From: Pandoraea pneumonica | Lineage (GTDB): Bacteria; Pseudomonadota; Gammaproteobacteria; Burkholderiales; Burkholderiaceae | Direction: 5' to 3' | Assembly: GCF_902459645.1 (NCBI RefSeq) | Contig: NZ_CABPSK010000001.1 | Location: 868,001 to 932,000, forward strand | Length of the DNA stretch: 64,000 nt | Shown: positions 1 to 64,000 of the stretch, in pieces | How positions within the stretch are numbered: the stretch's first letter is position 1 | How the letters are laid out: every line of letters starts with the position of its first letter | Notes under the pieces: model-generated | Database searches by the model: none | What the model was told of the DNA's origin: nothing | The model's input: the letters and a program-made list of their open reading frames with translations, nothing else | Position numbers and translations under genes: made by a program

Positions 1-201
1 GTTGCTGCGGGCGGCGACGCTTCGCCGGGCGTGGCATCGCTGCGAACGTCTGCGCGGTAATGCCAAGTGCGTAATGTGCCGTCGGGATAGGTCTGCGCTG
101 CAATTTCGAGGTGGGCTCGCGCATCGCCGTCACGGGTGGGCCAGCCATAGTTGGCATGCGGACCGTCTGCCGCCACAGGCACGTCAACGAGTCGCGTCAT
201 G
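1..201 (-). CDS. Unknown partial gene translationally coupled to nicA
   Basis: A minus-strand frame starts with ATG at 201 and stays open to the window edge (about 67 residues, beginning MTRLVDVPVAADG). Its start overlaps the last codons of nicA in another frame, the usual sign of translational coupling. I do not recognise a domain, and there is no Cys in the visible part. By position it could be an extra nicotinate dehydrogenase component: the nicB-like gene of this cluster has no CXXCH haem motif, so the cytochrome that normally accepts electrons must be encoded elsewhere. That role is inference. The rest of the gene lies outside the window. Confidence 0.5.
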
Positions 202-687
202 TTGCAAATATTGCGCCGCACGATGCACGGCTTTGACGATTTCGTAGTGCGTGCCGCAACGGCACAAGTTGAAGCGCAGCGCGTCGTGAATGGCAGCGTC
301 GTCGGGAGTGGGATCGCGTTCGAGTAAGGCCTTGGTGCTCATGATCATGCCGTTCAGGCAGTAACCGCATTGGGCCGCCTGTTCATCGATGAAGGCGCGC
401 TGAATGGGGTGCAGATCGTCGAGACTGCCGAGCCCCTCCAACGTGGTGACCTCGCGCTCGCGCGCCACGCTCGCCGGCACCACGCACGAGCGCGTCGGCT
501 GACCGTCTACCAATACCGTGCAAGCACCACACTGGCCCAGCCCGCAGCCGTACTTCGGGCCATTGAGGGCCAGATCGTTACGCAACACATAGAGCAGTGG
601 CGTGTCGGGGGTGGCGTCGGTCACGGTGTGCCGTGTGCCGTTCACGCACAGCGTGAGGGGCCCCGCAACGGTATTCGATACAACCAT
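184..687 (-). CDS. nicA: Nicotinate dehydrogenase small [2Fe-2S] subunit NicA
   Basis: This is the iron-sulfur subunit of the molybdenum hydroxylase that converts nicotinate to 6-hydroxynicotinate. The protein is 167 residues, close to the roughly 157 of Pseudomonas putida NicA. The plant-ferredoxin-like N-terminal cluster motif is visible (YGCGLGQCGAC followed by a fourth Cys in TRSC), as is the C-terminal pair of cluster motifs CGYC and CRC typical of xanthine-dehydrogenase-family small subunits. The frame is open upstream to 759, but the start at 687 (MVVSNTVAG) gives a family-like N-terminus. It lies 88 bp downstream of nicC on the same strand. Unusually, its large partner (nicB-like) is not adjacent but ends the divergent operon about 5 kb away. 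Confidence 0.88.
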   Translation of the reverse strand: MVVSNTVAGPLTLCVNGTRHTVTDATPDTPLLYVLRNDLALNGPKYGCGLGQCGACTVLVDGQPTRSCVVPASVAREREVTTLEGLGSLDDLHPIQRAFIDEQAAQCGYCLNGMIMSTKALLERDPTPDDAAIHDALRFNLCRCGTHYEIVKAVHRAAQYLQHDATR

Positions 688-775
688 GGGTAGGCTCGCA
701 GATGAAGAATCGGGGTGGCGGCATCCGCGCCGGACGCACCACCCCGCAGGTTCATGCAAGTCCCGTGCCCGCGAC

Positions 776-2088
<1,313 letters not shown>

Positions 2089-2155
2089 GAATATTTTTCC
2101 GATGGCATGCGGGTTTGTGCGGAATTTACGGCGTTCGTCATGTTTTTGGATCGTG

Positions 2156-2184
2156 TTGCGAAAATTCAATGTGTGCGCTAGAGT
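2156..2184 (+). promoter_or_regulatory. nicEDXFB promoter with overlapping putative NicR operator
   Basis: TTGCGA (2156-2161) and TAGAGT (2179-2184) are spaced 17 bp and face nicE. The spacer and -10 contain TTCAATGTGTGCGCTA (2165-2180), which matches ATTAATGTGTACGTTA found on the minus strand at 8808-8793 and resembles the nicC and nicR sites. This is consistent with co-repression of both divergent nic operons by one MarR protein. Confidence 0.55.
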
Positions 2185-2272
2185 TTCTCGCACCTTGACC
2201 GTTTGTGGTGTGTGCACGACATCGTGGCTCGCACACCCGCCGGGTCGTCCACCCCTTCGGGAGAAATCCGTC

Positions 2273-3025
2273 ATGAGCAAGCGTTACCGCATCGGCCAGA
2301 TCGTGCCGAGTTCCAACACCACCATGGAAACCGAGATTCCCGCGATGCTGCGATTGCGCGAGGCGATCCGGCCTGAACGGTTCACGTTCCATTCGAGCCG
2401 CATGCGCATGAAGAAGGTGGTGAAGGAGGAGCTGGCCGCCATGGATGCCGAATCGGATCGCTGCGCACTGGAGTTGAGCGATGCGCGAGTCGACGTGCTC
2501 GGTTACGCCTGTCTCGTCGCGATCATGGCGATGGGGCATGGCTACCACCGCGTTTCGCAAAAGCGCCTGACCGAACAAACCATCGCCAACGGCGGTGCCG
2601 CGCCCGTGCTGACGAGTGCGGGCGCGCTGGTCGATGCGCTGCGTGTGATCGGTGCGAAACGTATCGTCGTGGTGGCGCCTTACATGGTGCCGCTGACCGA
2701 ACTCGTGGTCGACTACATCCGCAACGAAGGCTTTGAGGTGATTGCGTATCGCGCGCTGGAGATTCCGGACAACCTCGATGTCGGCCGCCACGATCCAAGT
2801 CGTCTGCCGGACATCGTCAAAACGCTGCCCTACCAGGAAGCGGATGCCATCGTGCTCTCGGCTTGCGTGCAAATGCCGTCGTTGCCAGCCGTCCCACAGG
2901 TGGAAGCGATGACGGGCAAGCCCGTGATTACCGCCGCGATTGCCACCACGTACGCCATGCTGCGCGAGCTCGATCTGGAGCCGATCGTGCCGGGCGCCGG
3001 CGCGTTGCTCTCGGGCGCGTACTGA
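2273..3025 (+). CDS. nicE: Maleate isomerase NicE (copy 1)
   Basis: A cis-trans isomerase that converts maleate to fumarate, the last step of the 2,5-dihydroxypyridine pathway. The 250-residue protein belongs to the Asp/Glu racemase superfamily. The two catalytic cysteines typical of maleate isomerases are visible in GYACLVA (Cys80) and LSACVQMPS (Cys198), and the N-terminal IGQIVPSSNTTMETE signature is present. The start at 2273 has GGGAGA upstream; the frame is open further upstream but that part is the promoter region. It is first in the plus-strand nicE-D-X-F-B operon. It aligns without gaps and at roughly 85 percent identity by eye with the second copy at 16945-17697. Confidence 0.93.
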   Translation: MSKRYRIGQIVPSSNTTMETEIPAMLRLREAIRPERFTFHSSRMRMKKVVKEELAAMDAESDRCALELSDARVDVLGYACLVAIMAMGHGYHRVSQKRLTEQTIANGGAAPVLTSAGALVDALRVIGAKRIVVVAPYMVPLTELVVDYIRNEGFEVIAYRALEIPDNLDVGRHDPSRLPDIVKTLPYQEADAIVLSACVQMPSLPAVPQVEAMTGKPVITAAIATTYAMLRELDLEPIVPGAGALLSGAY

Positions 3026-3074
3026 TGCGCCGGCCTTTCTCGTTTGACGCCCTGATCTTTGCGAGGCCCGTGCT

Positions 3075-3917
3075 ATGACTTCGACATTCCAATATGGCGC
3101 GAACGTCGCCGCCAACGGCATTCGCCAGCATTACCTTCGTTACGGCGGCACCGACGGCGCGCGTGCCTCCCGCCCGGCCATCGTGCTGATTCCCGGCATT
3201 ACGAGTCCCGCCGTCACGTGGGGATTCGTCGGCGAAGTGCTGGGACGCGAGTTCGATACCTATGTCCTCGACGTACGCGGCCGCGGCCTGTCCAGCGCTT
3301 CCCCCGATCTCGATTACAGCCTCGACGCACAAGCCGACGACGTGGCAGCACTCGTGGCAGCGCTTAAGCTCGAACGCGTCATGCTAGTGGGGCATTCGAT
3401 GGGCGCCCGTATCGCGGCACGTGCAGCGATGCGTGAGCCGCGCGGTCTCGTATCGGTCGTGTTGGTCGATCCGCCTGTCTCCGGCCCGGGACGTCGCGAG
3501 TATCCCGGCAAGTTGCCTTGGTATGTCGACTCGATGGCGCTCGCACGCGCGGGCACCGATGCCGAGGGCATGCGGGCCTTCTGCCCGACATGGACCGAAG
3601 CCGAGCGTGCGTTGCGCGCCGAATGGCTGCACACCTGCGACGAACGGGCTGTGTTGGCTTCGTATGAAGGGTTTCACGCCGACGATTTCCATACCGATGC
3701 TGCGCGCCTGCAAGTGCCGTCTTTGCTAATGACGGCGCAGAACGGCGACGTGGTGCGCGACGAAGATGTCGCCGAATTGCAGCGCGCCACGCCTGCCATG
3801 CGACATGTACGCGTACCGAACGCCGGTCACATGATTCCGTGGGACAACGCAGCCGGTTTCTATGCGGCCTTCGGCGACTTTCTCGGCGCACCGGTAGGTG
3901 CCCCGGCAAGCGCCTAA
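3075..3917 (+). CDS. nicD: N-formylmaleamate deformylase NicD (copy 1)
   Basis: An alpha/beta-hydrolase that splits N-formylmaleamate into maleamate and formate. The 280-residue protein shows the nucleophile elbow VGHSMG with Ser108, the acid in LVDPPVSGPGR (Asp132) and the base in NAGHMIPW (His252). These three are offset by exactly seven residues from the P. putida NicD triad (Ser101, Asp125, His245), which is strong support for the assignment. It follows nicE by 49 bp and precedes nicX. Confidence 0.92.
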   Translation: MTSTFQYGANVAANGIRQHYLRYGGTDGARASRPAIVLIPGITSPAVTWGFVGEVLGREFDTYVLDVRGRGLSSASPDLDYSLDAQADDVAALVAALKLERVMLVGHSMGARIAARAAMREPRGLVSVVLVDPPVSGPGRREYPGKLPWYVDSMALARAGTDAEGMRAFCPTWTEAERALRAEWLHTCDERAVLASYEGFHADDFHTDAARLQVPSLLMTAQNGDVVRDEDVAELQRATPAMRHVRVPNAGHMIPWDNAAGFYAAFGDFLGAPVGAPASA

Positions 3918-3942
3918 CGCTACCCGACACAGGAGTCAAACC

Positions 3943-4977
3943 ATGGCCATCAGCGATTACCAATTGATCGAGGCGTGGAAAGAGGTGCTAACGCTCTCGA
4001 AGCTCGAGCGCGGTCAGACGGTCACGATCCTGACCAGCGCCTCGACGCACCCGCAAACGCTGCAATGCGCAATGATCGCCACGCAGTCGATGGGGGCGAT
4101 CGTCAATCGGCTAGACCTGCCGCCGGTCAATGGCGAAAAGGCCTTTAGCCGCGATTCGCTGTCATATCTGGGCACGACGCCACTCACCGGCAACCGCGCC
4201 GCCATTGCCGCACTGAAAGAAAGCGATCTCGTGCTCGACCTGATGACGCTGCTGTTCTCGCCGGAGCAGCACGACATTCTCAAGAGCGGCACGAAGATCC
4301 TTTTGGCCGTCGAGCCGCCGGAAGTGCTGGCGCGCATGGTGCCGACACAAGCCGACAAAACGCGTGTGCTGGCGGCGGCAGCGAAACTCGGCGCGGCACG
4401 CGAGATGCGCGTGACGTCGCCCGCCGGTACCGCCTTGGTGTGTCCAATGGGGGAATTCGGGCCGACGGCCGAGTACGGCTTCGTCGACGAGCCGGGGCGC
4501 TGGGACCACTGGCCAAGCGGCTTTGCGCTGTCGTATCCGAACGATCACACGGCGCACGGCACCATCGTGATCGACCGTGGCGACATCCTGTTGCCGCAAA
4601 AGCGCTATGTCACCGAGCCGATCGTGCTGACGGTCGAGAAGGGCTACGCGACCCGCATCGAAGGTGGCGTGGATGCGGCGCTGCTGCGCGACTACATGGA
4701 GACGTTTCGCGACCCCGAGGGCTATGCCATCTCGCATATCGGCTGGGGGCTTCAACCGCGCGCCCGGTGGTCGACGCTCGGCCTTTATGACCGCGAGGCG
4801 ACCATTGGCATGGATGCACGCGCTTTCGAAGGCAACTTCCTGTTCTCGCTCGGCCCGAACAACGAAGGCGGCGGCAGCCGCACCACTACGTGCCATATCG
4901 ATATTCCGCTGCGCAATTGCACGGTGATGCTCGACGATGCCGTGATGGTGAAAGACGGTCGCGTGATTAACGAGTAA
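3943..4977 (+). CDS. nicX: 2,5-dihydroxypyridine 5,6-dioxygenase NicX (copy 1)
   Basis: An Fe(II)-dependent extradiol-like dioxygenase that opens the pyridine ring of 2,5-dihydroxypyridine to give N-formylmaleamate. The 344-residue protein is the expected NicX length. The C-terminal His-x-Asp iron-binding motif is visible in CHIDIPLRNC (His318, Asp320). The third ligand is probably an acidic residue in TAEYG or DEPGRW (Glu177 or Glu183); I cannot decide which from sequence alone. The start at 3943 (MAISDYQL) follows AGGAG by 7 bp. It sits between nicD and nicF in the same operon. Confidence 0.93.
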   Translation: MAISDYQLIEAWKEVLTLSKLERGQTVTILTSASTHPQTLQCAMIATQSMGAIVNRLDLPPVNGEKAFSRDSLSYLGTTPLTGNRAAIAALKESDLVLDLMTLLFSPEQHDILKSGTKILLAVEPPEVLARMVPTQADKTRVLAAAAKLGAAREMRVTSPAGTALVCPMGEFGPTAEYGFVDEPGRWDHWPSGFALSYPNDHTAHGTIVIDRGDILLPQKRYVTEPIVLTVEKGYATRIEGGVDAALLRDYMETFRDPEGYAISHIGWGLQPRARWSTLGLYDREATIGMDARAFEGNFLFSLGPNNEGGGSRTTTCHIDIPLRNCTVMLDDAVMVKDGRVINE

Positions 4978-5008
4978 ATCCAACGAATTCTGCCAAGAGA
5001 ACATCCCT

Positions 5009-5653
5009 ATGAGCGATACCTCACAACACGCCGAAGCGCAGGTCTACCAGCGGCAAGGCTTCGGTACGCCGCTGCCGGTGCACGGCAACATCGGCCTGTT
5101 GATTATCGATCTCGTGGTCGGTTTTGCCGACCCGAAGACCTTCGGCGGCGGCAATATCCCGCAGGCCATCGCGCGCACGGTCGACGCGCTGGCACTGGCG
5201 CGCAAACACGGCTGGCCGGTCGCGCACAGCCGCATCGTCTATGCGGACGACGGTAGCGACGACAACGTGTTTTCGCTCAAGGTGCCGGGCATGGCGACCC
5301 TGACCGAAGATCATCCGAACAGCGCCATCGTGCCGGAACTCACGCCGGCGCCGGGCGAGCTCGTGGTGCGCAAAGTGGTGCCGTCGGCATTCTTCGGCAC
5401 TCAACTCGCGCCGTGGCTGTCGCAGCGCGCCGTGCAAACGTTGCTCGTGTGTGGCGCAGTCACTAGCGGCTGCGTGCGAGCGAGTGTGGTCGATGCGATG
5501 TCGCACGGGTTCCGGCCGCTGGTGTTGTCCGACTGCGTGGGCGATCGCGCCATTGCGCCGCACGAGGCCAATCTATTCGATATGCAGCAAAAATACGCGG
5601 CGGTGATGCCGCTGGCGGATGCCATCGAGGCCATCGAGCGGCGAACTCGCTGA
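5009..5653 (+). CDS. nicF: Maleamate amidohydrolase NicF (copy 1)
   Basis: An isochorismatase-fold amidase that hydrolyses maleamate to maleate and ammonia, releasing the ring nitrogen. The protein has 214 residues. The Asp-Lys-Cys triad is visible at Asp34 (LLIIDLVVGF), Lys122 (VVRKVVPS) and Cys155 (VTSGCVRAS), with family-typical spacing. It is fourth in the nicE-D-X-F-B operon, 31 bp after nicX, with only a weak AAGAGA ribosome-binding site. Confidence 0.92.
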   Translation: MSDTSQHAEAQVYQRQGFGTPLPVHGNIGLLIIDLVVGFADPKTFGGGNIPQAIARTVDALALARKHGWPVAHSRIVYADDGSDDNVFSLKVPGMATLTEDHPNSAIVPELTPAPGELVVRKVVPSAFFGTQLAPWLSQRAVQTLLVCGAVTSGCVRASVVDAMSHGFRPLVLSDCVGDRAIAPHEANLFDMQQKYAAVMPLADAIEAIERRTR

Positions 5654-5723
5654 TAGCGCGGTGGGCGTTGCAGCGTAACGCCTGCCAAATCGAGGGGAGG
5701 GTGGCGAGCGCGATGGTTGACGC

Positions 5724-5735
5724 GCCAATATTGGC
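5724..5735. promoter_or_regulatory. 12-bp perfect palindrome GCCAATATTGGC before nicB
   Basis: A perfect 12-bp palindrome lies 29 bp upstream of the nicB-like gene, inside a 110-bp gap that also holds a small GGCGTT/AACGCC stem at 5663-5683. It may be an internal operator or a processing site within the nic operon. No other copy was noticed. Confidence 0.3.
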
Positions 5736-5763
5736 CCTCTAGCGTGATGACTGACATGGCGCG

Positions 5764-8085
5764 ATGGCGCCTGCCGAACCACAGGAATCTCCGCTCGTGA
5801 ACCGCACTGAATTGCTGGCGCGCGAAGGCTGCCTGACGGTGATCCGCCAGCCCGCCGCGCCCATCAAGCCTGCTCCCGGCCAGCCCGGCAGCCATTCGAC
5901 GTTCGTGCCCGCCGTGCCCGAAGTGTTCGTCGCTGTGCTCGACGATGGCCGCATTCTCGCCTTCAACGGTCACGTCGATCTGGGTACGGGCATTCGCACG
6001 TCGCTGGCGCAGATCGTGGCGGAAGAGCTCGATGTGGCGGCGGCACAGGTCGAAATGCAACTCGGCCATACCGATGCAACACCCAATCAGGGGCCGACCA
6101 TCGCAAGCGCCACGATTCAGATTTCCGCGATTCCGTTGCGATGCGCAGCCGCGCAAGCGCGTCATGCGCTCATCGAGCTAGCCAGTCGCCGCTTCGGCAT
6201 GGCTGCGGCGCGGTTGCACTGTGACGGCGCTCGCGTCTTCGGTGAGACCCCAAACGGCGACGAATGCAGTGCGTCGTTCGCGGAACTCGTCCAAGGCGAA
6301 CGCCTCGCGCTCACACTCGATTTACAGACCCCCGTCAAAGATCCGGCGACTTATCGTGTCGTCGGCAAATCGTCGCGGCGCGTCGACCTGCCCGCCAAGG
6401 CGAGTGGGCAACTCACGTTCGTGCACGACATGCGCGTTCCCGGCATGCTGCATGGCCGCGTGGTGCGTCCGCCCTATAGCGGTGTCGATACCGGCGCATT
6501 CGTTGGGACATCGTTGCTCTCGGTCGACGAGGCGTCGGTCTCCCATTTGCCGGGCGTCAAGGCGGTGGTGGTGATTGGTGACTTCGTCGGTGTTGTCGCA
6601 TTGCGCGAGGAACAGGCCATTCGCGCCGCGCGCGAACTGCGTGTGACATGGAAGCCGCTGCCGCCACTCCCAAGCATGGACAATCCCGCCACGGCAATTG
6701 CGTCGGCACCGGCCAAGCGCCGTGCGTTGCTGGAAGAAGGGGATGTCGACGCCGTGTTCAACCGCGACGACGTCGTGACGCTCGAGCGAACGTACGTCTG
6801 GCCCTATCAGATGCACGGCTCCATTGGGCCGTCATGCGCGCTGGCCGACTATCGCGCTGCGGGCGAGGGGCGAATTACCGTTTGGTCGGGCACGCAGAAT
6901 CCTGTGTCGTTGCGCTATGACCTCGCGCAATTGATCGCGCGCGACGAAGCGGACATCGATATTGTTCGCATGGAGGCCGCAGGCTGCTACGGCCGCAATT
7001 GCGCGGACGATGTGTGCGGCGATGCGCTGCTGCTCTCGCGTGCCGTTGGGGCGCCGGTGCGCGTGCAGTTATCGCGTGCCGACGAGCATCTTTGGGAGCC
7101 GAAGGGAACGGGGCAGGTGGTGAGTGTGCGTGGCGCGGCAACGCGCGACGGCGAACTGCTGGCCTATGATTTCGCCGCGCGCTACCCCTCAAACGACGCG
7201 CCAATTCTGGCGTCTTTGCTCACTGGGGTCGTGCCGCCGGTGGGTGGCGTCTTCGAAATGGGGGATCGCACGGCAGTATCGCCTTACGAGAGCCCGAACC
7301 GCCGCTTCGTTTGCGACGATATGGCGCCGCTGGTGCGTGCGTCATGGCTTCGCGGCGTATCGGCGCTCCCCAACTCGTTTGCGCATGATTCATTTGCCGA
7401 TGAAATGGCGGCAGCCGCAGGCGTCGATCCCTTGGCGTTCAAGCTCCATCACTTGAAAGACCCACGTGCGATTGAATTGCTGGAGGCCGTCGCGACCCGC
7501 GCGGGCTGGACGCCACGCTCGCAAGATTCGCTTCGTTGGGACACTGATCAACGTTATGTGCGAGGGCGCGGCGTTTCTTATGCGCGCTACGTACATAGCC
7601 GCTTCCCGGGATTCGGTGCGGCGTGGTCGGCGTGGATTGCCGACGTGCTGGTCGATCGCATCACCGGCGAAGTCAAGGTCGAGCGCATCACGGTCGGACA
7701 GGACACTGGCACGATGATCAACCCCGACGGGGTGCGCCATCAATTGCACGGCAACGTCGTGCAGGTGCTTAGCCGTTCGCTAAAAGAGCGCGTTCGCTTC
7801 GTCGACGGCCGAGTGGCAAGCCGCGAGTGGGGCGGCTATCCGATACTGACTTTCGCTGAATTGCCTGCGCTGGACGTCGTCCTCATGCCACGCCAGGGCG
7901 AGCCGCCGATGGGGGCGGGCGAATCTGCGTCGGTGCCGGGCCCTGCTGCGCTGGCCAACGCGATCTACGACGCGACAGGCGTGCGTATCGTCGCACCGCC
8001 ATTCACGCCCGAGTCGGTGCGCGCCGCGTTGGCGCAAGCCGGGCGGCTACTCCAGCCCGAAGCGCACGCGGCCTCGCCCACGTAA
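5764..8085 (+). CDS. nicB: Nicotinate dehydrogenase large molybdopterin subunit, NicB-like, without cytochrome domain
   Basis: A xanthine-dehydrogenase-family molybdopterin-binding subunit of the single-polypeptide type (isoquinoline 1-oxidoreductase beta-like), which would hydroxylate nicotinate at C6 together with NicA. The 773 residues carry the molybdenum-cofactor regions (for example NGHVDLGTGIRTSLAQ near residues 62-78) and the C-terminal MGAGE motif with the conserved catalytic Glu (about residue 720). P. putida NicB is about 1,187 residues because a multi-haem cytochrome c domain is fused at the C-terminus. Here there is no CXXCH, so that part is missing or encoded separately. The start is uncertain: ATG at 5764 has no ribosome-binding site, whereas GTG at 5797 has AGGA 10 bp upstream. 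It is the last gene of the plus-strand nic operon. Confidence 0.86.
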   Translation: MAPAEPQESPLVNRTELLAREGCLTVIRQPAAPIKPAPGQPGSHSTFVPAVPEVFVAVLDDGRILAFNGHVDLGTGIRTSLAQIVAEELDVAAAQVEMQLGHTDATPNQGPTIASATIQISAIPLRCAAAQARHALIELASRRFGMAAARLHCDGARVFGETPNGDECSASFAELVQGERLALTLDLQTPVKDPATYRVVGKSSRRVDLPAKASGQLTFVHDMRVPGMLHGRVVRPPYSGVDTGAFVGTSLLSVDEASVSHLPGVKAVVVIGDFVGVVALREEQAIRAARELRVTWKPLPPLPSMDNPATAIASAPAKRRALLEEGDVDAVFNRDDVVTLERTYVWPYQMHGSIGPSCALADYRAAGEGRITVWSGTQNPVSLRYDLAQLIARDEADIDIVRMEAAGCYGRNCADDVCGDALLLSRAVGAPVRVQLSRADEHLWEPKGTGQVVSVRGAATRDGELLAYDFAARYPSNDAPILASLLTGVVPPVGGVFEMGDRTAVSPYESPNRRFVCDDMAPLVRASWLRGVSALPNSFAHDSFADEMAAAAGVDPLAFKLHHLKDPRAIELLEAVATRAGWTPRSQDSLRWDTDQRYVRGRGVSYARYVHSRFPGFGAAWSAWIADVLVDRITGEVKVERITVGQDTGTMINPDGVRHQLHGNVVQVLSRSLKERVRFVDGRVASREWGGYPILTFAELPALDVVLMPRQGEPPMGAGESASVPGPAALANAIYDATGVRIVAPPFTPESVRAALAQAGRLLQPEAHAASPT

Positions 8086-8103
8086 GCCACGTAAGCCACA
8101 TTA
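8077..8103 (+). repeat. Three tandem 9-bp units spanning the nicB stop codon
   Basis: The units CCCACGTAA, GCCACGTAA and GCCACATTA follow one another, and the first contains the nicB stop codon TAA. The repeat is in frame with the gene, so it duplicates the stop. Similar short tandem repeats lie at two other gene ends in this window (25860 and 63710). Confidence 0.7.
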
Positions 8104-8110
8104 GCGATGT

Positions 8111-8134
8111 GAGCGTGCGGCGCGGCGCACGCTC
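8111..8134. terminator. Stem-loop between convergent nicB and nicR
   Basis: GAGCGTGCG and CGCACGCTC form a 9-bp perfect GC-rich stem with a 6-base loop, between the 3' ends of the convergent nicB and nicR genes. There is no T tract on either side, so it may be a weak or bidirectional terminator. Confidence 0.5.
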
Positions 8135-8137
8135 GTG

Positions 8138-8584
8138 TCATTCCACGGCTTCGGCATCCATCATCTTGCGCAGCAAAAACAGCAGCGCCACGCGCTCACC
8201 CGGGTTCAACGTGCCGTAGGTGCGCTCAGTCACTTCTTTGGCGAACGGCACGGTGCGGTTAATTAGGGCGAGACCATCTTCCGTCGCCTGCACGAGCAAT
8301 TTCCGGCCGTCGTTCGGGTCGGCATTGACCTCGATGAGCTTGCGCGCTTTCAGGCGTTCGACAACGCCGCGAATGGTGGCCTGATCGATCGCCGTCGTCT
8401 TGACGATGTCGTTGAGCGAGCACGACTGCTTTTCCTTGACCGTGCACAGCGCGACGAATTGCGCCGCCGTCAAATCGGAATCGGGAATGGCGTCTTGAAA
8501 AATAGCGACGTGACGCTGATAGGCGCGCCGTAGCAGATGACCGATCTGGTCGTGGAAGTCGTAAGAGTCTTTGCGCGACGTCAT
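8138..8584 (-). CDS. nicR: MarR-family repressor NicR
   Basis: A 148-residue winged-helix regulator of the MarR family. A dimerisation helix (FHDQIGHLLRRAYQRH) precedes the recognition-helix region (LNDIVKTTAIDQATIRGVVERL) and a wing containing NDGRKLLVQ. In P. putida, NicR represses the nic operons and responds to 6-hydroxynicotinate. The position at the end of the nic cluster and repeated candidate operators in front of nicC, nicE, nicR itself and near the ABC operon support the same role. It is convergent with nicB. Confidence 0.85.
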   Translation of the reverse strand: MTSRKDSYDFHDQIGHLLRRAYQRHVAIFQDAIPDSDLTAAQFVALCTVKEKQSCSLNDIVKTTAIDQATIRGVVERLKARKLIEVNADPNDGRKLLVQATEDGLALINRTVPFAKEVTERTYGTLNPGERVALLFLLRKMMDAEAVE

Positions 8585-8613
8585 GAGGCGATGCCCTGAT
8601 GGAAGTGGGTGAA

Positions 8614-8630
8614 GTGTACACCCGATAAAC
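8614..8630 (-). promoter_or_regulatory. Putative NicR operator upstream of nicR
   Basis: The minus strand reads TTTATCGGGTGTACAC shortly upstream of the nicR start codon, a close match to TTTATCGTGTGTACGCT at the nicC promoter. It includes the palindrome GTGTACAC. It implies autoregulation. Confidence 0.6.
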
Positions 8631-8792
8631 GTAAAGACCGATGCGCCGATAAATCGCGATTTACGCCAATTTGCGCCACATCAAACGGGTGACGTCGCTG
8701 CAAATCGCGCCGCGCCATTGGGGTGCATGGCGCGTCTCGCGGCACCAAACCCGGGATGTCATGCACGGCAGTGTGGCGTAGGCGACATTTTA

Positions 8793-8808
8793 TAACGTAC
8801 ACATTAAT
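8793..8808 (-). promoter_or_regulatory. Putative NicR operator between nicR and the ABC importer
   Basis: ATTAATGTGTACGTTA on the minus strand matches the nicE operator (TTCAATGTGTGCGCTA) almost base for base. It lies about 260 bp from the ABC operon start codon and about 210 bp from nicR, so which gene it controls is open. Confidence 0.5.
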
Positions 8809-8956
8809 TTTCCGATCGAAAAATGCGCGATGATCGAGTCACGTTCTGCGCATCGGAAGTTTTCCGCAATGCGTCTTTATGCCTTTATTTACATAGGTTT
8901 TATGATGGTGCGGCGCAGCTGAGTGCAAACCCCTAGGCGATGGCATGAACATTGCG

Positions 8957-8984
8957 TTGCAATGATAATTTGAGTGTCTACAAT
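8957..8984 (+). promoter_or_regulatory. Probable sigma-70 promoter of the ABC importer operon
   Basis: TTGCAA (8957-8962) and TACAAT (8979-8984) are separated by 16 bp in an AT-rich stretch, about 70 bp before the first gene of the operon. The remaining part of the 468-bp nicR-ABC intergenic region (8585-9052) holds the two candidate NicR sites and no supported gene. Confidence 0.5.
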
Positions 8985-9052
8985 GTATTTTGCGTGAGCA
9001 GCATGCGCGCAAAGTCCGACGAACCTTTTGCAAGTTTGACCCGGAGCTGAAG

Positions 9053-10039
9053 ATGACGAATCTGTTCAAGCGCGCTTGCCTGACGTTGGGCGCTGCGGCC
9101 ATGTTGTTACCCGCGGCGCGCGCGGTTCACGCCGAAGAGATCTCGGTGACGCAGTGGGGAAACAGTCTGTACGGGCTACCTTACGCGGTAGCGATGGACA
9201 AGGGCCTGTTCAAAAAGGCCGGTATCGACATCACCGGCATCCTTAGCTCGGGCGGCGGCGGCACGACGGTGCGCAACATTCTCGCCAGCAAAACACCGTA
9301 CGGCGAAGTCGCAGTGTCTGCCGCACTTGCCGCAGCGCGTCAGGGCATGGACGTCGTCATCGTCAATGTCGGCACGCGCAGCGTTGCGGAAGCGTCGATG
9401 GTGACGATGCCCAATAGCGATGTGAAATCGATCAACGATCTGGTCGGCAAGAAAGTAGCGATCACGTCGCCGAAGAGCGTGTCCGAAATGCTGTTTCTCA
9501 TGGCGCTGCGCGACAAAGGCATCGATCAGGCCAAGGTCACGCGCGTGGCGTCGGGCGGCTATGTCAACGGCATGACGATGCTCGAACAAGGCGCCGTCGC
9601 CGGTGCTGTGGCGATCGAGCCGCTGTCGATCGTGCGCAAAGACAAATATCGCGTGGTCTATCGCGCAGGTGATCTGCTGCACCCGATGACGACATCCGTC
9701 GGCATCACCACGCGCGAATTCGCGAAATCCCATCCGGAAGTTTTGCGCGCGATTATCGCTGGCCGCCGTGCCGGGGTTGAGGCGACGTACGCCGATCCGG
9801 CAGGGGCCGCAAAGATTCTCGAAACCAGTTTCAAGCTCACACCGGCGGTGGCCAAGGAAGCGGTCGACAACATGGTGCGCTCGCGGATGTGGAGCACGGG
9901 CGAATTCGATCGCGCCGAGCTCGATCGCATGGTCGACGGGCTCAAGCTTGTCGGCGAAATCAAGGACAACGTCGACTGGTCGAAGTTGGTCGATAAGGAC
10001 TTTCTGCCTGCCGATCTGAAGACCAAGGGGACGCTATGA
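9053..10039 (+). CDS. ABC importer periplasmic substrate-binding protein (NMT1/SsuA type)
   Basis: The 328-residue exported binding protein starts with a Sec signal peptide (MTNLFKRACL, hydrophobic core, then VHAEE) and continues with the NMT1/SsuA/TauA-like fold: an early YGLPYAVAMDKGLFKKAGI segment and a glycine-rich ligand loop (LSSGGGGTTV). Such proteins bind small organic acids, sulfonates or thiamine precursors. The start at 9053 follows GGAG. It is first in a four-gene operon with overlapping or close spacing. Nicotinate or a related pyridine carboxylate is the most likely ligand because the operon abuts nicR and a candidate NicR operator. That substrate is inference. Confidence 0.82.
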   Translation: MTNLFKRACLTLGAAAMLLPAARAVHAEEISVTQWGNSLYGLPYAVAMDKGLFKKAGIDITGILSSGGGGTTVRNILASKTPYGEVAVSAALAAARQGMDVVIVNVGTRSVAEASMVTMPNSDVKSINDLVGKKVAITSPKSVSEMLFLMALRDKGIDQAKVTRVASGGYVNGMTMLEQGAVAGAVAIEPLSIVRKDKYRVVYRAGDLLHPMTTSVGITTREFAKSHPEVLRAIIAGRRAGVEATYADPAGAAKILETSFKLTPAVAKEAVDNMVRSRMWSTGEFDRAELDRMVDGLKLVGEIKDNVDWSKLVDKDFLPADLKTKGTL

Positions 10040-10920
10040 ACCTGCCGTACGGGAATACCATGCTGCACATCGTCGAAGGATCGGCTGCACGCGCACCCGT
10101 CGCGGTCGCGGCGGCGCAGCCCGAGCCGCATGCCGTGCTCACCGGCGTGACGCGCTACTTCAACAAGCCCGGCGAGCGTGAGTTGTTTCACGCACTCGGC
10201 CCCATCGATCTGACGTTGCTCAAGGGCGAGTTTTTTTCGGTGGTCGGCCCGTCCGGCTGCGGCAAATCGACGTTGCTCGATGCGCTGGCCGGACTCGCCA
10301 AGCCCAGCAGCGGCACGGTGACGTTCGAGGGACGCGAGATTAAGGGCGTACCCGACGGCGTGGGCGTCGTCTTTCAGGAAGACGCTTCGTTCCCGTGGCT
10401 CACGGTGCGCGACAACATCTCGTTCGGGTTGCGCATGGCCGGTGTCGACGGCGCGGAAGTGAAACGCCGCGTCGACTACGCGATGGGCTTCATGGGCCTG
10501 CGCGATTTCGCGAACGCGTATCCGGCACAACTCTCAGGGGGCATGCGCCAGCGCGTGTGCATCGCGCGCACGCTGGTGATTCAGCCCCGGCTGATTCTCC
10601 TCGACGAACCGTTCGGCGCGCTCGACCAACAGACGCGCTTATTGATGGGCGACGAATTGCTTCGCCTTTGGCGCGAGACGTCGGCCACCGTGCTCCTGAT
10701 TACGCACGCGCTCGACGAAGCCGCCATGTTGTCGGATCGCGTGGGCGTGATGTCGTCACGCCCTGGGCTGTTCATCGACATCGTCGAGACCGGCTGGGAG
10801 CGCGATCGCGATAGTCAGGTCGTGTCGACGCCGCGCTTCGGTGAAATCACGTCGCGTCTTTGGGAAAAACTGCGCATCGAATCGCTCAAAGTCATGGGCG
10901 CTGACCGCGCGGCGCATTGA
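10036..10920 (+). CDS. ABC importer ATP-binding protein (nitrate/sulfonate/taurine type)
   Basis: A 294-residue ATPase that energises the importer. Walker A is visible as GPSGCGKST, the Q-loop as VVFQED, the signature motif as LSGGMRQR, Walker B as LILLDEPFGALD and the H-loop as LITHALDEA. It resembles SsuB/TauB. The ATG overlaps the stop codon of the binding-protein gene by 4 bp, so translation is probably coupled. A 30-residue Ala/Pro-rich N-terminal extension precedes the nucleotide-binding domain. Confidence 0.9.
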   Translation: MNLPYGNTMLHIVEGSAARAPVAVAAAQPEPHAVLTGVTRYFNKPGERELFHALGPIDLTLLKGEFFSVVGPSGCGKSTLLDALAGLAKPSSGTVTFEGREIKGVPDGVGVVFQEDASFPWLTVRDNISFGLRMAGVDGAEVKRRVDYAMGFMGLRDFANAYPAQLSGGMRQRVCIARTLVIQPRLILLDEPFGALDQQTRLLMGDELLRLWRETSATVLLITHALDEAAMLSDRVGVMSSRPGLFIDIVETGWERDRDSQVVSTPRFGEITSRLWEKLRIESLKVMGADRAAH

Positions 10921-10943
10921 CGCACGAGCTGCCAGGAGTCGAG

Positions 10944-11708
10944 ATGAACCTACGAATGATCAAGCGGGAAACCGCGTGGCGCAGCGGTGTGGTGATCGGC
11001 TTTGTGCTGCTCATCGAAGTGCTGTGCCGCGCAGGGGCCATACCGGCATCGGTGATGATCGCCCCAAGCGCCATGGCAACACATGCCATCGAGATACTGC
11101 GCGAAGGGCGTTTTATGCACGATATCGCGACGAGTTTCGTCAATATCGTGGCGGCGTCGATTGTGGCGGTGGTGCTCGGTTTTGTCCTGGGGCTTGCCAT
11201 CCACGTGGTGCCAAGTGTGCGCCGGGCGATCGAACCGATTATGGCGAGCTACTACGCGGTGCCGACGTTTATTTTTTACCCAGTCTTTATCGTGTTGTTC
11301 GGCGTGGGCTCGCTGCCCATCATTGCCATTGCCGTCATGCTGGCCGTGGTGACGATGATTACGGCCACGCTGACCGGTCTTGATCGCATTCCGCGCTCAC
11401 TGACGAAAACGGCCAGTGTGATGCGGCTCTCGCCATGGCAGTCGGCGTTGCGCGTCAAGCTGCCCGCCGCATTGCCGTATCTGTTCAGCGGCGTGAAGCT
11501 GTCGGTAGCGTACGCGTTCATCGGCGTGATTGCCTCCGAGTTCATCTTGTCGGGGTCGGGCATTGGGTACGCGATCGGTTACGCCTACAACAACTTCGAG
11601 AACGACGACATGTATGCCTTGATGCTGATGGTGCTCGTCGCCGTCACGCTCATCAACGTGGTGCTCAATCGTCTCGACACGCGCTTTCAGGCGCGGCGTC
11701 AGCGCTGA
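10944..11708 (+). CDS. ABC importer permease 1
   Basis: A 254-residue integral membrane permease of the SsuC/TauC (BPD_transp_1) family with about six hydrophobic segments. The coupling-helix region that contacts the ATPase is near SPWQSALRVKLPAALPYLFSG, the EAA loop. The start at 10944 follows AGGAG and lies 23 bp after the ATPase gene. It probably forms a heterodimer with the next gene's product. Confidence 0.85.
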   Translation: MNLRMIKRETAWRSGVVIGFVLLIEVLCRAGAIPASVMIAPSAMATHAIEILREGRFMHDIATSFVNIVAASIVAVVLGFVLGLAIHVVPSVRRAIEPIMASYYAVPTFIFYPVFIVLFGVGSLPIIAIAVMLAVVTMITATLTGLDRIPRSLTKTASVMRLSPWQSALRVKLPAALPYLFSGVKLSVAYAFIGVIASEFILSGSGIGYAIGYAYNNFENDDMYALMLMVLVAVTLINVVLNRLDTRFQARRQR

Positions 11709-11728
11709 GCGCAGAACGGAGAATTCGC

Positions 11729-12460
11729 ATGAAGAAGCTGATCGGCCCCTTGGGCGTCGTGCTTGTGGTGGTGCTGGCTTGGGAGGCGCTGCATCTTGCA
11801 GTGGGGAGTGCGTCGCTAAGCTCGCCCGCACAGACCGTCGCGGAACTCTGGCAAATGCTCGGCACGGAGGCGTTCTGGGACAACGTGGCCGAAACCGGCC
11901 GCGCTTTGATCTACGCGTTGGTGATTGCGGTGGCTGGCGGCATCGTGCTGGGGGTGCTGCTGGGCATCAACCGGATGGCGGGCACGGTCGCCGAGCCGTT
12001 GCTCGTCAATCTTTACTCGCTGCCGAAGGTCACGCTATATCCGCTGGTGCTTCTGATCTTCGGGCTCGGGTTGTCGGCCAAAGTGGCATTTGGCGTCATG
12101 CACGGCCTCATTCCTATCCTCGTGTTCACGATGAATGCGATCCGGCAGATGAAGCCCGTTTATTTGCGCGCCGCCCACACCATGCGCATGCCGTTTCGTC
12201 AGATTGTCTGGCGCATTGTGCTTCCGGCGATCTTCCCCGAGATTGTGGCTGGCATGCGGCTCGGTTTCTCGCTGACACTGCTGGGCGTGTTGATCGGTGA
12301 GATGTTCGCGTCGCAAAAAGGCTTGGGCTACCTGCTCACCAATGCGATGAACCTCGGTGACATCGGCACAATTATGTCGGTAGCACTCTTCCTCACGTTG
12401 TTCGCGCTAACGTGCAATGGCCTGCTCATGGCAGCCGACAAGCGTCTGAAACATCGATAA
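11729..12460 (+). CDS. ABC importer permease 2
   Basis: A second 243-residue permease of the same family, with its EAA loop near MPFRQIVWRIVLPAIFPEI. The start at 11729 follows ACGGAG, and the gene begins 20 bp after permease 1. Two different permease genes imply a heterodimeric channel. The operon ends 13 bp from the convergent AraC gene. Confidence 0.85.
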   Translation: MKKLIGPLGVVLVVVLAWEALHLAVGSASLSSPAQTVAELWQMLGTEAFWDNVAETGRALIYALVIAVAGGIVLGVLLGINRMAGTVAEPLLVNLYSLPKVTLYPLVLLIFGLGLSAKVAFGVMHGLIPILVFTMNAIRQMKPVYLRAAHTMRMPFRQIVWRIVLPAIFPEIVAGMRLGFSLTLLGVLIGEMFASQKGLGYLLTNAMNLGDIGTIMSVALFLTLFALTCNGLLMAADKRLKHR

Positions 12461-12473
12461 GGCATCCGGCAAT

Positions 12474-13328
12474 TTATTCGCTGATGGCGGGCAGCACGGG
12501 ATACGGCTGCTCCGCTATCGGCGCCGGTTGCGCACAGGCACGGCGTTCGTGCATATATTGCCCGGGCGGCGCGCCAAAGGCCTTTTTGAACATCACGATA
12601 AAGGCCGCCGTCGATTCGTATCCCAGTGCCAGCGCGACTTGCTGGACACTGACCCCCGCCGATAAGTCGCGCAACGCGACCACCAGTTGAAGCTGCTGGC
12701 GCCATCGGCCAAAGCTCAGACCGGTCTCCTTCATCACCAGACGATCGAATGTGCGCTCGCTCATCGCAACGGCCTTTGCCCAATCGGCGCGCGAGCGCCG
12801 GTCGGCCGGGTTCTCGATCAGCGAGTTGCACACGTAGCGCAACTTCGGGTGCGACGACAGCGGCAGCGTGTGGTGTTCTGCCGGGGCACCGGACAACTGA
12901 TCCAACAACACCTGACAGAACTGTGCATAACGCGTGGCGTCGGGAAACGCATCGCCATGATCGGCCAGATGAATCACCATCTCGCGCACGACTGGGCTTA
13001 CCGATAACAGCGAAGGGCGCGAGGGCAGCACCAGCGCGTCGGGCTCGACAAACAGAAAAATAATCTGCGCGTCCACGCTGGCATGGTTGCTATGCGGCAA
13101 GTTGCCCGGAATCCAGACTCCAGCATGCGGCAGCACCATCAGCAGCGCATTCGACACACGGCACGTGACGCTGCCGCGCAATGCGAACACCAGCTGTCCC
13201 TTCCGGTGTTGGTGAACCGGTTGCTCGTCCTCCGCACCGACGACGTTGACTCGCAACGCAACGGTCTGGCTGGCAACGTCGGGATCGAACTGCACGTACG
13301 ACCCGCTTAACGACTTCGTGAATGACAT
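12474..13328 (-). CDS. AraC-family regulator, likely controls the second pyridine cluster
   Basis: A 284-residue AraC/XylS-type regulator. It has an N-terminal cupin ligand domain (HQHRKGQLVFALRGSV and PHAGVWIPGNLPHSN, residues about 38-85) and a C-terminal double HTH domain (WAKAVAMSERTFDRLVMKETG and VALALGYESTAAFIVMFKKAFG). It is divergent from the Rieske oxygenase gene across 253 bp, the classic layout for an activator of the operon next to it. The intergenic region (13329-13581) lacks the candidate NicR sites, so the second cluster seems separately controlled. The inducer is unknown. Confidence 0.82.
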   Translation of the reverse strand: MSFTKSLSGSYVQFDPDVASQTVALRVNVVGAEDEQPVHQHRKGQLVFALRGSVTCRVSNALLMVLPHAGVWIPGNLPHSNHASVDAQIIFLFVEPDALVLPSRPSLLSVSPVVREMVIHLADHGDAFPDATRYAQFCQVLLDQLSGAPAEHHTLPLSSHPKLRYVCNSLIENPADRRSRADWAKAVAMSERTFDRLVMKETGLSFGRWRQQLQLVVALRDLSAGVSVQQVALALGYESTAAFIVMFKKAFGAPPGQYMHERRACAQPAPIAEQPYPVLPAISE

Positions 13329-13581
13329 GGGCTGATTCTCGGGGACATGCGTAGTGATTTATCTACAGTCAACGACCCGTGTCAACGAATCAAAATACGG
13401 TGAAACCCTAGCATCTAGGCCCCAAAACCGGGCAAATGGGGCCGAACTCACGGTTGGCGGTTTTTGATAATCGATTGGCGAACTTGAAGAACGACAAGCA
13501 AAAATTGGTTCGCAATACTGGCGCCACGCTGATCAGGAGACTCAGCGATACACGCACCAGCATCCAAGCGAGAACGACATC

Positions 13582-14640
13582 ATGAACGCCCCAACCGAAA
13601 TGAAAGTTGTCCCGATCACCGCCCTCGACGGCTGCCAGGACCCCGTGCTCTTGAACGAATGGCACGTCGTCGGCTACGCCGATGAATTCAAGGCGGGCAC
13701 CATTTATCCGACGCGCCTTCTCGAGCGCGACCTGATCGTCTGGCGTAGCGAATCCGGAGAGATTCACGTCTGGGAAGACCTCTGCATACACCGCGGCGCA
13801 CGCTTGTCAAAAGGGTGGATTACCAACGATCACGTGGTTTGTCCGTATCACGGCTGGGAGTACGACTGCACGGGCAAATGCACGCGCATGCCAGCCGCGC
13901 CTGACGAGACGCCGATGAAGAAAGCACGCGCTTTCCCTTACACGGCACAAGAGAAGTTTGGGTTCGTGTGGGTATGCCTCGGCGAGCCGCAGTCGGACAT
14001 TCCCGACTTTCCGGTGTGGCACAGCGACCAGTACATGAAGGTGCACTCCGGCCCGTATGTCTATAACGGCAACGGGTACCGCGCCATCGAGAACTTCATC
14101 GACGCGTCGCACTTTCCGTTCGTCCATGCGGGCTTCAACGGCGTAAAGGAGAATGCCGACCGCCTCGAACCCTACACGGTTGACGAAGTGGAAACCGGCT
14201 TGCGCTCGTCGGAAGTGCGGGTCTTTCAACCGATCGGCGATGCGACGGGCCACCCGCTCGTGGCCTATTACACGTATCACGCGTTCCGACCGCTCATCGC
14301 TTACTTCAGCAAGCGCACGCAGCGCTCGGACGACAAGGGCAACCCTATCACCGACCATTCAGATACTTTCGGCACGCTGTTCACCGTGCAGATGGTCGAC
14401 GCGACGCATTGCATTGTGCGTGTGTGCGCAGGACTCAACGTGACGCCGTCGCCGGACCCCGAAGCCGTGCGCGCACGCGCCGACATCATCTTCAATCAAG
14501 ACAAGGACATCGTCGAGACGCAGCGCCCCGAGCGCATTCCGACCGAGCTGCGCTACGAGCTTCACCACCGCACGGACCTGATGGGGCAACGCTACCGCAT
14601 GTGGCTGCGCAACAAGGGGATTTCGTATGGCGTCATCTAA
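13582..14640 (+). CDS. Rieske-type aromatic ring oxygenase, oxygenase component
   Basis: The 352-residue terminal oxygenase of a two-component Rieske system. The Rieske [2Fe-2S] ligands are visible as C68-I-H70 and C87-PY-H90, and the mononuclear iron site as ENFIDASHFPFVH (His177, His182) with an acidic third ligand probably in NQDKDIVE. It resembles vanillate O-demethylase or phthalate-dioxygenase-like alpha subunits rather than alpha/beta dioxygenases. It overlaps the reductase gene by 14 bp. Because it heads an operon that ends in 2,5-dihydroxypyridine cleavage, it probably hydroxylates, decarboxylates or demethylates a substituted pyridine. The actual substrate is unknown. Confidence 0.88.
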   Translation: MNAPTEMKVVPITALDGCQDPVLLNEWHVVGYADEFKAGTIYPTRLLERDLIVWRSESGEIHVWEDLCIHRGARLSKGWITNDHVVCPYHGWEYDCTGKCTRMPAAPDETPMKKARAFPYTAQEKFGFVWVCLGEPQSDIPDFPVWHSDQYMKVHSGPYVYNGNGYRAIENFIDASHFPFVHAGFNGVKENADRLEPYTVDEVETGLRSSEVRVFQPIGDATGHPLVAYYTYHAFRPLIAYFSKRTQRSDDKGNPITDHSDTFGTLFTVQMVDATHCIVRVCAGLNVTPSPDPEAVRARADIIFNQDKDIVETQRPERIPTELRYELHHRTDLMGQRYRMWLRNKGISYGVI

Positions 14641-15586
14641 ATCCACCGCCGACATCGCGGTACGCCTTGATGGGGTCAGCTTCGGCGCGGCCGGTATCAA
14701 TCTGTATCGCTTTTGTTCGCTAGACGGCTCGGCACTGCCTGCTTTCGAGCCCGGCGCGCACATCGATGTCCAGATCTCGGCTGAACATCGCCGCCAGTAC
14801 TCGTTGATTTGGCCTGCGCCGTCGGCCGACAGCTACGTCGTCGCGGTTCAGGTGGCAGAAGCGGGGCGGGGCGGCTCGAAGGCGCTGCACTACGAAAGCG
14901 TGGTGGGATCGACGCTTCATATTTCAGCGCCGAGGAATCACTTTCCGTTGCAGCCGGGCGCAGACAGTTATGCCTTGTTCGCGGGGGGAATCGGCATCAC
15001 GCCGATCGTCTCGATGTTCCGGCATCTGAAGAGTGCTGGGAAACGTGTCGATCTGTACTACTGGTCAGCCAACCCGAATCGGACGTTGTTTCACAAGGAA
15101 CTCGTCGATGACCCGTGCGTACACCTGATGTTCGAGACCAGCCCCGGGCAGCCGCAAAGGATGATTACCGACGTGATTCGCAGTCTGCCTGCGCACGCAC
15201 ATCTCTATTGCTGCGGCCCGGCAAGGATGCTCGACGAGTTCGATGCCATGGCCACGTCACGGGCGGAAGGCTCGACGCACCGGGAACGGTTCAGCGCACC
15301 GGTGGAGACGTTGCCGCGTGGCGTCTTCAAGGCCTATCTGAAGAAATCGAACAAGGTGTTGACGGTCGGCCCGGAGGAGACGCTTCTGCAAGCCTGTCTG
15401 GCGAGTGGCGTGGATGCGGCTTACTCGTGCGAAGAGGGCGTCTGTGGCGCCTGCGAGGTAGCCGTGCTGGAGGGAAAGGTAGATCACCGTGACAGCGTTT
15501 TGACACCCAGCGAACGAGAGGCGGGCCGAAAAATGATGATTTGTTGCTCGCGGGCCAAGGACGAATCGGTCGTACTCGACCTTTGA
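14627..15586 (+). CDS. Phthalate-dioxygenase-reductase-type electron-transfer protein
   Basis: A 319-residue iron-sulfur flavoprotein that passes electrons from NAD(P)H to the Rieske oxygenase. An FMN-binding barrel (RQYSLIW) is followed by an NAD domain (GGIGITPIVSMFRHL and YCCGPARML) and a C-terminal plant-type [2Fe-2S] domain (C268-x4-C273-x2-C276 and a late CC pair). This is the VanB/phthalate dioxygenase reductase domain order. The start lies inside the oxygenase gene, so the two are translationally coupled. Confidence 0.88.
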   Translation: MASSKSTADIAVRLDGVSFGAAGINLYRFCSLDGSALPAFEPGAHIDVQISAEHRRQYSLIWPAPSADSYVVAVQVAEAGRGGSKALHYESVVGSTLHISAPRNHFPLQPGADSYALFAGGIGITPIVSMFRHLKSAGKRVDLYYWSANPNRTLFHKELVDDPCVHLMFETSPGQPQRMITDVIRSLPAHAHLYCCGPARMLDEFDAMATSRAEGSTHRERFSAPVETLPRGVFKAYLKKSNKVLTVGPEETLLQACLASGVDAAYSCEEGVCGACEVAVLEGKVDHRDSVLTPSEREAGRKMMICCSRAKDESVVLDL

Positions 15587-15693
15587 TCTGGCCGGAAACG
15601 CTGGCAGGCAACAAACAACACTGAGAAATAGGTGGCTACGTGGTGAGCGAGATAGCTGCGTCTATAAGTAGTACACCGAATTAAGGAGTCAAC

Positions 15694-16899
15694 ATGAAAG
15701 TCGGAATTATTGGTGGCGGCATCGGCGGTGCGGCACTGGCACTTGCCTTGAATCAGCAGGGCATCGATGCCCACATCTTTGAGCGTGCACCGGCCTTTGG
15801 CGAAATCGGCGCCGGGGTGCAGATGACACCGAATGCCGTCAAAGTCCTCAATGCCCTTGGGCTGGGCGGGGAATTGCAGAAAGTCGGCTTCCTGCCCGAA
15901 GCCATGGTGGGCCGCAACTGGGAAGACGCGCGTCAGTTGTTCCGCACGCCGCTCAAAGCCGTCTGTCCGACGCTCTTCGACGCGAACTTCTACCACGTTC
16001 ATCGTGCCGATTTGCTCAGCCTCCTGTGCGAGGGAATCGACGCCGACAAAGTCACCTTCAATGCCGCCTGTACCGGCGTCGAGCATCGCAACGGTCGGGC
16101 CGTCGCGTCGTTTGCCGATGGGTCGACTTTCGAGGCGGATCTGATCGTCGGCGCCGACGGCATTCACTCGGTCGTTCGCAATAGCCTCTGGGGCAAGACA
16201 CCGGCCAGCTTCACCGGGCATATGTGCTGGCGTGCGCTCGTGCCGGTCGATCAGCATCCGTTGCCGTTCGTCAGCCCGGACGCCTCGTTCTGGATGGGCC
16301 CGAAGTCCCACATCGTCACCTACTACGTCAAAGGTGGCGCGGCGGTGAACATCGTCGCCGTGGCCGAGAGCGACAAATGGGTGGCGGAATCGTGGACCGA
16401 GCCGAGCTCGCGGGAAGAACTGCTTGCCGCGTTCACCGGGTGGCACAGCGACATTGTCGATCTGTTCCGAATGACCGACTCCGCCACGACGTTCAAGTGG
16501 GGGCTGTTCGATCGCGACCCGATGCCTCAATGGTCGAAGGGCGCAGTCACGCTGCTCGGCGACGCCGCGCACCCGATGTTGCCGTTCCTCTCGCAGGGCG
16601 CAGCGATGGCCATCGAAGACGGATATGTCCTCGCTCAGGCGCTCGCTCATTTCGACGACTTGCAAGAAGCCTTGTCCGCCTACGAGGAAGAGCGCCGTCC
16701 GCGTACCGCGCGCGTGCAACTGGAGGCCCGCGAACGTGGGCGTACCTATCACCTTGCGACCCCCGAGGAACTGGAAAAGCGCGACCGCGAAATGCGCGAG
16801 CAGCAGAAGGCCAATCCGAATGCGGTCGGCATCAAGGCCGAATGGGTCTACGAGTACGACGCCCGTCGTTGCGTCGACCGTTTCCGTCAACCGGCCTGA
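15694..16899 (+). CDS. FAD-dependent pyridine monooxygenase, NicC-related but with altered active site
   Basis: A 401-residue class A flavin monooxygenase with GxGxxG (IIGGGIGG), DG (VGADGIHS) and GD (LLGDAAHP) motifs. Compared with NicC, His211 and Tyr215 are kept (His206, Tyr210), but the positions equal to His47, Cys202 and His302 are Gln43, Ala197 and Phe. It is therefore unlikely to be a second 6-hydroxynicotinate 3-monooxygenase. The gene directly precedes nicE-D-X-F copy 2, so its product should be 2,5-dihydroxypyridine. One known precedent is 5-hydroxypicolinate 2-monooxygenase (HpaM), which makes the same product by oxidative decarboxylation. That match is inference. AAGGAG precedes the start. 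Confidence 0.8.
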   Translation: MKVGIIGGGIGGAALALALNQQGIDAHIFERAPAFGEIGAGVQMTPNAVKVLNALGLGGELQKVGFLPEAMVGRNWEDARQLFRTPLKAVCPTLFDANFYHVHRADLLSLLCEGIDADKVTFNAACTGVEHRNGRAVASFADGSTFEADLIVGADGIHSVVRNSLWGKTPASFTGHMCWRALVPVDQHPLPFVSPDASFWMGPKSHIVTYYVKGGAAVNIVAVAESDKWVAESWTEPSSREELLAAFTGWHSDIVDLFRMTDSATTFKWGLFDRDPMPQWSKGAVTLLGDAAHPMLPFLSQGAAMAIEDGYVLAQALAHFDDLQEALSAYEEERRPRTARVQLEARERGRTYHLATPEELEKRDREMREQQKANPNAVGIKAEWVYEYDARRCVDRFRQPA

Positions 16900-16944
16900 C
16901 TAGCGATAGCTCGCCAAACCAGAAAATATCGAGGGAGTCAGGGC

Positions 16945-17697
16945 ATGACTAAGCACTATCGAATCGGACAGATCGTCCCTAGTTCGAACACGACGATGGA
17001 AACCGAAATTCCGCAGATGCTGCTCGCGCGGCAGTCTATCCGTCCGGAGCGTTTTACGTTTCATTCGGCGCGTATGCGGATGAAGAAGGTCGTCAAGGAG
17101 GAGTTGGCGGCTATGGACGCGGAATCGGATCGCTGCGCAACCGAGTTGAGCGACGCGCGCGTTGATGTGCTCGGCTACGCGTGTCTGGTGGCGATCATGG
17201 CCATGGGGCACGGCTATCACCGGGTTTCGCAAGAGCGCCTACGTGCCCGAACGGTCGAGAACGGCGGGGCAGCCCCCGTGATTACCAGCGCCGGGGCGCT
17301 TGTCGATGCACTCAAGGTCATTGGTGCCAAACGCATTGTGGTGGTCGCACCGTATATGAAGCCGCTCACGGAACTCGTGGTCGATTACATCCGCAACGAG
17401 GGCTATGAGGTGATCGACTATCGCGCGCTCGAAATCCCAGACAACCTCGACGTGGGCCGACACGACCCGGAACGGCTGCCGGAGATCGTCAAATCGCTGA
17501 ACTACCGCGATGCCGATGCCATTGTGCTGTCGGCTTGCGTGCAAATGCCCTCGCTGCCTGCCATCGCGAAAGTGGAAGCCATGACTGGCAAGCCCGTCAT
17601 CACCGCGGCTGTCGCCACGACTTACGCGATGCTCAAACGGCTTGAGCTCGAGGCCGTCGTTCCCGGTGCCGGGGCGCTGCTTTCCGGCGCGTATTGA
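16945..17697 (+). CDS. nicE: Maleate isomerase NicE (copy 2)
   Basis: Converts maleate to fumarate. It has 250 residues, the same length as copy 1 at 2273 and about 85 percent identical by eye without gaps. Both catalytic cysteines are conserved (GYACLVA and LSACVQMPS). Differences cluster in residues 24-31, 98-105 and 184-190. The start at 16945 follows GAGGGAG. It is second in the FMO-E-D-X-F series. Confidence 0.92.
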   Translation: MTKHYRIGQIVPSSNTTMETEIPQMLLARQSIRPERFTFHSARMRMKKVVKEELAAMDAESDRCATELSDARVDVLGYACLVAIMAMGHGYHRVSQERLRARTVENGGAAPVITSAGALVDALKVIGAKRIVVVAPYMKPLTELVVDYIRNEGYEVIDYRALEIPDNLDVGRHDPERLPEIVKSLNYRDADAIVLSACVQMPSLPAIAKVEAMTGKPVITAAVATTYAMLKRLELEAVVPGAGALLSGAY

Positions 17698-17720
17698 ACC
17701 GACCGCTTCGCGAGGCATTC

Positions 17721-18605
17721 ATGCAATCCACCTATCGATATGGCGGCCATGTTCATGCGAATGGCATCCGTCAGCATTACCTGCGGTTCTGCGCTGCCGA
17801 GCCGCGTGACAGCGGACTCGACCCCGTGATTATCGTGCCGGGCATTACCAGTCCTGCGGCGACTTGGGCCTTCGTCGGCGAGCGCTTCGGCGCCACGTTC
17901 GACACCTATGTCCTTGATGTGCGCGGACGGGGGCTGTCGTCGGCGGGGGACGATCTTGACTACAGCCTCGATGCTCAGGCGGCCGACTTGATCGCGTTCG
18001 CCGCGGCCTTGAACCTCGATCGCTACAGCGTCGTGGGGCACTCCATGGGGGCGCGCATCGGCATTCGCGCTGCCGCCAAGCAACCTGCTGGGCTCAGACG
18101 TCTTGCGATGATCGATCCCCCGGTCTCGGGCCCGGGCCGACGAGCCTATCCCGCGCAACTGCCGTGGTATGTGGACTCGATTCGGCAGTCGCAAATCGGC
18201 ATGAGCGGTGACGACATGCGAGCGTTCTGCCCGTCGTGGACGCCAGCGCAGCTTCAACTGCGCGCGCAATGGCTCCCTACCTGCAACGAACTTGCCGTTC
18301 GCGCCAGCTTCGACGGGTTTCATACCGACGATGTGCACGCGGATCTTCCGAAGCTGGACATCCCGGCGCTGCTCATGACGGCCGAGCGCGGCGACGTCGT
18401 ACGCGACGCCGACGTGACGGAGATTCGCCAGGCGATGCCGCACCTCGACCACGTGCGTGTCGCCGACGCGGGCCACATGATTCCGTGGGACAACGAGGAC
18501 GGCTTCTACGCGGCGTTCGGCGGCTTTCTCGGCGCGCCGCTCGACGCGTCTACCGACCGACATCTCAACCCGATTGCGCACGGAGGCTCCCATGCCCGTC
18601 AGTGA
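17721..18605 (+). CDS. nicD: N-formylmaleamate deformylase NicD (copy 2)
   Basis: An alpha/beta-hydrolase of 294 residues with the same triad signatures as copy 1: VGHSMG, IDPPVSGPGR and DAGHMIPW. The C-terminus is about 14 residues longer than in copy 1. ATG at 17721 lies 23 bp after nicE copy 2. It overlaps nicX copy 2 by 14 bp, tighter than the spacing in the first cluster. Confidence 0.9.
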   Translation: MQSTYRYGGHVHANGIRQHYLRFCAAEPRDSGLDPVIIVPGITSPAATWAFVGERFGATFDTYVLDVRGRGLSSAGDDLDYSLDAQAADLIAFAAALNLDRYSVVGHSMGARIGIRAAAKQPAGLRRLAMIDPPVSGPGRRAYPAQLPWYVDSIRQSQIGMSGDDMRAFCPSWTPAQLQLRAQWLPTCNELAVRASFDGFHTDDVHADLPKLDIPALLMTAERGDVVRDADVTEIRQAMPHLDHVRVADAGHMIPWDNEDGFYAAFGGFLGAPLDASTDRHLNPIAHGGSHARQ

Positions 18606-19647
18606 CTATCAGATGGTGGAGGCGTGGACGAAAGTCCTCAAGCTGTCGAAATTGGAGGCGGGGCAGACCGTCACCATTCTGACCAGCGCTTCGACGCACC
18701 CGCAAACGCTTTCCACGGCATTGATCGCAACGCAGTCGATGGGCGCGATCGTCAATCGCCTCGATCTGCCGCCGGTCAACGCCGAGAAATCGCTCAGCCG
18801 CGATCAGTTGGCCTACCTCGGCACGACACCGCTGACCGGCAACCGGTCAGCGATTGCGGCGCTCAAGGAAAGCGATCTGGTGCTGGATCTGATGACGCTG
18901 CTGTTCTCGCCCGAGCAGTTAGACATTCTCAAGTCGGGCACCAAGATCTTGCTCGCCGTCGAGCCGCCCGAAGTGCTTACCCGGCTGGTGCCGAGCGAAT
19001 CGGACAGAACGCGGGTGCTCGCCGCACGCAAGCGCATCGCCGAGGCGAGAGAAATGCACATCGTCTCGGCGGCGGGCACGGACTTTCGTTGTCCGCTGGG
19101 CGAGTTCGAACCCATTGCTGAATACGGTTACGTCGACGAGCCCGGCCGCTGGGACCACTGGCCGAGCGGCTTCGCGCTGACGTTTCCCAACGACGGCCAA
19201 GCGTCGGGGCGCATCGTGATCGACCGGGGCGACATCCTTTTGCCTCAGAAATCGTACGTCACCGACCCGATCGAACTAACGGTGGAGGGCGGCTACGCGA
19301 TCGAGATCAACGGCGGCGTCGATGCGCAGTTGCTTGCGAACTACATGGCGACGTTCGAAGACCCCGAGGCCTACGCCATCTCGCACATCGGGTGGGGACT
19401 GCAACCCCGGGCGCGCTGGTCGACGCTGGGGCTGTACGACCGGGAGGCCACGATCGGCATGGACGCGCGTGCGTTCGAAGGCAATTTCCTGTTCTCGCTC
19501 GGACCGAACAACGAGGCCGGTGGCAGCCGCACGACGGCCTGTCACATCGATATTCCGCTGCGAAATTGCGACGTCTATCTGGACGGTGTCGCCGTCGTCA
19601 AGCGTGGCGTCGTCACTGACTACCTGGGGGATAAGCATGACCGATGA
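18592..19647 (+). CDS. nicX: 2,5-dihydroxypyridine 5,6-dioxygenase NicX (copy 2)
   Basis: The ring-opening dioxygenase of the second pathway, with 351 residues. The His-x-Asp iron motif is conserved (CHIDIPLRNC). It is collinear with copy 1 apart from a slightly longer C-terminus (DYLGDKHDR). The start at 18592 (MPVSDYQM) follows CGGAGG, inside the end of nicD copy 2. Its end overlaps nicF copy 2 by 11 bp, so nicD-X-F are probably translationally coupled here. Confidence 0.92.
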   Translation: MPVSDYQMVEAWTKVLKLSKLEAGQTVTILTSASTHPQTLSTALIATQSMGAIVNRLDLPPVNAEKSLSRDQLAYLGTTPLTGNRSAIAALKESDLVLDLMTLLFSPEQLDILKSGTKILLAVEPPEVLTRLVPSESDRTRVLAARKRIAEAREMHIVSAAGTDFRCPLGEFEPIAEYGYVDEPGRWDHWPSGFALTFPNDGQASGRIVIDRGDILLPQKSYVTDPIELTVEGGYAIEINGGVDAQLLANYMATFEDPEAYAISHIGWGLQPRARWSTLGLYDREATIGMDARAFEGNFLFSLGPNNEAGGSRTTACHIDIPLRNCDVYLDGVAVVKRGVVTDYLGDKHDR

Positions 19648-20272
19648 CCTTGAGACCTACCGGCGCCAGAGCTTCGGCAATGCGCTCACACCCGTCGCGC
19701 CCTTCGGGCTGTTGATCGTCGACTTCGTGAACGGCTTTGCCGATCCGGCGGTCTTTGGCGGCGGCAACATCCCCGACGCCATCGCACGAACCGTTCCGTT
19801 CCTGGCACACGCCCGCGACATGCAATGGCCCGTGGCGCATACCCGCATCGTATTCGCCGATAACGACGCCGATGCCAACGTCTTCACGCTGAAAGTGCCG
19901 GGCATGCTCAAGTTGAAAGAGCACGACGCGAACAGCGCCATCGTGCCCGCACTGGCCCCGCAGGCGGGGGAACTCGTCGTGCGCAAGACGGTGCCGTCGG
20001 CGTTCTTCGGCACGGGCCTCGCCGCGTGGCTCACGCAGCACGGCGTGCGCACGCTATTCGTCGCCGGGGCGGTCACCAGCGGGTGCGTGCGCGCCAGCGT
20101 GGTCGACGCCATGCAATACGGATTCCGGCCGGTCGTGTTGTCCGATTGTGTCGGCGACCGTGCCCTTGGCCCTCATGACGCCAACCTGTTCGATATGGCG
20201 CAGAAGTACGCCGCCGTGGTCACGCGCGATGAGGCTTTCTCTATGACCGAGAGGAGGCAAGCGCAAGCGTAG
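19637..20272 (+). CDS. nicF: Maleamate amidohydrolase NicF (copy 2)
   Basis: An isochorismatase-fold amidase of 211 residues. The catalytic Asp (LLIVDFVNGF), Lys (VVRKTVPSAFFG) and Cys (VTSGCVRAS) are all present. The start at 19637 follows GGGGGA inside the end of nicX copy 2. This gene completes the second lower pathway from 2,5-dihydroxypyridine to fumarate, formate and ammonia. Confidence 0.9.
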   Translation: MTDDLETYRRQSFGNALTPVAPFGLLIVDFVNGFADPAVFGGGNIPDAIARTVPFLAHARDMQWPVAHTRIVFADNDADANVFTLKVPGMLKLKEHDANSAIVPALAPQAGELVVRKTVPSAFFGTGLAAWLTQHGVRTLFVAGAVTSGCVRASVVDAMQYGFRPVVLSDCVGDRALGPHDANLFDMAQKYAAVVTRDEAFSMTERRQAQA

Positions 20273-20345
20273 TCGTATCTCTAATTAGAAGTCGTTCGGC
20301 ACCCACGAAACGACGCCCCGGGTTGACAAAGTTTTGGAGATTTTC

Positions 20346-21662
20346 ATGAGTTCGACTTCCGCAACGACGGATGCTGTTGAGATCCGTGGAGAATCACTAC
20401 GCAGGAACGATGTAAAAACGCTGGCGCTAGCGTCCTTAGGCGGTGCGCTGGAGTACTACGACTTCATCGTTGCCGTTTTCTTTACCAAACTGCTCGCCAC
20501 CGTTTTCTTTCCGCCGCAAACGCCGGAATGGCTGGCGCAACTCGAGTTGTTCTGTATCTTCGCGGCGGGTTATCTGGTCCGACCGATTGGCGGCATCTTC
20601 TTCGCGCACTTTGGCGATCGCATTGGCCGCAAGAAGATGTTCGCGCTCAGTCTGTTCCTGATGGCCGCGCCAACGCTGCTGATCGGTCTGCTGCCCAGCT
20701 ACACCACGGTGGGCATGGCGGCGCCGTTGCTGTTCTTGCTGTGCCGGGTGCTGCAAGGGCTTTCTGTCGGCGGCGAAGTTCCGGGCGCATGGATCTTCTG
20801 CGCCGAACACGTCAAGCGCGACCGCGTGGGCCTCGCGTGCGGTTTGCTGATGGGCGGCTTGTGCCTTGGCATTCTGCTCGGTGCCCTGAGCGCCAAGTAC
20901 CTGATGGGCAACTTCGCGGCAGAGGACTTGAAGAGCTGGGGCTGGCGCTTGCCGTTTATTGCCGGTGGTGTTTTCGGGCTGGTGTCGGTCTACCTGCGCC
21001 GGTATTTGCATGAAACACCGGTGTTTGAAGCGCTGCGGGCGAAGCGCGCCGCTGACGCGCGTCTGCCGCTCGCCGTGGTGCTGACGCAGCATCGCCGTGC
21101 CGTGGTGTATTCGATGCTGGCAACGTGGGTGTTCTCCGGCATCTTCGTGATCTACTTTCTCTACACGCCGACGTTTCTTCAGACCCAGTTCCATCTGGCA
21201 CCCAACGTGGTGTTCGCCAACAACTCTTGGTCAATCTTCGGTCTCATTCTCGGCAGCATTGTGGCCGGATGGGCGGCGGACCGCATCGGTGGTGGGCGGG
21301 CTTACGCCATTGGCTGTGTGGCGATGTTTATCGTGTGCGGCGCGTTCTATCTGGGATTGCAGCGTGACGGCACGGCCATCTGGTCGCTCTATATCGCGGG
21401 CGGATTCCTGATCGGCACGATTACGCTGGGACCCTACATCATCATCAAGAGCTTCCCGCCGAGCGTTCGATTCACGGGCTTCGCACTGTCGTACAACACG
21501 GCCTATGCGGTGTTCGGCGGGACCGCACCCGCTATCGCGTCGTTCTTGGTCGGTAAGCAAGGCATCACCATGGCGCCCGCTTGGTATGTCGCCGGGTTGT
21601 GTGTTCTGGGCGCCGTCATCGGCTTGGTGTGGCGCGCGCCCGCCGAAGACGCGCTCGAGTAA
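20346..21662 (+). CDS. MFS transporter, metabolite:H+ symporter type
   Basis: A 438-residue major facilitator protein with about 12 hydrophobic segments. The MHS/sugar-porter-like A motif is visible in HFGDRIGRKKMF (loop 2-3), with LQGLSVGGEVPGAW in helix 4. The start at 20346 follows GGAG; an upstream TTG at 20334 is less likely. It lies 73 bp after nicF copy 2 on the same strand and probably imports the substrate of the second pathway. Confidence 0.85.
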   Translation: MSSTSATTDAVEIRGESLRRNDVKTLALASLGGALEYYDFIVAVFFTKLLATVFFPPQTPEWLAQLELFCIFAAGYLVRPIGGIFFAHFGDRIGRKKMFALSLFLMAAPTLLIGLLPSYTTVGMAAPLLFLLCRVLQGLSVGGEVPGAWIFCAEHVKRDRVGLACGLLMGGLCLGILLGALSAKYLMGNFAAEDLKSWGWRLPFIAGGVFGLVSVYLRRYLHETPVFEALRAKRAADARLPLAVVLTQHRRAVVYSMLATWVFSGIFVIYFLYTPTFLQTQFHLAPNVVFANNSWSIFGLILGSIVAGWAADRIGGGRAYAIGCVAMFIVCGAFYLGLQRDGTAIWSLYIAGGFLIGTITLGPYIIIKSFPPSVRFTGFALSYNTAYAVFGGTAPAIASFLVGKQGITMAPAWYVAGLCVLGAVIGLVWRAPAEDALE

Positions 21663-21772
21663 TTAGGCCGCGCAGTCTTGCCGTCCCTGGTGGTTGGATT
21701 CACGGCACACGGGGACGGCCAACGAGCGGGGTGTTTTCGCCTCAATACGTCAAGTCGTCGCCGTAGGCTCCC

Positions 21773-22954
21773 ATGTCCACACAGAACACCGCTACCCTCG
21801 CGCCCGGGCGTGCCTTTGCGCTGTACTTCACGCTCGCGCTGGTGGCCGCCAGTTTTTCCGCGACGGGACCGGTCGTGATTATTATCTCGGCCGCGCAGCA
21901 AGCGGGGCTTAGCGGCCATCAGACGTCGTCGTGGATATTCTCGGCGTTGGCCGTCAATGGCCTCGCCAGTTTGCTGATCAGTTGGAAGACACGGCAGCCG
22001 CTCGTCTTCCTCTGGACCATTCCCGGGACGGTGTTGGCCGCCCCCGTCATTGCGCATTACGGACTTGGCGCCGCCATCGGCGTGTATCTCGCATGCGCGG
22101 CGGTGCTGGTGCTACTCGCGCTCACGAACGCGATTGCGCTGCTCGACAAGTGGGTGCCGATGCCGATCGTCATGGCGATGATCGCAGGACTCTTCATGCG
22201 GTATGCGATCGCCATCGTGACGCAAAGTGTCGCGGCACCGGTTTTAGGTGCCGCCATGGTGCTCGCGTTCTTCGGCCTGCTGTGGATGAACCAGTTTCGC
22301 AACCTCTGGCTGCCGCCCATCATCGGTGCTGCTGTGGCGGGGGCCGTCGCGCTCGCGCTAACCGGCTTTCATTGGCCGTCTTCGAGCATCGATAGTTGGT
22401 TTGCCACGCCGCAGTTGAGCGCGCCGGTGTGGAACGGCAGGGCGATGTCGGAACTGCTGGTGCCCATGCTTGTGACCATCCTGTTCGTGCAGAATGCCCA
22501 AGGCATCGCGGTGGGGCGCTCGGCGGGGTATCCGGTATCGACACGCCTCGTCACCTATAGCAGCGCCATCCTGACGTGCCTCACCGCCCCGTTTGGCGGC
22601 TGCCCGTCGGTGCTGGCCGGTCCGTGCAATGCGGTACTCGTGTCTGACGGGCCGTCGGGACGGCATTGGATCGGTGCCGTGACGGCGAGCGCTTTGTTTG
22701 TGGGCATCGGGTTGCTGTCGTCCGCCTACGCCAGCCTGCTCACGAGTCTGCCGATGGCGTTCACCGCCATCCTCGCGGGGCTGTCGATGCTGGGCGTCAT
22801 TCAGAAGTCGCTGGTGAGTGCGTTTACGTCGGAGGTTTCGCTAAGCGCCTTGGCAACGCTTGTCGTTACGCTAAGCGACGTCACTGTCTTCGGTATCGGC
22901 AGCGCCTTCTGGGGCATTGTGATCGGGTGTGTTCTCGCCTTGCGCGTGAAGTAG
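21773..22954 (+). CDS. BenE-family aromatic acid/H+ symporter
   Basis: A 393-residue membrane protein of the BenE benzoate transporter family, with about 12 hydrophobic segments and a conserved middle region (NAQGIAVGRSAGYP, FGGCPSVLAGPCNAV). Family members import benzoate-like acids with protons. In this context a pyridine carboxylate is a reasonable substrate (inference). It follows the MFS gene by 110 bp and ends 9 bp from the convergent APC permease gene. Confidence 0.85.
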   Translation: MSTQNTATLAPGRAFALYFTLALVAASFSATGPVVIIISAAQQAGLSGHQTSSWIFSALAVNGLASLLISWKTRQPLVFLWTIPGTVLAAPVIAHYGLGAAIGVYLACAAVLVLLALTNAIALLDKWVPMPIVMAMIAGLFMRYAIAIVTQSVAAPVLGAAMVLAFFGLLWMNQFRNLWLPPIIGAAVAGAVALALTGFHWPSSSIDSWFATPQLSAPVWNGRAMSELLVPMLVTILFVQNAQGIAVGRSAGYPVSTRLVTYSSAILTCLTAPFGGCPSVLAGPCNAVLVSDGPSGRHWIGAVTASALFVGIGLLSSAYASLLTSLPMAFTAILAGLSMLGVIQKSLVSAFTSEVSLSALATLVVTLSDVTVFGIGSAFWGIVIGCVLALRVK

Positions 22955-22963
22955 CCGGGACGA

Positions 22964-24334
22964 TCAACCGGGTGCGGTTCGCCAAATCCGCTTGCGGTTG
23001 AGCAGCAATGGGACGGCACCGATGGCAATGCCGCCCATCCCGACGATGTTGGTCACCCAGTCGAAGGTCGGGATGCTGTATAGCGCAATGAAGAACAGGA
23101 ACACGCCGCTGGCGACCGGCCAGATGACATGCGTGACGGCCACCCACGGCCCTTGCGTCAGCACTTTGCGGTAATACCAGCCGCACGCAAAACCCGTCAG
23201 CCCGAGATAGAAGCAAATCTGGAAACCGATGGCGGTAATCGAATCCTGAAGGATGACGTTGATGGTCGGCAGATACGACGACATCAGCAGCAGCACCAGC
23301 CCGGTGATCCAGATGAAGAAGATAGCGACGTGCGGCGTGCGCCAAACCGGATGCAAGCGAGCGTAGCGGTGGTGCAGGGCGCCGTCGCGGCTTTTCGCGA
23401 ACAGGGTGCGCGTGAACTGCAACATCTGCGTCTCGACCGTGCCCACCGTGCTCAGCAATACCGCGATGATCGCGACGTAGCCCCACGTCGGGCCGAACAA
23501 CTTCTCGGCGATGGCGAAGATGATGTTCGTGTTGTAGTGCTGGATCTCGGCGTCCGAGAGCCCGAGCAGCGCAATGACGATGAACACGAGAAAAAACACC
23601 ATCAGAAACACCATCGACCAGAACGCGGCACGACCGGGCGTGCGATTGGCGTCCCGCGTCTCCTCGCTGAGATTCATGGTCACGTCCCAGCCGTAAAAGA
23701 AGAAGATCGCCACCAGTGCCCCGTTGGCAAACAGCTTTGGCGTGAAGTCGAACGGCCAGAACCATCGCCACGAAAACGCGTGCTCGGCCGCGTGCGGGAA
23801 GATGAAGAAGCTCGCCACGATGATCACCAGCAAGATCACGCCTTCGACGATCGTCATCAGCACCTGCACGTAGCTTGTGAGCTTGATCCCCTTGACGACC
23901 ACCGCGCTGACCACCGTGAGCCACGCGGCAGCGATCAGTGTCACGTAGTGCACGTTGTTCATTAGGGGGCGATCGAAGATGAGCAAGGTGGCATTGGCCG
24001 CCGGAATCATGGCGGACACCATGAAGACACAACAGAGCACCAGCAACGCCCAGCCTGCAAAAAAGCCGAGCGCTCGCCCGAAGACCATGCTCACCCACGA
24101 GTAAGACGTGCCCGCGCTGGCCAAGGCGCGGTTCATGTTGATAAACGCGTAGGCGATGCCGAACATGATGAGCCCGCATACCAGAATGCTCGCGGGCGAG
24201 AGGGTGCCGGCGGTGCCGATGATGGTGGAAGTGGTGATTTCGATGCTGTAGGCGGGCGCGGTACCGGCGATGCCCATGATGATCGATTCGACGATGCCCA
24301 GCGAATCAGCGTTGAGCTTGGCGGGTTGATCCAT
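22964..24334 (-). CDS. APC-family amino acid permease
   Basis: A 456-residue permease of the amino acid-polyamine-organocation family with about 12 membrane segments. The helix 1 region (IVESIIMGIAGTAPAYSIEI) is typical of the family, and helix 6 carries FFFYGWDVTMNLSEETRDAN. The start at 24334 (MDQPAKLNA) follows AAGGTG. It stands alone on the minus strand, so a link to the pyridine genes is uncertain; an amine or amino acid is the default substrate. Confidence 0.85.
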   Translation of the reverse strand: MDQPAKLNADSLGIVESIIMGIAGTAPAYSIEITTSTIIGTAGTLSPASILVCGLIMFGIAYAFINMNRALASAGTSYSWVSMVFGRALGFFAGWALLVLCCVFMVSAMIPAANATLLIFDRPLMNNVHYVTLIAAAWLTVVSAVVVKGIKLTSYVQVLMTIVEGVILLVIIVASFFIFPHAAEHAFSWRWFWPFDFTPKLFANGALVAIFFFYGWDVTMNLSEETRDANRTPGRAAFWSMVFLMVFFLVFIVIALLGLSDAEIQHYNTNIIFAIAEKLFGPTWGYVAIIAVLLSTVGTVETQMLQFTRTLFAKSRDGALHHRYARLHPVWRTPHVAIFFIWITGLVLLLMSSYLPTINVILQDSITAIGFQICFYLGLTGFACGWYYRKVLTQGPWVAVTHVIWPVASGVFLFFIALYSIPTFDWVTNIVGMGGIAIGAVPLLLNRKRIWRTAPG

Positions 24335-24445
24335 GGGCGCACACCTTGCGGTTGACGTCGGTGGATCGACTTTTACTCCGCACCGGTGCAACAGACAAGT
24401 CTCGTTGTCCCGCTGACGCCAATTTTGCCAAATTTCAATCAGAAA

Positions 24446-24492
24446 GAAATTTCACCGAAAAACGGTCAATAATTTCATGTAGGTGAAATCTC
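24446..24492. promoter_or_regulatory. Inverted TTTCACC/GGTGAAA in divergent promoter region
   Basis: In the AT-rich 233-bp gap between the APC permease and the following MFS gene, TTTCACC (from about 24450) and GGTGAAA (from about 24483) form a widely spaced inverted repeat. It could bind a dimeric regulator of one or both genes. I see no match elsewhere. Confidence 0.3.
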
Positions 24493-24567
24493 TAATATCG
24501 ATGTCGTTTTCGGCTGCCCAGAATGCAGACTCAGATCATTGCAATGTCTCGCCCTGGAAGGTCGCAT

Positions 24568-25863
24568 ATGTCTACCACCGAAATCGGCTGTTACACCGCA
24601 CGGCAACCCCGCAAGGGCAATCGGACCCGCGACGTGATCGCGGCGAACTTTGGCACGTTCTTCGAGTGGTTCGATTTGCTGGTGTACGCGATGTTCGCGA
24701 TCACCATTTCCAAGTTGTTCTTCCCGCAGGGCGATCCGCAGTCGGCGCTGCTGTTCAGCCTGATGACGTTTGCGAGCTCATTTCTGATCCGGCCGGTCGG
24801 TGCCGTCGTGCTCGGGATCATGGCCGACAAGGTGGGCCGCCGTACCACCTTGAGTTTCGCGGCAATGCTGATGCTCGCAGGCACCGTGCTAATCGCCGTC
24901 TCGCCGACGTATGACGTCATTGGTGTTTGGGCGCCGGTCATTCTGGTTACCGGCCGCTTGCTGCAAGGCTTCTCGGTCGGCGGGGAGTTCGGCACGGCGA
25001 ACTCGTATTTGACGGAGCAGAGCGCCTCGCGCAAGGCATTCTTCGCGAGCCTGCAATTCTCGGCGTCGGGCCTCGCGGTGCTGGCTGCGTCGTTATTCGC
25101 GTATTGCCTAAACCACTTTCTCACGCAAGACCAGATCAATTCCTGGGGCTGGCGTGTGCCGTTCCTGTTCGGCTGCTTGATCGGACCGGTTGGCTTGTAC
25201 ATCCGCTCGAAGATCGAGGAGACCGCCGATTTCGAGCAGGTGAAGCGCACGGGTGCCACGGTGCAGAACCCGCTGGCCGAGACGTTCAAGTCGCACAAGC
25301 GTTTCGTGCTGATTGGTGCAGTGGTGGCGGCGGCCGGTGTGGTGGCGAGTTTCCTGAACCTCTACATGCCGACCTTCGCGATCAACAATCTCGGGCTGAC
25401 CAAAGACGACGCGTTCATCGCCTCGATTTGCAGTGGCGTGGTTTGTACGATCGTCCCCATGATCGGTGGCATTACTGCTGACCGTCTGGGTACCGTCAAA
25501 GTCATGCGCACCGCCCTGATCCTTGGGGTCATTCTGGTGTTCCCGCTGTTCCAGATGCTCACTCGGTCGCCGTCACTGCTCACGCTGGCCGTCTTCCAGT
25601 GCACGCTGTCGCTGGTGTTCTACAGCTTCTACTACGCGCCGATCGGGTCGCTGCTCTCGCAGTTGTTCCCGACGTCGTGCCGCACCACGGGCGTTTCGAT
25701 CGCCTATGTCATCGCCCAGACGTTCTTTGGCGGTATCACGCCGCTGGTCGTCGGCTTCATGGTCAAGGCGACCGGCAGCGTGATGGCCCCCGCGTACTAC
25801 ATCGTGATCATTGCTGCCTTCGCACTCATCGGGCTGTACGCCAGCCGCAAGCACGTGACGTAA
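24568..25863 (+). CDS. MHS-family MFS transporter
   Basis: A 431-residue metabolite:H+ symporter with 12 predicted segments, NFGTFFEWFDLLVYAMFA in helix 1, ADKVGRRT in loop 2-3 and LQGFSVGGEFGTA in helix 4. Relatives carry dicarboxylates, shikimate, proline/betaine or alpha-ketoglutarate. The start at 24568 (MSTTEIGC) follows GGAAGG. Two further in-frame ATGs lie upstream (24523, 24544) without such a site. The gene ends in a strong terminator and is not obviously part of the pyridine operon. Confidence 0.85.
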   Translation: MSTTEIGCYTARQPRKGNRTRDVIAANFGTFFEWFDLLVYAMFAITISKLFFPQGDPQSALLFSLMTFASSFLIRPVGAVVLGIMADKVGRRTTLSFAAMLMLAGTVLIAVSPTYDVIGVWAPVILVTGRLLQGFSVGGEFGTANSYLTEQSASRKAFFASLQFSASGLAVLAASLFAYCLNHFLTQDQINSWGWRVPFLFGCLIGPVGLYIRSKIEETADFEQVKRTGATVQNPLAETFKSHKRFVLIGAVVAAAGVVASFLNLYMPTFAINNLGLTKDDAFIASICSGVVCTIVPMIGGITADRLGTVKVMRTALILGVILVFPLFQMLTRSPSLLTLAVFQCTLSLVFYSFYYAPIGSLLSQLFPTSCRTTGVSIAYVIAQTFFGGITPLVVGFMVKATGSVMAPAYYIVIIAAFALIGLYASRKHVT

Positions 25864-25895
25864 TGACCTGAGTAGTGACCCGAGTAATGACCTGA
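25860..25895 (+). repeat. Three tandem 12-bp units spanning the MFS stop codon
   Basis: GTAATGACCTGA, GTAGTGACCCGA and GTAATGACCTGA are consecutive, and the first contains the TAA stop of the MFS gene. The unit is in frame and repeats stop codons. Compare 8077-8103 and 63710-63748. Confidence 0.7.
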
Positions 25896-25941
25896 CAGCG
25901 CAACGCGGGGCTCGCCTCGCCGTTGCACCGACAGCGTTCGC

Positions 25942-25975
25942 GCCCGACAGGCCCATCAAGGCCGTCGGGCTTTTT
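25942..25975 (+). terminator. Rho-independent terminator after the MFS gene
   Basis: A stem of GCCCGAC-A-GGCC pairing with GGCC-GTCGGGC, with a 6-base loop, is followed directly by TTTTT (25971-25975). It ends transcription from the MFS gene before the LysR gene. Confidence 0.85.
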
Positions 25976-26138
25976 GGCCTTGGCAGCTTGCCCCGCATCG
26001 ATGGGTTTCGGTGCGTCTACCGTATGCAGAAACTGCAATGACAACGCTTATTGATGTCATTGTCTGCAACCCGGCGCTACGCCAAGATGATCTCACGGTC
26101 GCGGGAGACATCCCGGGGCCGCCCCTCTGGAGTTCACG

Positions 26139-27050
26139 ATGAACATTCGACAACTGGAAGCCTTCCGCGCCACCGTCATGGCCGGCACCGTGAACGGTGC
26201 GGCGGAGACGCTCGAGACGTCGCAATCGACCGTCAGCCGGTTGATCGGGCAACTGGAACGCTCGCTCGCGCTGCCGTTGTTCGACCGGGCTAACGGCCGA
26301 CTGGTCGCGACGCCAGAGGGGCAGTTGATCTTCGAGCAAGCCGAGCACGCCTTCCGCTCGTACGAGCGCATCCGTGAACTGGCCGCGGATGTGAAGCAGA
26401 ACCGCGTTGGGCATATCGCCATCTCGTGTATGCCCGCGTTGGGGCTGAGCTTTCTGCCCGGTGTCATTAAGGCGTTCTGCGAGAAACACCCGGGCGTGCA
26501 TATCTCGCTAGAGATTCAATCGTCGGCGCGCGTCGAAGATTGGATCGCGGCGCAACAGACCGATTTTGGACTGGCCGAACTGCCGTTTGCGCGCGCCGAC
26601 CTGGCCGTCGACGAGTTCTGCCGTGTGCCGTATTACGCCATCGTGCCGCCCGGGCATGCGCTGGCGGCTAAGCACGAGTTGCAGCCGCAAGATATCGACG
26701 GGCTACCGTTCATCTCGATGACCAACGTCTGTCAGGTGCGTCACCACGTCGACCAGTTCTTCGATGCGCACGGCGTGCGCCGCGTGACGTCGCTAGAGAC
26801 GTCGTATTTGCAAGCGGTCAGCGAATTCGTCCATCTGGGCATGGGCGTCGCGCTGGCCGACCCGTTCACGGTGCACGCCAACCTCGACCGCGTGGTGGCG
26901 CGCCCGATGCGGCCCAGTCTCGATTTCGGCGTGGGCCTGCTGTACCCGCGCCGCCGCCCGCTCTCGAAGGTGTGCCGCACCTTCCTCGCTTTCATGCGCG
27001 AGTCTCGCGACCGGTGTTTCGCCGACGTCGCGGCGCGCTGCGGTGTTTAG
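26139..27050 (+). CDS. LysR-family regulator
   Basis: A 303-residue LysR-type regulator. The HTH spans about residues 1-60 (MNIRQLEAFRATVMAGTVNG, then ETSQSTVSRLIGQLE), followed by a periplasmic-binding-protein-like effector domain. TGGAG precedes the start. It is on the same strand as, and 53 bp before, the luciferase-type monooxygenase, so it probably regulates that pair and itself. The effector is unknown. Confidence 0.85.
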   Translation: MNIRQLEAFRATVMAGTVNGAAETLETSQSTVSRLIGQLERSLALPLFDRANGRLVATPEGQLIFEQAEHAFRSYERIRELAADVKQNRVGHIAISCMPALGLSFLPGVIKAFCEKHPGVHISLEIQSSARVEDWIAAQQTDFGLAELPFARADLAVDEFCRVPYYAIVPPGHALAAKHELQPQDIDGLPFISMTNVCQVRHHVDQFFDAHGVRRVTSLETSYLQAVSEFVHLGMGVALADPFTVHANLDRVVARPMRPSLDFGVGLLYPRRRPLSKVCRTFLAFMRESRDRCFADVAARCGV

Positions 27051-27103
27051 CGCCCACGCCGAACGCTGCCCCCTCCATCCGTCAGCCTTTGAAGAGACAC
27101 CCC

Positions 27104-28432
27104 ATGACGACTGATCGCAAAATGAAACTCGGCCTGTCGATGCGCTACCTCGGCTATCACGTCGCTGCATGGCGTCACCCGGACGTGCCAGCGGGCGGTG
27201 CGCTCGACTATCGCTACTTTCTCGCCAATGCGCAGAAAGCCGAGGCGGCCAAGTTCGACATGATCTTCTTCGCCGACGGGCTGGGCATTCGCGCGCAGGA
27301 CAACCCGCGCGGCGCGCTAGCGCGCGACATGCGCAACGCCGAGCTGGAACCGCTCACGCTGCTGGCCGCCATTGCCGCGCACACCTCCCATATCGGCCTG
27401 ATCGCCACGGCGTCGACGACCTACAACGAGCCGTTCCACGTCGCTCGCAAGTACGCGTCGATCGACCACATCAGCGGCGGACGTGCGGGCTGGAACGTCG
27501 TCACGTCATGGTCGAACGAGGAGGCTCGCAACTTTGGCCGCGACGAGCATCTGGGTTACGAAGAACGCTACGAGCGCGCCGACGAGTTCGTCGAAGTCGT
27601 CAAATCGCTCTGGCAAAGCTGGGAAGACGATGCTTTCTTACGCGACAAGGCGAGTGGCATCTTCTACGACGAGGCCAAGCTGCATGTGCCGAACCATACC
27701 GGTAAGCACTTTCAGGTGCGCGGGCCGCTCAACTCGGCACGCACGCCGCAGGGGCGTCCGCTCATCGTGCAAGCGGGCGCATCGGAGGCGGGGCGGGCGC
27801 TGGCCGCACGGGAAGCGGACCTCGTCTACAGCAATTCGCACAACCTTGCGCATGCGCAGGCGTACTACCGCGATCTGAAAGGCCGTCTCGCCGCATACGG
27901 CCGCGCGACCGACGAGTTGCTGATCATGCCGGGCATCACGCCGTTCGTTGGTCGTACCCGTCAGGAAGCGCAGGACAAGTTCGATCAGTTGCAGGCACTG
28001 ATCGACCCGATCAGCGGGCTAGCCAGCCTTTACGACGCCTTGGGCGATCTGTCGGGTTACCCCGTCGACGGCCCCGTGCCGCAGGTCGAGCCCAGCCGCA
28101 ACATCCGCAGCATTGCCGAGAACCTGCTGGCGATGGCCCGTGAGGAGAACCTCACGATTCGCCAGCTGTATCAGCGCGTGGCGGCCACGTACACGGTGCG
28201 CATGGTCATCGGCACACCGGCCGATATCGCCGATCAGATGGAGGAATGGTTCCGTAACGAAGCCGCCGACGGTTTCAATATCTGCCCGGCCACATTGCCG
28301 CACGGCATCGACGACATGGCCGAGCTGGTCGTGCCCGAACTGCGCCGCCGTGGGTTGTTCCGCAGCGAGTACGAAGGCACGACGCTTCGCGCGAACCTCG
28401 GGCTGAAGCCGTTGACGTATCGGCAAGGCTGA
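27104..28432 (+). CDS. FMN-dependent LLM-class monooxygenase (NtaA/SnaA/DszA family)
   Basis: A 442-residue luciferase-like monooxygenase of the NtaA/SnaA/DszA group, which uses free reduced FMN made by a partner reductase. Family features visible are the N-terminal MRYLGYHVAAWRHP, the FFADGLG segment, TASTTYNEPFHVARKYASIDH and SGGRAGWNVVTSW. Relatives oxidise nitrilotriacetate, EDTA, sulfones or N-heterocycles, and some two-component members open pyridine-type rings. The substrate here cannot be read from sequence. The flavin reductase follows 31 bp downstream. Confidence 0.88.
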   Translation: MTTDRKMKLGLSMRYLGYHVAAWRHPDVPAGGALDYRYFLANAQKAEAAKFDMIFFADGLGIRAQDNPRGALARDMRNAELEPLTLLAAIAAHTSHIGLIATASTTYNEPFHVARKYASIDHISGGRAGWNVVTSWSNEEARNFGRDEHLGYEERYERADEFVEVVKSLWQSWEDDAFLRDKASGIFYDEAKLHVPNHTGKHFQVRGPLNSARTPQGRPLIVQAGASEAGRALAAREADLVYSNSHNLAHAQAYYRDLKGRLAAYGRATDELLIMPGITPFVGRTRQEAQDKFDQLQALIDPISGLASLYDALGDLSGYPVDGPVPQVEPSRNIRSIAENLLAMAREENLTIRQLYQRVAATYTVRMVIGTPADIADQMEEWFRNEAADGFNICPATLPHGIDDMAELVVPELRRRGLFRSEYEGTTLRANLGLKPLTYRQG

Positions 28433-28463
28433 GCGCGCAATCCAAACCACAAAGGCCGACTTC

Positions 28464-28964
28464 ATGACTTCCACCGTACAAATTACGGACTTTCAGCAAG
28501 CGATGGCGTCGTTCCCGGGCGGCATTACTGCCGTGACCACACGCAGCGCCGACGGCCCCATCGGCATCATCGCGACGGCGGTGTGCAGCCTATCCGCCGA
28601 GCCGCCGTCGATTCTCGTCTGCGTTCACAAAAGCGCGTCTGTGCATGACGCCATTCTCGAGACTGGACGGTTTGCCGTGAATTTGCTGTCGACCGAGCAT
28701 CGGACGCTGGTCGCGCGATTTCAGCAGCAGCGCGGCGCGGCACGCTTCGAGCCTGCGCAATGGACGGCTCTACAAACGGGGGCGCCCATTCTTACCGACG
28801 CTGCCGTGGCGCTCGACTGCACGTTACTCGACACCCACGATGGCTACTCACACACGATCATCGTGGGCGCGGTTGCCGCGACGAGGCTCGGCAATACGCC
28901 GGACGCCGGTTGTCTGCTCTGGCACGACCGCACGTACGCTCGCAGCAGTCCGTTAGCGGCATAG
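28464..28964 (+). CDS. NAD(P)H:flavin reductase partner of the LLM monooxygenase
   Basis: A 166-residue flavin reductase-like FMN-binding split-barrel protein (FQQAMASFPGGITAVTT, IIATAVCSLSAEPPSILVCV, FAVNLLSTEH). It would supply FMNH2 to the monooxygenase upstream, as NtaB does for NtaA. The start at 28464 follows AAAGG. After it, 28965-29110 contains nothing I can assign. Confidence 0.87.
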   Translation: MTSTVQITDFQQAMASFPGGITAVTTRSADGPIGIIATAVCSLSAEPPSILVCVHKSASVHDAILETGRFAVNLLSTEHRTLVARFQQQRGAARFEPAQWTALQTGAPILTDAAVALDCTLLDTHDGYSHTIIVGAVAATRLGNTPDAGCLLWHDRTYARSSPLAA

Positions 28965-29110
28965 ACCGGCATAAGGCGGCATGGGGGAAGGTACCGGATT
29001 GACGCTATATCGAAATCACTCTAAGCTTTTTGAAGTGTGATTGAAATTCGTGAGGCGTACGTTTCACACGTCTCGTTTGCGTCTCCTCGTGTCCCCGATG
29101 CCTGCTCGCC

Positions 29111-29812
29111 ATGCCACCGAAGCCGAAAACTGTCACCGCCACACCTTCCACGATGCCAACGGCGCTCGCCGAGGCTGAGTCCGCTGAACGCTTGAAAGAC
29201 GACCCACCGGTGGATCCTGCCGTGCAGGCCAGCGACATGGAATTGGGCATGCGTTTGCGTGCGATGCGCACGGAGCGCAAGTTCACGCTCAAAGACCTGG
29301 CGGCGCGCACCAATATGTCGATCGGCATGCTCAGCCAGATCGAGCGCGGCGTGAGTTCGCCGTCGATGCGCTCGCTGCGTCAGTTGTGTCATGCGCTGGG
29401 GGTCGATGGCGCCGCCTTGTTCGCCTCGACGCCCGCCATGGCCGAAGACGCCCCGAACACGTCGGAACCCAGCGAGTTCGTCGTCTGGGCCAGCCAGCGC
29501 AAACCGCTGCGCTTGGCCGGGTCGGGCGTGACGAAAGCGCGCATTACGCCGTCGAACTGCGCGTCGCTCGAAGCTTTCATGATGGAGCTCGAGCCGGGCG
29601 CGGCATCCGATTCGAATCTGCTGGTGCAAAGCGGCGACAAAGTGGGCTACGTACTGTCCGGCCAGTTGCGCGTGTTCATCGACGACACCACGCTAGTCCT
29701 CGGCCCTGGCGACACCTACGGCTTTACCGGCAACCGGCCGTACCGCTGGGAGAACGCGTGGGACGAGCCCACCGTGTTCATGGTCGTGAACAGCAACCAC
29801 TTCTACGTCTGA
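29111..29812 (+). CDS. XRE-cupin transcriptional regulator
   Basis: A 233-residue regulator with a lambda-repressor-type HTH (about residues 43-97, MELGMRLRAMRTERKFTLKDLAARTNMSIGMLSQIERG region) and a C-terminal cupin_2 effector domain (about 155-230, VGYVLSGQLRVFIDD, GDTYGFTGNRPYRWEN). Proteins of this layout often control amine or amino acid catabolism, for example PuuR. The start is uncertain: ATG at 29111 lacks a ribosome-binding site, and ATG at 29156 or 29237 could be used. It heads a cassette with the amine-oxidase-like gene and a small cupin. Confidence 0.83.
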   Translation: MPPKPKTVTATPSTMPTALAEAESAERLKDDPPVDPAVQASDMELGMRLRAMRTERKFTLKDLAARTNMSIGMLSQIERGVSSPSMRSLRQLCHALGVDGAALFASTPAMAEDAPNTSEPSEFVVWASQRKPLRLAGSGVTKARITPSNCASLEAFMMELEPGAASDSNLLVQSGDKVGYVLSGQLRVFIDDTTLVLGPGDTYGFTGNRPYRWENAWDEPTVFMVVNSNHFYV

Positions 29813-29866
29813 GCGCGACTTGCGCGCTGACCTTCGTTTTTTCCTCCAATTGTCGATGGGTAATTT

Positions 29867-31138
29867 ATGGCTAGCGTTCTCCCCAAGCAGGTCGATGTCG
29901 CGATCATCGGGGCCGGCATTATCGGAATGAGTACGGCATGGGCGCTGGCGAAGGCGGGCTTGCGCGTCGCAGTGTTCGAGAAGGGTGTGATCGCAGGCGA
30001 GCAGTCGTCGCGCAACTGGGGCTGGATTCGCACGGTGGGCCGCGATCACAAGGAACTGCCGTTGGCCATGCAGGCGATCGGACTGTGGAAGGAGATTCAG
30101 GCGCAGCACGACGTGGGTTACCGCCAAACGGGCGTGGCGTATTTGGCCGAATCGCAAGCCGATATGGACGGCTACCGTAAGTGGCTCGACAAGGCGCTGC
30201 CGCTCGGTGTGCCTGCGCAATTGCTGGCGCGCGACCAATTGCCCGATCTTTTCAAGTCGCGCTCGGCACGTGATTGGGTCGGTGCACTGCATTGCCCCGT
30301 CGATGGCGTGGCGGAGCCGGAGCGCGCAACGCAGGCGATTGCAAAACTCGCCATCGCCGCCGGGGCACAAGTCTTCGAACAGACGGCCGTGCGCTGTCTC
30401 GACCGCGCAGGCGGACGCGCAAGCGGCATCGTCACCGAGCAGGGGCGGGTAGCGGCGGACGCCGTCGTGCTGGCCGGCGGCGCTTGGTCGCGTTTGTTCT
30501 GTGGCAATACGGGCGTGAACTTCCCGCAACTGAAGGTGCATGCGTCGGTGCTGCGCACGACGCCGGTGGATGCCGGGCTGGATCTCGCGATCAACGGCAA
30601 AGACTTCACGTGCCGTAAGCGCGCTGACGGTGGCTATTCGGTATCGCAGTTAGGGGCATCGGTGGCCGATCTCACGCCAGACAGTATTCGTCTGTGCCGT
30701 CAGTTCTTCCCTGCGTGGCTCTCTGAGAAGAAGTATTTGAAGCTGCGCGTAGGCAAGCGCTTTCTCGACGAATTGATGATGCCCACACGCTTCGGCGCCA
30801 GTGACACGACGCCGTTCGAGGCGCATCGCACACTCGACCCAGCGCCGGGGATGAAGTCGATCGGCGTAGCGCTGGACAAGCTCAAACAGGCATTTCCGGA
30901 GTTTCAATCGGCACAGGTCGCGCACGCATGGGCGGGCTTTATCGACGTGACGCCCGACGCGATTCCGGTGATCTCCGGTGTCGACAGCGTGCCTGGTTTT
31001 TATTTGGCGTCCGGTTTCTCCGGGCATGGCTTTGGCATCGGCCCGGCCGCAGGCGCGCTGATGGCGGACCTTGTGCAGGGCAACACGCCGTTAGTCGACC
31101 CGCACGCCTTCCGTCTGACGAAGTACGACCGACATTGA
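29867..31138 (+). CDS. FAD-dependent oxidoreductase of the D-amino-acid/glycine oxidase (DadA/PuuB-like) family
   Basis: A 423-residue DAO-superfamily flavoenzyme with an N-terminal dinucleotide fold (VDVAIIGAGIIGMSTAWALAK), an early SSRNWGWIR segment and the C-terminal FAD-binding HAWAGFIDVTPDAIPVI and GFSGHGFGIGPAAG. It probably oxidises a C-N bond of an amine or amino acid. The regulator upstream and the cupin downstream suggest a dedicated catabolic unit. The substrate is unknown. Confidence 0.82.
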   Translation: MASVLPKQVDVAIIGAGIIGMSTAWALAKAGLRVAVFEKGVIAGEQSSRNWGWIRTVGRDHKELPLAMQAIGLWKEIQAQHDVGYRQTGVAYLAESQADMDGYRKWLDKALPLGVPAQLLARDQLPDLFKSRSARDWVGALHCPVDGVAEPERATQAIAKLAIAAGAQVFEQTAVRCLDRAGGRASGIVTEQGRVAADAVVLAGGAWSRLFCGNTGVNFPQLKVHASVLRTTPVDAGLDLAINGKDFTCRKRADGGYSVSQLGASVADLTPDSIRLCRQFFPAWLSEKKYLKLRVGKRFLDELMMPTRFGASDTTPFEAHRTLDPAPGMKSIGVALDKLKQAFPEFQSAQVAHAWAGFIDVTPDAIPVISGVDSVPGFYLASGFSGHGFGIGPAAGALMADLVQGNTPLVDPHAFRLTKYDRH

Positions 31139-31162
31139 TTCCATCACGTAACGAGGTGAGTT

Positions 31163-31528
31163 GTGGCAGAAAGTCATTCGCAATTGGTGCGCTTTAGCGC
31201 GGGCCCGCTGGTCAATCCGGAGATCGGTAAGCCGCGCCGTCCGATGGAGGGCGACACCGTATTCCGTAGCATGACCGGCTTCGAAGGCAACGGCGGGCGG
31301 GCATCGTCGGGTATCTGGGAAAGCACGGCAGGCAAGTTTCGCGCGGATACCACCGGGTACATCGAATTCGGCTACATCCTCGAAGGCGAGTGCCGCGTCG
31401 TCGACCCGGACGGCACCGTGCATGCGTTACGCGCAGGCGACCCGTTCGTGATGCCCGAAGGCTACAAGGGCCATTGGGAAGTCGACGCGTTCGTGAAGAA
31501 GGTCTGGTTCGTGTCGCTGACGAACTAA
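31163..31528 (+). CDS. Small cupin protein (DUF861-like)
   Basis: A 121-residue single-domain cupin with FGYILEGECRVVDPDG and LRAGDPFVMPEGYKGHWEV, matching the ethanolamine-utilisation-like cupin_3 type. It starts with GTG at 31163 preceded by GAGGTGA. It lies 24 bp after the oxidoreductase gene, so cotranscription is likely. Similar cupins commonly accompany DAO-type oxidases, perhaps as isomerase or sensor, but the role is unproven. Confidence 0.75.
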   Translation: MAESHSQLVRFSAGPLVNPEIGKPRRPMEGDTVFRSMTGFEGNGGRASSGIWESTAGKFRADTTGYIEFGYILEGECRVVDPDGTVHALRAGDPFVMPEGYKGHWEVDAFVKKVWFVSLTN

Positions 31529-31871
31529 GCCATACCTGCACCAACCCCTGTAACGATCACCTGATCTCGACGCGGGCGGTCTACGGCCATCGCGCCGTGG
31601 CGCCCGCGTCCGACCGCCTCAATCCGCTTCCGACGGGTTCCTTCCCCCAGATCCGACCGCCTGTTTGGCCGGGATTCGAAAGTCGCACGCGCTGCTTCCG
31701 ATGCGGCGACGCACTCGCGCGTTAACCCCGACGTCCAACCGTTTGACCGATAGTCAATTTGAAAACCATAATGCAAACGTTTGCATAAAGGCTTTCATCG
31801 CATTGCAGAAGCGATCGACTCTGCACATTGCGAGCGGCTGACATAGGGCTATCGACGGTTTAGGAGACGGA
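31529..31871. other. 343-bp intergenic region before the porin gene
   Basis: No supported gene. The last 130 bp are AT-richer and hold the 16-bp palindrome at 31771-31786. The porin ribosome-binding site (TAGGAGACGGA) ends just before 31872. The first 200 bp show nothing assignable. Confidence 0.6.
31771..31786. promoter_or_regulatory. LacI/PurR-like 16-bp palindromic operator upstream of the porin
   Basis: ATGCAAACGTTTGCAT is a perfect palindrome with the central CG flanked by AAA/TTT, as in LacI-family operators. A near copy, ATGCAAACGATTGCAT, covers the start codon of the AraC gene at 34471, and a half copy lies at 34373. No LacI gene is in the window, so either an unlinked repressor or the AraC protein may bind. 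Confidence 0.65.
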
Positions 31872-32972
31872 ATGAGACGACGGACGATCGGGCACGCAGT
31901 CATGGTGCTGGGGGGCATGGCAGTTGCTGGCACGGCTTGCGCAGACGAGGTGCAAATCTACGGCAGGTTGTACACAACGCTGGAATACAACTGGCAAAGC
32001 TCCGGCAGCAGCGCCCCGTCCACGCCGAGTACCACGCGCATGACGAACGACCGCTCCGTTTGGGGCTTGCGCGGCAATGAGAACCTTGGCGGCGGTTACC
32101 GCGCCATCTGGCAAATCGAAAGCGACCTGACGCTGCCGAACGGCACGGGCGGCATGGCCTCGCGAGACAGCCGCGTCGGCCTCGACGGGCCTTTCGGCAC
32201 GTTCTTCCTCGGCAACTGGACGACGCCGTTTACCGAATCGACCAAAGCGTTCGATCCGTTCTATCCGACCACCGCCGGGTACATGTCGCTCATGGGCAAC
32301 GGCTCCGCGCCGTCGGCGGACAACGTGAGCAATACGACATCGTTCGATCGCCGCCAGCAAAACTCGGTGAACTACGTCTCACCGTCCTGGCGCGGACTGT
32401 CGGCCGCCGCGCAATGGGGCGTGAATCAGGAGCGCGTCGCGCTCTCGCGCAACCCGATGCTCTTGTCGTTCTCGCTGACGTACACGGCGGGGCCGCTTGT
32501 CCTGACGGCCGCGCAGGAGAATCACCGCGACTACCAAGGCAATCACACCGAAGACAACGGCACGAAGATCGGCGCGTCGTACCGGCTATTCGCGGGCACG
32601 GTCGTGTCCGCCGCTTACGAGCGCTTGCGCTACCAGACGCCAACGACAGCGGTGCGGCGCGATGCCTTCTACCTGTCGCTCGTGCAACGGCTCGGCCCCG
32701 GCAACTTGATGGCGGGCGTCACATGGGCGGGGAACGGCGTGGGCAATACGAAGACGCCGATCGGGTACATCTCCAGCGGCGCTGAGACCGGCGCCATGCA
32801 ATACACCATCGGCTACGACTACGCGCTGTCGCGCCGTACGTCGCTGGTCGCCTTCTACAGCCATATCAGCAACGGTTCACGCGCCTCTTACAACTGGGCG
32901 ATCAACAGTGTCCCGAACGTTACCGGCGGCAGTCTTTCGCTCGTCGCCCTCGGCATGAAGCACGCCTTCTGA
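31872..32972 (+). CDS. Gram-negative trimeric porin (Burkholderia type)
   Basis: A 366-residue outer-membrane general porin. The signal peptide ([15 protein letters not shown]...ACADE) leads into [16 protein letters not shown], the usual first strand of betaproteobacterial porins, and the protein ends in a C-terminal Phe (LGMKHAF) as needed for barrel insertion. It is followed after 23 bp by a dicarboxylate-type symporter, suggesting a paired outer- and inner-membrane uptake route under the palindromic operator. Confidence 0.9.
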
Positions 32973-32995
32973 GGCGTTCCTTCCGGAGAAACAAC

Positions 32996-34327
32996 ATGAT
33001 GACCCAACCCGATCACGTGCTCGATGCACCTGTCGCGGCGCCCAGCCGCAAACCGTGGTATCGCATTCTCTACGTGCAGGTGCTGATCGCCGTGGCGCTC
33101 GGTGTCGCCCTTGGCGTGGCATCCCCCGCGCTGGCCACGCAAATGAAGCCGTTTGGCGATGGCTTCATCAAACTCATCCGCATGGTGATCGGCCTGGTCG
33201 TCTTCTTTACCGTGGCCACCGGCATTGCCGGTATGCGCGATATGAAGCGGGTCGGGCGCATTGGCGGCAAGGCGTTGCTTTACTTCGAGATCGTCTCGAC
33301 GCTGGCGCTGCTCTGCGGCATTGTCGTGGCCCATTGGCTCAAACCGGGCAGCGGGTTCAACGTCAACCCGGCAACGCTCGATGCGCGCGCCGTGATGAAC
33401 TACGCGACGCAGGCCAAGGCGCAGAACGTCACCGACTTTCTGCTGCACATCATCCCGAACACCGTCATCGACGCGTTTGCCACTGGCGATATTCTTCAAA
33501 TCATTCTAATCGCCGTGTTGTTCGGGCTCGCGCTGTCGATTGCGGGCGAGCGATGTAAGCCGGTTGTCGAGGTGCTCGACGGCGTTTCGCAAGTCGTCTT
33601 CGGCATGGTGAACCTGCTGATGCGAGCCGCACCGTTGGGTGCTTTCGGCGCGATGGCCTTCACTGTCGGCAAGTACGGCTTCGCCGCGCTGGCACCGCTC
33701 GCGAAGCTCGTCGGGGCGTTTTATCTCACCTCGGCCTTCTTCGTGTTCGTGATTCTCGGCCTCATCGCATGGGGTGCCGGATTCAGCATCCTTTCGTTCC
33801 TGCGCTATATCCGTGAGGAAGTGCTGATTGTGCTGGGCACCAGTTCGTCCGACCCGGCACTGCCGACGCTGATGAAAAAGATGGAACGCCTGGGCTGCTC
33901 GCGGCCCTTGGTCGGACTCGTGGTCCCCACCGGTTACGTGTTCAATACGGACGGCAGCAGCATCTATATGACGATGGCAGCGCTATTTGTGGCGCAGGCC
34001 ACCAACACGGAGCTCACACTCACGCAGGAGTTGATGGTGCTCGGCGTGGCGATGCTGACTTCGAAGGGCGCGAGCGGGGTACAAGGGGCATCGTTCGTCG
34101 CGCTGGTCGGTACGTTGGCCGTTGTCCCGGCGATCCCGGTGTCCGGCATGGCGCTGATCCTGGGCATCGACCGGTTTATGAGCGAGGCGCGTGCCTTGGT
34201 CAACGTCATTGGCAACGGTGTCGCCACGCTTGTCATGGCCCGCTGGGAAGGGGAGATGAGCCGGGAGACGCTGCGCAAGAATCTCGAGACGGAACTGGCC
34301 GCAGCCGCAGCGCCCGTGACGCGGTAA
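32996..34327 (+). CDS. Dicarboxylate/amino acid:cation symporter (DctA/GltP family)
   Basis: A 443-residue DAACS transporter. Signature segments are the serine-rich reentrant loop [17 protein letters not shown] and the helix [20 protein letters not shown], both specific to this family, followed by [16 protein letters not shown]. It likely imports C4-dicarboxylates or acidic amino acids with Na+ or H+. It follows the porin by 23 bp with GGAG before the start. Confidence 0.9.
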
Positions 34328-34372
34328 TCAAGGGCACTCAGGCAAGCTTCGGCGTGAGGCCAACATCGAAAA

Positions 34373-34387
34373 ATGCAAACGTTCGTC
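34373..34387. promoter_or_regulatory. Partial copy of the LacI-like operator
   Basis: ATGCAAACGTTCGTC keeps the left half and centre of the palindrome found at 31771. It lies 98 bp upstream of the copy at 34471, so a looped repressor between them is possible. Confidence 0.4.
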
Positions 34388-34470
34388 TTCAATATTTTCA
34401 CTTTGCCGATTCCGGATCCATCGTATGCTGCACGCACACTTTGATTAAACCGGCAAAATTGCGAATTTTT

Positions 34471-34486
34471 ATGCAAACGATTGCAT
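34471..34486. promoter_or_regulatory. LacI-like operator overlapping an AraC start codon
   Basis: ATGCAAACGATTGCAT differs from the perfect palindrome at 31771 by one base, and its first three bases are the predicted ATG of the AraC gene. A protein bound here would block transcription or translation of the gene directly. If the true start is downstream, the site is simply in its leader. Confidence 0.5.
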
Positions 34487-35232
34487 TTTCTCCCGAGCCA
34501 AACCTCACCAGCGACGGACGTTTCCTGTTCGTTGCCGAGGGCGGTGTGTGGCTGCGAACTGGGCGGCGGGCGCATTGCGTGATGAAAGGGTGGGGCGCCT
34601 GGATTCCGCCCGGCGTACTCACCACGGTCTGGGCGCTGGGCGAACCGGCGGCGGTAGAGCTTCATCTCGCCGGTGACGCGTGCCTCGAACTGCCTGACAA
34701 CGTCACGCTTCTGCACGGATCCGAGCTATTGCGTAGCGTGTTTTCGGCCTACGCGGCGGGCGAGACCAGCGACCATGCCAAGGAGGCGTTGAGCATTCTG
34801 CTCGTGCCCGAATTGCGCGCCGCTCCGGCGAGCCCCTTGGCGCTGAGCGTCGACATGCCGTCGCAAAATAGCCGCCTCGGGCCGTTGTGCGATGCCGTGC
34901 TGCGTGAGCCGACCCGGTCCCACACGCCCGTGGAAGCAGCGGCAGCCGCGGGCATAAGCACTCGGACCATGAGCCGGTTGTTCAATCAGGAGCTGGGGGC
35001 GTCGATGGCGAATTGGCGTCGTGACGTGCAGATCGCGACCGCGCTTTGTGCGCTTGAGAACGGGCAATCGGTCTCGGACGTTGCCGATGCCTTGGGGTTT
35101 CGGGGGTCGGCATTCTCGACCTTCTTCAAGACCAAACTGGGCTGTACCGCGCGTGCCAAACGCAATCAGGCCGCCGCGCAGACGGCCGATCGCGATCGAC
35201 GAAGCCATGCGGCGACGGTCGGGGGCGTCTAG
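34471..35232 (+). CDS. AraC-family regulator
   Basis: A 253-residue regulator with an N-terminal cupin-like sensing part (WGAWIPPGVLTTVWAL) and a C-terminal AraC double HTH (EAAAAAGISTRTMSRLFNQELG and VADALGFRGSAFSTFFKTKLG). The start at 34471 (MQTIAFSPEP) fits the family, but no clear ribosome-binding site precedes it; the frame is open to 34354. It lies downstream of the porin-symporter pair and shares its palindrome, so it may control that pair. Confidence 0.78.
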   Translation: MQTIAFSPEPNLTSDGRFLFVAEGGVWLRTGRRAHCVMKGWGAWIPPGVLTTVWALGEPAAVELHLAGDACLELPDNVTLLHGSELLRSVFSAYAAGETSDHAKEALSILLVPELRAAPASPLALSVDMPSQNSRLGPLCDAVLREPTRSHTPVEAAAAAGISTRTMSRLFNQELGASMANWRRDVQIATALCALENGQSVSDVADALGFRGSAFSTFFKTKLGCTARAKRNQAAAQTADRDRRSHAATVGGV

Positions 35233-35263
35233 CCCCACGAGTTTGCCGCCTTAGATTGCCAAC

Positions 35264-36037
35264 TTAGTTTTCGCTAAAAATCACTCTCACTTTGAACGTA
35301 TGCAGCGCGCCTGCCAGATTGGGCGGGGGCGGCGGCATTGCCGCGCGTTGCACGGCCGCAATGGCGGCTTGGTCGAGCGTCGCGACGCGACCTGGCCGCG
35401 TGACGTGCACGTTCGACACAACGCCGTCCTTATAGCCGAACTCGACGTCGATGTTGGCTGCCAGCCCCATACCCTGTAGCGCCATCGGATAGACCACCGC
35501 CGCCTGCACCGCCGCACGCAGTTTCGCGATGAAGCGGTCGTCCGGTCCCGACGATGCACTCACCGGCGGTATCGCGGGTTCAGGCGCAGCCGCGGCCGAC
35601 GGCGCAGGCGGGGCATCGGCACCGGCAACCGTCTTTATCGGCGGCGCCTCGGCATTGACCGGCTCACGTGTGTGCGAGGTCTCGGGCTTCGGCGCCAGTT
35701 CATGCCTTACCGGCGCCACGGGTTTCACTGGCGTTGCTTGCTTGATCGGCGCCTTGACCGGCTCGGGCGGTTTGACCGTCGGCGCCGGAGCAGCAGCCGG
35801 TTCCGGTTCGACCATCGAAAGCATCACAGGCGAGTCGTTGCGAACGGGCTTCGGTGCCGGGGTACTGCGAGCGAGCCAACCGGCCGTGACGCCAAGCAGA
35901 ATGGCTTCCAGCGCCAGCGCCGTTGCCATCGCGCGCCATGGCCAACGCTCCGACGATGCTGCGACGTTACGTCCGCGCAACGCATGCTGCACGTCAACGG
36001 GCTTGGGCAGGGCCTGCGACTGCAAAATCGTCGTCAT
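35264..36037 (-). CDS. tonB: TonB energy-transducing protein
   Basis: A 257-residue TonB-like protein. A single N-terminal membrane helix (ATALALEAILLGVTAGWLA, about residues 38-56) is followed by a long Pro/Lys/Ala-rich periplasmic spacer (about 60-165, KPPEPVKAPIKQATPVKP) and a C-terminal TonB domain (VVYPMALQGMGLAANIDVEF, VTRPGRVATLD, AVQRAAMPPPP). It transmits inner-membrane proton energy to outer-membrane receptors. It overlaps exbD by 4 bp and is last in the exbB-exbD-tonB series next to a TonB-dependent receptor, so the set is likely dedicated to that receptor. Confidence 0.9.
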   Translation of the reverse strand: MTTILQSQALPKPVDVQHALRGRNVAASSERWPWRAMATALALEAILLGVTAGWLARSTPAPKPVRNDSPVMLSMVEPEPAAAPAPTVKPPEPVKAPIKQATPVKPVAPVRHELAPKPETSHTREPVNAEAPPIKTVAGADAPPAPSAAAAPEPAIPPVSASSGPDDRFIAKLRAAVQAAVVYPMALQGMGLAANIDVEFGYKDGVVSNVHVTRPGRVATLDQAAIAAVQRAAMPPPPPNLAGALHTFKVRVIFSEN

Positions 36038-36426
36038 GGGGCCTCTTTTGCGGCAATGCCGATCTGCGTGACGCCAGCGGTACGGCAGGCATCCATCAGT
36101 TGCGTCAATTGCTGCACGCTGGCCGCCTTGTCGCTCGCAATGGTGACGACCGTATGCGCCGGGTCATGCGCGCGCAACGTAGCGCTCAGGGCGTCGAGCG
36201 TGATCGGATGCTGGTCGGTTTCGATGCTGCCATCGGCATGTAGCGCGACGAGCACCTTCGGGTGCGGCAGGTCCTGAGCGGTCGAACTGCCGGGCAGTTT
36301 GGCCGACATGCCCATCGACGGGATCATCTTGAGCGTGATCATGATGAAGAACACCAGCAAGAAAAACATGATGTCGATCATCGGCACGACTTCGATGCGG
36401 GCCTTCTTCGTTTCGAAATATCGCAT
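36034..36426 (-). CDS. exbD: ExbD-like biopolymer transport protein
   Basis: A 130-residue ExbD/TolR family protein. It has a short cytoplasmic N-terminus (MRYFETKKARIEVVPMIDIM) with the membrane-embedded Asp of the PMIDIMFFLLVFFI segment, one transmembrane helix and a periplasmic domain. It forms the proton-conducting motor with ExbB. It starts 9 bp after exbB ends and overlaps tonB by 4 bp. Confidence 0.92.
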   Translation of the reverse strand: MRYFETKKARIEVVPMIDIMFFLLVFFIMITLKMIPSMGMSAKLPGSSTAQDLPHPKVLVALHADGSIETDQHPITLDALSATLRAHDPAHTVVTIASDKAASVQQLTQLMDACRTAGVTQIGIAAKEAP

Positions 36427-36435
36427 CGCAGGTTC

Positions 36436-37107
36436 TCAAGCCGAAGCGCGTTCGTGACGCAGCACCACGCCCGTGGGCTCCGTCGCCTGTTGCGCGGCGG
36501 TATGGCGATTGAGCAGCAGGCGCTTGAGCGTATCGAGTTGATGCACCGTCTGACGCACGGTGTCTTGCATGCCATTGAAGAACCACAGATGGCTCATTGC
36601 AATCGCCAGACCGCAGGCCGTGGCGATCAACGCTTCGGCCACGCCCGAGGTGACTTGCGTGGGGTCGCCACCGGCTGCGCCCAGCACGTCGAAGGCGTGA
36701 AACATGCCGACGATCGTGCCGAACAGCCCCAGCAGCGGGGCGACCGTAATCACCGTGTCGAGCACCCAAAGACCGCGATCGATGCGGGGCACTTCCAGAT
36801 AGATCGCTTCGTCGATGGCGGCTTCCATATCGCCGTGATGCACGCGCTTGAGATTGTGTGCGTAAGCGTCGAGCAAACGCCCATGCGGCAGGCCCAAAGC
36901 GGCGGCACGCAGTTCGTCGGCATCGTGGGCGTCGATCACCGGCAGTGCGCCGACGGCCGTCACGATACGCGCCCCGGCGCGAAACGCGCGGCGCAACCGC
37001 AGCCCGCGATCGACGATGACGGTAATGCCCACAAACGCCAACAACACCATCAGATAGAGCGTGCCGCCGGACGACATCGCCAGTTGATTGAATTGACTCA
37101 GATCCAT
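36436..37107 (-). CDS. exbB: ExbB-like MotA/TolQ/ExbB proton channel protein
   Basis: A 223-residue protein of the MotA/TolQ/ExbB family with three hydrophobic segments; the conserved second half includes GLFGTIVGMFHAFDVLG and GVAEALIATACGLAIAMSHLWFF. It is the stator partner of ExbD. The start at 37107 follows AGGAG. It lies 76 bp downstream of the TonB-dependent receptor gene on the same strand. Confidence 0.92.
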   Translation of the reverse strand: MDLSQFNQLAMSSGGTLYLMVLLAFVGITVIVDRGLRLRRAFRAGARIVTAVGALPVIDAHDADELRAAALGLPHGRLLDAYAHNLKRVHHGDMEAAIDEAIYLEVPRIDRGLWVLDTVITVAPLLGLFGTIVGMFHAFDVLGAAGGDPTQVTSGVAEALIATACGLAIAMSHLWFFNGMQDTVRQTVHQLDTLKRLLLNRHTAAQQATEPTGVVLRHERASA

Positions 37108-37183
37108 ACAAATTCTCCTTTCGAGGTAACGCGCTCCGGCCCCAAGTGCACGGGGCCGGTGGGTCGTTGAAACAAGCTGCCGG

Positions 37184-39508
37184 TCAGATCTCGGCGCGAA
37201 GGTTGACGTAGAAGCTGCGCCCCGGCACGAAGTAGTAGAGGAACTGGTTCGCATCCGTCCCCTTGCTCGTATCGGTTGCGGCAGGGCCGAGGTTGTCGGT
37301 AATGCGGTGCGTGTCGAAAAGGTTGTCGATGCCGAACGACACGCGCACCTTCTTGAGCACCGAGCTCAGGTTGGTGAAGTCGCGCGCGATCATCATGCTG
37401 GTGACGCTGTAAGGGCCAACTTTGTAGATCGAGCCATCCGCTGCCCCGTTGCTGCCCTGGTACATCGAGCCGACGAACTTGGTGTTGATGCCAGCGTGCC
37501 ACGGGCCTTGATCGAAGTTGAGCGCGACCGCCGCCGTGTACTGCGGCACAAACGAAATGCGCTGACCCGACTTCCAAATCTGCGAGCCCGTGCCGTTCTG
37601 CGTGTAGGTCGCGTTGTTGAGCGAGCCATTGGCGTAGAACGAGAAGCCGCTGCCCAGCAGCACGTTGCCCTCGGCCTCGATACCGGTGTAGCGCACGCCG
37701 CCAGCATTGAAGTAGGTGGCGTTTGCCCCCGAGCCGTTCTTGGTGATGTAGTTGCTGAACTCGATCAGGTACGCGTCGGCATTGAACGTGAACCGATCGG
37801 CCTTGAACACCGTGCCGATCTGATAGGCCATCGAGGTTTGCGGCTGGACGTTGTTGTTACCCGACGGATTGGCCGAGTACATCGTGTTCAAGTTCGGCCC
37901 GAGCGCGCCACGCGACACTTGTGCGTAGCCCGACCAAAGCGACGTGAAGCGATAGTTGACGTCCAGACTCGGCAGCACGCTGTCCCACGACTTGCTGGCC
38001 GACGTGCCGGGCAGGTTGTTCTGCAAGACGCTGGCCGACAACGAGCGCTCGAAGTGCTGATAGCGAATGCCCGGCGTGACGGTCAGGGCATTGGTCGCCT
38101 TCCACGCGTACTGTGCGAACGCTTGTGCCGTGTTCACCTCATCGACCATGTCGTAGTAGGTGTTGCCGTACGTGGCGTTTTGCTTGACGGACTGCCCGGT
38201 GGTGGCGTCGTAAGCGAAGCGATTGCGCGGGTTGCGCGTGTGCTCGAACCAGAAGCCGCCCGTGAACGTGCCGTACGCATCGGTATGCGTAGCGGCCAAC
38301 GTGTCGCCGTAGGTGCGGTACTCGTTGAGCTTGAGCGCGCCCGCAATGTCGGTGCCCGACTGGCCGGGCGCGAAAGGCTTGGCGGCGCTCAATGCCGAGA
38401 GGGGCGACGACGTGTTGTCGCCGTTCAGTTCGTGGCTCAGGTTGTAGTAGTAATACGTGTACAGCTTGTTGCTCAGGCCCCAGCCGTTATCGAAGTTGTG
38501 TTTGACATCGATATAGGCGAACTCGGTGTTCTTGTCCTGATAGTTGTAGCCCCAGTAATTCGGGCTTTTCGGGTCGGCATTCAGGCCGTAGTTGTAGCCG
38601 TATTGGGCGACTTGATTGAGCGTGGCACCGCCCGGGTTGTTGAAGTGAATCTTGTCGTAGGCGTAGACCCACGTCACCAGCGTGTTGCTGCCGATGGGCG
38701 TCACGCCCTTGAGGAAGATGTTCGTGTTACCGACGCCACTGTTGCTCAAGGCGCCGTTCGAATCGGTTCGCTGAATATTCAGGAACACATTCGAGTCGAG
38801 CAGCCCGGGCATGATGCCGGTGGTAATGCCGAGGTTTTCCTGCCATGTGGCATGCGAACCGATGGTCTGCGAGTACTCGATCTTGCGCTCGGGGCTCAGC
38901 GTCGGTGAGAACAGGTTCACCGAACCGCCAAAGGTGGCATAGCCCAGCGTGGTGGCGTTGCCGGGGCTGCGATCGATGGTCACACCGCCAATGGTGGCTG
39001 CGGGGAAGTACGACGTGGTGTGGTGCGAGAAGTCGTTGGTGTCGCCGAACGGAATGCCGTCGTAGGTGACGTTGAACTGGCCGTCCGGAAAGCCACGCAG
39101 TGTCTGGTTTTTGGCTTCCGACAAACCGAGGCCGTTGGGCGACGAACTGCTGTAGCTCGGCGCGATACGCAGAATCGTGCCGTAGTCGGCCTGCGGGTTG
39201 ACCTGATTGGCGATGTAGTCGCTGCTGATCTGCGTCTGGGGCGACGTGGCTTCGAGCGGGGCCTGCGTCAGTGCCTTTGCTGCCGCTTCGGTCGGTGCCT
39301 TGCGCGACTTGGCAGCCGTGGCATTGGCCGGTGCGCCGACGTCCGATGCCGAGACGTCGCCGATATCGGTCGTCGGGCTGGTTTGGGCATTTGCTGCACT
39401 CGCCAGCACGGCAAGCGCGATGGCAGTGAGCGTCAGATGCGGCCTGCGCATCGAAAGGCTGGCAACGGTGCGGGTGAGGTGCGGTGCATGCGTCGTCTGA
39501 GGTTTCAT
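37184..39508 (-). CDS. TonB-dependent outer-membrane receptor
   Basis: A 774-residue receptor with a signal peptide (SMRRPHLTLTAIALAVLASAANAQ), a plug domain (about residues 80-220, QTLRGFPDGQFNVTYDGIPFGD, then GNATTLGYATFGGSVNLFSP) and a 22-strand-type barrel ending in an aromatic-containing strand (GRSFYVNLRAEI). Annotated relatives take up siderophores, cobalamin or organic compounds. Here it sits between an exported phosphodiesterase-like gene and its own exbB-exbD-tonB set, so a phosphorylated or nucleotide-like ligand is possible (inference). I see no helical-carrier or haem signature. Confidence 0.88.
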   Translation of the reverse strand: MKPQTTHAPHLTRTVASLSMRRPHLTLTAIALAVLASAANAQTSPTTDIGDVSASDVGAPANATAAKSRKAPTEAAAKALTQAPLEATSPQTQISSDYIANQVNPQADYGTILRIAPSYSSSSPNGLGLSEAKNQTLRGFPDGQFNVTYDGIPFGDTNDFSHHTTSYFPAATIGGVTIDRSPGNATTLGYATFGGSVNLFSPTLSPERKIEYSQTIGSHATWQENLGITTGIMPGLLDSNVFLNIQRTDSNGALSNSGVGNTNIFLKGVTPIGSNTLVTWVYAYDKIHFNNPGGATLNQVAQYGYNYGLNADPKSPNYWGYNYQDKNTEFAYIDVKHNFDNGWGLSNKLYTYYYYNLSHELNGDNTSSPLSALSAAKPFAPGQSGTDIAGALKLNEYRTYGDTLAATHTDAYGTFTGGFWFEHTRNPRNRFAYDATTGQSVKQNATYGNTYYDMVDEVNTAQAFAQYAWKATNALTVTPGIRYQHFERSLSASVLQNNLPGTSASKSWDSVLPSLDVNYRFTSLWSGYAQVSRGALGPNLNTMYSANPSGNNNVQPQTSMAYQIGTVFKADRFTFNADAYLIEFSNYITKNGSGANATYFNAGGVRYTGIEAEGNVLLGSGFSFYANGSLNNATYTQNGTGSQIWKSGQRISFVPQYTAAVALNFDQGPWHAGINTKFVGSMYQGSNGAADGSIYKVGPYSVTSMMIARDFTNLSSVLKKVRVSFGIDNLFDTHRITDNLGPAATDTSKGTDANQFLYYFVPGRSFYVNLRAEI

Positions 39509-39612
39509 GACTTGGGTTCGTTCTCTTTGGAAGTTGTGCCCGCCGGGTATGGCGGGCAACCCTGATTTGTCGTGCTGACGGGTGCTAAATCGTGACGGGC
39601 CGAAAGGTCCGC

Positions 39613-41154
39613 TCAGTTCGTGGGTTTGTGGAAATTCAATCCCGGGAGTGAAGCCGTGCCTTCGCTGCGCACTGCGTCGAGCGCGGTCGGCTTGAGCGCC
39701 AGCGCTTGCAGCAGCGTCGGGGCTACCTGACGCGTCGAGACCGGCGAGTCGATTTCCTGCGCGGCGATGTCGGGACGGGAGATCAGCAAGGCGACATGAC
39801 GATCGTCGTCGTGGAACCCGCCGTGCTCGGCGACCTTGCTGCCACGCGTGTAAATCACGCCGTATTGCGTTTCGATGGCGATGTCCGGCACGTGACTATC
39901 GCGGCCGACGCGCCCCCAACCCGGCGGCATGTCATTCCCCGCGTAGACGTGTTCGATGCCAAGCGCGTCGGCGTTTGCACGCAGGGCGTTGACGACAGCC
40001 TGCGTGGCGCGCGGTTGCTTGAGCCACAAGAGGCCAACGTCGTCGAGCGTGGCTTTGGCGAGGGCATCGGGCGCACTTCTCGCTACCACATCGAGCACGT
40101 GCTTGCCGTCGATACGACGCAACTGCCCCGGTGCAACGGGCGACTGGCCATGTTTGGCCGCAATCACGACCAGCGTCGTGGTGTCGAGACCGCGAGCCAC
40201 CAGTGCATCGAGCACACGTCGCAGCGACCCGTCGATCTGATCGAGTGCGGTGGCAATGGCGACGCCAGGCTTCGCGTGCGCGTCGAGATAGCCGTCGCCA
40301 GACTTCTGCGCCACGCTCAATTGCTGAAAGTTCATGCCGAACAGGCGCGGCACCCCCGGCGTGGCGTTGCCGCCGCTGTCACGGCCATCGATTTGCCGAA
40401 GCAACGCGTCGACTTTCAGGTTGTCGTAGGCCGGGAACGAGGTGATTTTTTCGCCGACGGCAGCAATCTCCGGCGTGTAGAGATCGTCGACACCGCGTCC
40501 GCTCGGGCCGTGCACAAAATCGTAGGCGAGATGTTTGTCGGCCCAAGCGGTGCGGCCACCGGCAGCACGTACCACGTCGAAGACCGTGTTCACGCGCAGG
40601 TAGTTGTGCGGATAGACCGGTGCGCAATGACGGGCCGGGTCGCGCGGCAGTCGGGCCGCGTCGATGGCACCGCCGCCGTCGATGCGCTTCGGATCACGAT
40701 CGATCGATTCGTCGAAGACGACCTCTGCGCCCAGACTCGCCTTCGCGTGCTTTTCATCGATGCAAGCGGCACCGGCTGGCGAGAGGCGGCGGTCGAAACT
40801 GTCGTCGTAGTACACGCCCGACGTCACCGGGCTCGCGCCGCTGATCAGCGCCACCATGCCAGGGAATGAATCGGACGGCACCGGCGTGCGCGCATTGCGA
40901 TACATCACACCGTGCTGCGCGAGGGCGGCAAGCGCAGACGTCGGATGCGACGCAACGTACCGGGCGAGATCCTGCTCATGCATGCCGTCGATGCTGATGA
41001 GCAGCACCCGCTCAGCCGGTGCGACGGGTGTGATGCGGGCCGGTTGGCCTGCAACGGCGGCGGCCGTCGCAGCCAGTACGGCGCAAGCCAGCGCGAACCG
41101 CGGGGCGAGGCGAGGGGAAATCCGGGGGACGGGGCGGAAAGTCTTGAGCTTCAT
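39613..41154 (-). CDS. Exported alkaline phosphatase/nucleotide pyrophosphatase-family protein
   Basis: A 513-residue member of the type I phosphodiesterase/alkaline phosphatase superfamily. An N-terminal signal segment (RFALACAVLAATAAAVAGQ) is followed by the metal-binding start VLLISIDGMHEQDL, the nucleophile region PVPSDSFPGMVALISGASP (the serines in PSDSFPG occupy the catalytic Thr/Ser position), and later metal-ligand motifs (AAKHGQSPV and EHGGFHDDDRHVALLI). It probably hydrolyses phosphodiesters or phosphomonoesters in the periplasm. It is upstream of, and cotranscribed or co-oriented with, the TonB receptor and divergent from an acid phosphatase gene. Confidence 0.85.
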   Translation of the reverse strand: MKLKTFRPVPRISPRLAPRFALACAVLAATAAAVAGQPARITPVAPAERVLLISIDGMHEQDLARYVASHPTSALAALAQHGVMYRNARTPVPSDSFPGMVALISGASPVTSGVYYDDSFDRRLSPAGAACIDEKHAKASLGAEVVFDESIDRDPKRIDGGGAIDAARLPRDPARHCAPVYPHNYLRVNTVFDVVRAAGGRTAWADKHLAYDFVHGPSGRGVDDLYTPEIAAVGEKITSFPAYDNLKVDALLRQIDGRDSGGNATPGVPRLFGMNFQQLSVAQKSGDGYLDAHAKPGVAIATALDQIDGSLRRVLDALVARGLDTTTLVVIAAKHGQSPVAPGQLRRIDGKHVLDVVARSAPDALAKATLDDVGLLWLKQPRATQAVVNALRANADALGIEHVYAGNDMPPGWGRVGRDSHVPDIAIETQYGVIYTRGSKVAEHGGFHDDDRHVALLISRPDIAAQEIDSPVSTRQVAPTLLQALALKPTALDAVRSEGTASLPGLNFHKPTN

Positions 41155-41355
41155 GGAGAAGATGCATCCTCGGCGCGGTGCGCTCGGTTGAGTGGACCGG
41201 CCTGTCTCGCCGGTGATCAGCGAGGCGAACTTTATGCGCCACCCGTGATGCACAGATGAAGCAAAACTTGCCAACATGAACAGATCGGACATCGAGCGAT
41301 GCTGCGGATGGCGAATCTGTCTGAATGGAAAGGTTTGCGCCTTGGGCGGGTCATA

Positions 41356-41372
41356 GGAGGCTCGTAGCCTCC
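41356..41372. promoter_or_regulatory. 7-bp inverted repeat between two phosphatase genes
   Basis: GGAGGCT-CGT-AGCCTCC is a perfect inverted repeat in the 262-bp region between the divergent phosphatase genes, 45 bp before the acid phosphatase start. It may be an operator or a leader hairpin. Confidence 0.4.
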
Positions 41373-41416
41373 ATCCGTTTATTCACCCAAGCCCCGTTCT
41401 TTTGAGGAACCGACCG

Positions 41417-42148
41417 ATGTTTTCTGCTTCTCCCCGCGCCGCGCGCACATTCGCCGCAGCGCTGCTGCTCCTGAGCGCCTTGCATGCCGCGCACGCCGCA
41501 GATGCTGCCAACCCCGACTATTTGCGCGGGACGGCACCTGATCTGACCGTGCTGGTCGCGCCGCCCCCAGCCGCAGGCAGCCTTGCCGCCGCGGACGATT
41601 TGCGTCAGGTGCTGGCGTTGCAGCAGTCCCGTACCCCGGCACAACTGGCGTTGGCTGACGGCGATACGCATAAGAGCGTGTTCCGGTTTGCGGACGTCGT
41701 CGGCTCAGACTTCCGCGCCGAGCGATTGCCCTTCACCGAAGCGTTCTTCAAGCGTCTGGCGAAGGAGGGCGCGGGTCCACTGAAGGCGGCCAAGGATTAC
41801 TGGAAGCGCCCGCGTCCGTATAACGTCAGCCCCGAAGTGCACCCGGGCATCGTCACCGAGGGCACGACGCCGGGTTATCCGAGCGGACATGCCACCTTTG
41901 CCTACTTGAGTGCCGTGATTCTGGCGACGATCGTGCCGGAGAAGCGCGCAGACATCTTTGCGCGTGCGGAGGCTTACGCACAGGGGCGCGCCATTGGCGG
42001 CGTGCATTACGTGAGCGATGTCGAAGCAGGCAAGGTGAGCGGTACGGTCATCGCAGCCGCCATGCTCGCCAATCCGGCATTTCGTGACGATCTTGCCCGC
42101 GCGACGCGCGAGACCCGCGAAGCGCTTGGCTTGCCAGCGTTGCGATAA
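41417..42148 (+). CDS. Class A non-specific acid phosphatase (PAP2 family)
   Basis: A 243-residue exported phosphatase. The signal peptide ends near HAAHAAD. The three PAP2 motifs are visible in order: KDYWKRPRP (K-x6-RP), YPSGHAT, and the final motif around RAIGGVHYVSDVEAG with its His and Asp. The canonical first Ser-Arg of motif three appears as Gly-Arg, as in some class A enzymes. It removes phosphate from many phosphomonoesters in the periplasm. The start at 41417 follows GAGGA. It ends 5 bp from the convergent sensor kinase gene. Confidence 0.9.
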   Translation: MFSASPRAARTFAAALLLLSALHAAHAADAANPDYLRGTAPDLTVLVAPPPAAGSLAAADDLRQVLALQQSRTPAQLALADGDTHKSVFRFADVVGSDFRAERLPFTEAFFKRLAKEGAGPLKAAKDYWKRPRPYNVSPEVHPGIVTEGTTPGYPSGHATFAYLSAVILATIVPEKRADIFARAEAYAQGRAIGGVHYVSDVEAGKVSGTVIAAAMLANPAFRDDLARATRETREALGLPALR

Positions 42149-42152
42149 CCCG

Positions 42153-43604
42153 TCAGGCACTCGCGACGCCGGTCGCCTCATGGCGGCTGGGTGTCGCGTC
42201 TTGGCCTTCGGGCATTGTCTGCGAAGGCGGTACCGCAGCGAAGCGCAAGGCAACACGGCAGCCGGGTTCGGCATCGTCGATGCGCATGACGGCGTTGTGA
42301 ATCCGTGCCGTCGCCGCGACGACGCTTAGCCCCAGCCCGTGGCCGGGCGTCGGCATACCGCTCACGCTTGCGCCGCGATAGAACGGCCGCAGCACGGCGT
42401 CACGCTCGACGCTCGCGATTCCCGGCCCGGTATCACACACTTCCACCACGGCATGCTCCGGCGTTGCCAACACACGCAAACACACGGTGCCCCCGGCAGG
42501 CGTGAACTTCAGCGCGTTATCGAGCAGGTTCTGGATAGCGCCAAAGATCAAATCACCGTCGCCCAGGACCGGCGCGCTGCGTTGGGTTTGTACCGACAGC
42601 ACCACCTTTCGTTCTTCGGCCAGCGGCTCGTACAGATCGACAACGTCTTCGACAATGCGGGCCAGATCGACCTGACGAAACTGTTCGCGGCGGGCATGGG
42701 CGTCGATCTCGGCAATGCGCAGCAATGCCGAGAAACGGTCGAGCACGTGGTCGGTCTGCTCGAGCGCGCGCTCGACGGCGGCGTCGTATTCCTGCGCACT
42801 AGCCGCGCCCCGGCGGGCACGCTCCAACCCCGCGCGCAAGCGCGTCATCGGCGTGCGCAAATCGTGGGCAATCCATGCGCAAACCCCACGTAATTCCGAT
42901 ACGAGACGTTCGATATCGTCGAGCATCGTGTTGACGAAACCGACGAGCAAATCGATGTCGTCTCGTCGCCCACGCGTCGGGAGGCGGCGGGTGAAGTGGC
43001 TGGAGATAATCTCCTGACACGATTCCCGCAGTTGCCGAACCCGTTGATTGGCGGCGCGGTGCAGGGCGTATCCGCACAAGGCGCCGAGCAGAATCGTCGC
43101 CAGCAGCCCGCCGATGGCGACCCGCACCAGCATGTGGTCGAAGCGATCAATATCGTCGACGGCCTGCCCGACGATCACGCGGTTACCGTCGGGCATGGTG
43201 GCGATCATGGCGCGATAGGGGCGTGCCCATGAGTCGCCATCTTTGTCCGTGACGATCTGGGTGTAGCGGTAGGCGTGCCAGTCGGGTTGGTGTTTCGGCA
43301 GGACTTCAATATTGCCCGCCAGCCGCTGTCCGTTCGGTGTGAACAGGCCATAAGGGCGCATATTGGCGGCTTCGCGGCGGCTGCGTTCGGAGATGTTGGC
43401 GCGTGCGTCTTCCGGGGTGCGACGGATCAGTTGGGTGCTTTCGCGTTGAAGGCGGGCATCGACGAGATCGGTCAGATAGCTCATCGTGAGCCAATAGACG
43501 ACAGCAAACAGCGAGACGACCGACACGATGAAGATGCCGAAGATGGGCCCGGCACCCCACAGGCTGCGCCAAAAGCTGCGCTCAGTCATTGGCGTGGAGA
43601 ACAT
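42153..43604 (-). CDS. Membrane sensor histidine kinase
   Basis: A 483-residue histidine kinase. A first transmembrane helix (GPIFGIFIVSVVSLFAVVYW, about residues 20-39) and a second (about 163-186) flank a periplasmic sensor of about 120 residues, followed by HAMP, the phospho-acceptor H-box (WIAHDLRTPMTRLR) and ATPase N (LLDNALKF) and G (DTGPGIA, GHGLGLSVV) boxes. ATG at 43604 or at 43589 is possible; either overlaps the response regulator gene, so the two are coupled. Being convergent with the acid phosphatase suggests, but does not prove, control of the phosphatase/TonB genes. Confidence 0.88.
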   Translation of the reverse strand: MFSTPMTERSFWRSLWGAGPIFGIFIVSVVSLFAVVYWLTMSYLTDLVDARLQRESTQLIRRTPEDARANISERSRREAANMRPYGLFTPNGQRLAGNIEVLPKHQPDWHAYRYTQIVTDKDGDSWARPYRAMIATMPDGNRVIVGQAVDDIDRFDHMLVRVAIGGLLATILLGALCGYALHRAANQRVRQLRESCQEIISSHFTRRLPTRGRRDDIDLLVGFVNTMLDDIERLVSELRGVCAWIAHDLRTPMTRLRAGLERARRGAASAQEYDAAVERALEQTDHVLDRFSALLRIAEIDAHARREQFRQVDLARIVEDVVDLYEPLAEERKVVLSVQTQRSAPVLGDGDLIFGAIQNLLDNALKFTPAGGTVCLRVLATPEHAVVEVCDTGPGIASVERDAVLRPFYRGASVSGMPTPGHGLGLSVVAATARIHNAVMRIDDAEPGCRVALRFAAVPPSQTMPEGQDATPSRHEATGVASA

Positions 43605-44313
43605 AGCCAGTCCCGCGAACCGTGTCGATCATCGCCGAGTAGGTGCCATCGAGCGAAATCTTCTTGCGCAGCCTTGCGATGTGCACGTCGATGACATTGG
43701 TCTGCACGTCGTGCTGGTACTTCCACACCGATTCGAAGAGCAGGGCGCGCGTGACGACTTGGTTGGCGTTGCGCATGAGGTATTCGAGCAAGCGCATTTC
43801 GCGCGGCTTGAGTGCGACCGGCACGCCGGCTCGGGTCACCGTACCGTTCTCGCGGTCCAGATGCAGGTCGCCCACGCGCAGGCTAGCGCCGGTATCGGTG
43901 TCGCTATGCCGACGTAACAGCACGTCGATGCGCGCGGTCAACTCGTCGAAGCTGAAGGGTTTGGTGAGGTAGTCGTCGGCACCGTTGCGCAGGCCGCGCA
44001 CGCGTTCATCCGTTGCGCCAAGCGCGGAGAGAATCAACACCGGGGTTTTGACGCCGACGTTACGGGCGGTGGTGAGAATCGACATCCCGTCGATCTCCGG
44101 CAATAGGCGATCGAGGACCACGCAGTCGTACTCGCCGTGAAGCATCCGTTGCAGGCCTTCGCCCCCGGCGCAGGCGAGATCGACGGCAAAGCCATGTTCA
44201 CCGAGCGCCGAGACAAGTTCATGGGCGACCTTGGCGTCGTCTTCTACCACCAGAACGCGGCTGGCGGTCGCCAGAATGCTCGCGCCAGCGGGTTCAACGG
44301 GAGTCATGCGCAT
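43582..44313 (-). CDS. OmpR-family response regulator
   Basis: A 243-residue regulator. The receiver domain (about 18-130) has the phosphorylated Asp in VVLDRLLPEIDG and the Lys in YLTKPF; a winged-helix DNA-binding domain (about 145-240, LKPREMRLLEYLMRNANQVVTR, then DVHIARLRKKI, GTGYVL) follows. It is the partner of the kinase gene that overlaps its end. A direct repeat upstream (44362-44378) is a candidate autoregulatory box. Confidence 0.9.
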   Translation of the reverse strand: MRMTPVEPAGASILATASRVLVVEDDAKVAHELVSALGEHGFAVDLACAGGEGLQRMLHGEYDCVVLDRLLPEIDGMSILTTARNVGVKTPVLILSALGATDERVRGLRNGADDYLTKPFSFDELTARIDVLLRRHSDTDTGASLRVGDLHLDRENGTVTRAGVPVALKPREMRLLEYLMRNANQVVTRALLFESVWKYQHDVQTNVIDVHIARLRKKISLDGTYSAMIDTVRGTGYVLHAND

Positions 44314-44361
44314 GGGGTCGTCTCAGCTCGGGTAGTTGGCCGCAGACTTTATGGCAATTGT

Positions 44362-44378
44362 GTGACGATCCCGTGACG
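44362..44378 (-). promoter_or_regulatory. Direct repeat GTGACG-N5-GTGACG upstream of the response regulator
   Basis: Two GTGACG hexamers (44362-44367 and 44373-44378) repeat with an 11-bp period about 50-65 bp before the response regulator start. OmpR/PhoB-type regulators bind direct repeats with a 10-11-bp period, so autoregulation is likely (inference). Confidence 0.5.
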
Positions 44379-44437
44379 GATGTTCTATGGTTGGTTCATC
44401 TTGGCCAGATGGAGCGCGCGGCCCACCCTCGCGCCAA

Positions 44438-44935
44438 TCAAACAATGCTGCGATGTTGCCCACCTTGCGACAAGCGCCAGCGCACGAGATCGTCCGCCCC
44501 CGGACCGGCTTCGATAGTCAGGTCCTCGGGGCTCACTGGCTCGCCTGTCGCCTGATCGATGAAGGCCCACCGGACGGGGGCGCCGGTCTTCCGGTTCAGG
44601 AATGTCATGGGCGGTGCCGAAGCCCCCAAGGTATCGCCAATCTGGGCGAGTACCGGCATCAATGCGCCGACCTCGCGCCCGCTGCGCGTCAGGAGATATT
44701 CAAATCGCTCCGGGTTTTGCTGATACGCCCGCCGCTCGATGAGACCACTGGCTTCAAGATGCTTAAGGCGATCGCTGAGCGTCGCATTGGTCACGCCGGA
44801 CGACTGGCGGAACTCGTCATATCGGCGCAGCCCAAGCACGAGATCGCGCAGGATCAGCAAACCCCATCGGTCGCCAATCGCCGCCATGACATCCGCGATT
44901 GAACACACCATGCCATCGAAACCCTTTGAGCGCAT
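44438..44935 (-). CDS. HxlR-family transcriptional regulator
   Basis: A 165-residue HxlR-type winged-helix protein. The family start CSIADVMAAIGDRWGLLILRDL with an N-terminal Cys, the wing LSDRLKHLEASGLIERRAY and TRSGREVGALMPVL are clear. The N-terminal Cys is sometimes redox- or aldehyde-sensing in this family. It is divergent from a NmrA-like gene with a palindrome over the shared promoter. The start could be 44935 or 44911. Confidence 0.87.
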   Translation of the reverse strand: MRSKGFDGMVCSIADVMAAIGDRWGLLILRDLVLGLRRYDEFRQSSGVTNATLSDRLKHLEASGLIERRAYQQNPERFEYLLTRSGREVGALMPVLAQIGDTLGASAPPMTFLNRKTGAPVRWAFIDQATGEPVSPEDLTIEAGPGADDLVRWRLSQGGQHRSIV

Positions 44936-44981
44936 GCGCCGTTCTCCGTCTGTGTTTCTCCGGCAAGCCGATCGAAAGTGC

Positions 44982-45016
44982 TTGCCGAGTCGAATTAGTG
45001 ACTCTTATTATAAGAG
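44982..45016 (+). promoter_or_regulatory. NmrA-gene promoter with palindromic operator
   Basis: TTGCCG (44982-44987) and TTATTA (45005-45010) are 17 bp apart. The perfect palindrome CTCTTA-TTA-TAAGAG (45002-45016) covers the -10 region, the position expected for a repressor such as the adjacent HxlR protein. Confidence 0.6.
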
Positions 45017-45096
45017 CAACACGTCGTCCCCGTGAAGCGAATTTCCCGTGCGGGTGTCGGCGCCACATCCGTTTCAACAAATTCGAGGGAACCACG

Positions 45097-46191
45097 ATGT
45101 CTTCGCAACCCATCTCCAAGATTTTCGTCATTGGTGGCACCGGTGCACAGGGCCTGCCCGTCATCGGTGCGCTTGTCGCCGACGGGAAATATTCGGTCCG
45201 GGCGTTGAGCCGTAATCCGGACTCCCGGCGCGCCCGTGCGCTGCTAGCACTGGGCAACGTTTCCATCCTTCAAGGCACGTTTGCCGACGAAGACGTGCTG
45301 CGCGAAGGCTTTCGCGGGTGCGACGCCGCCTACGTCAACCTCGACGGGTTTAACACGGGCGAGAAGACGGAAACCTATTGGGCGATCCGATGCTACGAAA
45401 TTGCGCTGGAGGAGGGCGTCAAGTTCTTCGTCTACGGCAATCTGGATTACGCGCTCAAGAAGGCCGGATACGATTCCCGTTTTCGCGTCGGACACTATGA
45501 CGGCAAAGGCCGCATCGGCGAATGGATTCTGTTTCAGAACCAGACGAACCGGGACCGCATGGGCGCGGCGGTGTTCACCACGGGACCGTATATGGAGATG
45601 GCTATCTCGGCGATGACGCCGATGATGCCGTTCGTGGAAGACGGCGTGCTGACATGGCGTGTGCCGCTCGGCGACGGCACGGTGCCTCACGTTGCGCTAG
45701 ACGATTGCGGCTACTACGCGCGCTGGCTGTTCGACAATCCGGAGCGCGCAAACGGTATGAACCTCGAAGTGGCGATCGAGCAGGTCGGCTATGCCCAGCT
45801 TGCCGAAGCCTTCGAGCGGGTGACCGGGCACCCCGCGCGTTACATCGACACCGATCTTGAGGCCTATTGGAATGGCCCGCTCAAGACCGCCGCGCAACGG
45901 CCTGCTGGCTATAACGCCGACCCCGCCGACAAAAGCACGATGAGTTTTCGCGACAACTTTACGGGGTTCTGGAACGTGTGGAAGCACAACGTGATTCAGC
46001 GCGACTATCCGCTGCTCGATGAAATTCATCCCAATCGCATCAAGACGGTCGAGCAATGGCTGCGCCGTGAGGACGAACTTGGCCGGCAGCGAGGGGAGGG
46101 AAGCCTTTGGGAGCGCGTACAGCCGGAAAACCTGCTCAAGTCGCCGCCGTTGCTCAAGTTGCTCGAAGACGGCGGGAAGGGCGAATTGTAA
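45097..46191 (+). CDS. NmrA-like NAD(P)-binding protein
   Basis: A 364-residue atypical short-chain dehydrogenase-like protein of the NmrA/HSCARG type. The N-terminal Rossmann motif is FVIGGTGAQGLPVIGAL, and the middle keeps FVYGNLDYALKKAG and MGAAVFTTGPYMEMAI. Such proteins act as NADPH sensors or quinone/ketone reductases. The start at 45097 (MSSQPISK) follows GAGGGA. The C-terminal 80 residues extend beyond a typical NmrA domain. It is likely repressed by the divergent HxlR protein. Confidence 0.82.
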   Translation: MSSQPISKIFVIGGTGAQGLPVIGALVADGKYSVRALSRNPDSRRARALLALGNVSILQGTFADEDVLREGFRGCDAAYVNLDGFNTGEKTETYWAIRCYEIALEEGVKFFVYGNLDYALKKAGYDSRFRVGHYDGKGRIGEWILFQNQTNRDRMGAAVFTTGPYMEMAISAMTPMMPFVEDGVLTWRVPLGDGTVPHVALDDCGYYARWLFDNPERANGMNLEVAIEQVGYAQLAEAFERVTGHPARYIDTDLEAYWNGPLKTAAQRPAGYNADPADKSTMSFRDNFTGFWNVWKHNVIQRDYPLLDEIHPNRIKTVEQWLRREDELGRQRGEGSLWERVQPENLLKSPPLLKLLEDGGKGEL

Positions 46192-46209
46192 GGCGGCCGC
46201 GATGTGAAC

Positions 46210-46240
46210 GCGCGCCGAATGTTTGATGCATTCGGCGCGC
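46210..46240. terminator. Stem-loop after the NmrA gene
   Basis: GCGCGCCGAAT and ATTCGGCGCGC form a perfect 11-bp stem with a 9-base loop between the convergent NmrA and SYLF genes. No T tract follows, but the stem is strong and could terminate both transcripts. Confidence 0.6.
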
Positions 46241-46284
46241 GGCCGTGCGTATACGACTTGCGCGGCTTCTCAGCGTTTGGAGCG

Positions 46285-46872
46285 TTAGATATCCAACTTG
46301 GTGATCTTGGTCCCAGACAGCGACAGGTCGCCCATCAGCCCGCTGTTGGTGAGGACAAAGACTTCCACCGGGTGGGTCGACGTCGTCGTATCGACCTGGC
46401 CGTTTGCGCCGACCTTCACCAGTGCGACCGAGGCGTCGCCGCCCGCCGACCAGCCGTTCGAGCTACGGAATTTGTCGAGCGCGTCCTGCGTCATGAACAG
46501 GTACACCATGTCCTTCGACTGCATCCCCAGTTGCGCCCCGAAGGACGCCGACGAGACGCTGTAATAGCCCGCCGGACTGCCGCCGACGCGCAGCACGCCG
46601 TCGCCATGCTGGCCGCCGACGATCACGCCCGCCTGAATGACGCCGGAGAACACCAGTACACCGCGTGCCTTGCCCACCAATTCACGCGAACCGGGGACTG
46701 TCGAGAACAGTCGGGAAAGCGTGCCGTCGGCGGCGGCGTCGATAGATTGCTTACGCGAGGCATTGGCCTCTGGCGTGGCGGGGCTGTTCCCCGTCGTCGA
46801 ACATCCGGACAGCGCCACTACAAAAGCCCCGGCAGCAACAGCAGCCGTGAAGAACTGACGACGTGTTTGCAT
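46285..46872 (-). CDS. SYLF/YSC84-domain lipoprotein
   Basis: A 195-residue predicted lipoprotein. The signal peptide ends in the lipobox LSGC (Cys24), followed by a Ysc84/SYLF domain (LVGKARGVLVFSGVIQAGVIVGGQHGDGVL, YYSVSSASFGAQLGMQSKDMVYLFM). Eukaryotic SYLF domains bind phosphoinositides; bacterial members are exported and poorly characterised. It carries the shared three-half-site promoter element (46932-46973) 60 bp upstream of its start, which links it to the alkylsulfatase/FGE regulon. Confidence 0.85.
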   Translation of the reverse strand: MQTRRQFFTAAVAAGAFVVALSGCSTTGNSPATPEANASRKQSIDAAADGTLSRLFSTVPGSRELVGKARGVLVFSGVIQAGVIVGGQHGDGVLRVGGSPAGYYSVSSASFGAQLGMQSKDMVYLFMTQDALDKFRSSNGWSAGGDASVALVKVGANGQVDTTTSTHPVEVFVLTNSGLMGDLSLSGTKITKLDI

Positions 46873-46931
46873 GTTTGTCTCCGCAATGTGGATGAACTGC
46901 CGAATGAGTGTCGGATTTGTGACGTCACATC

Positions 46932-46973
46932 GCCATAGGTAGTTGGGGCAACGCCGTTTGCCCCGTGGTGCAC
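46932..46973 (-). promoter_or_regulatory. Shared TTGCCC/GGGCAA promoter element, copy 1 (SYLF gene)
   Basis: Read on the minus strand: degenerate half-site GTGCAC (start 46973), GGGCAA (46963), TTGCCC (46951) and TATGGC (46937). Spacings are 10, 12 and 14 bp. The middle spacing is one base longer than in the other six copies. Confidence 0.7.
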
Positions 46974-46995
46974 CCGAAACCGTCCCACGTCCTCG

Positions 46996-48666
46996 CTACG
47001 CCCCGGCAGCCGGATCAGGCTTGCTGTCCTTCGCAGCAGGTTCCGGCGACCACCCTTCGCGCGGGATGACGATCTGCGTTTTCGGCTGTTCCTCGAAATG
47101 CGGCGACATGATCTGCACGCCATACTCGTTGAATACGTCGACGATGCTGCTATGCAACTCGCTCAACATCACCAGACGTTGTGCCGGGTTGACCGGCGCG
47201 ACGTGCAGGTCGTATTCGATATAGAAGTCCGAGAGCGAGCGCTGCAACACAAACGGCGCAGGCGTTTGTGCAACCTTGGAGGTCCGCGCCGCCGCCAAAC
47301 ACAACATGGCTTGCACCTGACGCCAAGGGGTGTCGTAGCCAATCGTCACAGACGTAACGACCAGCGCCGGCGCCTTGCCATCGCGGCTTGAGAAGTTATG
47401 GACGATGGCACCAACCACGACGGCATTGGGAATGGTGACTTCCTCTTGCCGCACGTTCGTCAATTTCACCGACAACGTGTCGACACTCACGACGACCCCC
47501 GCCGTATCGCCGATTTGCACCATGTCGCCCGCTTGGAAGGCGCGGCTATAGGTCACGACGATGCCGCTCATCAACTGATTGACGATCCCGGCAGAACCCA
47601 ACGAGACCATCAACCCCAGCAACACGCTCAGCCCCTTGAACACATCGCTTTGCGCCCCGGGGAAGTAGGGATAGGCGAATGTCAGGGCAAGCGCCCATAC
47701 GACGATCGTCACGATGCGCCGGGAGGCGTCGGCGGTGTCGGGGTGCATTCCCGGCACGTTCAGGTGTCGTTGGCGTATCGCGGCGAAGACGTTGTTGATC
47801 AGGTTTTGCAGGGCACGCGTGAGCAAGAAGATCACGATGACCGCGATGAGCCCCGGAATGGCATTGACCACACCGAGGGCGAACGTATTGATCAGCGTCC
47901 ACAGGAAGCCACTGAGACGCTCGCCCATCGGCTGGGAGACGGGAAACCGCTCCAGCACATAGATCAGATAGACATAGATCAGCGCCGCGACAAAGAAGAG
48001 AAACAGTAGTTGCACGATCTGCCGCGCCAACTGGAAAGCCGAACCTGTCCAGTCGAACGTTTTGGACGTGCGGCGCAAGACATGTGCTTCGACGGCGTAT
48101 TGAATGCGTGTCTGGAGCCGGGTCTGCAACCGTCCTGCCAGCCAAACGAGCGCTGCCAAGATCACCGTCGCCAGCAGGGAGTAAAGCACGCCCCGAACGA
48201 TATTCGGCCAATACAGTTGCGCCTGGCGTGCGGCGAGCGCGGCATCGAGCTGCGTTTGCACTTCTTTCGCGATCACGTCGAACGGGCGGTTGTCAGCTTG
48301 GTCGACATCGCCTTCGAGCAACGCAAAGAGAATACGGTCGCCACGACGGAACACAACACCGCGAGCGTCGCCCATCGACGCCTTCACCGCGACCGTAGGG
48401 AGCACGAGAATGCTTTCGGGCAGCCCGTCGAGCACCGCGAAGGAGCGATCGGCGCGCTGTTGTGGCGACGCGCCGGTAAGCGATGCACGAAAGGTCGTGA
48501 TGGGCCGATCCATGAATCTTAGGTCGGCGGCAGGCGGGCCGGACACTGCCACCGCCGGTGCAGGCGCGGGTGCCGGTTGCGCCCATGCGAAGGTCACGCT
48601 CAGAAGCATCAATATCGTGGCGAGCACGACGGATAGTTTTTTTGTCAGTGCGATGCGCGTCATCAT
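46996..48666 (-). CDS. Large MscS-family mechanosensitive channel
   Basis: A 556-residue MscS-type protein, twice the length of classical MscS. It has a signal peptide (VVLATILMLLSVTFAWAQ), a periplasmic domain (about 35-135), four to five transmembrane helices and the channel core: the pore helix SLGSAGIVNQLMSGIVVTYSRAFQAGD and the beta domain GDTAGVVVSVDTLSVKLTNVRQEEVTIPNAVVV. It releases solutes under membrane tension. The start at 48666 follows AGGAG. It is divergent from the unknown membrane-protein gene and shares that intergenic region, but the promoter element there points the other way. Confidence 0.88.
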   Translation of the reverse strand: MMTRIALTKKLSVVLATILMLLSVTFAWAQPAPAPAPAVAVSGPPAADLRFMDRPITTFRASLTGASPQQRADRSFAVLDGLPESILVLPTVAVKASMGDARGVVFRRGDRILFALLEGDVDQADNRPFDVIAKEVQTQLDAALAARQAQLYWPNIVRGVLYSLLATVILAALVWLAGRLQTRLQTRIQYAVEAHVLRRTSKTFDWTGSAFQLARQIVQLLFLFFVAALIYVYLIYVLERFPVSQPMGERLSGFLWTLINTFALGVVNAIPGLIAVIVIFLLTRALQNLINNVFAAIRQRHLNVPGMHPDTADASRRIVTIVVWALALTFAYPYFPGAQSDVFKGLSVLLGLMVSLGSAGIVNQLMSGIVVTYSRAFQAGDMVQIGDTAGVVVSVDTLSVKLTNVRQEEVTIPNAVVVGAIVHNFSSRDGKAPALVVTSVTIGYDTPWRQVQAMLCLAAARTSKVAQTPAPFVLQRSLSDFYIEYDLHVAPVNPAQRLVMLSELHSSIVDVFNEYGVQIMSPHFEEQPKTQIVIPREGWSPEPAAKDSKPDPAAGA

Positions 48667-48722
48667 GGCGGCTCCTGGCGGGAATGCGCGGCAGCTTGCA
48701 GGCGATTTTCGCGCGAACCGGC

Positions 48723-48763
48723 GTGCCCCATGGGGCAAAATCGTTGCCCGAAACCCCGATGGT
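48723..48763 (+). promoter_or_regulatory. Shared promoter element, copy 2 (unknown membrane protein gene)
   Basis: GTGCCC (48723), GGGCAA (48733), TTGCCC (48744) and GATGGT (48758) give spacings of 10, 11 and 14 bp. It faces the gene at 48834, 71 bp before its start. Confidence 0.8.
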
Positions 48764-48833
48764 GTGCGAGGCCGTCCAGCGCAAAACTACGATCCTACTT
48801 CGATTCGACGTTCGTGCCGGCTAGGAGACACTC

Positions 48834-50048
48834 ATGGGAAAAGACGTTCCGGTGCCGGGCACGGAGCCCCCGGGTGATGGCGTCACGCCGAATGACGATA
48901 TGTCGATCGTACACGGCGACGTCGGTTTCCACCTTCAACGGCGGATGCGGCTCATCCCAGACGGCAACATGGGCACCGTGCGGCGCGCGCTGATCTTTGC
49001 CGGGGTTAGCTGGCTTCCGCTCGTGGTGTGGGCCATCGTCACAGGGCGCCCACTACACGGTGGCGGCGACGACACGCTTGCCGCTCACTTCGGCATTCAC
49101 GTGCGGTGCCTGGTTGCCATCCCATTAATGGTCATCGCTGAGGGCGTCGCCCAGAACCTGATCCCGCCGTTGCTCAAGTACTTTGTCGACTGCGGCATCA
49201 TCACCGAGCAGACACTCCCCGAGTTCCGCCGCCAACTGGCGCGTTTTGCCGCCATTCGCGACCGCGTCTTGCCTTGGGTGGTGATCTTCGGCGCAACCCT
49301 GGCCTGGTCGACGCTCGGCGCGCTGATCGGCCGTTCAGAGGACATGACCTGGATGAATCACGGCGATACCCTCGCCGATATCAGCTTCGGCGGCTGGTGG
49401 TTCGTCCTTGTCGTCCGCCCGCTTTTCACGGTGATGCTGCTGGCATGGCTCTGGCGCGCCTGCCTGCTCTTCATGCTGCTTTACCGAATCGGCAAACTCC
49501 CGTTGGCGCTGGTGCCGTCGCATCCCGATCGCGTCGGCGGGCTGAGTTTTGTCGAGCGGATGGCCTTTATGTTCAGCCCGGTCGCGTTTGCCATTTCGGC
49601 GGTGGTCGCGTCGTCGTTCGCGCATGAAGTGGCGTATCACGGGGCAAGTGCCGTGCAAATGAAAGGGCTGCTGATTGCCAGCGCGGTATTGATTTCCGTG
49701 GTCTTTCTGATCCCGCTTCTCCCGCTTGCGCTGCCGTTGGGCAAGCTAAAGCGCCGTGCCGCGTTCGAATACGGCAGTTTGGTCGCGCATCACGACCGGC
49801 TCGTCCATGAGCGATGGATTCAGCATCGGGACATTGGCGAACCGGCCATACTCGATGCCCCTGAGTTGGGCCCCGTGGCGGATATTCATGCCATCTATGA
49901 CGCGGTGGTTCATATGCGATCGATCCCGATCAGCAAACTGTCGGTGGCTGCGATCGCCATTCCAGCCGCATTGCCGATGCTCTACGTCGCGGCAATGCAG
50001 TTACCGTTGTCCGCCATTTTGGGGAAGGTCGCTAAGGCGCTGATTTGA
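48834..50048 (+). CDS. Unknown polytopic membrane protein
   Basis: I do not recognise a functional family for this 404-residue protein. It has a soluble N-terminus of about 50 residues and six or so hydrophobic helices (ALIFAGVSWLPLVVWAIV, HVRCLVAIPLMVIAEGVAQNLI, VLPWVVIFGATLAWSTLGALI, WWFVLVVRPLFTVMLLAWLW, LLIASAVLISVVFLIPLLPLAL, and a final one near the C-terminus). A charged segment, LVPSHPDRVGGLSFVERM, lies between helices four and five. AGGAG precedes the start. It is preceded by the shared promoter element and is flanked by the MscS channel and an outer-membrane barrel gene, so an envelope role is likely. Confidence 0.75.
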   Translation: MGKDVPVPGTEPPGDGVTPNDDMSIVHGDVGFHLQRRMRLIPDGNMGTVRRALIFAGVSWLPLVVWAIVTGRPLHGGGDDTLAAHFGIHVRCLVAIPLMVIAEGVAQNLIPPLLKYFVDCGIITEQTLPEFRRQLARFAAIRDRVLPWVVIFGATLAWSTLGALIGRSEDMTWMNHGDTLADISFGGWWFVLVVRPLFTVMLLAWLWRACLLFMLLYRIGKLPLALVPSHPDRVGGLSFVERMAFMFSPVAFAISAVVASSFAHEVAYHGASAVQMKGLLIASAVLISVVFLIPLLPLALPLGKLKRRAAFEYGSLVAHHDRLVHERWIQHRDIGEPAILDAPELGPVADIHAIYDAVVHMRSIPISKLSVAAIAIPAALPMLYVAAMQLPLSAILGKVAKALI

Positions 50049-50067
50049 GCAGGGGGAGGGCGTTTCG

Positions 50068-51054
50068 TCAGAAGCTCATGGCAAAGCCGAGCGACACGCC
50101 TTGAACGTTATGCCCGAACACGTAACGAGCCATCAAACGGGTGCGGGTCACGACCACCGGATACTTGCTGCTGTCGAGTTCTAGCCCGACGCCGAGCGAC
50201 GTCAGGTTATTGAAGCCGAGCACGCCGGCACTGTCGCCAAAGTACTGAGAGTAGGCCGCTTCCAGCACATAGCGCACCGGACGGTCGAGTGCTCTGAGGC
50301 CCGTAGGCGCACGCCAGCGCGACCACAAACTCAGTTGCTGTGCGTTAGCGCTGCCCTGAACGCCCGCCGACGAACCGCCAAAACTGTGCAGGTGGATATC
50401 GGTCAGCCGCAATTCGACATCGATCTCATAAGCTTCCCGGTAGTGCTCGAAGTCGAGCATCAGCGAGCCGCCCAGACCATAGGCATTCAAGGCGCCATTC
50501 TCGAGAAACTGGAGATTGACGTCGGCCGCCCGGTTGACCAAGGTCTCGCCGATGCGCAGATCGCTCGCCACGCGCCCAACGCTGCCATTGAGAATCGGGC
50601 GCAGCACGAGTTCATCCGCAAGGCGTATATCCCAACCGATACCGACGGTCGTGCTCAGCGTATTCCAGCGCACCGGCAACGTGCGATGCTCTGTGCCGTC
50701 CGACGCTACGAACGTCGGGTCGTAGCGGCTGTACGCCAGGGTGCCTTCCAGATAGAGCGGAAATGAGCGGCTGAGCGTGAACCCGCCGCCCAATTGGGTC
50801 TGCCAGAAGCCGGGGTTGCCCGTCGAGCCGTTGTTGATCGAGAGCGAGCTTGTCGTGACATCGGGCACCGTGGTGTAGCTCATGATGGCGAGCACGCTGT
50901 TGGCGTGACTTTTCACGTCGCCGCCCACGCGCAGCCCCGGCGACTGGCCGAATGCCGCGAACGGGGCCACCGCGAGGCAGGACATCACCAGCCAGCGGAC
51001 ATGGCGGGTCACCCTGCGATTGGCTTGCGTTCTCGTGCGTCCGTTGAAAGACAT
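50068..51054 (-). CDS. Outer-membrane beta-barrel protein
   Basis: A 328-residue exported protein. The signal peptide (VRWLVMSCLAVAPFAAFGQ) precedes repeating amphipathic beta-strands (GGGFTLSRSFPLYLEGTLAYSR, VRWNTLSTTVGIGWDIRLAD, VSLGFAMSF), ending in a C-terminal Phe as outer-membrane barrels do. No specific family is certain. The start at 51054 (MSFNGRTRT) is chosen because the upstream open frame crosses the promoter element. It is divergent from the diguanylate cyclase, and two overlapping copies of the shared element lie between them. Confidence 0.75.
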   Translation of the reverse strand: MSFNGRTRTQANRRVTRHVRWLVMSCLAVAPFAAFGQSPGLRVGGDVKSHANSVLAIMSYTTVPDVTTSSLSINNGSTGNPGFWQTQLGGGFTLSRSFPLYLEGTLAYSRYDPTFVASDGTEHRTLPVRWNTLSTTVGIGWDIRLADELVLRPILNGSVGRVASDLRIGETLVNRAADVNLQFLENGALNAYGLGGSLMLDFEHYREAYEIDVELRLTDIHLHSFGGSSAGVQGSANAQQLSLWSRWRAPTGLRALDRPVRYVLEAAYSQYFGDSAGVLGFNNLTSLGVGLELDSSKYPVVVTRTRLMARYVFGHNVQGVSLGFAMSF

Positions 51055-51126
51055 ACCCAACTCACGTCGTTGATATCGCGATTGACCGGCCATCGAGCGC
51101 CATTGTCGTGTCTGCGACCGGCGCGA

Positions 51127-51167
51127 ACTATTAGTGTCGGGGGCAACGGAATTGCCCCACTGGGCAA
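51127..51167 (-). promoter_or_regulatory. Shared promoter element, copy 3 (outer-membrane protein gene)
   Basis: On the minus strand TTGCCC (start 51167), GGGCAA (51157), TTGCCC (51146) and AATAGT (51132) give spacings of 10, 11 and 14 bp. It shares two half-sites with copy 4 on the opposite strand. Confidence 0.8.
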
Positions 51168-51192
51168 AGCACTTGCCCACACTCCCGATAGC
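51152..51192 (+). promoter_or_regulatory. Shared promoter element, copy 4 (diguanylate cyclase gene)
   Basis: TTGCCC (51152), GGGCAA (51162), TTGCCC (51173) and GATAGC (51187) give spacings of 10, 11 and 14 bp. It overlaps the minus-strand copy by 16 bp, so one bound complex could drive both divergent genes. Confidence 0.8.
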
Positions 51193-51248
51193 CCCGCGCG
51201 CCGATAACGAAAAGAATGGGGACGCGCTAGCCTGGGGCCTGCGGGACC

Positions 51249-52799
51249 ATGAATTCGCCCAATACTTCACAACCTTCGTCACCGACATCGAGCGCATGGT
51301 TTGGCGCGCTCGGCTTGACGCTCGCGGCCGCGATATTGGCCGCGGTGATCATGATCGGCGTACGCACGGCCTTGCTCTATGAGGGCCGCGTCGCGGTACG
51401 CGATGACGCGCGGGAAGCGAACCAGCGCGTGGCGCTGCTGGCTGCGCGCGTGGCGGGCGACGATCTCTCGGCCTGCACTCGTGCGCTCGACGCCCTTGCG
51501 GTTGCCGGGCGCTCGGACCCAAGTCAGCAACTCTCGAACTGTCTGGAGCGGTTCCGTCCATACCTTCCCACCGCCCCATCGTCCGGCGCAGAACCGGCCG
51601 CAGATGCACAAGCCGTGATCGTCAACGAGATGGGGGAGACGGTCTTCGAAGCACTGCCTTCGACGACCTGTCTCGATCTGCCTCTCGTTCAACGAGTCGT
51701 CGCTGCGCACAAGCAGGCCAATCGCAATGGACTCTCGGTGTCTACATCGGTGCCACTCTGCTCAGCCGCCCCCGGGGCGGCCAGCGGCATCATGCTGGCC
51801 CAAAGCATCCACCGCGACGATGGCGCGTTTTCCGGTGTCGGCATCGTCACGATCGACGCCAGATACTTCGCTCGTCTATTTAGCGGTCTGACACCCGGCG
51901 ACCATGGGGTGCTCTCCCTCCTGCGCGATGACGGTACCGTGCTCATCCATACGAATGCCGGGAGCACGGACACGACACGCGACGCAGTGCCAGCGACGAT
52001 GACGGTACTTCCTGTAACGGCCTCGCAAGTCGGGGCAAGCGCAGGTGCCGACGGCGATTATCTCTACGTACGGCAGTCCATCGACGGACTGCCGCTAACC
52101 GTCGATATTCGCGCGCCGAAGAGCGAAATCTATGCCGAGTGGCGCAAGCGAGCGTATTGGGTCGCCGCAATGACCGCTACCCTCGCCGTGTCGTGCCTGA
52201 TCCTTGCCGTTCTGCTCAGGCGTCAGCGCAAACGCCGACAGGTCGCCGAACTTGCGTTGCAACGCATGGCGAGTACCGATCCGCTCACGGGGCTGGCCAA
52301 TCGCCGGTCCTTGGACGAGGCCTATGACCGGGAATGGCGGCGGGCCTTGCGCGAACGAACGGCGCTGTCGCTACTGTTTATCGATGTCGATCACTTCAAG
52401 CAATTCAACGACCGATACGGCCATCCGGCGGGCGACGAGGCATTGATTGCCGTCGCGCGCGCCATTTCGCACTCGATTCGGCGCCCCGGCGACTTCGCGG
52501 GGCGTTACGGCGGCGAAGAGTTCATGGTGATCCTGTCGAACACGGAAGCCATGGGGGCGCGCGACGTCGCCGAGCGCTTGCGCGTGGCAGTGCACGCGGC
52601 AGCCATTGCCCACGAGGACAGCCAGCACCGGCATGTCACGGTGAGCATCGGCGTCGCATCCACCGGGCCCTTGCCAACTGGCACGCCCGAACGGCTGCTG
52701 CAATCGGCCGATGAAGCGCTTTACGCGGCAAAACAAGAGGGACGCGATCGCGTCCGCATTCACGCAAACTCTGGAGGTGACCCATGCCCAGCGATCTGA
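51249..52799 (+). CDS. Membrane diguanylate cyclase with periplasmic sensor
   Basis: A 516-residue enzyme that would make cyclic di-GMP from two GTP. A first transmembrane helix (about 17-40) and a second (about 305-325, AAMTATLAVSCLILAVLL) flank a periplasmic Cache-like sensor of about 260 residues. The GGDEF domain (about 345-505) carries the active-site motif GGEEF and an inhibitory RxxD site (RPGD) exactly five residues upstream of it, so product inhibition is expected. The ribosome-binding site is weak. It overlaps the DUF2252 gene by 16 bp, which implies coupled translation. Confidence 0.9.
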   Translation: MNSPNTSQPSSPTSSAWFGALGLTLAAAILAAVIMIGVRTALLYEGRVAVRDDAREANQRVALLAARVAGDDLSACTRALDALAVAGRSDPSQQLSNCLERFRPYLPTAPSSGAEPAADAQAVIVNEMGETVFEALPSTTCLDLPLVQRVVAAHKQANRNGLSVSTSVPLCSAAPGAASGIMLAQSIHRDDGAFSGVGIVTIDARYFARLFSGLTPGDHGVLSLLRDDGTVLIHTNAGSTDTTRDAVPATMTVLPVTASQVGASAGADGDYLYVRQSIDGLPLTVDIRAPKSEIYAEWRKRAYWVAAMTATLAVSCLILAVLLRRQRKRRQVAELALQRMASTDPLTGLANRRSLDEAYDREWRRALRERTALSLLFIDVDHFKQFNDRYGHPAGDEALIAVARAISHSIRRPGDFAGRYGGEEFMVILSNTEAMGARDVAERLRVAVHAAAIAHEDSQHRHVTVSIGVASTGPLPTGTPERLLQSADEALYAAKQEGRDRVRIHANSGGDPCPAI

Positions 52800-54196
52800 C
52801 GCTCGACCAACGTAAAGCCGCAGGAAAACTGGCCCGTGAACGTGCGCCTCGTTCGAAACAGAACGACATCGGCAATGTCGACCGCGATCCCGTCGCGCTG
52901 TTGCGGCAGAACAGTGCAGGGCGTGTCGATGCCCTTGTCCCGTTGCGATACGGCCGGATGTCGGTGTCCCCGTTCACGTTCTACCGCGGCAGTGCGGTTC
53001 TCCAAGCGCACGATCTGGCCAGAACCACGACGACCGGGTTCACCTTTCCCATCTGTGGCGACGCCCACCTCATGAACTTCGGCGGGTTCGCCACCCCGGA
53101 ACGGCAACTCGTCTTCGATCTGAACGATTTCGACGAAGTGGCACCCGGGCCCTGGGAATGGGATCTGAAGCGGCTTGTCGCGAGTTTTGCGATTGCCGGG
53201 GAGCACATGAGCGTCGATCGCAGCACGATCCGCGATATCGTCGCGACGGCGGTGCTTGAGTACGGCAAGCGGATGCAGGAGTACGCCGAGTACAGCGCGC
53301 TCGATCTCTGGCATGAGATCGTCACGTTCGAGCGCATGACCGAAGCGGCCGTCACGTCGGAAGGGCGCCGCATGATTCGCAAGGCGGCCGAGAAAGCCGC
53401 TGGCCGCTCGCACGAGGCCATGCTCGACAAAATGGCAAAGCTTGAGAACGGCCGATGGGTCATCCAAGACGCGCCGCCCGCGCTATTCCATCCTGCCGGA
53501 CCGAATTCCTTGCTGGGGAATGCCCACGCATGGTCGAACACCGAGGCGTGGCAGGGCAAGCTGGCACAGGCGTTCAACGAATATGTGGGTACGCTGCCGG
53601 TCGACCGACGCGCTTTGATCGATCAGTTCACGCTTCAGGACATTGCCTTTAAGGTCGTGGGGGTGGGCAGCGTCGGCACGTTCTGTCTGGTGATGTTGTT
53701 TGTCGATGTGCACGGCAAGCCTTTGTTTCTACAAGTCAAAGAGGCGCGCGAGTCGGTCATCGCCAGGTACTTCCCGACGGGGAAGGTGCATCAGCAAGGA
53801 TTGCGCGTCGTGGCTGGGCAGCGGCTGTTGCAAGCGGCCAGCGATGCGTTCCTGGGCTGGACGACGGGACCGAACGGGCGGCACTTCTATTTCCGGCAAT
53901 TGCGCGACATGAAGATCTCGGCCGAGGTCGAGCGCATGAGCGACACCATCTTGCAGGGCTATGCGCGCCTGTGCGGCTGGACACTCGCCCGGGCGCATGC
54001 GAAATCGGGCGGACTTGCCGTGGAGATTTCGTCGTATATCGGGGATGGGAAGCGGCTGGCCGACGCCATGACGGATTACGCGCTGGCTTACGCCGTGCAG
54101 AACCAGAAGGACTACGACACCTTTATGCGCGCCTGCCGCTCGGGCAAGCTCGTGGCGCGCAGCGACGAGGACATGGCGGCGGACTTTCGGATTTAA
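52784..54196 (+). CDS. DUF2252 protein
   Basis: A 470-residue DUF2252 family protein. Recognisable segments are MSVSPFTFYRGSA, FPICGDAHLMNFGGFATPERQLVFDLNDFDE and WEWDLKRLVASF near residues 60-140. The GDAHLMNFG and DLNDFDE pair resembles the catalytic and metal-binding loops of aminoglycoside-kinase-like folds, so a phosphotransferase activity has been suspected for such proteins; I cannot confirm it. GGAGG precedes the start, which lies inside the end of the diguanylate cyclase gene. The fixed pairing with a GGDEF gene is notable. Confidence 0.85.
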   Translation: MPSDLTLDQRKAAGKLARERAPRSKQNDIGNVDRDPVALLRQNSAGRVDALVPLRYGRMSVSPFTFYRGSAVLQAHDLARTTTTGFTFPICGDAHLMNFGGFATPERQLVFDLNDFDEVAPGPWEWDLKRLVASFAIAGEHMSVDRSTIRDIVATAVLEYGKRMQEYAEYSALDLWHEIVTFERMTEAAVTSEGRRMIRKAAEKAAGRSHEAMLDKMAKLENGRWVIQDAPPALFHPAGPNSLLGNAHAWSNTEAWQGKLAQAFNEYVGTLPVDRRALIDQFTLQDIAFKVVGVGSVGTFCLVMLFVDVHGKPLFLQVKEARESVIARYFPTGKVHQQGLRVVAGQRLLQAASDAFLGWTTGPNGRHFYFRQLRDMKISAEVERMSDTILQGYARLCGWTLARAHAKSGGLAVEISSYIGDGKRLADAMTDYALAYAVQNQKDYDTFMRACRSGKLVARSDEDMAADFRI

Positions 54197-54226
54197 CCGC
54201 GTAGGGCACGTGGGCGCGCGGGCGCG

Positions 54227-54598
54227 TCAATGCGCGACCCGCGTCGCCCGTTCGATGGCACCAAGCAGGTCGCTGCCGAGGAAGGGCTTGGTGAGCAACT
54301 CGCTGGCCCCCACGCGAGTCACTGCGGCTCGCGTTTTCTCGCTGTCATGGGCCGTGACGAACACCACGGGCGGACGCGGCTGCGCCAACGCCTCGTAGAA
54401 CGCTGGCCCGGACGTTCCCGGCAACTCCACGTCGACGACCATGCAATACGCGATCGTCACCGACTCGATCACGCCAAGCTCGTCGGTACTGGCAAACGAA
54501 CACGTGCGGTAGCCCGAAATACTGAGCAGCCGCTCGACCGCGCGACGCATTCCTGTGTCGTCCTCCAGAATCGCGATGAGATTCTTTGAAGTGGTCAT
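54227..54598 (-). CDS. Single-domain response regulator (receiver only)
   Basis: A 123-residue CheY/FixJ-type receiver with no output domain. The acidic pocket (ILEDD), the phosphorylated Asp (VVDVELPGTSG), the Thr (FVTAHD) and the Lys (LLTKPF) are all present. The start at 54598 (MTTSKNLIAI) is chosen by homology; the upstream open frame is promoter DNA. It carries its own copy of the shared promoter element and may act as phosphate sink or relay for the nearby hybrid-sensor kinase (inference). Confidence 0.85.
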   Translation of the reverse strand: MTTSKNLIAILEDDTGMRRAVERLLSISGYRTCSFASTDELGVIESVTIAYCMVVDVELPGTSGPAFYEALAQPRPPVVFVTAHDSEKTRAAVTRVGASELLTKPFLGSDLLGAIERATRVAH

Positions 54599-54649
54599 GA
54601 AATGCCCGTGTCCATATGCCTGCATTCTTCTTTGGATTGGACGCCATAC

Positions 54650-54690
54650 GCCATCGGGAGTTGGGGCAACACCGATTCCCCATCGGGCAA
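54650..54690 (-). promoter_or_regulatory. Shared promoter element, copy 5 (receiver gene)
   Basis: On the minus strand TTGCCC (start 54690), GGGAAT (54680, one central mismatch from GGGCAA), TTGCCC (54669) and GATGGC (54655) give spacings of 10, 11 and 14 bp. An extra GGGGCAA at 54694-54700 lies next to it. The DUF2092 gene on the other side has no complete plus-strand copy. Confidence 0.75.
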
Positions 54691-54827
54691 TTTGGGGCAA
54701 TGGTCTTTGCTTCGCCGGGCTGGCCCGCTACATTGGTTCCAGGGTGCCGACACTGAATCGCGCGTCTGACGTTGGCGCATCTCGACACCTTCCCGCCATG
54801 GAAATCCCCTTGAATCGAGGCACAACG

Positions 54828-55622
54828 ATGAGACGACAGGCGTTAGCCGTTTTGATGCTGCTCACGACAGGTGCAGCGTCGACAGTGACGAGCGCATGGG
54901 CGCAGGGTGCACCCGCGAGCGCTCCTGCCGCGCAGGCCGCACCCGCCGATGCCGTAGACCCCGAAGCCGTGCAGGCATTGCGCACGATGGGGACCTACCT
55001 GCAAACGCTCAAGCGTTTTCGGGTCACCACGGATCTGACGGGCGAGCGCGTACTCGCCGACGGGCAGAAACTCCAACACAGTGCGAGTGCCACGCTGGAT
55101 GTCGACCGGCCCAACCACATTCGCGCGGTGATGAAAAGCGCGCGTAACTCGCGCGAGATCATCTACGACGGAAAAACCGCGACCCTGTATTCGCCCGGGC
55201 AGAAGTACTACGCCAGCGTGCCGTATCAAGGGACCTTGGCGCAGCTGATTGGCGAACTCCGTGCGCGCTATGGCGTAGAACTTCCGCTCGCCGACATGTT
55301 CCTTTGGGGAAGCGACGAAGCCAAGACGCCGCAGTTCAACTCGGCGATGTATGCCGGGCAAGACTACATCGGCAACGACCTCTGCGATCACTACGCCTAT
55401 CGGCAGGCGGGCGTCGACTGGCAGATCTGGATCACCAGCGGTGACAAGCCGTTACCCCGCAAGGTTGTCATTACCCGCACGGACGATGACGCTCGCCCGC
55501 AGTCGGTGTCTCTCGTGACATGGCAGACCGGCGCGCCGATCAAGTCCTCGACCTTCGAGTTCAAACCGCCAGCAGGTGCGAAGAAGATCGAAGCCGTTCA
55601 GATGCCTGCCAATAAGGGGTGA
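54828..55622 (+). CDS. Exported DUF2092 protein
   Basis: A 264-residue periplasmic protein with a signal peptide (QALAVLMLLTTGAASTVTSAWAQG) and a DUF2092 domain (about 45-250: LRTMGTYLQTLKRFRVTTDLTGE, IIYDGKTATLYSPGQKYYASV, IGNDLCDHYAYRQAGVDWQIWI). The fold is expected to resemble LolA/LolB-type half-barrels that carry lipids; function is unknown. The start at 54828 follows GAGG; an in-frame ATG at 54799 is less likely. A glycine-rich exported protein gene follows after 4 bp, so they form an operon. Confidence 0.82.
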   Translation: MRRQALAVLMLLTTGAASTVTSAWAQGAPASAPAAQAAPADAVDPEAVQALRTMGTYLQTLKRFRVTTDLTGERVLADGQKLQHSASATLDVDRPNHIRAVMKSARNSREIIYDGKTATLYSPGQKYYASVPYQGTLAQLIGELRARYGVELPLADMFLWGSDEAKTPQFNSAMYAGQDYIGNDLCDHYAYRQAGVDWQIWITSGDKPLPRKVVITRTDDDARPQSVSLVTWQTGAPIKSSTFEFKPPAGAKKIEAVQMPANKG

Positions 55623-55626
55623 CAAC

Positions 55627-56154
55627 ATGACAAATAAGCTCTCCCCTTGGCTTACCGCTTGCGTGGCGGTCACGGTACTCAGCGCTTCTATCGCCGCGAT
55701 GTCGCCATCGATGGCCGTCGGCCGCGGCGGCGGTGGAGGCGGGCATGGTGGTGGCGGGCATATGGGCGGTGGTGGTGGCGGCGGTGGCGGGCATGCGCGC
55801 GCCCAAAATGCCGGACAGCACGCCAACGTCGGTAACCGGCAGCCCGATTCCCGCACGCGTAACGTGCGCAACACCAGCTCGAACAACGTCAACGTCAACA
55901 AAAACGTGAACGTCAACGTCGATAATCACGGCGGCTATCACGGTGGATGGGACGACGACTATCACCCGATCGCCACGGCGGCGGCAGTGACGGCCACGGT
56001 GGCCGTGACGTCAGCGGTGGTTGGCTCGATCGTTCGCTCGGTGCCTGCCAACTGCGTCCCGGTGAACTACCGGGGCATGATCTATCAGCAGTGCGGCAGT
56101 ACGTGGTATCAACCGCAAGGCAGCCAGTTCGTGGTGGTGACTGCGCCGTACTGA
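55627..56154 (+). CDS. Exported Gly/Asn-rich protein of unknown function
   Basis: A 175-residue low-complexity exported protein. A signal peptide (LTACVAVTVLSASIAAMSPSMA) is followed by a glycine/histidine-rich stretch (about 48-75), an Asn/Val alternating stretch (NVNVNKNVNVNVDN), a hydrophobic Ala/Thr/Val segment (about 128-147) and a conserved-looking C-terminus with two Cys (NCVPVNYRGMIYQQCGSTWY) ending in QFVVVTAPY. The last part resembles small surface-exposed domains in other proteobacterial proteins. AGGGG precedes the start. It is coupled to the DUF2092 gene. Confidence 0.75.
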   Translation: MTNKLSPWLTACVAVTVLSASIAAMSPSMAVGRGGGGGGHGGGGHMGGGGGGGGGHARAQNAGQHANVGNRQPDSRTRNVRNTSSNNVNVNKNVNVNVDNHGGYHGGWDDDYHPIATAAAVTATVAVTSAVVGSIVRSVPANCVPVNYRGMIYQQCGSTWYQPQGSQFVVVTAPY

Positions 56155-56167
56155 GCGGGGAGTGGGG

Positions 56168-56188
56168 AGCGAGCGTCAGACGCTCGCT
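56168..56188. terminator. Stem-loop at the convergent gene ends near 56.2 kb
   Basis: AGCGAGCGTC and GACGCTCGCT pair almost completely around one central base, just after the Gly/Asn-rich gene and overlapping the stop codon of the sensor kinase gene on the other strand. No T tract follows. Confidence 0.45.
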
Positions 56189-58092
56189 TCCTCACTCACG
56201 CGGCGACGCTGCGGTTCAGGCATCGCCGGGGCTAGCGGCAACCAGAGGATAAACTCGGTGCCTTTGCCCGTTCGGCTGCGTGCAGAAACGCTGCCTCGAT
56301 GCGCCTCTGCAATGGAGCGCACAATCGACAAGCCGAGCCCTGTGCCGCGCTCCTTCGTCGTGTAGAAGGCCTCAAATAGCCGGTCGAAGTTCTCTTCCGC
56401 AATGCCGGTACCCCGATCGGCGACGACAAGCTCGACACCATCGTCGGCAAACCGCGTGCTGATGACCAACTCGCGATCTTTCTGCTCCGCGTCTTCCATG
56501 GCATCCATCGCATTGATCGACAGGTTGAGCAGCACTTGCTGCAACTGCACCTGATCGGCCAGCACTTCGGCGTCTTGCGTGCCGAAGACGGTTCGCAAGA
56601 CGATACCGCGACGGCGCGCCTCGGGCCGCACAAGCGCGGTTGCCCGTTCGAGGACCGCATCGAAGACTACCGGTGTGAACGTAATCGCCTGCTTTTGCAG
56701 CAGCGTGCGTAAGCGCACGATGACGTCGTTGGCGCGCAAAGCATCGCGTCTGACATCGCTCAAGATTTCCTGAAGCTCGGGGTCGCTGTGCCCCGCACTC
56801 TGCATCATGAGATCGGCGGCATCGACATTGCTGAGAATCGCCCCGAGCGGCTGGCCAACCTCATGCGCGATAGACGCGCTGAGTTCGCCAACCGTAGCGA
56901 TACGCGACGCGCGCGTGAGATCGGCGCGGCGTGTGGCGGCTTCACGCTCGGCGGCGCGTCGCTCCCGGCGCTGCCTGAGCATGGCAAAAATGGTGAACGC
57001 CTGCGCGCCGATCACAAACAGAATGACCGCGATTTCCTTCCAATACTCCCGATACGGCGGCAGGGGCGCATTCAGCCATTTACAGTCGGGCCCGAGCGAG
57101 CGCTCCGAAATGCCCAGACGCTTCAGAACCGCAATATTGGCCATGCATCGTGCTGGCAGCGCCGGCCCGGACATGGCGGAATGGCGGGACTTGTCGCCCG
57201 AAAGCATGCGTGCCGCGATCATGCCGGTCATGCGGCCGTTCTCTTCAAGATCGTATACCGCACCTGCCGCCGCGCCCTGAATCAAATAATTGGCATACCA
57301 GCCATAGATCGGCACCGGCGCGTCGCCCGCAATCTTGTTGACCACTTCGAAGGGGAAGTAACGCCTGCCGTCGCGGTCCAGATACTGCGTGCCATAGAGT
57401 ACGGCGCTATCGCGCTTATCTAGCTTGGCCAGCCGCGCGCGTAATTCCGGCACCGACAACCCCTCCCAGCGCTCGATAGCACTCCACCGTCGGTCGCCGG
57501 TTTGTGCCGCTTCGACGATTTCGTCCGAGAAGTGCTTGTCTAGCACGGCACTCCCGCCGATGACGATTAGCCGCGTCGCGCCGGGCTGAAGCCGCCGCGC
57601 GATGGCAAGCGTTTTGTCGATCTCGATGCGGTAGGGGATAAGGACGAAGGTCGACGGGAACGCGCCGCTCATCTTCAGCCACGCTTCGGGCACGCTCGTG
57701 ACAATGACCGGCGTGTCGGGCCAGATCGCGTCGTGGTGGGCGCGCGCGAATTCGGCGGCATAGTTGCCGATGGCGATGACCAGATCGATGTGCTGACCTT
57801 CGTATTTCTTGCGGAGCAGCGCAAATAGCTCTGGCGTCAGCAAATCGACGCTGAAGCGGTGGCCGTCCACACTATCGAGAAATGTTTCAGCGCCAAGCGG
57901 CAACTTTTCGTTCAACACGTTGCGAATCGCCTGGGTCTGCATCAGTACCGCGGCCTGCATGGGGTCGCCGCCCGTGAGCAGCACAACTTTGGGCGGCTCA
58001 GCACTGCTTGCTGCGGGCGCAACGAGGCCGTAGGCGGCGAAGACCACCAGCGCGACGGCCCCTCGAAGCCTACGGGCGAGTCTGCCGCTCAC
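56176..58092 (-). CDS. Sensor histidine kinase with ABC-type periplasmic binding domain
   Basis: A 638-residue kinase. A signal/anchor (about 10-30) is followed by a periplasmic ABC-substrate-binding-like domain (about 34-340, VVLLTGGDPMQAAVLMQTQAIRN region) of the PF04392 type, one transmembrane helix (about 360-380, EIAVILFVIGAQAFTIFAML), a HisKA domain with the H-box SIAHEVGQPLGAILSN and an ATPase domain with N (LNLSINAMDAM) and G (DRGTGIA, GTGLGLSIV) boxes. It should sense a small ligand in the periplasm. It overlaps the response regulator gene by 4 bp and is likely its partner. Confidence 0.88.
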   Translation of the reverse strand: MSGRLARRLRGAVALVVFAAYGLVAPAASSAEPPKVVLLTGGDPMQAAVLMQTQAIRNVLNEKLPLGAETFLDSVDGHRFSVDLLTPELFALLRKKYEGQHIDLVIAIGNYAAEFARAHHDAIWPDTPVIVTSVPEAWLKMSGAFPSTFVLIPYRIEIDKTLAIARRLQPGATRLIVIGGSAVLDKHFSDEIVEAAQTGDRRWSAIERWEGLSVPELRARLAKLDKRDSAVLYGTQYLDRDGRRYFPFEVVNKIAGDAPVPIYGWYANYLIQGAAAGAVYDLEENGRMTGMIAARMLSGDKSRHSAMSGPALPARCMANIAVLKRLGISERSLGPDCKWLNAPLPPYREYWKEIAVILFVIGAQAFTIFAMLRQRRERRAAEREAATRRADLTRASRIATVGELSASIAHEVGQPLGAILSNVDAADLMMQSAGHSDPELQEILSDVRRDALRANDVIVRLRTLLQKQAITFTPVVFDAVLERATALVRPEARRRGIVLRTVFGTQDAEVLADQVQLQQVLLNLSINAMDAMEDAEQKDRELVISTRFADDGVELVVADRGTGIAEENFDRLFEAFYTTKERGTGLGLSIVRSIAEAHRGSVSARSRTGKGTEFILWLPLAPAMPEPQRRRVSEEASV

Positions 58093-58712
58093 GACATCTG
58101 TGCAGCAGTGGATGGCGTCTGCCTGTCGGCGTTACGGATCAGTTCTGCCAGCGATGTGGCACTGAACTTGCGCATGAGCTCTGCTCGGCAAGTCTTGATT
58201 GTGCGTTCGCACAAACCGAGCTCCGCCGCGATCTGCTTATTGCGCAGTCCTTTGGCGATGCCTTGCAGTACCACCTGCTCGCGACCGCTGAGCGCCGATT
58301 CCGCCGGGTCGGCCACAGGGGTCGCCGACGGCCTTTGTACGAGACTCAGCGCTGTCTCCACCGCGCCGACGAGCGAATCTCGACCGAACGGCTTGATGAG
58401 AAAGTCCACCGCGCCGGCCTTCATCGCCTCGACCGAACGCGCAACGTCGCCATAGCCGCTCATGAAGACCACAGGCAGGGCCGGTGTCTGACGGCGCAAG
58501 GCGCGCTGCAAGTCGAGGCCGCTTGGCCCGCCTAGCTCCAGATCCAACAGTACGCACCCGGGGCGCTCGTCCGGCTCACTGACCAGAAACTCTCCCGCAG
58601 ACGCATATTCCTTTGTGTCATACCCCGATGCGACCAGCAGGCGCGTGAGCGCTGTGCGCAACGAGGCGTCATCGTCGACAACGTGCACTACCGATTCACG
58701 ACTGGCGTTCAT
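58089..58712 (-). CDS. FixJ/NarL-type response regulator
   Basis: A 207-residue regulator. The receiver domain (about 8-125) has DD (VVDDD), the phosphorylated Asp (LLDLELGG) and the Lys (LIKPFG); a LuxR-type HTH (about 140-200, LSGREQVVLQGIAKGLRNKQIAAELGLCERTIKTCRAELMRKF) follows. It is coupled to the ABC-sensor kinase. It is the only DNA-binding regulator inside the 46-64 kb region and so the prime candidate for recognising the shared promoter element (inference). Confidence 0.9.
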   Translation of the reverse strand: MNASRESVVHVVDDDASLRTALTRLLVASGYDTKEYASAGEFLVSEPDERPGCVLLDLELGGPSGLDLQRALRRQTPALPVVFMSGYGDVARSVEAMKAGAVDFLIKPFGRDSLVGAVETALSLVQRPSATPVADPAESALSGREQVVLQGIAKGLRNKQIAAELGLCERTIKTCRAELMRKFSATSLAELIRNADRQTPSTAAQMS

Positions 58713-59069
58713 GGCTTCTCCGCGTAGTACGCGATTCGTTAAGAAACTCCCCCGGGGTATGTTCTGAATTCCGTCGATTTGTAGGAATAATTCCGCCGTG
58801 AATAATTTAAATTACGCACTTAAATCAATTAAATAACTATTTCTCAATAAATCACCCTTGTTTTTCACTCTCATTTAGATTTACCGGCAATGTCAAATTG
58901 ATAGCACTTTCGAATACCTTCGTAAAGCCAATTTTCTTTTAATTTGCCCAAAAGGGGCGTGCCCATTGCCCCAAATCCCTATGTCATCGAATGCCCGTGG
59001 TGTTGAAAATGACTCCCGTACGTTTTTCATACGTTGCATCACGGATACAACGCTCTTGCGGAGGGCTCG
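58713..59069. other. AT-rich 357-bp divergent intergenic region
   Basis: No supported gene. Roughly 58785-58945 is strongly AT-rich against the high-GC background (for example AATAATTTAAATTACGC). It may serve as an UP element or nucleoid-protein (H-NS-like) site for the response regulator and alkylsulfatase promoters. Copy 6 of the shared element lies at its right end. Confidence 0.6.
58944..58985 (+). promoter_or_regulatory. Shared promoter element, copy 6 (alkylsulfatase gene)
   Basis: TTGCCC (58944), GGGCGT (58955, matching GGGCAA at its first four bases), TTGCCC (58966) and TATGTC (58980) give spacings of 11, 11 and 14 bp, 85 bp before the alkylsulfatase start. Confidence 0.78.
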
Positions 59070-61055
59070 ATGAAACGCACGTCTGTCTTTGCCGTCTTAA
59101 CGCTGGTTGCCGCTACCCTTAGTGGGACAGCGGTACATGCCCAGTCATCTCCACCACAACCTGCCGACGCGACGGCCGCCACGCGCGACGCAAATCAAAA
59201 GCTGCTGGACTTTCTCCCCTTCGCGAACAAACAGGATTTCGAAGACATTCAGCGTGGGTTTATTGCCGAGTTGCCGAATCCGGTCGTGAAGGGCAGTGCG
59301 GGCAATACGGTCATCGATCTGACACAGTACGACTTCCTCAAGAAGAACATGGGCGGCGAAGCCCCGCCAACCGTCAACCCGAGCCTCTGGCGCCAGTCGC
59401 AATTGCTCTCGGCGCAGGGCTTGTTCAAGGTGGTGGACGGCATCTATCAGGTGCGTAACGTCGACCTCGCCAACATTACGTTCGTGCGCGGTAAAACGGG
59501 CTGGATCGTGATCGACCCGCTCACGTCGGTCGAGACGGCGAAAGCTTCGCTCGATCTGGTCAATAGTAAGGTCGAGAACCTGCCGGTGACCGGCGTGATC
59601 TTTACGCACAGCCACGTCGATCACTTCGCCGGCGTGCGCGGTGTCGTGGACGAAAAGGATGTGCGCTCCGGCAAGGTGCCGCTCGTGGCACCGGAAGGGT
59701 TCATGGAGGAGGCCGTCAGCGAGAACGTGTTCGCGGGCACGGTGATGAGCCGTCGCGCCTCGTACATGTACGGCAACTTGCTGCCGAAAGACCCGAAGGG
59801 GACCGTCGGCGGTGGCCTCGGTTTAACGACGGCGGCCGGTACGATCACCTTGTTCGAGCCGAGCAAGCTCATCAAGAAGACCGGCGAGACGATCAATATC
59901 GACGGCGTGGACATCGTTTTCCAGATGGCGCCGGGCACCGAGGCGCCTGCGGAAATGCTGTTCTACTTCCCGCAGTTCAAGGCCATCGATCTGGCCGAGG
60001 ACGCGACGCACACCCTCCACAACATTCTTACGTTGCGCGGCGCCAAGGTCCGCAGTGCGCAGAAGTGGTCGCACTATCTGGACGAAACGATCCGCCTCTG
60101 GGGTAAGGATGCCGTCGTGTCGTTTAGCAGCCACCATTGGCCGCAGTGGGGTAACGAACGCGTTGTCGAGCATCTGGAAAAGCAGCGCGATCTGTATCGC
60201 TACATCAACGATCAAACGCTTCGCATGGCCAATCAGGGCATGACGATGCACGAGATCGCCGACAAGTTCGTGCTGCCGGATTCGCTCGCCAAGGAGTTTT
60301 ACAGCCGTGGCTATTACGGCAACCTGAAGCACAACGTGCGCGCCACGTATCAGCTTTACCTTGGCTGGTGGGACGGTAATCCTGCCAACTTCGACCCGTA
60401 TCCGCCGACCGACGAGGCCAAACGCTACGTGGAGCTGATCGGTGCGGACAAGATGCTCAAGGGCGCTAAGGCCGCCTTCGACAAGGGCGACTATCGCTGG
60501 GCGGCGGAACTGACGAACAAAGTCGTCTTTGCGCAACCGACCAATCAGGCCGCTCGGAACCTCGAAGCAGCGTCACTGGAGCAGTTGGGGTATCAGGCGG
60601 AATCCGGCCCGGCGCGCAACTTCTACCTGAGCGGCGCACAGGAGTTGCGCGGCGGCGTGAAAAAGGTCGCAACGCCTAACACCTCGTCGCCCGACATCAT
60701 CCGTGGCATGACCACCGATATGTTCCTGGACTTCCTCGCCATTCACTTGAACGGACCGAGGGCCGCAGGCAAAGCGTATGCGTTCAACGTCAACTTCCCG
60801 GACACGAAGGAGAAGTACGCGTTGACCGTCAAGAACGGTGTCATGAACTACACCAAGGATGCGCAGTTGCAGAAGGCTGACGCCAACATCTCGCTCAATC
60901 GTTCGACGCTCGACGACATTGCGCTGGGCAAGCTCAAGCTGGGCAATCTGGCTGACAGCGGGCAAGTGCAGTTCGACGGCGACCGGGCCAAGTTCAAGGA
61001 AATGCTCGGCCTGTACGACAAATTCGACTTCTGGTTCACCATCGCGGAACCCTGA
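59070..61055 (+). CDS. Exported alkylsulfatase of the SdsA metallo-beta-lactamase type
   Basis: A 661-residue periplasmic alkylsulfatase that would release sulfate from primary alkyl sulfates such as SDS. The signal peptide is KRTSVFAVLTLVAATLSGTAVHA. The metallo-beta-lactamase zinc motif is THSHVDHFAG, with further ligands in PGTEAPAEMLFYFPQFKAIDLAED (two Glu) and SSHHWPQWG (His), matching the binuclear site of Pseudomonas SdsA1, which has almost the same length. Later parts match the helical dimerisation and C-terminal SCP2-like domains. The start at 59070 follows GGAGGG. A terminator follows at 61092. Confidence 0.92.
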   Translation: MKRTSVFAVLTLVAATLSGTAVHAQSSPPQPADATAATRDANQKLLDFLPFANKQDFEDIQRGFIAELPNPVVKGSAGNTVIDLTQYDFLKKNMGGEAPPTVNPSLWRQSQLLSAQGLFKVVDGIYQVRNVDLANITFVRGKTGWIVIDPLTSVETAKASLDLVNSKVENLPVTGVIFTHSHVDHFAGVRGVVDEKDVRSGKVPLVAPEGFMEEAVSENVFAGTVMSRRASYMYGNLLPKDPKGTVGGGLGLTTAAGTITLFEPSKLIKKTGETINIDGVDIVFQMAPGTEAPAEMLFYFPQFKAIDLAEDATHTLHNILTLRGAKVRSAQKWSHYLDETIRLWGKDAVVSFSSHHWPQWGNERVVEHLEKQRDLYRYINDQTLRMANQGMTMHEIADKFVLPDSLAKEFYSRGYYGNLKHNVRATYQLYLGWWDGNPANFDPYPPTDEAKRYVELIGADKMLKGAKAAFDKGDYRWAAELTNKVVFAQPTNQAARNLEAASLEQLGYQAESGPARNFYLSGAQELRGGVKKVATPNTSSPDIIRGMTTDMFLDFLAIHLNGPRAAGKAYAFNVNFPDTKEKYALTVKNGVMNYTKDAQLQKADANISLNRSTLDDIALGKLKLGNLADSGQVQFDGDRAKFKEMLGLYDKFDFWFTIAEP

Positions 61056-61091
61056 TCCGTGGTTAGCGTAGTTGCGTAGTGTGTCTCCGGT

Positions 61092-61123
61092 GCCCGTGTG
61101 CGAATACGCATACGGGCTTTTTT
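61092..61123 (+). terminator. Rho-independent terminator after the alkylsulfatase gene
   Basis: GCCCGTGTGCG and CGCATACGGGC form an 11-bp stem with one G-T pair and a 4-base loop, followed by TTTTTT (61118-61123). The HAD gene downstream must therefore have its own promoter or rely on readthrough. Confidence 0.88.
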
Positions 61124-61169
61124 ACCCGCCGGAGGCACTGGACAAGCGTCGTCCCAAAGGAGAACCGCC

Positions 61170-62297
61170 ATGGCGAATCGATTCCGCAGTGCGCTTACAC
61201 GGCACCGAACCCTCGCGCGCTCGTTGGCGGCCGGATGGCTCGTCATCGCGCTGGCGGGTTGCGCAACTCAGCAAAGCGCCGCCCCGCCTCAGGACGTCGG
61301 GGCGAGCACCGCCGCACCGGAGGTGCGCTCGGTCGCGCCGCTCGCACCCGTTGAACCCGTGGCGGCATCGCTGCCGTCATGGCGCGATGGCGCATCGCGC
61401 GATGCCATTCTCAAGTTCGTGAGCGATGTCACCCGGGTGGGCGCACCGACGTTTCTGCCCGTCGAATCGCGCATCGCCGTGTTCGATAACGACGGCACGC
61501 TTTGGAGCGAGCAGCCGATACCGTTCCAACTGATCTTCATGATCGATCAGCTCAAGGCCGCCGCGCCGGAGCATCCGGAGTGGAAGAAGCGACCGGCGTT
61601 CAAGGCACTGATGACCAACGACGTCGCAGCGCTGGCGGCCAACCAGAAGGACGCGTTCGCACTGATCGCCGAAGCGAACAGCGGCATGTCCACTGACGTT
61701 TACGACGCGTCGATTCGCGATTGGCTCACACGGGCGAAGCACCCCAAGTTCGGCCGCGCTTACACGGATCTCGTCTACCAGCCGCAGCGCGAATTGCTGG
61801 CGTTGCTGCGGGCGAATGGCTTCCAGATTTGGATCGTCTCGGGCGGCACCGCTGAATTCATGCGGGTGTGGGCGAGCGACGCCTATGGCATTCCGCCTGA
61901 GCGCATCGTCGGCAGCGAAGAAAAGCTCCAGTACCGGGTCGCCGACGGCAAACCCGTGCTGATTCGAAAACCTGGCTTCGATGTGTACAACGACGGCCCC
62001 GTCAAACCGGTCAGCATCTTCCGGGCAATTGGACGCAGGCCTGTCCTCGCGGTCGGTAATTCGGATGGCGACAGAGAAATGATCGAGTACACCACGAGCG
62101 GCGATGGCCCCTCGCTGGGCGTGCTGATCCATCACGACGACGGCGCGCGTGAATTCGCCTACGACCGCGCGTCAAAGACCGCGAAACTCGACAAAGCATG
62201 GGATCAGGCCAAGCAGGCAGGGTGGGTCGTCGTGAGCATGCAAAAGGATTGGAAAACGATCTTTCCTTTCGAATCCGCCCCGGCACCGAATAAATGA
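61170..62297 (+). CDS. Exported HAD-family lipoprotein hydrolase
   Basis: A 375-residue predicted lipoprotein. The start at 61170 follows AAAGGAG; the upstream open frame crosses the terminator. The signal peptide ends in the lipobox LAGC (Cys31). An Ala/Pro-rich linker leads to a HAD phosphatase-like domain with motif I FDNDGTLWSEQP, motif II VSGG, a Lys in the later region and motif IV GNSDGDREMIEY. This is the phosphoserine-phosphatase/haloacid-dehalogenase layout, but HAD enzymes are rarely lipoproteins. Its likely site is the periplasmic face of a membrane. The substrate is unknown; neighbours are sulfatase-related. Confidence 0.85.
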   Translation: MANRFRSALTRHRTLARSLAAGWLVIALAGCATQQSAAPPQDVGASTAAPEVRSVAPLAPVEPVAASLPSWRDGASRDAILKFVSDVTRVGAPTFLPVESRIAVFDNDGTLWSEQPIPFQLIFMIDQLKAAAPEHPEWKKRPAFKALMTNDVAALAANQKDAFALIAEANSGMSTDVYDASIRDWLTRAKHPKFGRAYTDLVYQPQRELLALLRANGFQIWIVSGGTAEFMRVWASDAYGIPPERIVGSEEKLQYRVADGKPVLIRKPGFDVYNDGPVKPVSIFRAIGRRPVLAVGNSDGDREMIEYTTSGDGPSLGVLIHHDDGAREFAYDRASKTAKLDKAWDQAKQAGWVVVSMQKDWKTIFPFESAPAPNK

Positions 62298-62325
62298 AGC
62301 GCAATTCAGCCAGCCGATACAGGCG

Positions 62326-62366
62326 TTGCCCGAAAGGGCAACGTGGTTGCCCCTCCCACCAATTGC
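62326..62366 (+). promoter_or_regulatory. Shared promoter element, copy 7 (FGE gene)
   Basis: TTGCCC (62326), GGGCAA (62336), TTGCCC (62347) and AATTGC (62361) give spacings of 10, 11 and 14 bp, 74 bp before the start of the formylglycine-generating enzyme gene. Confidence 0.8.
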
Positions 62367-62439
62367 GCCACCCGGGTGATGAAAAGATGATGCATTCACC
62401 GGGCTGTAGACACCGTCCGCCTTCACTTTGAGGTGCTGA

Positions 62440-63714
62440 ATGAAGCCCTATATCGACGCTAATCGCAGCGGGTCGACCTCCCGCAAGAAATCGTCACGTC
62501 CGGCACCTTCGCCAAAGACGGTTGGCACACCAAAGGTTGGCGCCGAGCGAGGAACTCCCCCTCGTCGGAAGTTCATCGTGCTGGCGGCCGTCGTGATGGC
62601 CGCCGCTGCCGTTACCGCAGGCACCGTCTGGAAAGTCCGCACGGCAGCCCCGGCAGTGCCCACGGTCGTGAGCGGCGACGGCGTGCGCGGGCCGATCGGC
62701 ATGGTGCACGTCCCGGGCGGTCAGTTCCTCATGGGCAGCGACAGCCGTCTGGCGCAGGCCAATGAGCGTCCAGCACATCAGGTGCGCGTGCACGGCTTCT
62801 GGATGGACACGCACCACGTCACGAATGCCGAGTTCCGCAAATTCGTCGAAGCGACGGGCTACGTCACGACGGCAGAACGCAAACCGGACTGGGAGACGCT
62901 GCGCGTACAGCTCCCGCCGGGCACGCCGCGCCCGCCAGATAGTGCGATGGTGGCCGGTGGCATGGTGTTCGTGGGCACGTCGGCACCGGTGCCGTTGCAG
63001 GATTACTCGCGTTGGTGGCGCTATATGCCCGGCGCAGACTGGCAGCATCCGGGCGGCCCGCGCACGTCCATTGCCGGTAAAGACAATCACCCCGTCGTGC
63101 AAGTCTCGTACGAGGACGCACAGGCTTATGCCAAATGGGTCGGCAAACGCTTGCCGACCGAGGCGGAGTGGGAATTTGCCGCGCGCGGCGGGCTGGAGCA
63201 AGCCACCTACGCCTGGGGTGACCAGTTCACGCCCGACGGCAAGCAAATGGCCAACGTTTGGCAGGGCCAGCAAAACCGTCCGTTCCCCGTGGTCAGCCCG
63301 AAGGCCGGGGGCGCTGTCGATACGAGCCCGGTCGGTACGTTCCCGCCCAATGGCTACGGACTGTCCGATATGACCGGCAACGCTTGGCAGTGGGTCGCCG
63401 ACTGGTATCGCGCCGATCAATTCCGGCGGGAAGCCGGGCAAAAGCAGGCCATCGTCGATCCGGCCGGACCGCTCGCGTCGTGGGACCCGAGTGAGCCGGG
63501 CGTGCCCGTGGACGCCCCGAAGCGCGTGACGCGCGGCGGCTCCTTCCTTTGCAACGTCGACTACTGCCTGAGCTACCGGCCCAGCGCCCGGCGCGGTACC
63601 GATCCCTATAACAGCATGTCGCATCTGGGCTTCCGCCTCGTCATGGACGACGCGCAATGGGCCGCCGTGCGCCGCGGCACGGCAGTTGCCAGCCGCAGCG
63701 GTTCGGCGAATTAA
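62440..63714 (+). CDS. Membrane-anchored formylglycine-generating enzyme (SUMF1 family)
   Basis: A 424-residue protein. Basic N-terminal residues and one hydrophobic helix (FIVLAAVVMAAAAVTAG, about 45-61) are followed by an FGE-sulfatase domain (about 85-410: MVHVPGGQFLMGSD, VTNAEFRKFVEATGY, RLPTEAEWEFAARGG, YGLSDMTGNAWQWVADWY). The copper-binding cysteine pair of true FGEs is present as Cys371 and Cys376 (GGSFLCNVDYCLSYRPSARRG), so it should oxidise a sulfatase cysteine to formylglycine. No sulfatase with a CxPxR motif is in the window; one may lie just beyond. Membrane anchoring places it in the periplasm, where exported sulfatases would be matured after transport. GAGGTG precedes the start. 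Confidence 0.9.
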   Translation: MKPYIDANRSGSTSRKKSSRPAPSPKTVGTPKVGAERGTPPRRKFIVLAAVVMAAAAVTAGTVWKVRTAAPAVPTVVSGDGVRGPIGMVHVPGGQFLMGSDSRLAQANERPAHQVRVHGFWMDTHHVTNAEFRKFVEATGYVTTAERKPDWETLRVQLPPGTPRPPDSAMVAGGMVFVGTSAPVPLQDYSRWWRYMPGADWQHPGGPRTSIAGKDNHPVVQVSYEDAQAYAKWVGKRLPTEAEWEFAARGGLEQATYAWGDQFTPDGKQMANVWQGQQNRPFPVVSPKAGGAVDTSPVGTFPPNGYGLSDMTGNAWQWVADWYRADQFRREAGQKQAIVDPAGPLASWDPSEPGVPVDAPKRVTRGGSFLCNVDYCLSYRPSARRGTDPYNSMSHLGFRLVMDDAQWAAVRRGTAVASRSGSAN

Positions 63715-63748
63715 GCGCGGTTATTAAGCGCAGTCATTTAGCGAAGTC
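63710..63748 (+). repeat. Three imperfect 13-bp tandem units starting at the FGE stop codon
   Basis: ATTAAGCGCGGTT, ATTAAGCGCAGTC and ATTTAGCGAAGTC follow one another. The first contains the TAA stop of the FGE gene. This is the third stop-codon tandem repeat in the window. Confidence 0.65.
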
Positions 63749-63837
63749 AGCGCGAGAAGGGCAGACGGACGAACGAAAACGGGCAAGTCAGCACGTTCCG
63801 GCGGCCATTGGCCGCCACAACTCCTGTGGAGGCGGTA

Positions 63838-64000
63838 ATGATTCCAATGCGAAGCTTCAGTGGGTACGCGCGTATGCCGCGCGGCACACTGGCCATACTG
63901 GCGCTGGCAGTCGCAGTGCTGGCCGGGTGCGGAAAGTCGGATGAACAGAAAACCCAAGCGCCCCAAACGTCGGCCGCGCCAGCCCCTGCTGCCGCGCCCG
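63838..64000 (+). CDS. Lipoprotein, truncated at window end
   Basis: A reading frame starting with ATG at 63838 after GGAGG encodes a basic N-terminus (MIPMRSFSGYARMPRG), a hydrophobic segment (TLAILALAVAVLAGC) with a lipobox, and a Gln/Ala/Pro-rich stretch that runs off the window. Only 54 residues are visible, so the family cannot be named. An RND-type membrane-fusion lipoprotein or an enzyme of the sulfatase region are both possible. It is the next gene after the FGE. Confidence 0.7.
   Translation, partial: MIPMRSFSGYARMPRGTLAILALAVAVLAGCGKSDEQKTQAPQTSAAPAPAAAP

Follow-up and report, generated by a model that had tools for sequence, protein, structure and literature searches.

Seven neighbouring promoters of one stretch of Pandoraea pneumonica DNA (64,000 nucleotides; hereafter the window) carry three alternating half-sites, TTGCCC-N4-GGGCAA-N4..7-TTGCCC, and are probably activator-dependent sigma70-type promoters driven, by way of these half-sites, by the FixJ-type regulator encoded at 58089-58712. 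The same switch, together with a related regulator, occurs in scattered related bacteria, often ahead of sulfatase genes. The outcome is a regulon whose promoters are mapped exactly, whose regulator is predicted and whose targets are rich in sulfatases, in species for which the searches made found none described.

The element had been proposed in a sequence-only reading, and its coordinates, its strands and its orientation towards the next gene were as given there for all seven copies (Table 1). Half-sites start at 0, +10 and +21, the third being at +22 in sites 46932 and 58944, and the AT reported as invariant lies 15-16 bp past the start of the third half-site in 7/7. At site 58944 the middle half-site is poor whichever register is used. 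Scanning the window for three half-sites with at most 3 mismatches returned 6 matches (five of the seven sites and one reverse-side match) against 0.10 expected, and none of 100 shuffled windows gave 6. The motif search of the organism's own genome, also suggested earlier, produced 12 matches to a 20-base pattern at ≤3 mismatches, compared with one for the reversed control; this fixed pattern misses the spacing variants 46932 and 58944. Five of the 12 are window sites and three are additional promoter-like sites (C1:524340-, C1:618834+ and C1:990683-), the last of which has GT in place of AT in the NAT box, an observation that counts against our best explanation. Three more fall within called ORFs (C4:348959, C3:311657, C4:712710), and at C1:967280 every mismatch falls in the third half-site. 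Because genes were called with a home-made codon scorer, the term intergenic is only approximate throughout. The palindrome-only pattern TTGCCC-N3..6-GGGCAA was present at 8 places in the same genome. Another candidate pattern, GGGCAA-N5-TTGCCC with ≤2 mismatches, was dropped as too loose (534 matches vs 218 in the control).

Table 1. Promoters, their predicted target genes and the candidate regulatory genes in the window
Feature	Position	Strand	Details
Promoter 1	46907..46973	-	half-sites 46973-46968, 46963-46958, 46951-46946; NAT from 46937; -10 46912-46907 (GACACT); faces SYLF lipoprotein
Promoter 2	48723..48788	+	half-sites 48723-48728, 48733-48738, 48744-48749; NAT from 48758; -10 48783-48788 (AAAACT); faces membrane protein
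Promoter 3	51102..51167	-	-10 51107-51102 (GACAAT); faces barrel-like protein
Promoter 4	51152..51217	+	-10 51212-51217 (AAGAAT); faces diguanylate cyclase 51249/51315-52799
Promoter 5	54624..54690	-	-10 54629-54624 (AAGAAT), shifted one base downstream relative to the other promoters; faces single-domain receiver
Promoter 6	58944..59010	+	third half-site 58966-58971; -10 59005-59010 (GAAAAT); faces alkylsulfatase
Promoter 7	62326..62391	+	half-sites 62326-62331, 62336-62341, 62347-62352; -10 62386-62391 (GATGAT); faces FGE-domain protein
SYLF lipoprotein, predicted target	46285..46872	-	Ysc84, BPSL1445 family
Membrane protein, predicted target	48834..50048	+	
Barrel-like protein, predicted target	50068..51012	-	
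GGDEF protein (diguanylate cyclase), predicted target	51249..52799	+	end overlapped by DUF2252 gene 52784-54196
Single-domain receiver, predicted target	54227..54598	-	start set at 54598 using -10 position and ortholog lengths
Likely partner histidine kinase	56176..58092	-	HisKA, HATPase_c; weak ABC_sub_bind-like sensor part
Candidate regulator, FixJ-type response regulator	58089..58712	-	receiver and LuxR/GerE domains
Alkylsulfatase, predicted target	59070..61055	+	metallo-beta-lactamase, Alkyl_sulf_dimr, Alkyl_sulf_C and SCP2 domains
FGE-sulfatase domain protein, predicted target	62440..63714	+	

The gene families assigned earlier to these targets stood overall; the exceptions were the membrane and barrel-like proteins, neither of which has a family match in Pfam or NCBIfam. 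The predicted targets include a single-domain receiver, alkylsulfatases and arylsulfatases, and proteins of FGE-like, SYLF and DUF1254 type.

The product of 58089-58712, already named as the candidate regulator, has the domains of a FixJ/NarL-type protein (Response_reg, 5.5e-24; GerE, 2.4e-16), with StyR and FixJ as its closest solved relatives, and it is by co-occurrence that its candidacy is borne out. Among 200 Burkholderiaceae genomes, with an ortholog cut-off of 1e-48 and scoring limited to the 15 top candidates of each genome, the motif was present in 11/11 with a regulator ortholog and in 1/189 without (Fisher 3e-17, relatedness not corrected), the sole match among the latter being coding. 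In a set of 61 genomes, all nine with an ortholog at ≥77% bear a site with at most one mismatch, and the remaining 52 together yield one such match, within an ORF. Applying the 1e-48 cut-off to this set adds G046 and G048 (50-52%), so that 9/11 regulator-bearing genomes have a ≤1-mismatch site; within 20 kb around the regulators of these two no site at ≤3 mismatches was found, though the dyad in G046 is a drifted one. In Variovorax J22P240 an exact site is accompanied by a best regulator match of only 43%, which is the general FixJ paralog range. These cases, too, count against our best explanation. A relative of the regulator lies on the same contig for 34 of the 48 exact sites examined, no farther than 10 kb for 26, and where a Pandoraea genome has a second copy of the regulator, which is so in two genomes, sites are found near each copy.

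Co-occurrence is unable to tell the regulator, the kinase and the receiver apart, nor can it name the binder, and it might be argued that the element serves a different DNA-binding protein that travels with these genes. One genome, G020, indeed carries a single convincing site without a regulator ortholog (best match 41%). We consider such a protein rather unlikely: of 20 regions centred on the regulator, 17 contain a kinase relative and 14 a site ahead of a single-domain receiver gene, an unsystematic look at these regions noted no further regulator as a constant neighbour, and inverted half-sites fit GerE-type dimers (PMC4797271). The receiver gene recurs as a target near the regulator in relatives. 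In the helix comparison, rows from Pandoraea, Paraburkholderia, Burkholderia, Caballeronia and Cupriavidus read ERT-I/V-K-x-CRA. The Thiocystis row has QRA or QRS, as do three Variovorax-type rows of the four that could be read, and the last of these four has HRA; rows L081, L084, L086, L196 and L197 were left out. These five of the 41 rows are noise from wrong-strand loci, and the regulator tree that contains them was not counted as evidence. On that tree, noise rows included, the motif label took three changes.

A second conserved hexamer, absent from the sequence-only reading, lies about 25 bp beyond NAT. We pooled 94 non-redundant promoters, requiring a 4-bp dyad spacer and AT and thereby leaving out window site 58944; the downstream block was never a selection criterion. 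NANNNT, as expected of a sigma70 -10 hexamer, begins 38-40 bp past the start of the third half-site in 85 of the 94, while control offset triples gave a mean of 9.5 and a maximum of 15; stricter thinning left the block in 27/28 (control maximum 6), and it is present at 7/7 window sites. Since the block is at 38-40, NAT falls at -35, 17 bp ahead of the -10. At this distance, where a sigma70 promoter would have a TTGACA-like -35 hexamer, a TRGYNN hexamer has G in third place in 69/83, its first-place T having been selected for. The conserved YMCC-NATRGY block overlaps the -35, and its conservation exceeds what a -35 hexamer needs, which also counts against our best explanation. Most loci were retrieved with patterns that contained AT, and the set of 94 demanded it as well, so that its invariance is partly a product of selection; AT was nevertheless found in 125/133 intergenic sites collected without requiring it, and in 18/20 sites of regulator-centred regions unselected by the exact pattern, these regions in turn belonging to genomes that carry an exact site. 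Dyad and third half-site are separated by 4 to 7 bp, and the register of third half-site, NAT and -10 is constant.

It is improbable that the same regulator represses at these sites. StyR can activate or repress one promoter (PMC2442086), depending on which sites are filled; here, however, every half-site is upstream of the -35, and the -35 is poor, like those of activated promoters. The sequence-only reading had offered an activator with a weak -10. Its activator-type promoter holds; its choice of NAT as that -10, which would put the third half-site between -35 and -10, does not, since a -10-like hexamer lies at 38-40 bp, and we give it very little credence. Offset 14 does average 2.9 matches to TATAAT, but the AT demanded of each site in that set guarantees two of them, whereas offset 39 averages 3.04 without any selection; the A2..T6 pattern occurs in 17/83 at offset 14 vs 59/83 at offset 39, and the downstream block would be left without explanation. 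The sigma54 promoter consensus is GG-N10-GC. The earlier suggestion of an RpoN-like -24/-12 promoter made of the second and third half-sites has next to no likelihood: GG-N10-GC is present in 78/94 promoters, but the dyad gap varies while third half-site, NAT and -10 keep register, and GG-N10-GC is lost in all 13 with a 6-7 bp gap, 11 of which retain the -10 register; moreover, this reading would account for neither the first half-site nor the -10 block, a domain search found no sigma54-activator domain in the candidate regulator, and GGCA with TTGC then A/T occurs in 0/94, an absence largely built in by demanding TTGCCC.

For the activator-dependent sigma70-type promoter, sequence architecture and motif/regulator co-occurrence are what was observed; binding, activation, feedback and signal we infer for this system. 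If -12..-7 is taken as the position of the -10 hexamer, the three half-sites would cover about -72..-67, -62..-57 and -51..-46, the first two as an inverted repeat with its centre near -64.5 and the third on its own. Next would come YMCC-NATRGY over the -35, then 17 bp of spacer and NANAMT as the -10. The likeliest binder would be the phosphorylated regulator, driven by the kinase 56176-58092. One dimer on the inverted repeat would occupy a class I position, and a second regulator molecule at the third half-site a class II position, from which it could reach the poor -35 region and replace the work of a -35 hexamer. At divergent genes, such as those of promoters 3 and 4, which have the central dyad in common, a single inverted repeat would serve both sides, and third half-site and core promoter would be separate for each. 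Members of the predicted regulon include enzymes acting on sulfate esters, envelope proteins, an FGE-like protein and the single-domain receiver, which probably damps the kinase in a FixT-like manner.

The proposal of one shared regulon is supported, and no description of it was found in open-licence papers, as judged by title or the start of the abstract; the spaced motif strings led to no paper, and the bare hexamers to no bacterial regulon of such kind among the matches listed. The pairing of motif and regulator across genomes makes each step of the model directly testable. More tentatively, and with somewhat less than an even chance in our estimation, the system may be a two-component regulon that serves the use of sulfate esters, damps itself and is portable, moving as a unit, with a kinase sensing a sulfated compound, ComA-like promoters of three half-sites that arose independently of ComA and YMCC-NATRGY as an activator-dedicated -35 replacement. 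If so, the module travels among Burkholderiales and reached a gammaproteobacterium (Thiocystis) at least once.

Among known systems, the TtrS-TtrR tetrathionate system has a kinase with a substrate-binding-like sensor part, as the candidate kinase here may have. TtrR (NF040749) is the second NCBIfam match for the regulator, and the scores lie below the cut-offs (126.9 bits vs 290 and 100.8 vs 750). The closest solved relative is StyR (structure 1yio, E 2e-41), whose high-affinity site STY2 is at about -40 (PMC2442086); unlike in StyS-StyR, no styrene genes were seen among the targets. The set of kinase, FixJ-type regulator and single-domain receiver in the regulon is like FixL-FixJ-FixT, in which FixT was shown to inhibit its kinase (PMC7078487). 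In 20 aligned receivers Asp and Lys are invariant and Thr/Ser is kept, as in a FixT-like phospho-acceptor domain, but there is one invariant Cys instead of the Caulobacter 4-Cys motif, and the regulator (171.2 bits vs the NF006900 cut-off of 255) is not FixJ proper.

The promoter design itself resembles the ComA operator of Bacillus subtilis, for which PMC4797271 describes a hexamer inverted repeat of TTGCGG with a 4-bp spacer, an extra half-site downstream towards the -35, and class I plus class II activation. Here, too, the regulator has a NarL-family DNA-binding domain, and a hexamer inverted repeat with a 4-bp spacer lies upstream of the -35, in all 94 by search definition with its position taken from the -10 (window site 58944 departs); the third half-site stands between it and the -35, at offset 0-5, ten bases before TRGYNN. 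The half-sites are TTGCCC instead of TTGCGG, no fourth element is recognisable at 5-bp direct-repeat spacing (columns 11-16 read MCCNAT), and the third half-site is close to consensus, partly because the search demanded it, unlike the degenerate one of ComA. The system belongs to Proteobacteria, and its regulator is StyR/FixJ-like, with a ComA domain match of only E 0.0017. It would thus be a second case of a ComA-type inverted-repeat-plus-half-site promoter, under a quite different regulator, and its near-consensus half-sites suit tests of how such promoters work.

All seven elements proposed by the sequence-only reading were confirmed by a sequence check at the coordinates tabulated below. 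Their common layout is a dyad, TTGCCC-N4-GGGCAA, followed by a lone third half-site (TTGCCC), NAT and a downstream hexamer. When three half-sites with up to three mismatches were sought in the window, six matches were found against 0.10 expected, and six or more occurred in 0/100 shuffles; five of the six were sites of that reading, and two of the seven, being spacing variants, are missed by the fixed pattern. The genome-wide scan set beforehand as a check likewise gave matches above its control: the 20-base pattern of spaced half-sites, allowed up to three mismatches, matched 12 times across the 12 contigs (5.85 Mb) of the own genome, and the reversed pattern once. Three of these matches lie inside called ORFs, three outside the window are promoter-like, and in the one at C1:967280 (C1, an own-genome contig) all three mismatches fall in the third half-site. 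Sites and genes were called with in-house scripts. The dyad of promoter 2 (window 48650-48750, minus) also faces a divergent MscS-like gene (46996-48666); the third half-site on that side is poor, and five Pandoraea relatives carry a comparable sequence there (TTCGCGCGA-A/G-AATCGCC or near to it).

Elements, promoter-like sites, drifted dyads and genes of the candidate signalling system
Feature	Position	Strand	Remark
Promoter 1	46932-46973	-	-10-like GACACT
Promoter 2	48723-48763	+	-10-like AAAACT
Promoter 3	51127-51167	-	-10-like GACAAT; divergent pair with 4 on one dyad
Promoter 4	51152-51192	+	-10-like AAGAAT
Promoter 5	54650-54690	-	-10-like AAGAAT, one base later
Promoter 6	58944-58985	+	-10-like GAAAAT
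Promoter 7	62326-62366	+	-10-like GATGAT
Promoter-like site	C1:524340	-	faces protein like DUF1254/DUF1214, read by eye
Promoter-like site	C1:618834	+	faces probable outer-membrane protein without NCBIfam match
Promoter-like site	C1:990683	-	GT replaces AT; faces another DUF1254-like protein
Drifted dyad	L149 12600-12800		TTGCAC-N4-GGGCAG
Drifted dyad	L150 10806-10985		TGCAC-N4-GTGCA
Single-domain receiver	54227-54598	-	
Likely histidine kinase	56176-58092	-	
Candidate regulator, FixJ-type	58089-58712	-	

The scan of related genomes which the same reading had called for (61 genomes, the own one included; up to two mismatches) gave matches in 16, and the reversed control none in any. Several Pandoraea genomes carry sites at corresponding places with altered spacers, the divergent pair included. 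Across 84,980 species genomes the exact pattern occurred in 51 stretches, 47 of them in Burkholderiales (Paraburkholderia, Caballeronia, Burkholderia sp., Pandoraea, Variovorax, Xenophilus, Cupriavidus) and four elsewhere. Those in Anaerolineae, Nitrospira and Actinacidiphila, where a regulator relative was absent at E 1e-35 or better, are probably chance matches. In the fourth outsider, Thiocystis, a regulator relative (51%) starts 641 bp from the start of the site; on its contig, from a MAG of this gammaproteobacterium (L219), kinase, regulator, exact site and lipoprotein gene stand together, which likely reflects transfer of the module. Between divergent genes of another genome (G024; locus L143, 8088-8144), four to five half-sites alternate in a row, so arrays are able to exceed three.

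Alignment on the third half-site (offset 0) altered the assignment of NAT, which had been taken for a -10-like hexamer. A first pool of 131 sites with AT reproduced the columns already recognised and revealed another island, R-A-N-A-M-T, at offsets 39-44. From 138 sites with AT (three in called ORFs), thinning of the rest left 94 non-redundant promoters, of which 85 have NANNNT at offset 38, 39 or 40 (other triples of neighbouring offsets: mean 9.5, maximum 15). The block itself played no part in the selection of sites. It persisted under harder thinning (64/71, 45/49, 27/28), in Pandoraea (32/34) and in others (53/60), and is present in all seven window promoters, including that at 58944, which is not a member of the 94. 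The block resembles a -10 hexamer. Since a TRGYNN hexamer (third place G in 69/83 sites) whose first base is the T of NAT precedes the block at a distance of 17 bp, NAT marks -36/-35 and not -10. The position of the -10 also implies that the receiver gene most likely starts at 54598, not 54700, and that the barrel gene does not start at 51297. At offsets 10-19 of all promoters, YMCC-NATRGY is more strongly kept than the usual -35 hexamer, and fits neither TTGACA nor a half-site.

In the 94 promoters, dyad and third half-site are separated by 4 bp (n=2), 5 bp (n=79), 6 bp (n=11) or 7 bp (n=2), while NAT and -10 keep a constant distance to the third half-site. For AT this constancy is selected within the 94, as its distance was demanded there; without that demand, AT is found in 125/133 intergenic sites and in 18/20 sites which the exact pattern did not choose. 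The -10 is in place in 11 of the 13 promoters with 6 or 7 bp gaps. A sigma54 promoter requires GG and GC at a fixed distance; 0/13 of these promoters hold it, and the proposed RpoN-like -24/-12 reading was rejected.

The candidate regulator contains receiver and GerE domains; among relatives of solved structure, StyR (1yio, 2e-41) and FixJ (5xso, 1e-36) are closest to it, and it falls below both the FixJ and TtrR cut-offs of NCBIfam. Orthologs (at least 77%) occur in 9/61 genomes, twice each in G001 and G009, and all nine bear sites with at most one mismatch. Apart from these nine, such a match occurs only in G020, a Pandoraea without the ortholog, where it lies inside an ORF. Around 8262 of its locus L144, a site with a -10-like GATACT lies between two divergent genes, one DUF1254-like by eye; this site is an orphan or remnant. 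Conversely, G046 and G048, from other families of the order, have regulator relatives (50-52%) and no site with at most one mismatch, nor any within three mismatches in 20 kb around their regulators. These cases show that the pairing is imperfect at its edges. Drifted dyads precede the next gene at two loci with 50-52% relatives (L149, L150), G046 being represented; operator and regulator may have coevolved there.

Among 200 evenly drawn Burkholderiaceae genomes, overlapping the 61, all 11 with a regulator relative (E 1e-48 or better) were among the 12 with the motif at up to one mismatch, the twelfth being again G020 (Fisher's test 3e-17, uncorrected for relatedness; presence is patchy within genera); the reversed control matched in 1/200. 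A relative of at least 50% was found in 27 of 28 Burkholderiales searched from the exact scan (L103 omitted, Pandoraea aquatica counted as G001); Variovorax J22P240 has only 43%, which is the level of general FixJ paralogs. For 48 exact sites (Thiocystis included; P. aquatica, L103 and three outsiders omitted), a relative is on the same contig in 34 and within 10 kb in 26, the nearest 67 bp start to start.

First downstream genes of non-redundant sites numbered 88; removal of 12 (very short, or truncated where the locus ended) and addition of two gave 78. These include 14 with receiver domains, eight alkylsulfatases, seven arylsulfatases and six with FGE domains (sulfatases or FGE-like together, 21/78), as well as matches to DUF1254 (6), DUF1214 (6), SYLF (6) and GGDEF (2). 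Of 20 regions centred on the regulator, from 19 genomes, 14 have a site ahead of a single-domain receiver, with NAT exactly 55 bp before the receiver start in six of these 14, and 17 contain a kinase relative. Asp and Lys are kept in 20/20 aligned receivers. HisKA and HATPase_c occur in the window kinase and in all 13 relatives considered (of the 17, four short calls excluded), and four of these 14 kinases match ABC_sub_bind weakly.

The architecture and the co-occurrence of motif and regulator are the established part of the mechanism. The kinase would phosphorylate the regulator, a dimer of which would occupy the inverted repeat near -64.5, with another molecule at the third half-site near -48.5; jointly they would hold RNA polymerase at a promoter with a poor -35. 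The receiver is likely a brake on the system, judging from the analogous FixT of Caulobacter, an inhibitor of FixL (PMC7078487). The signal may be a sulfated compound or the supply of sulfur, a guess drawn from the sulfatase content.

The operator of Bacillus ComA is described (PMC4797271) as the inverted repeat TTGCGG-N4-CCGCAA, beyond which additional elements lie in the direction of -35; both class I and class II positions are used, the repeats function with 4 or 5 bp spacing, and ComA leaves single elements unbound. In our model a lone third half-site would have to be filled all the same. As compared with the operator described there, the Pandoraea element differs in half-site letters and third half-site quality and lacks a fourth element where the ComA spacing would place one; the regulator is different as well (ComA domain E 0.0017 versus 2.6e-11 for StyR). 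Up to the third half-site the two share their anatomy.
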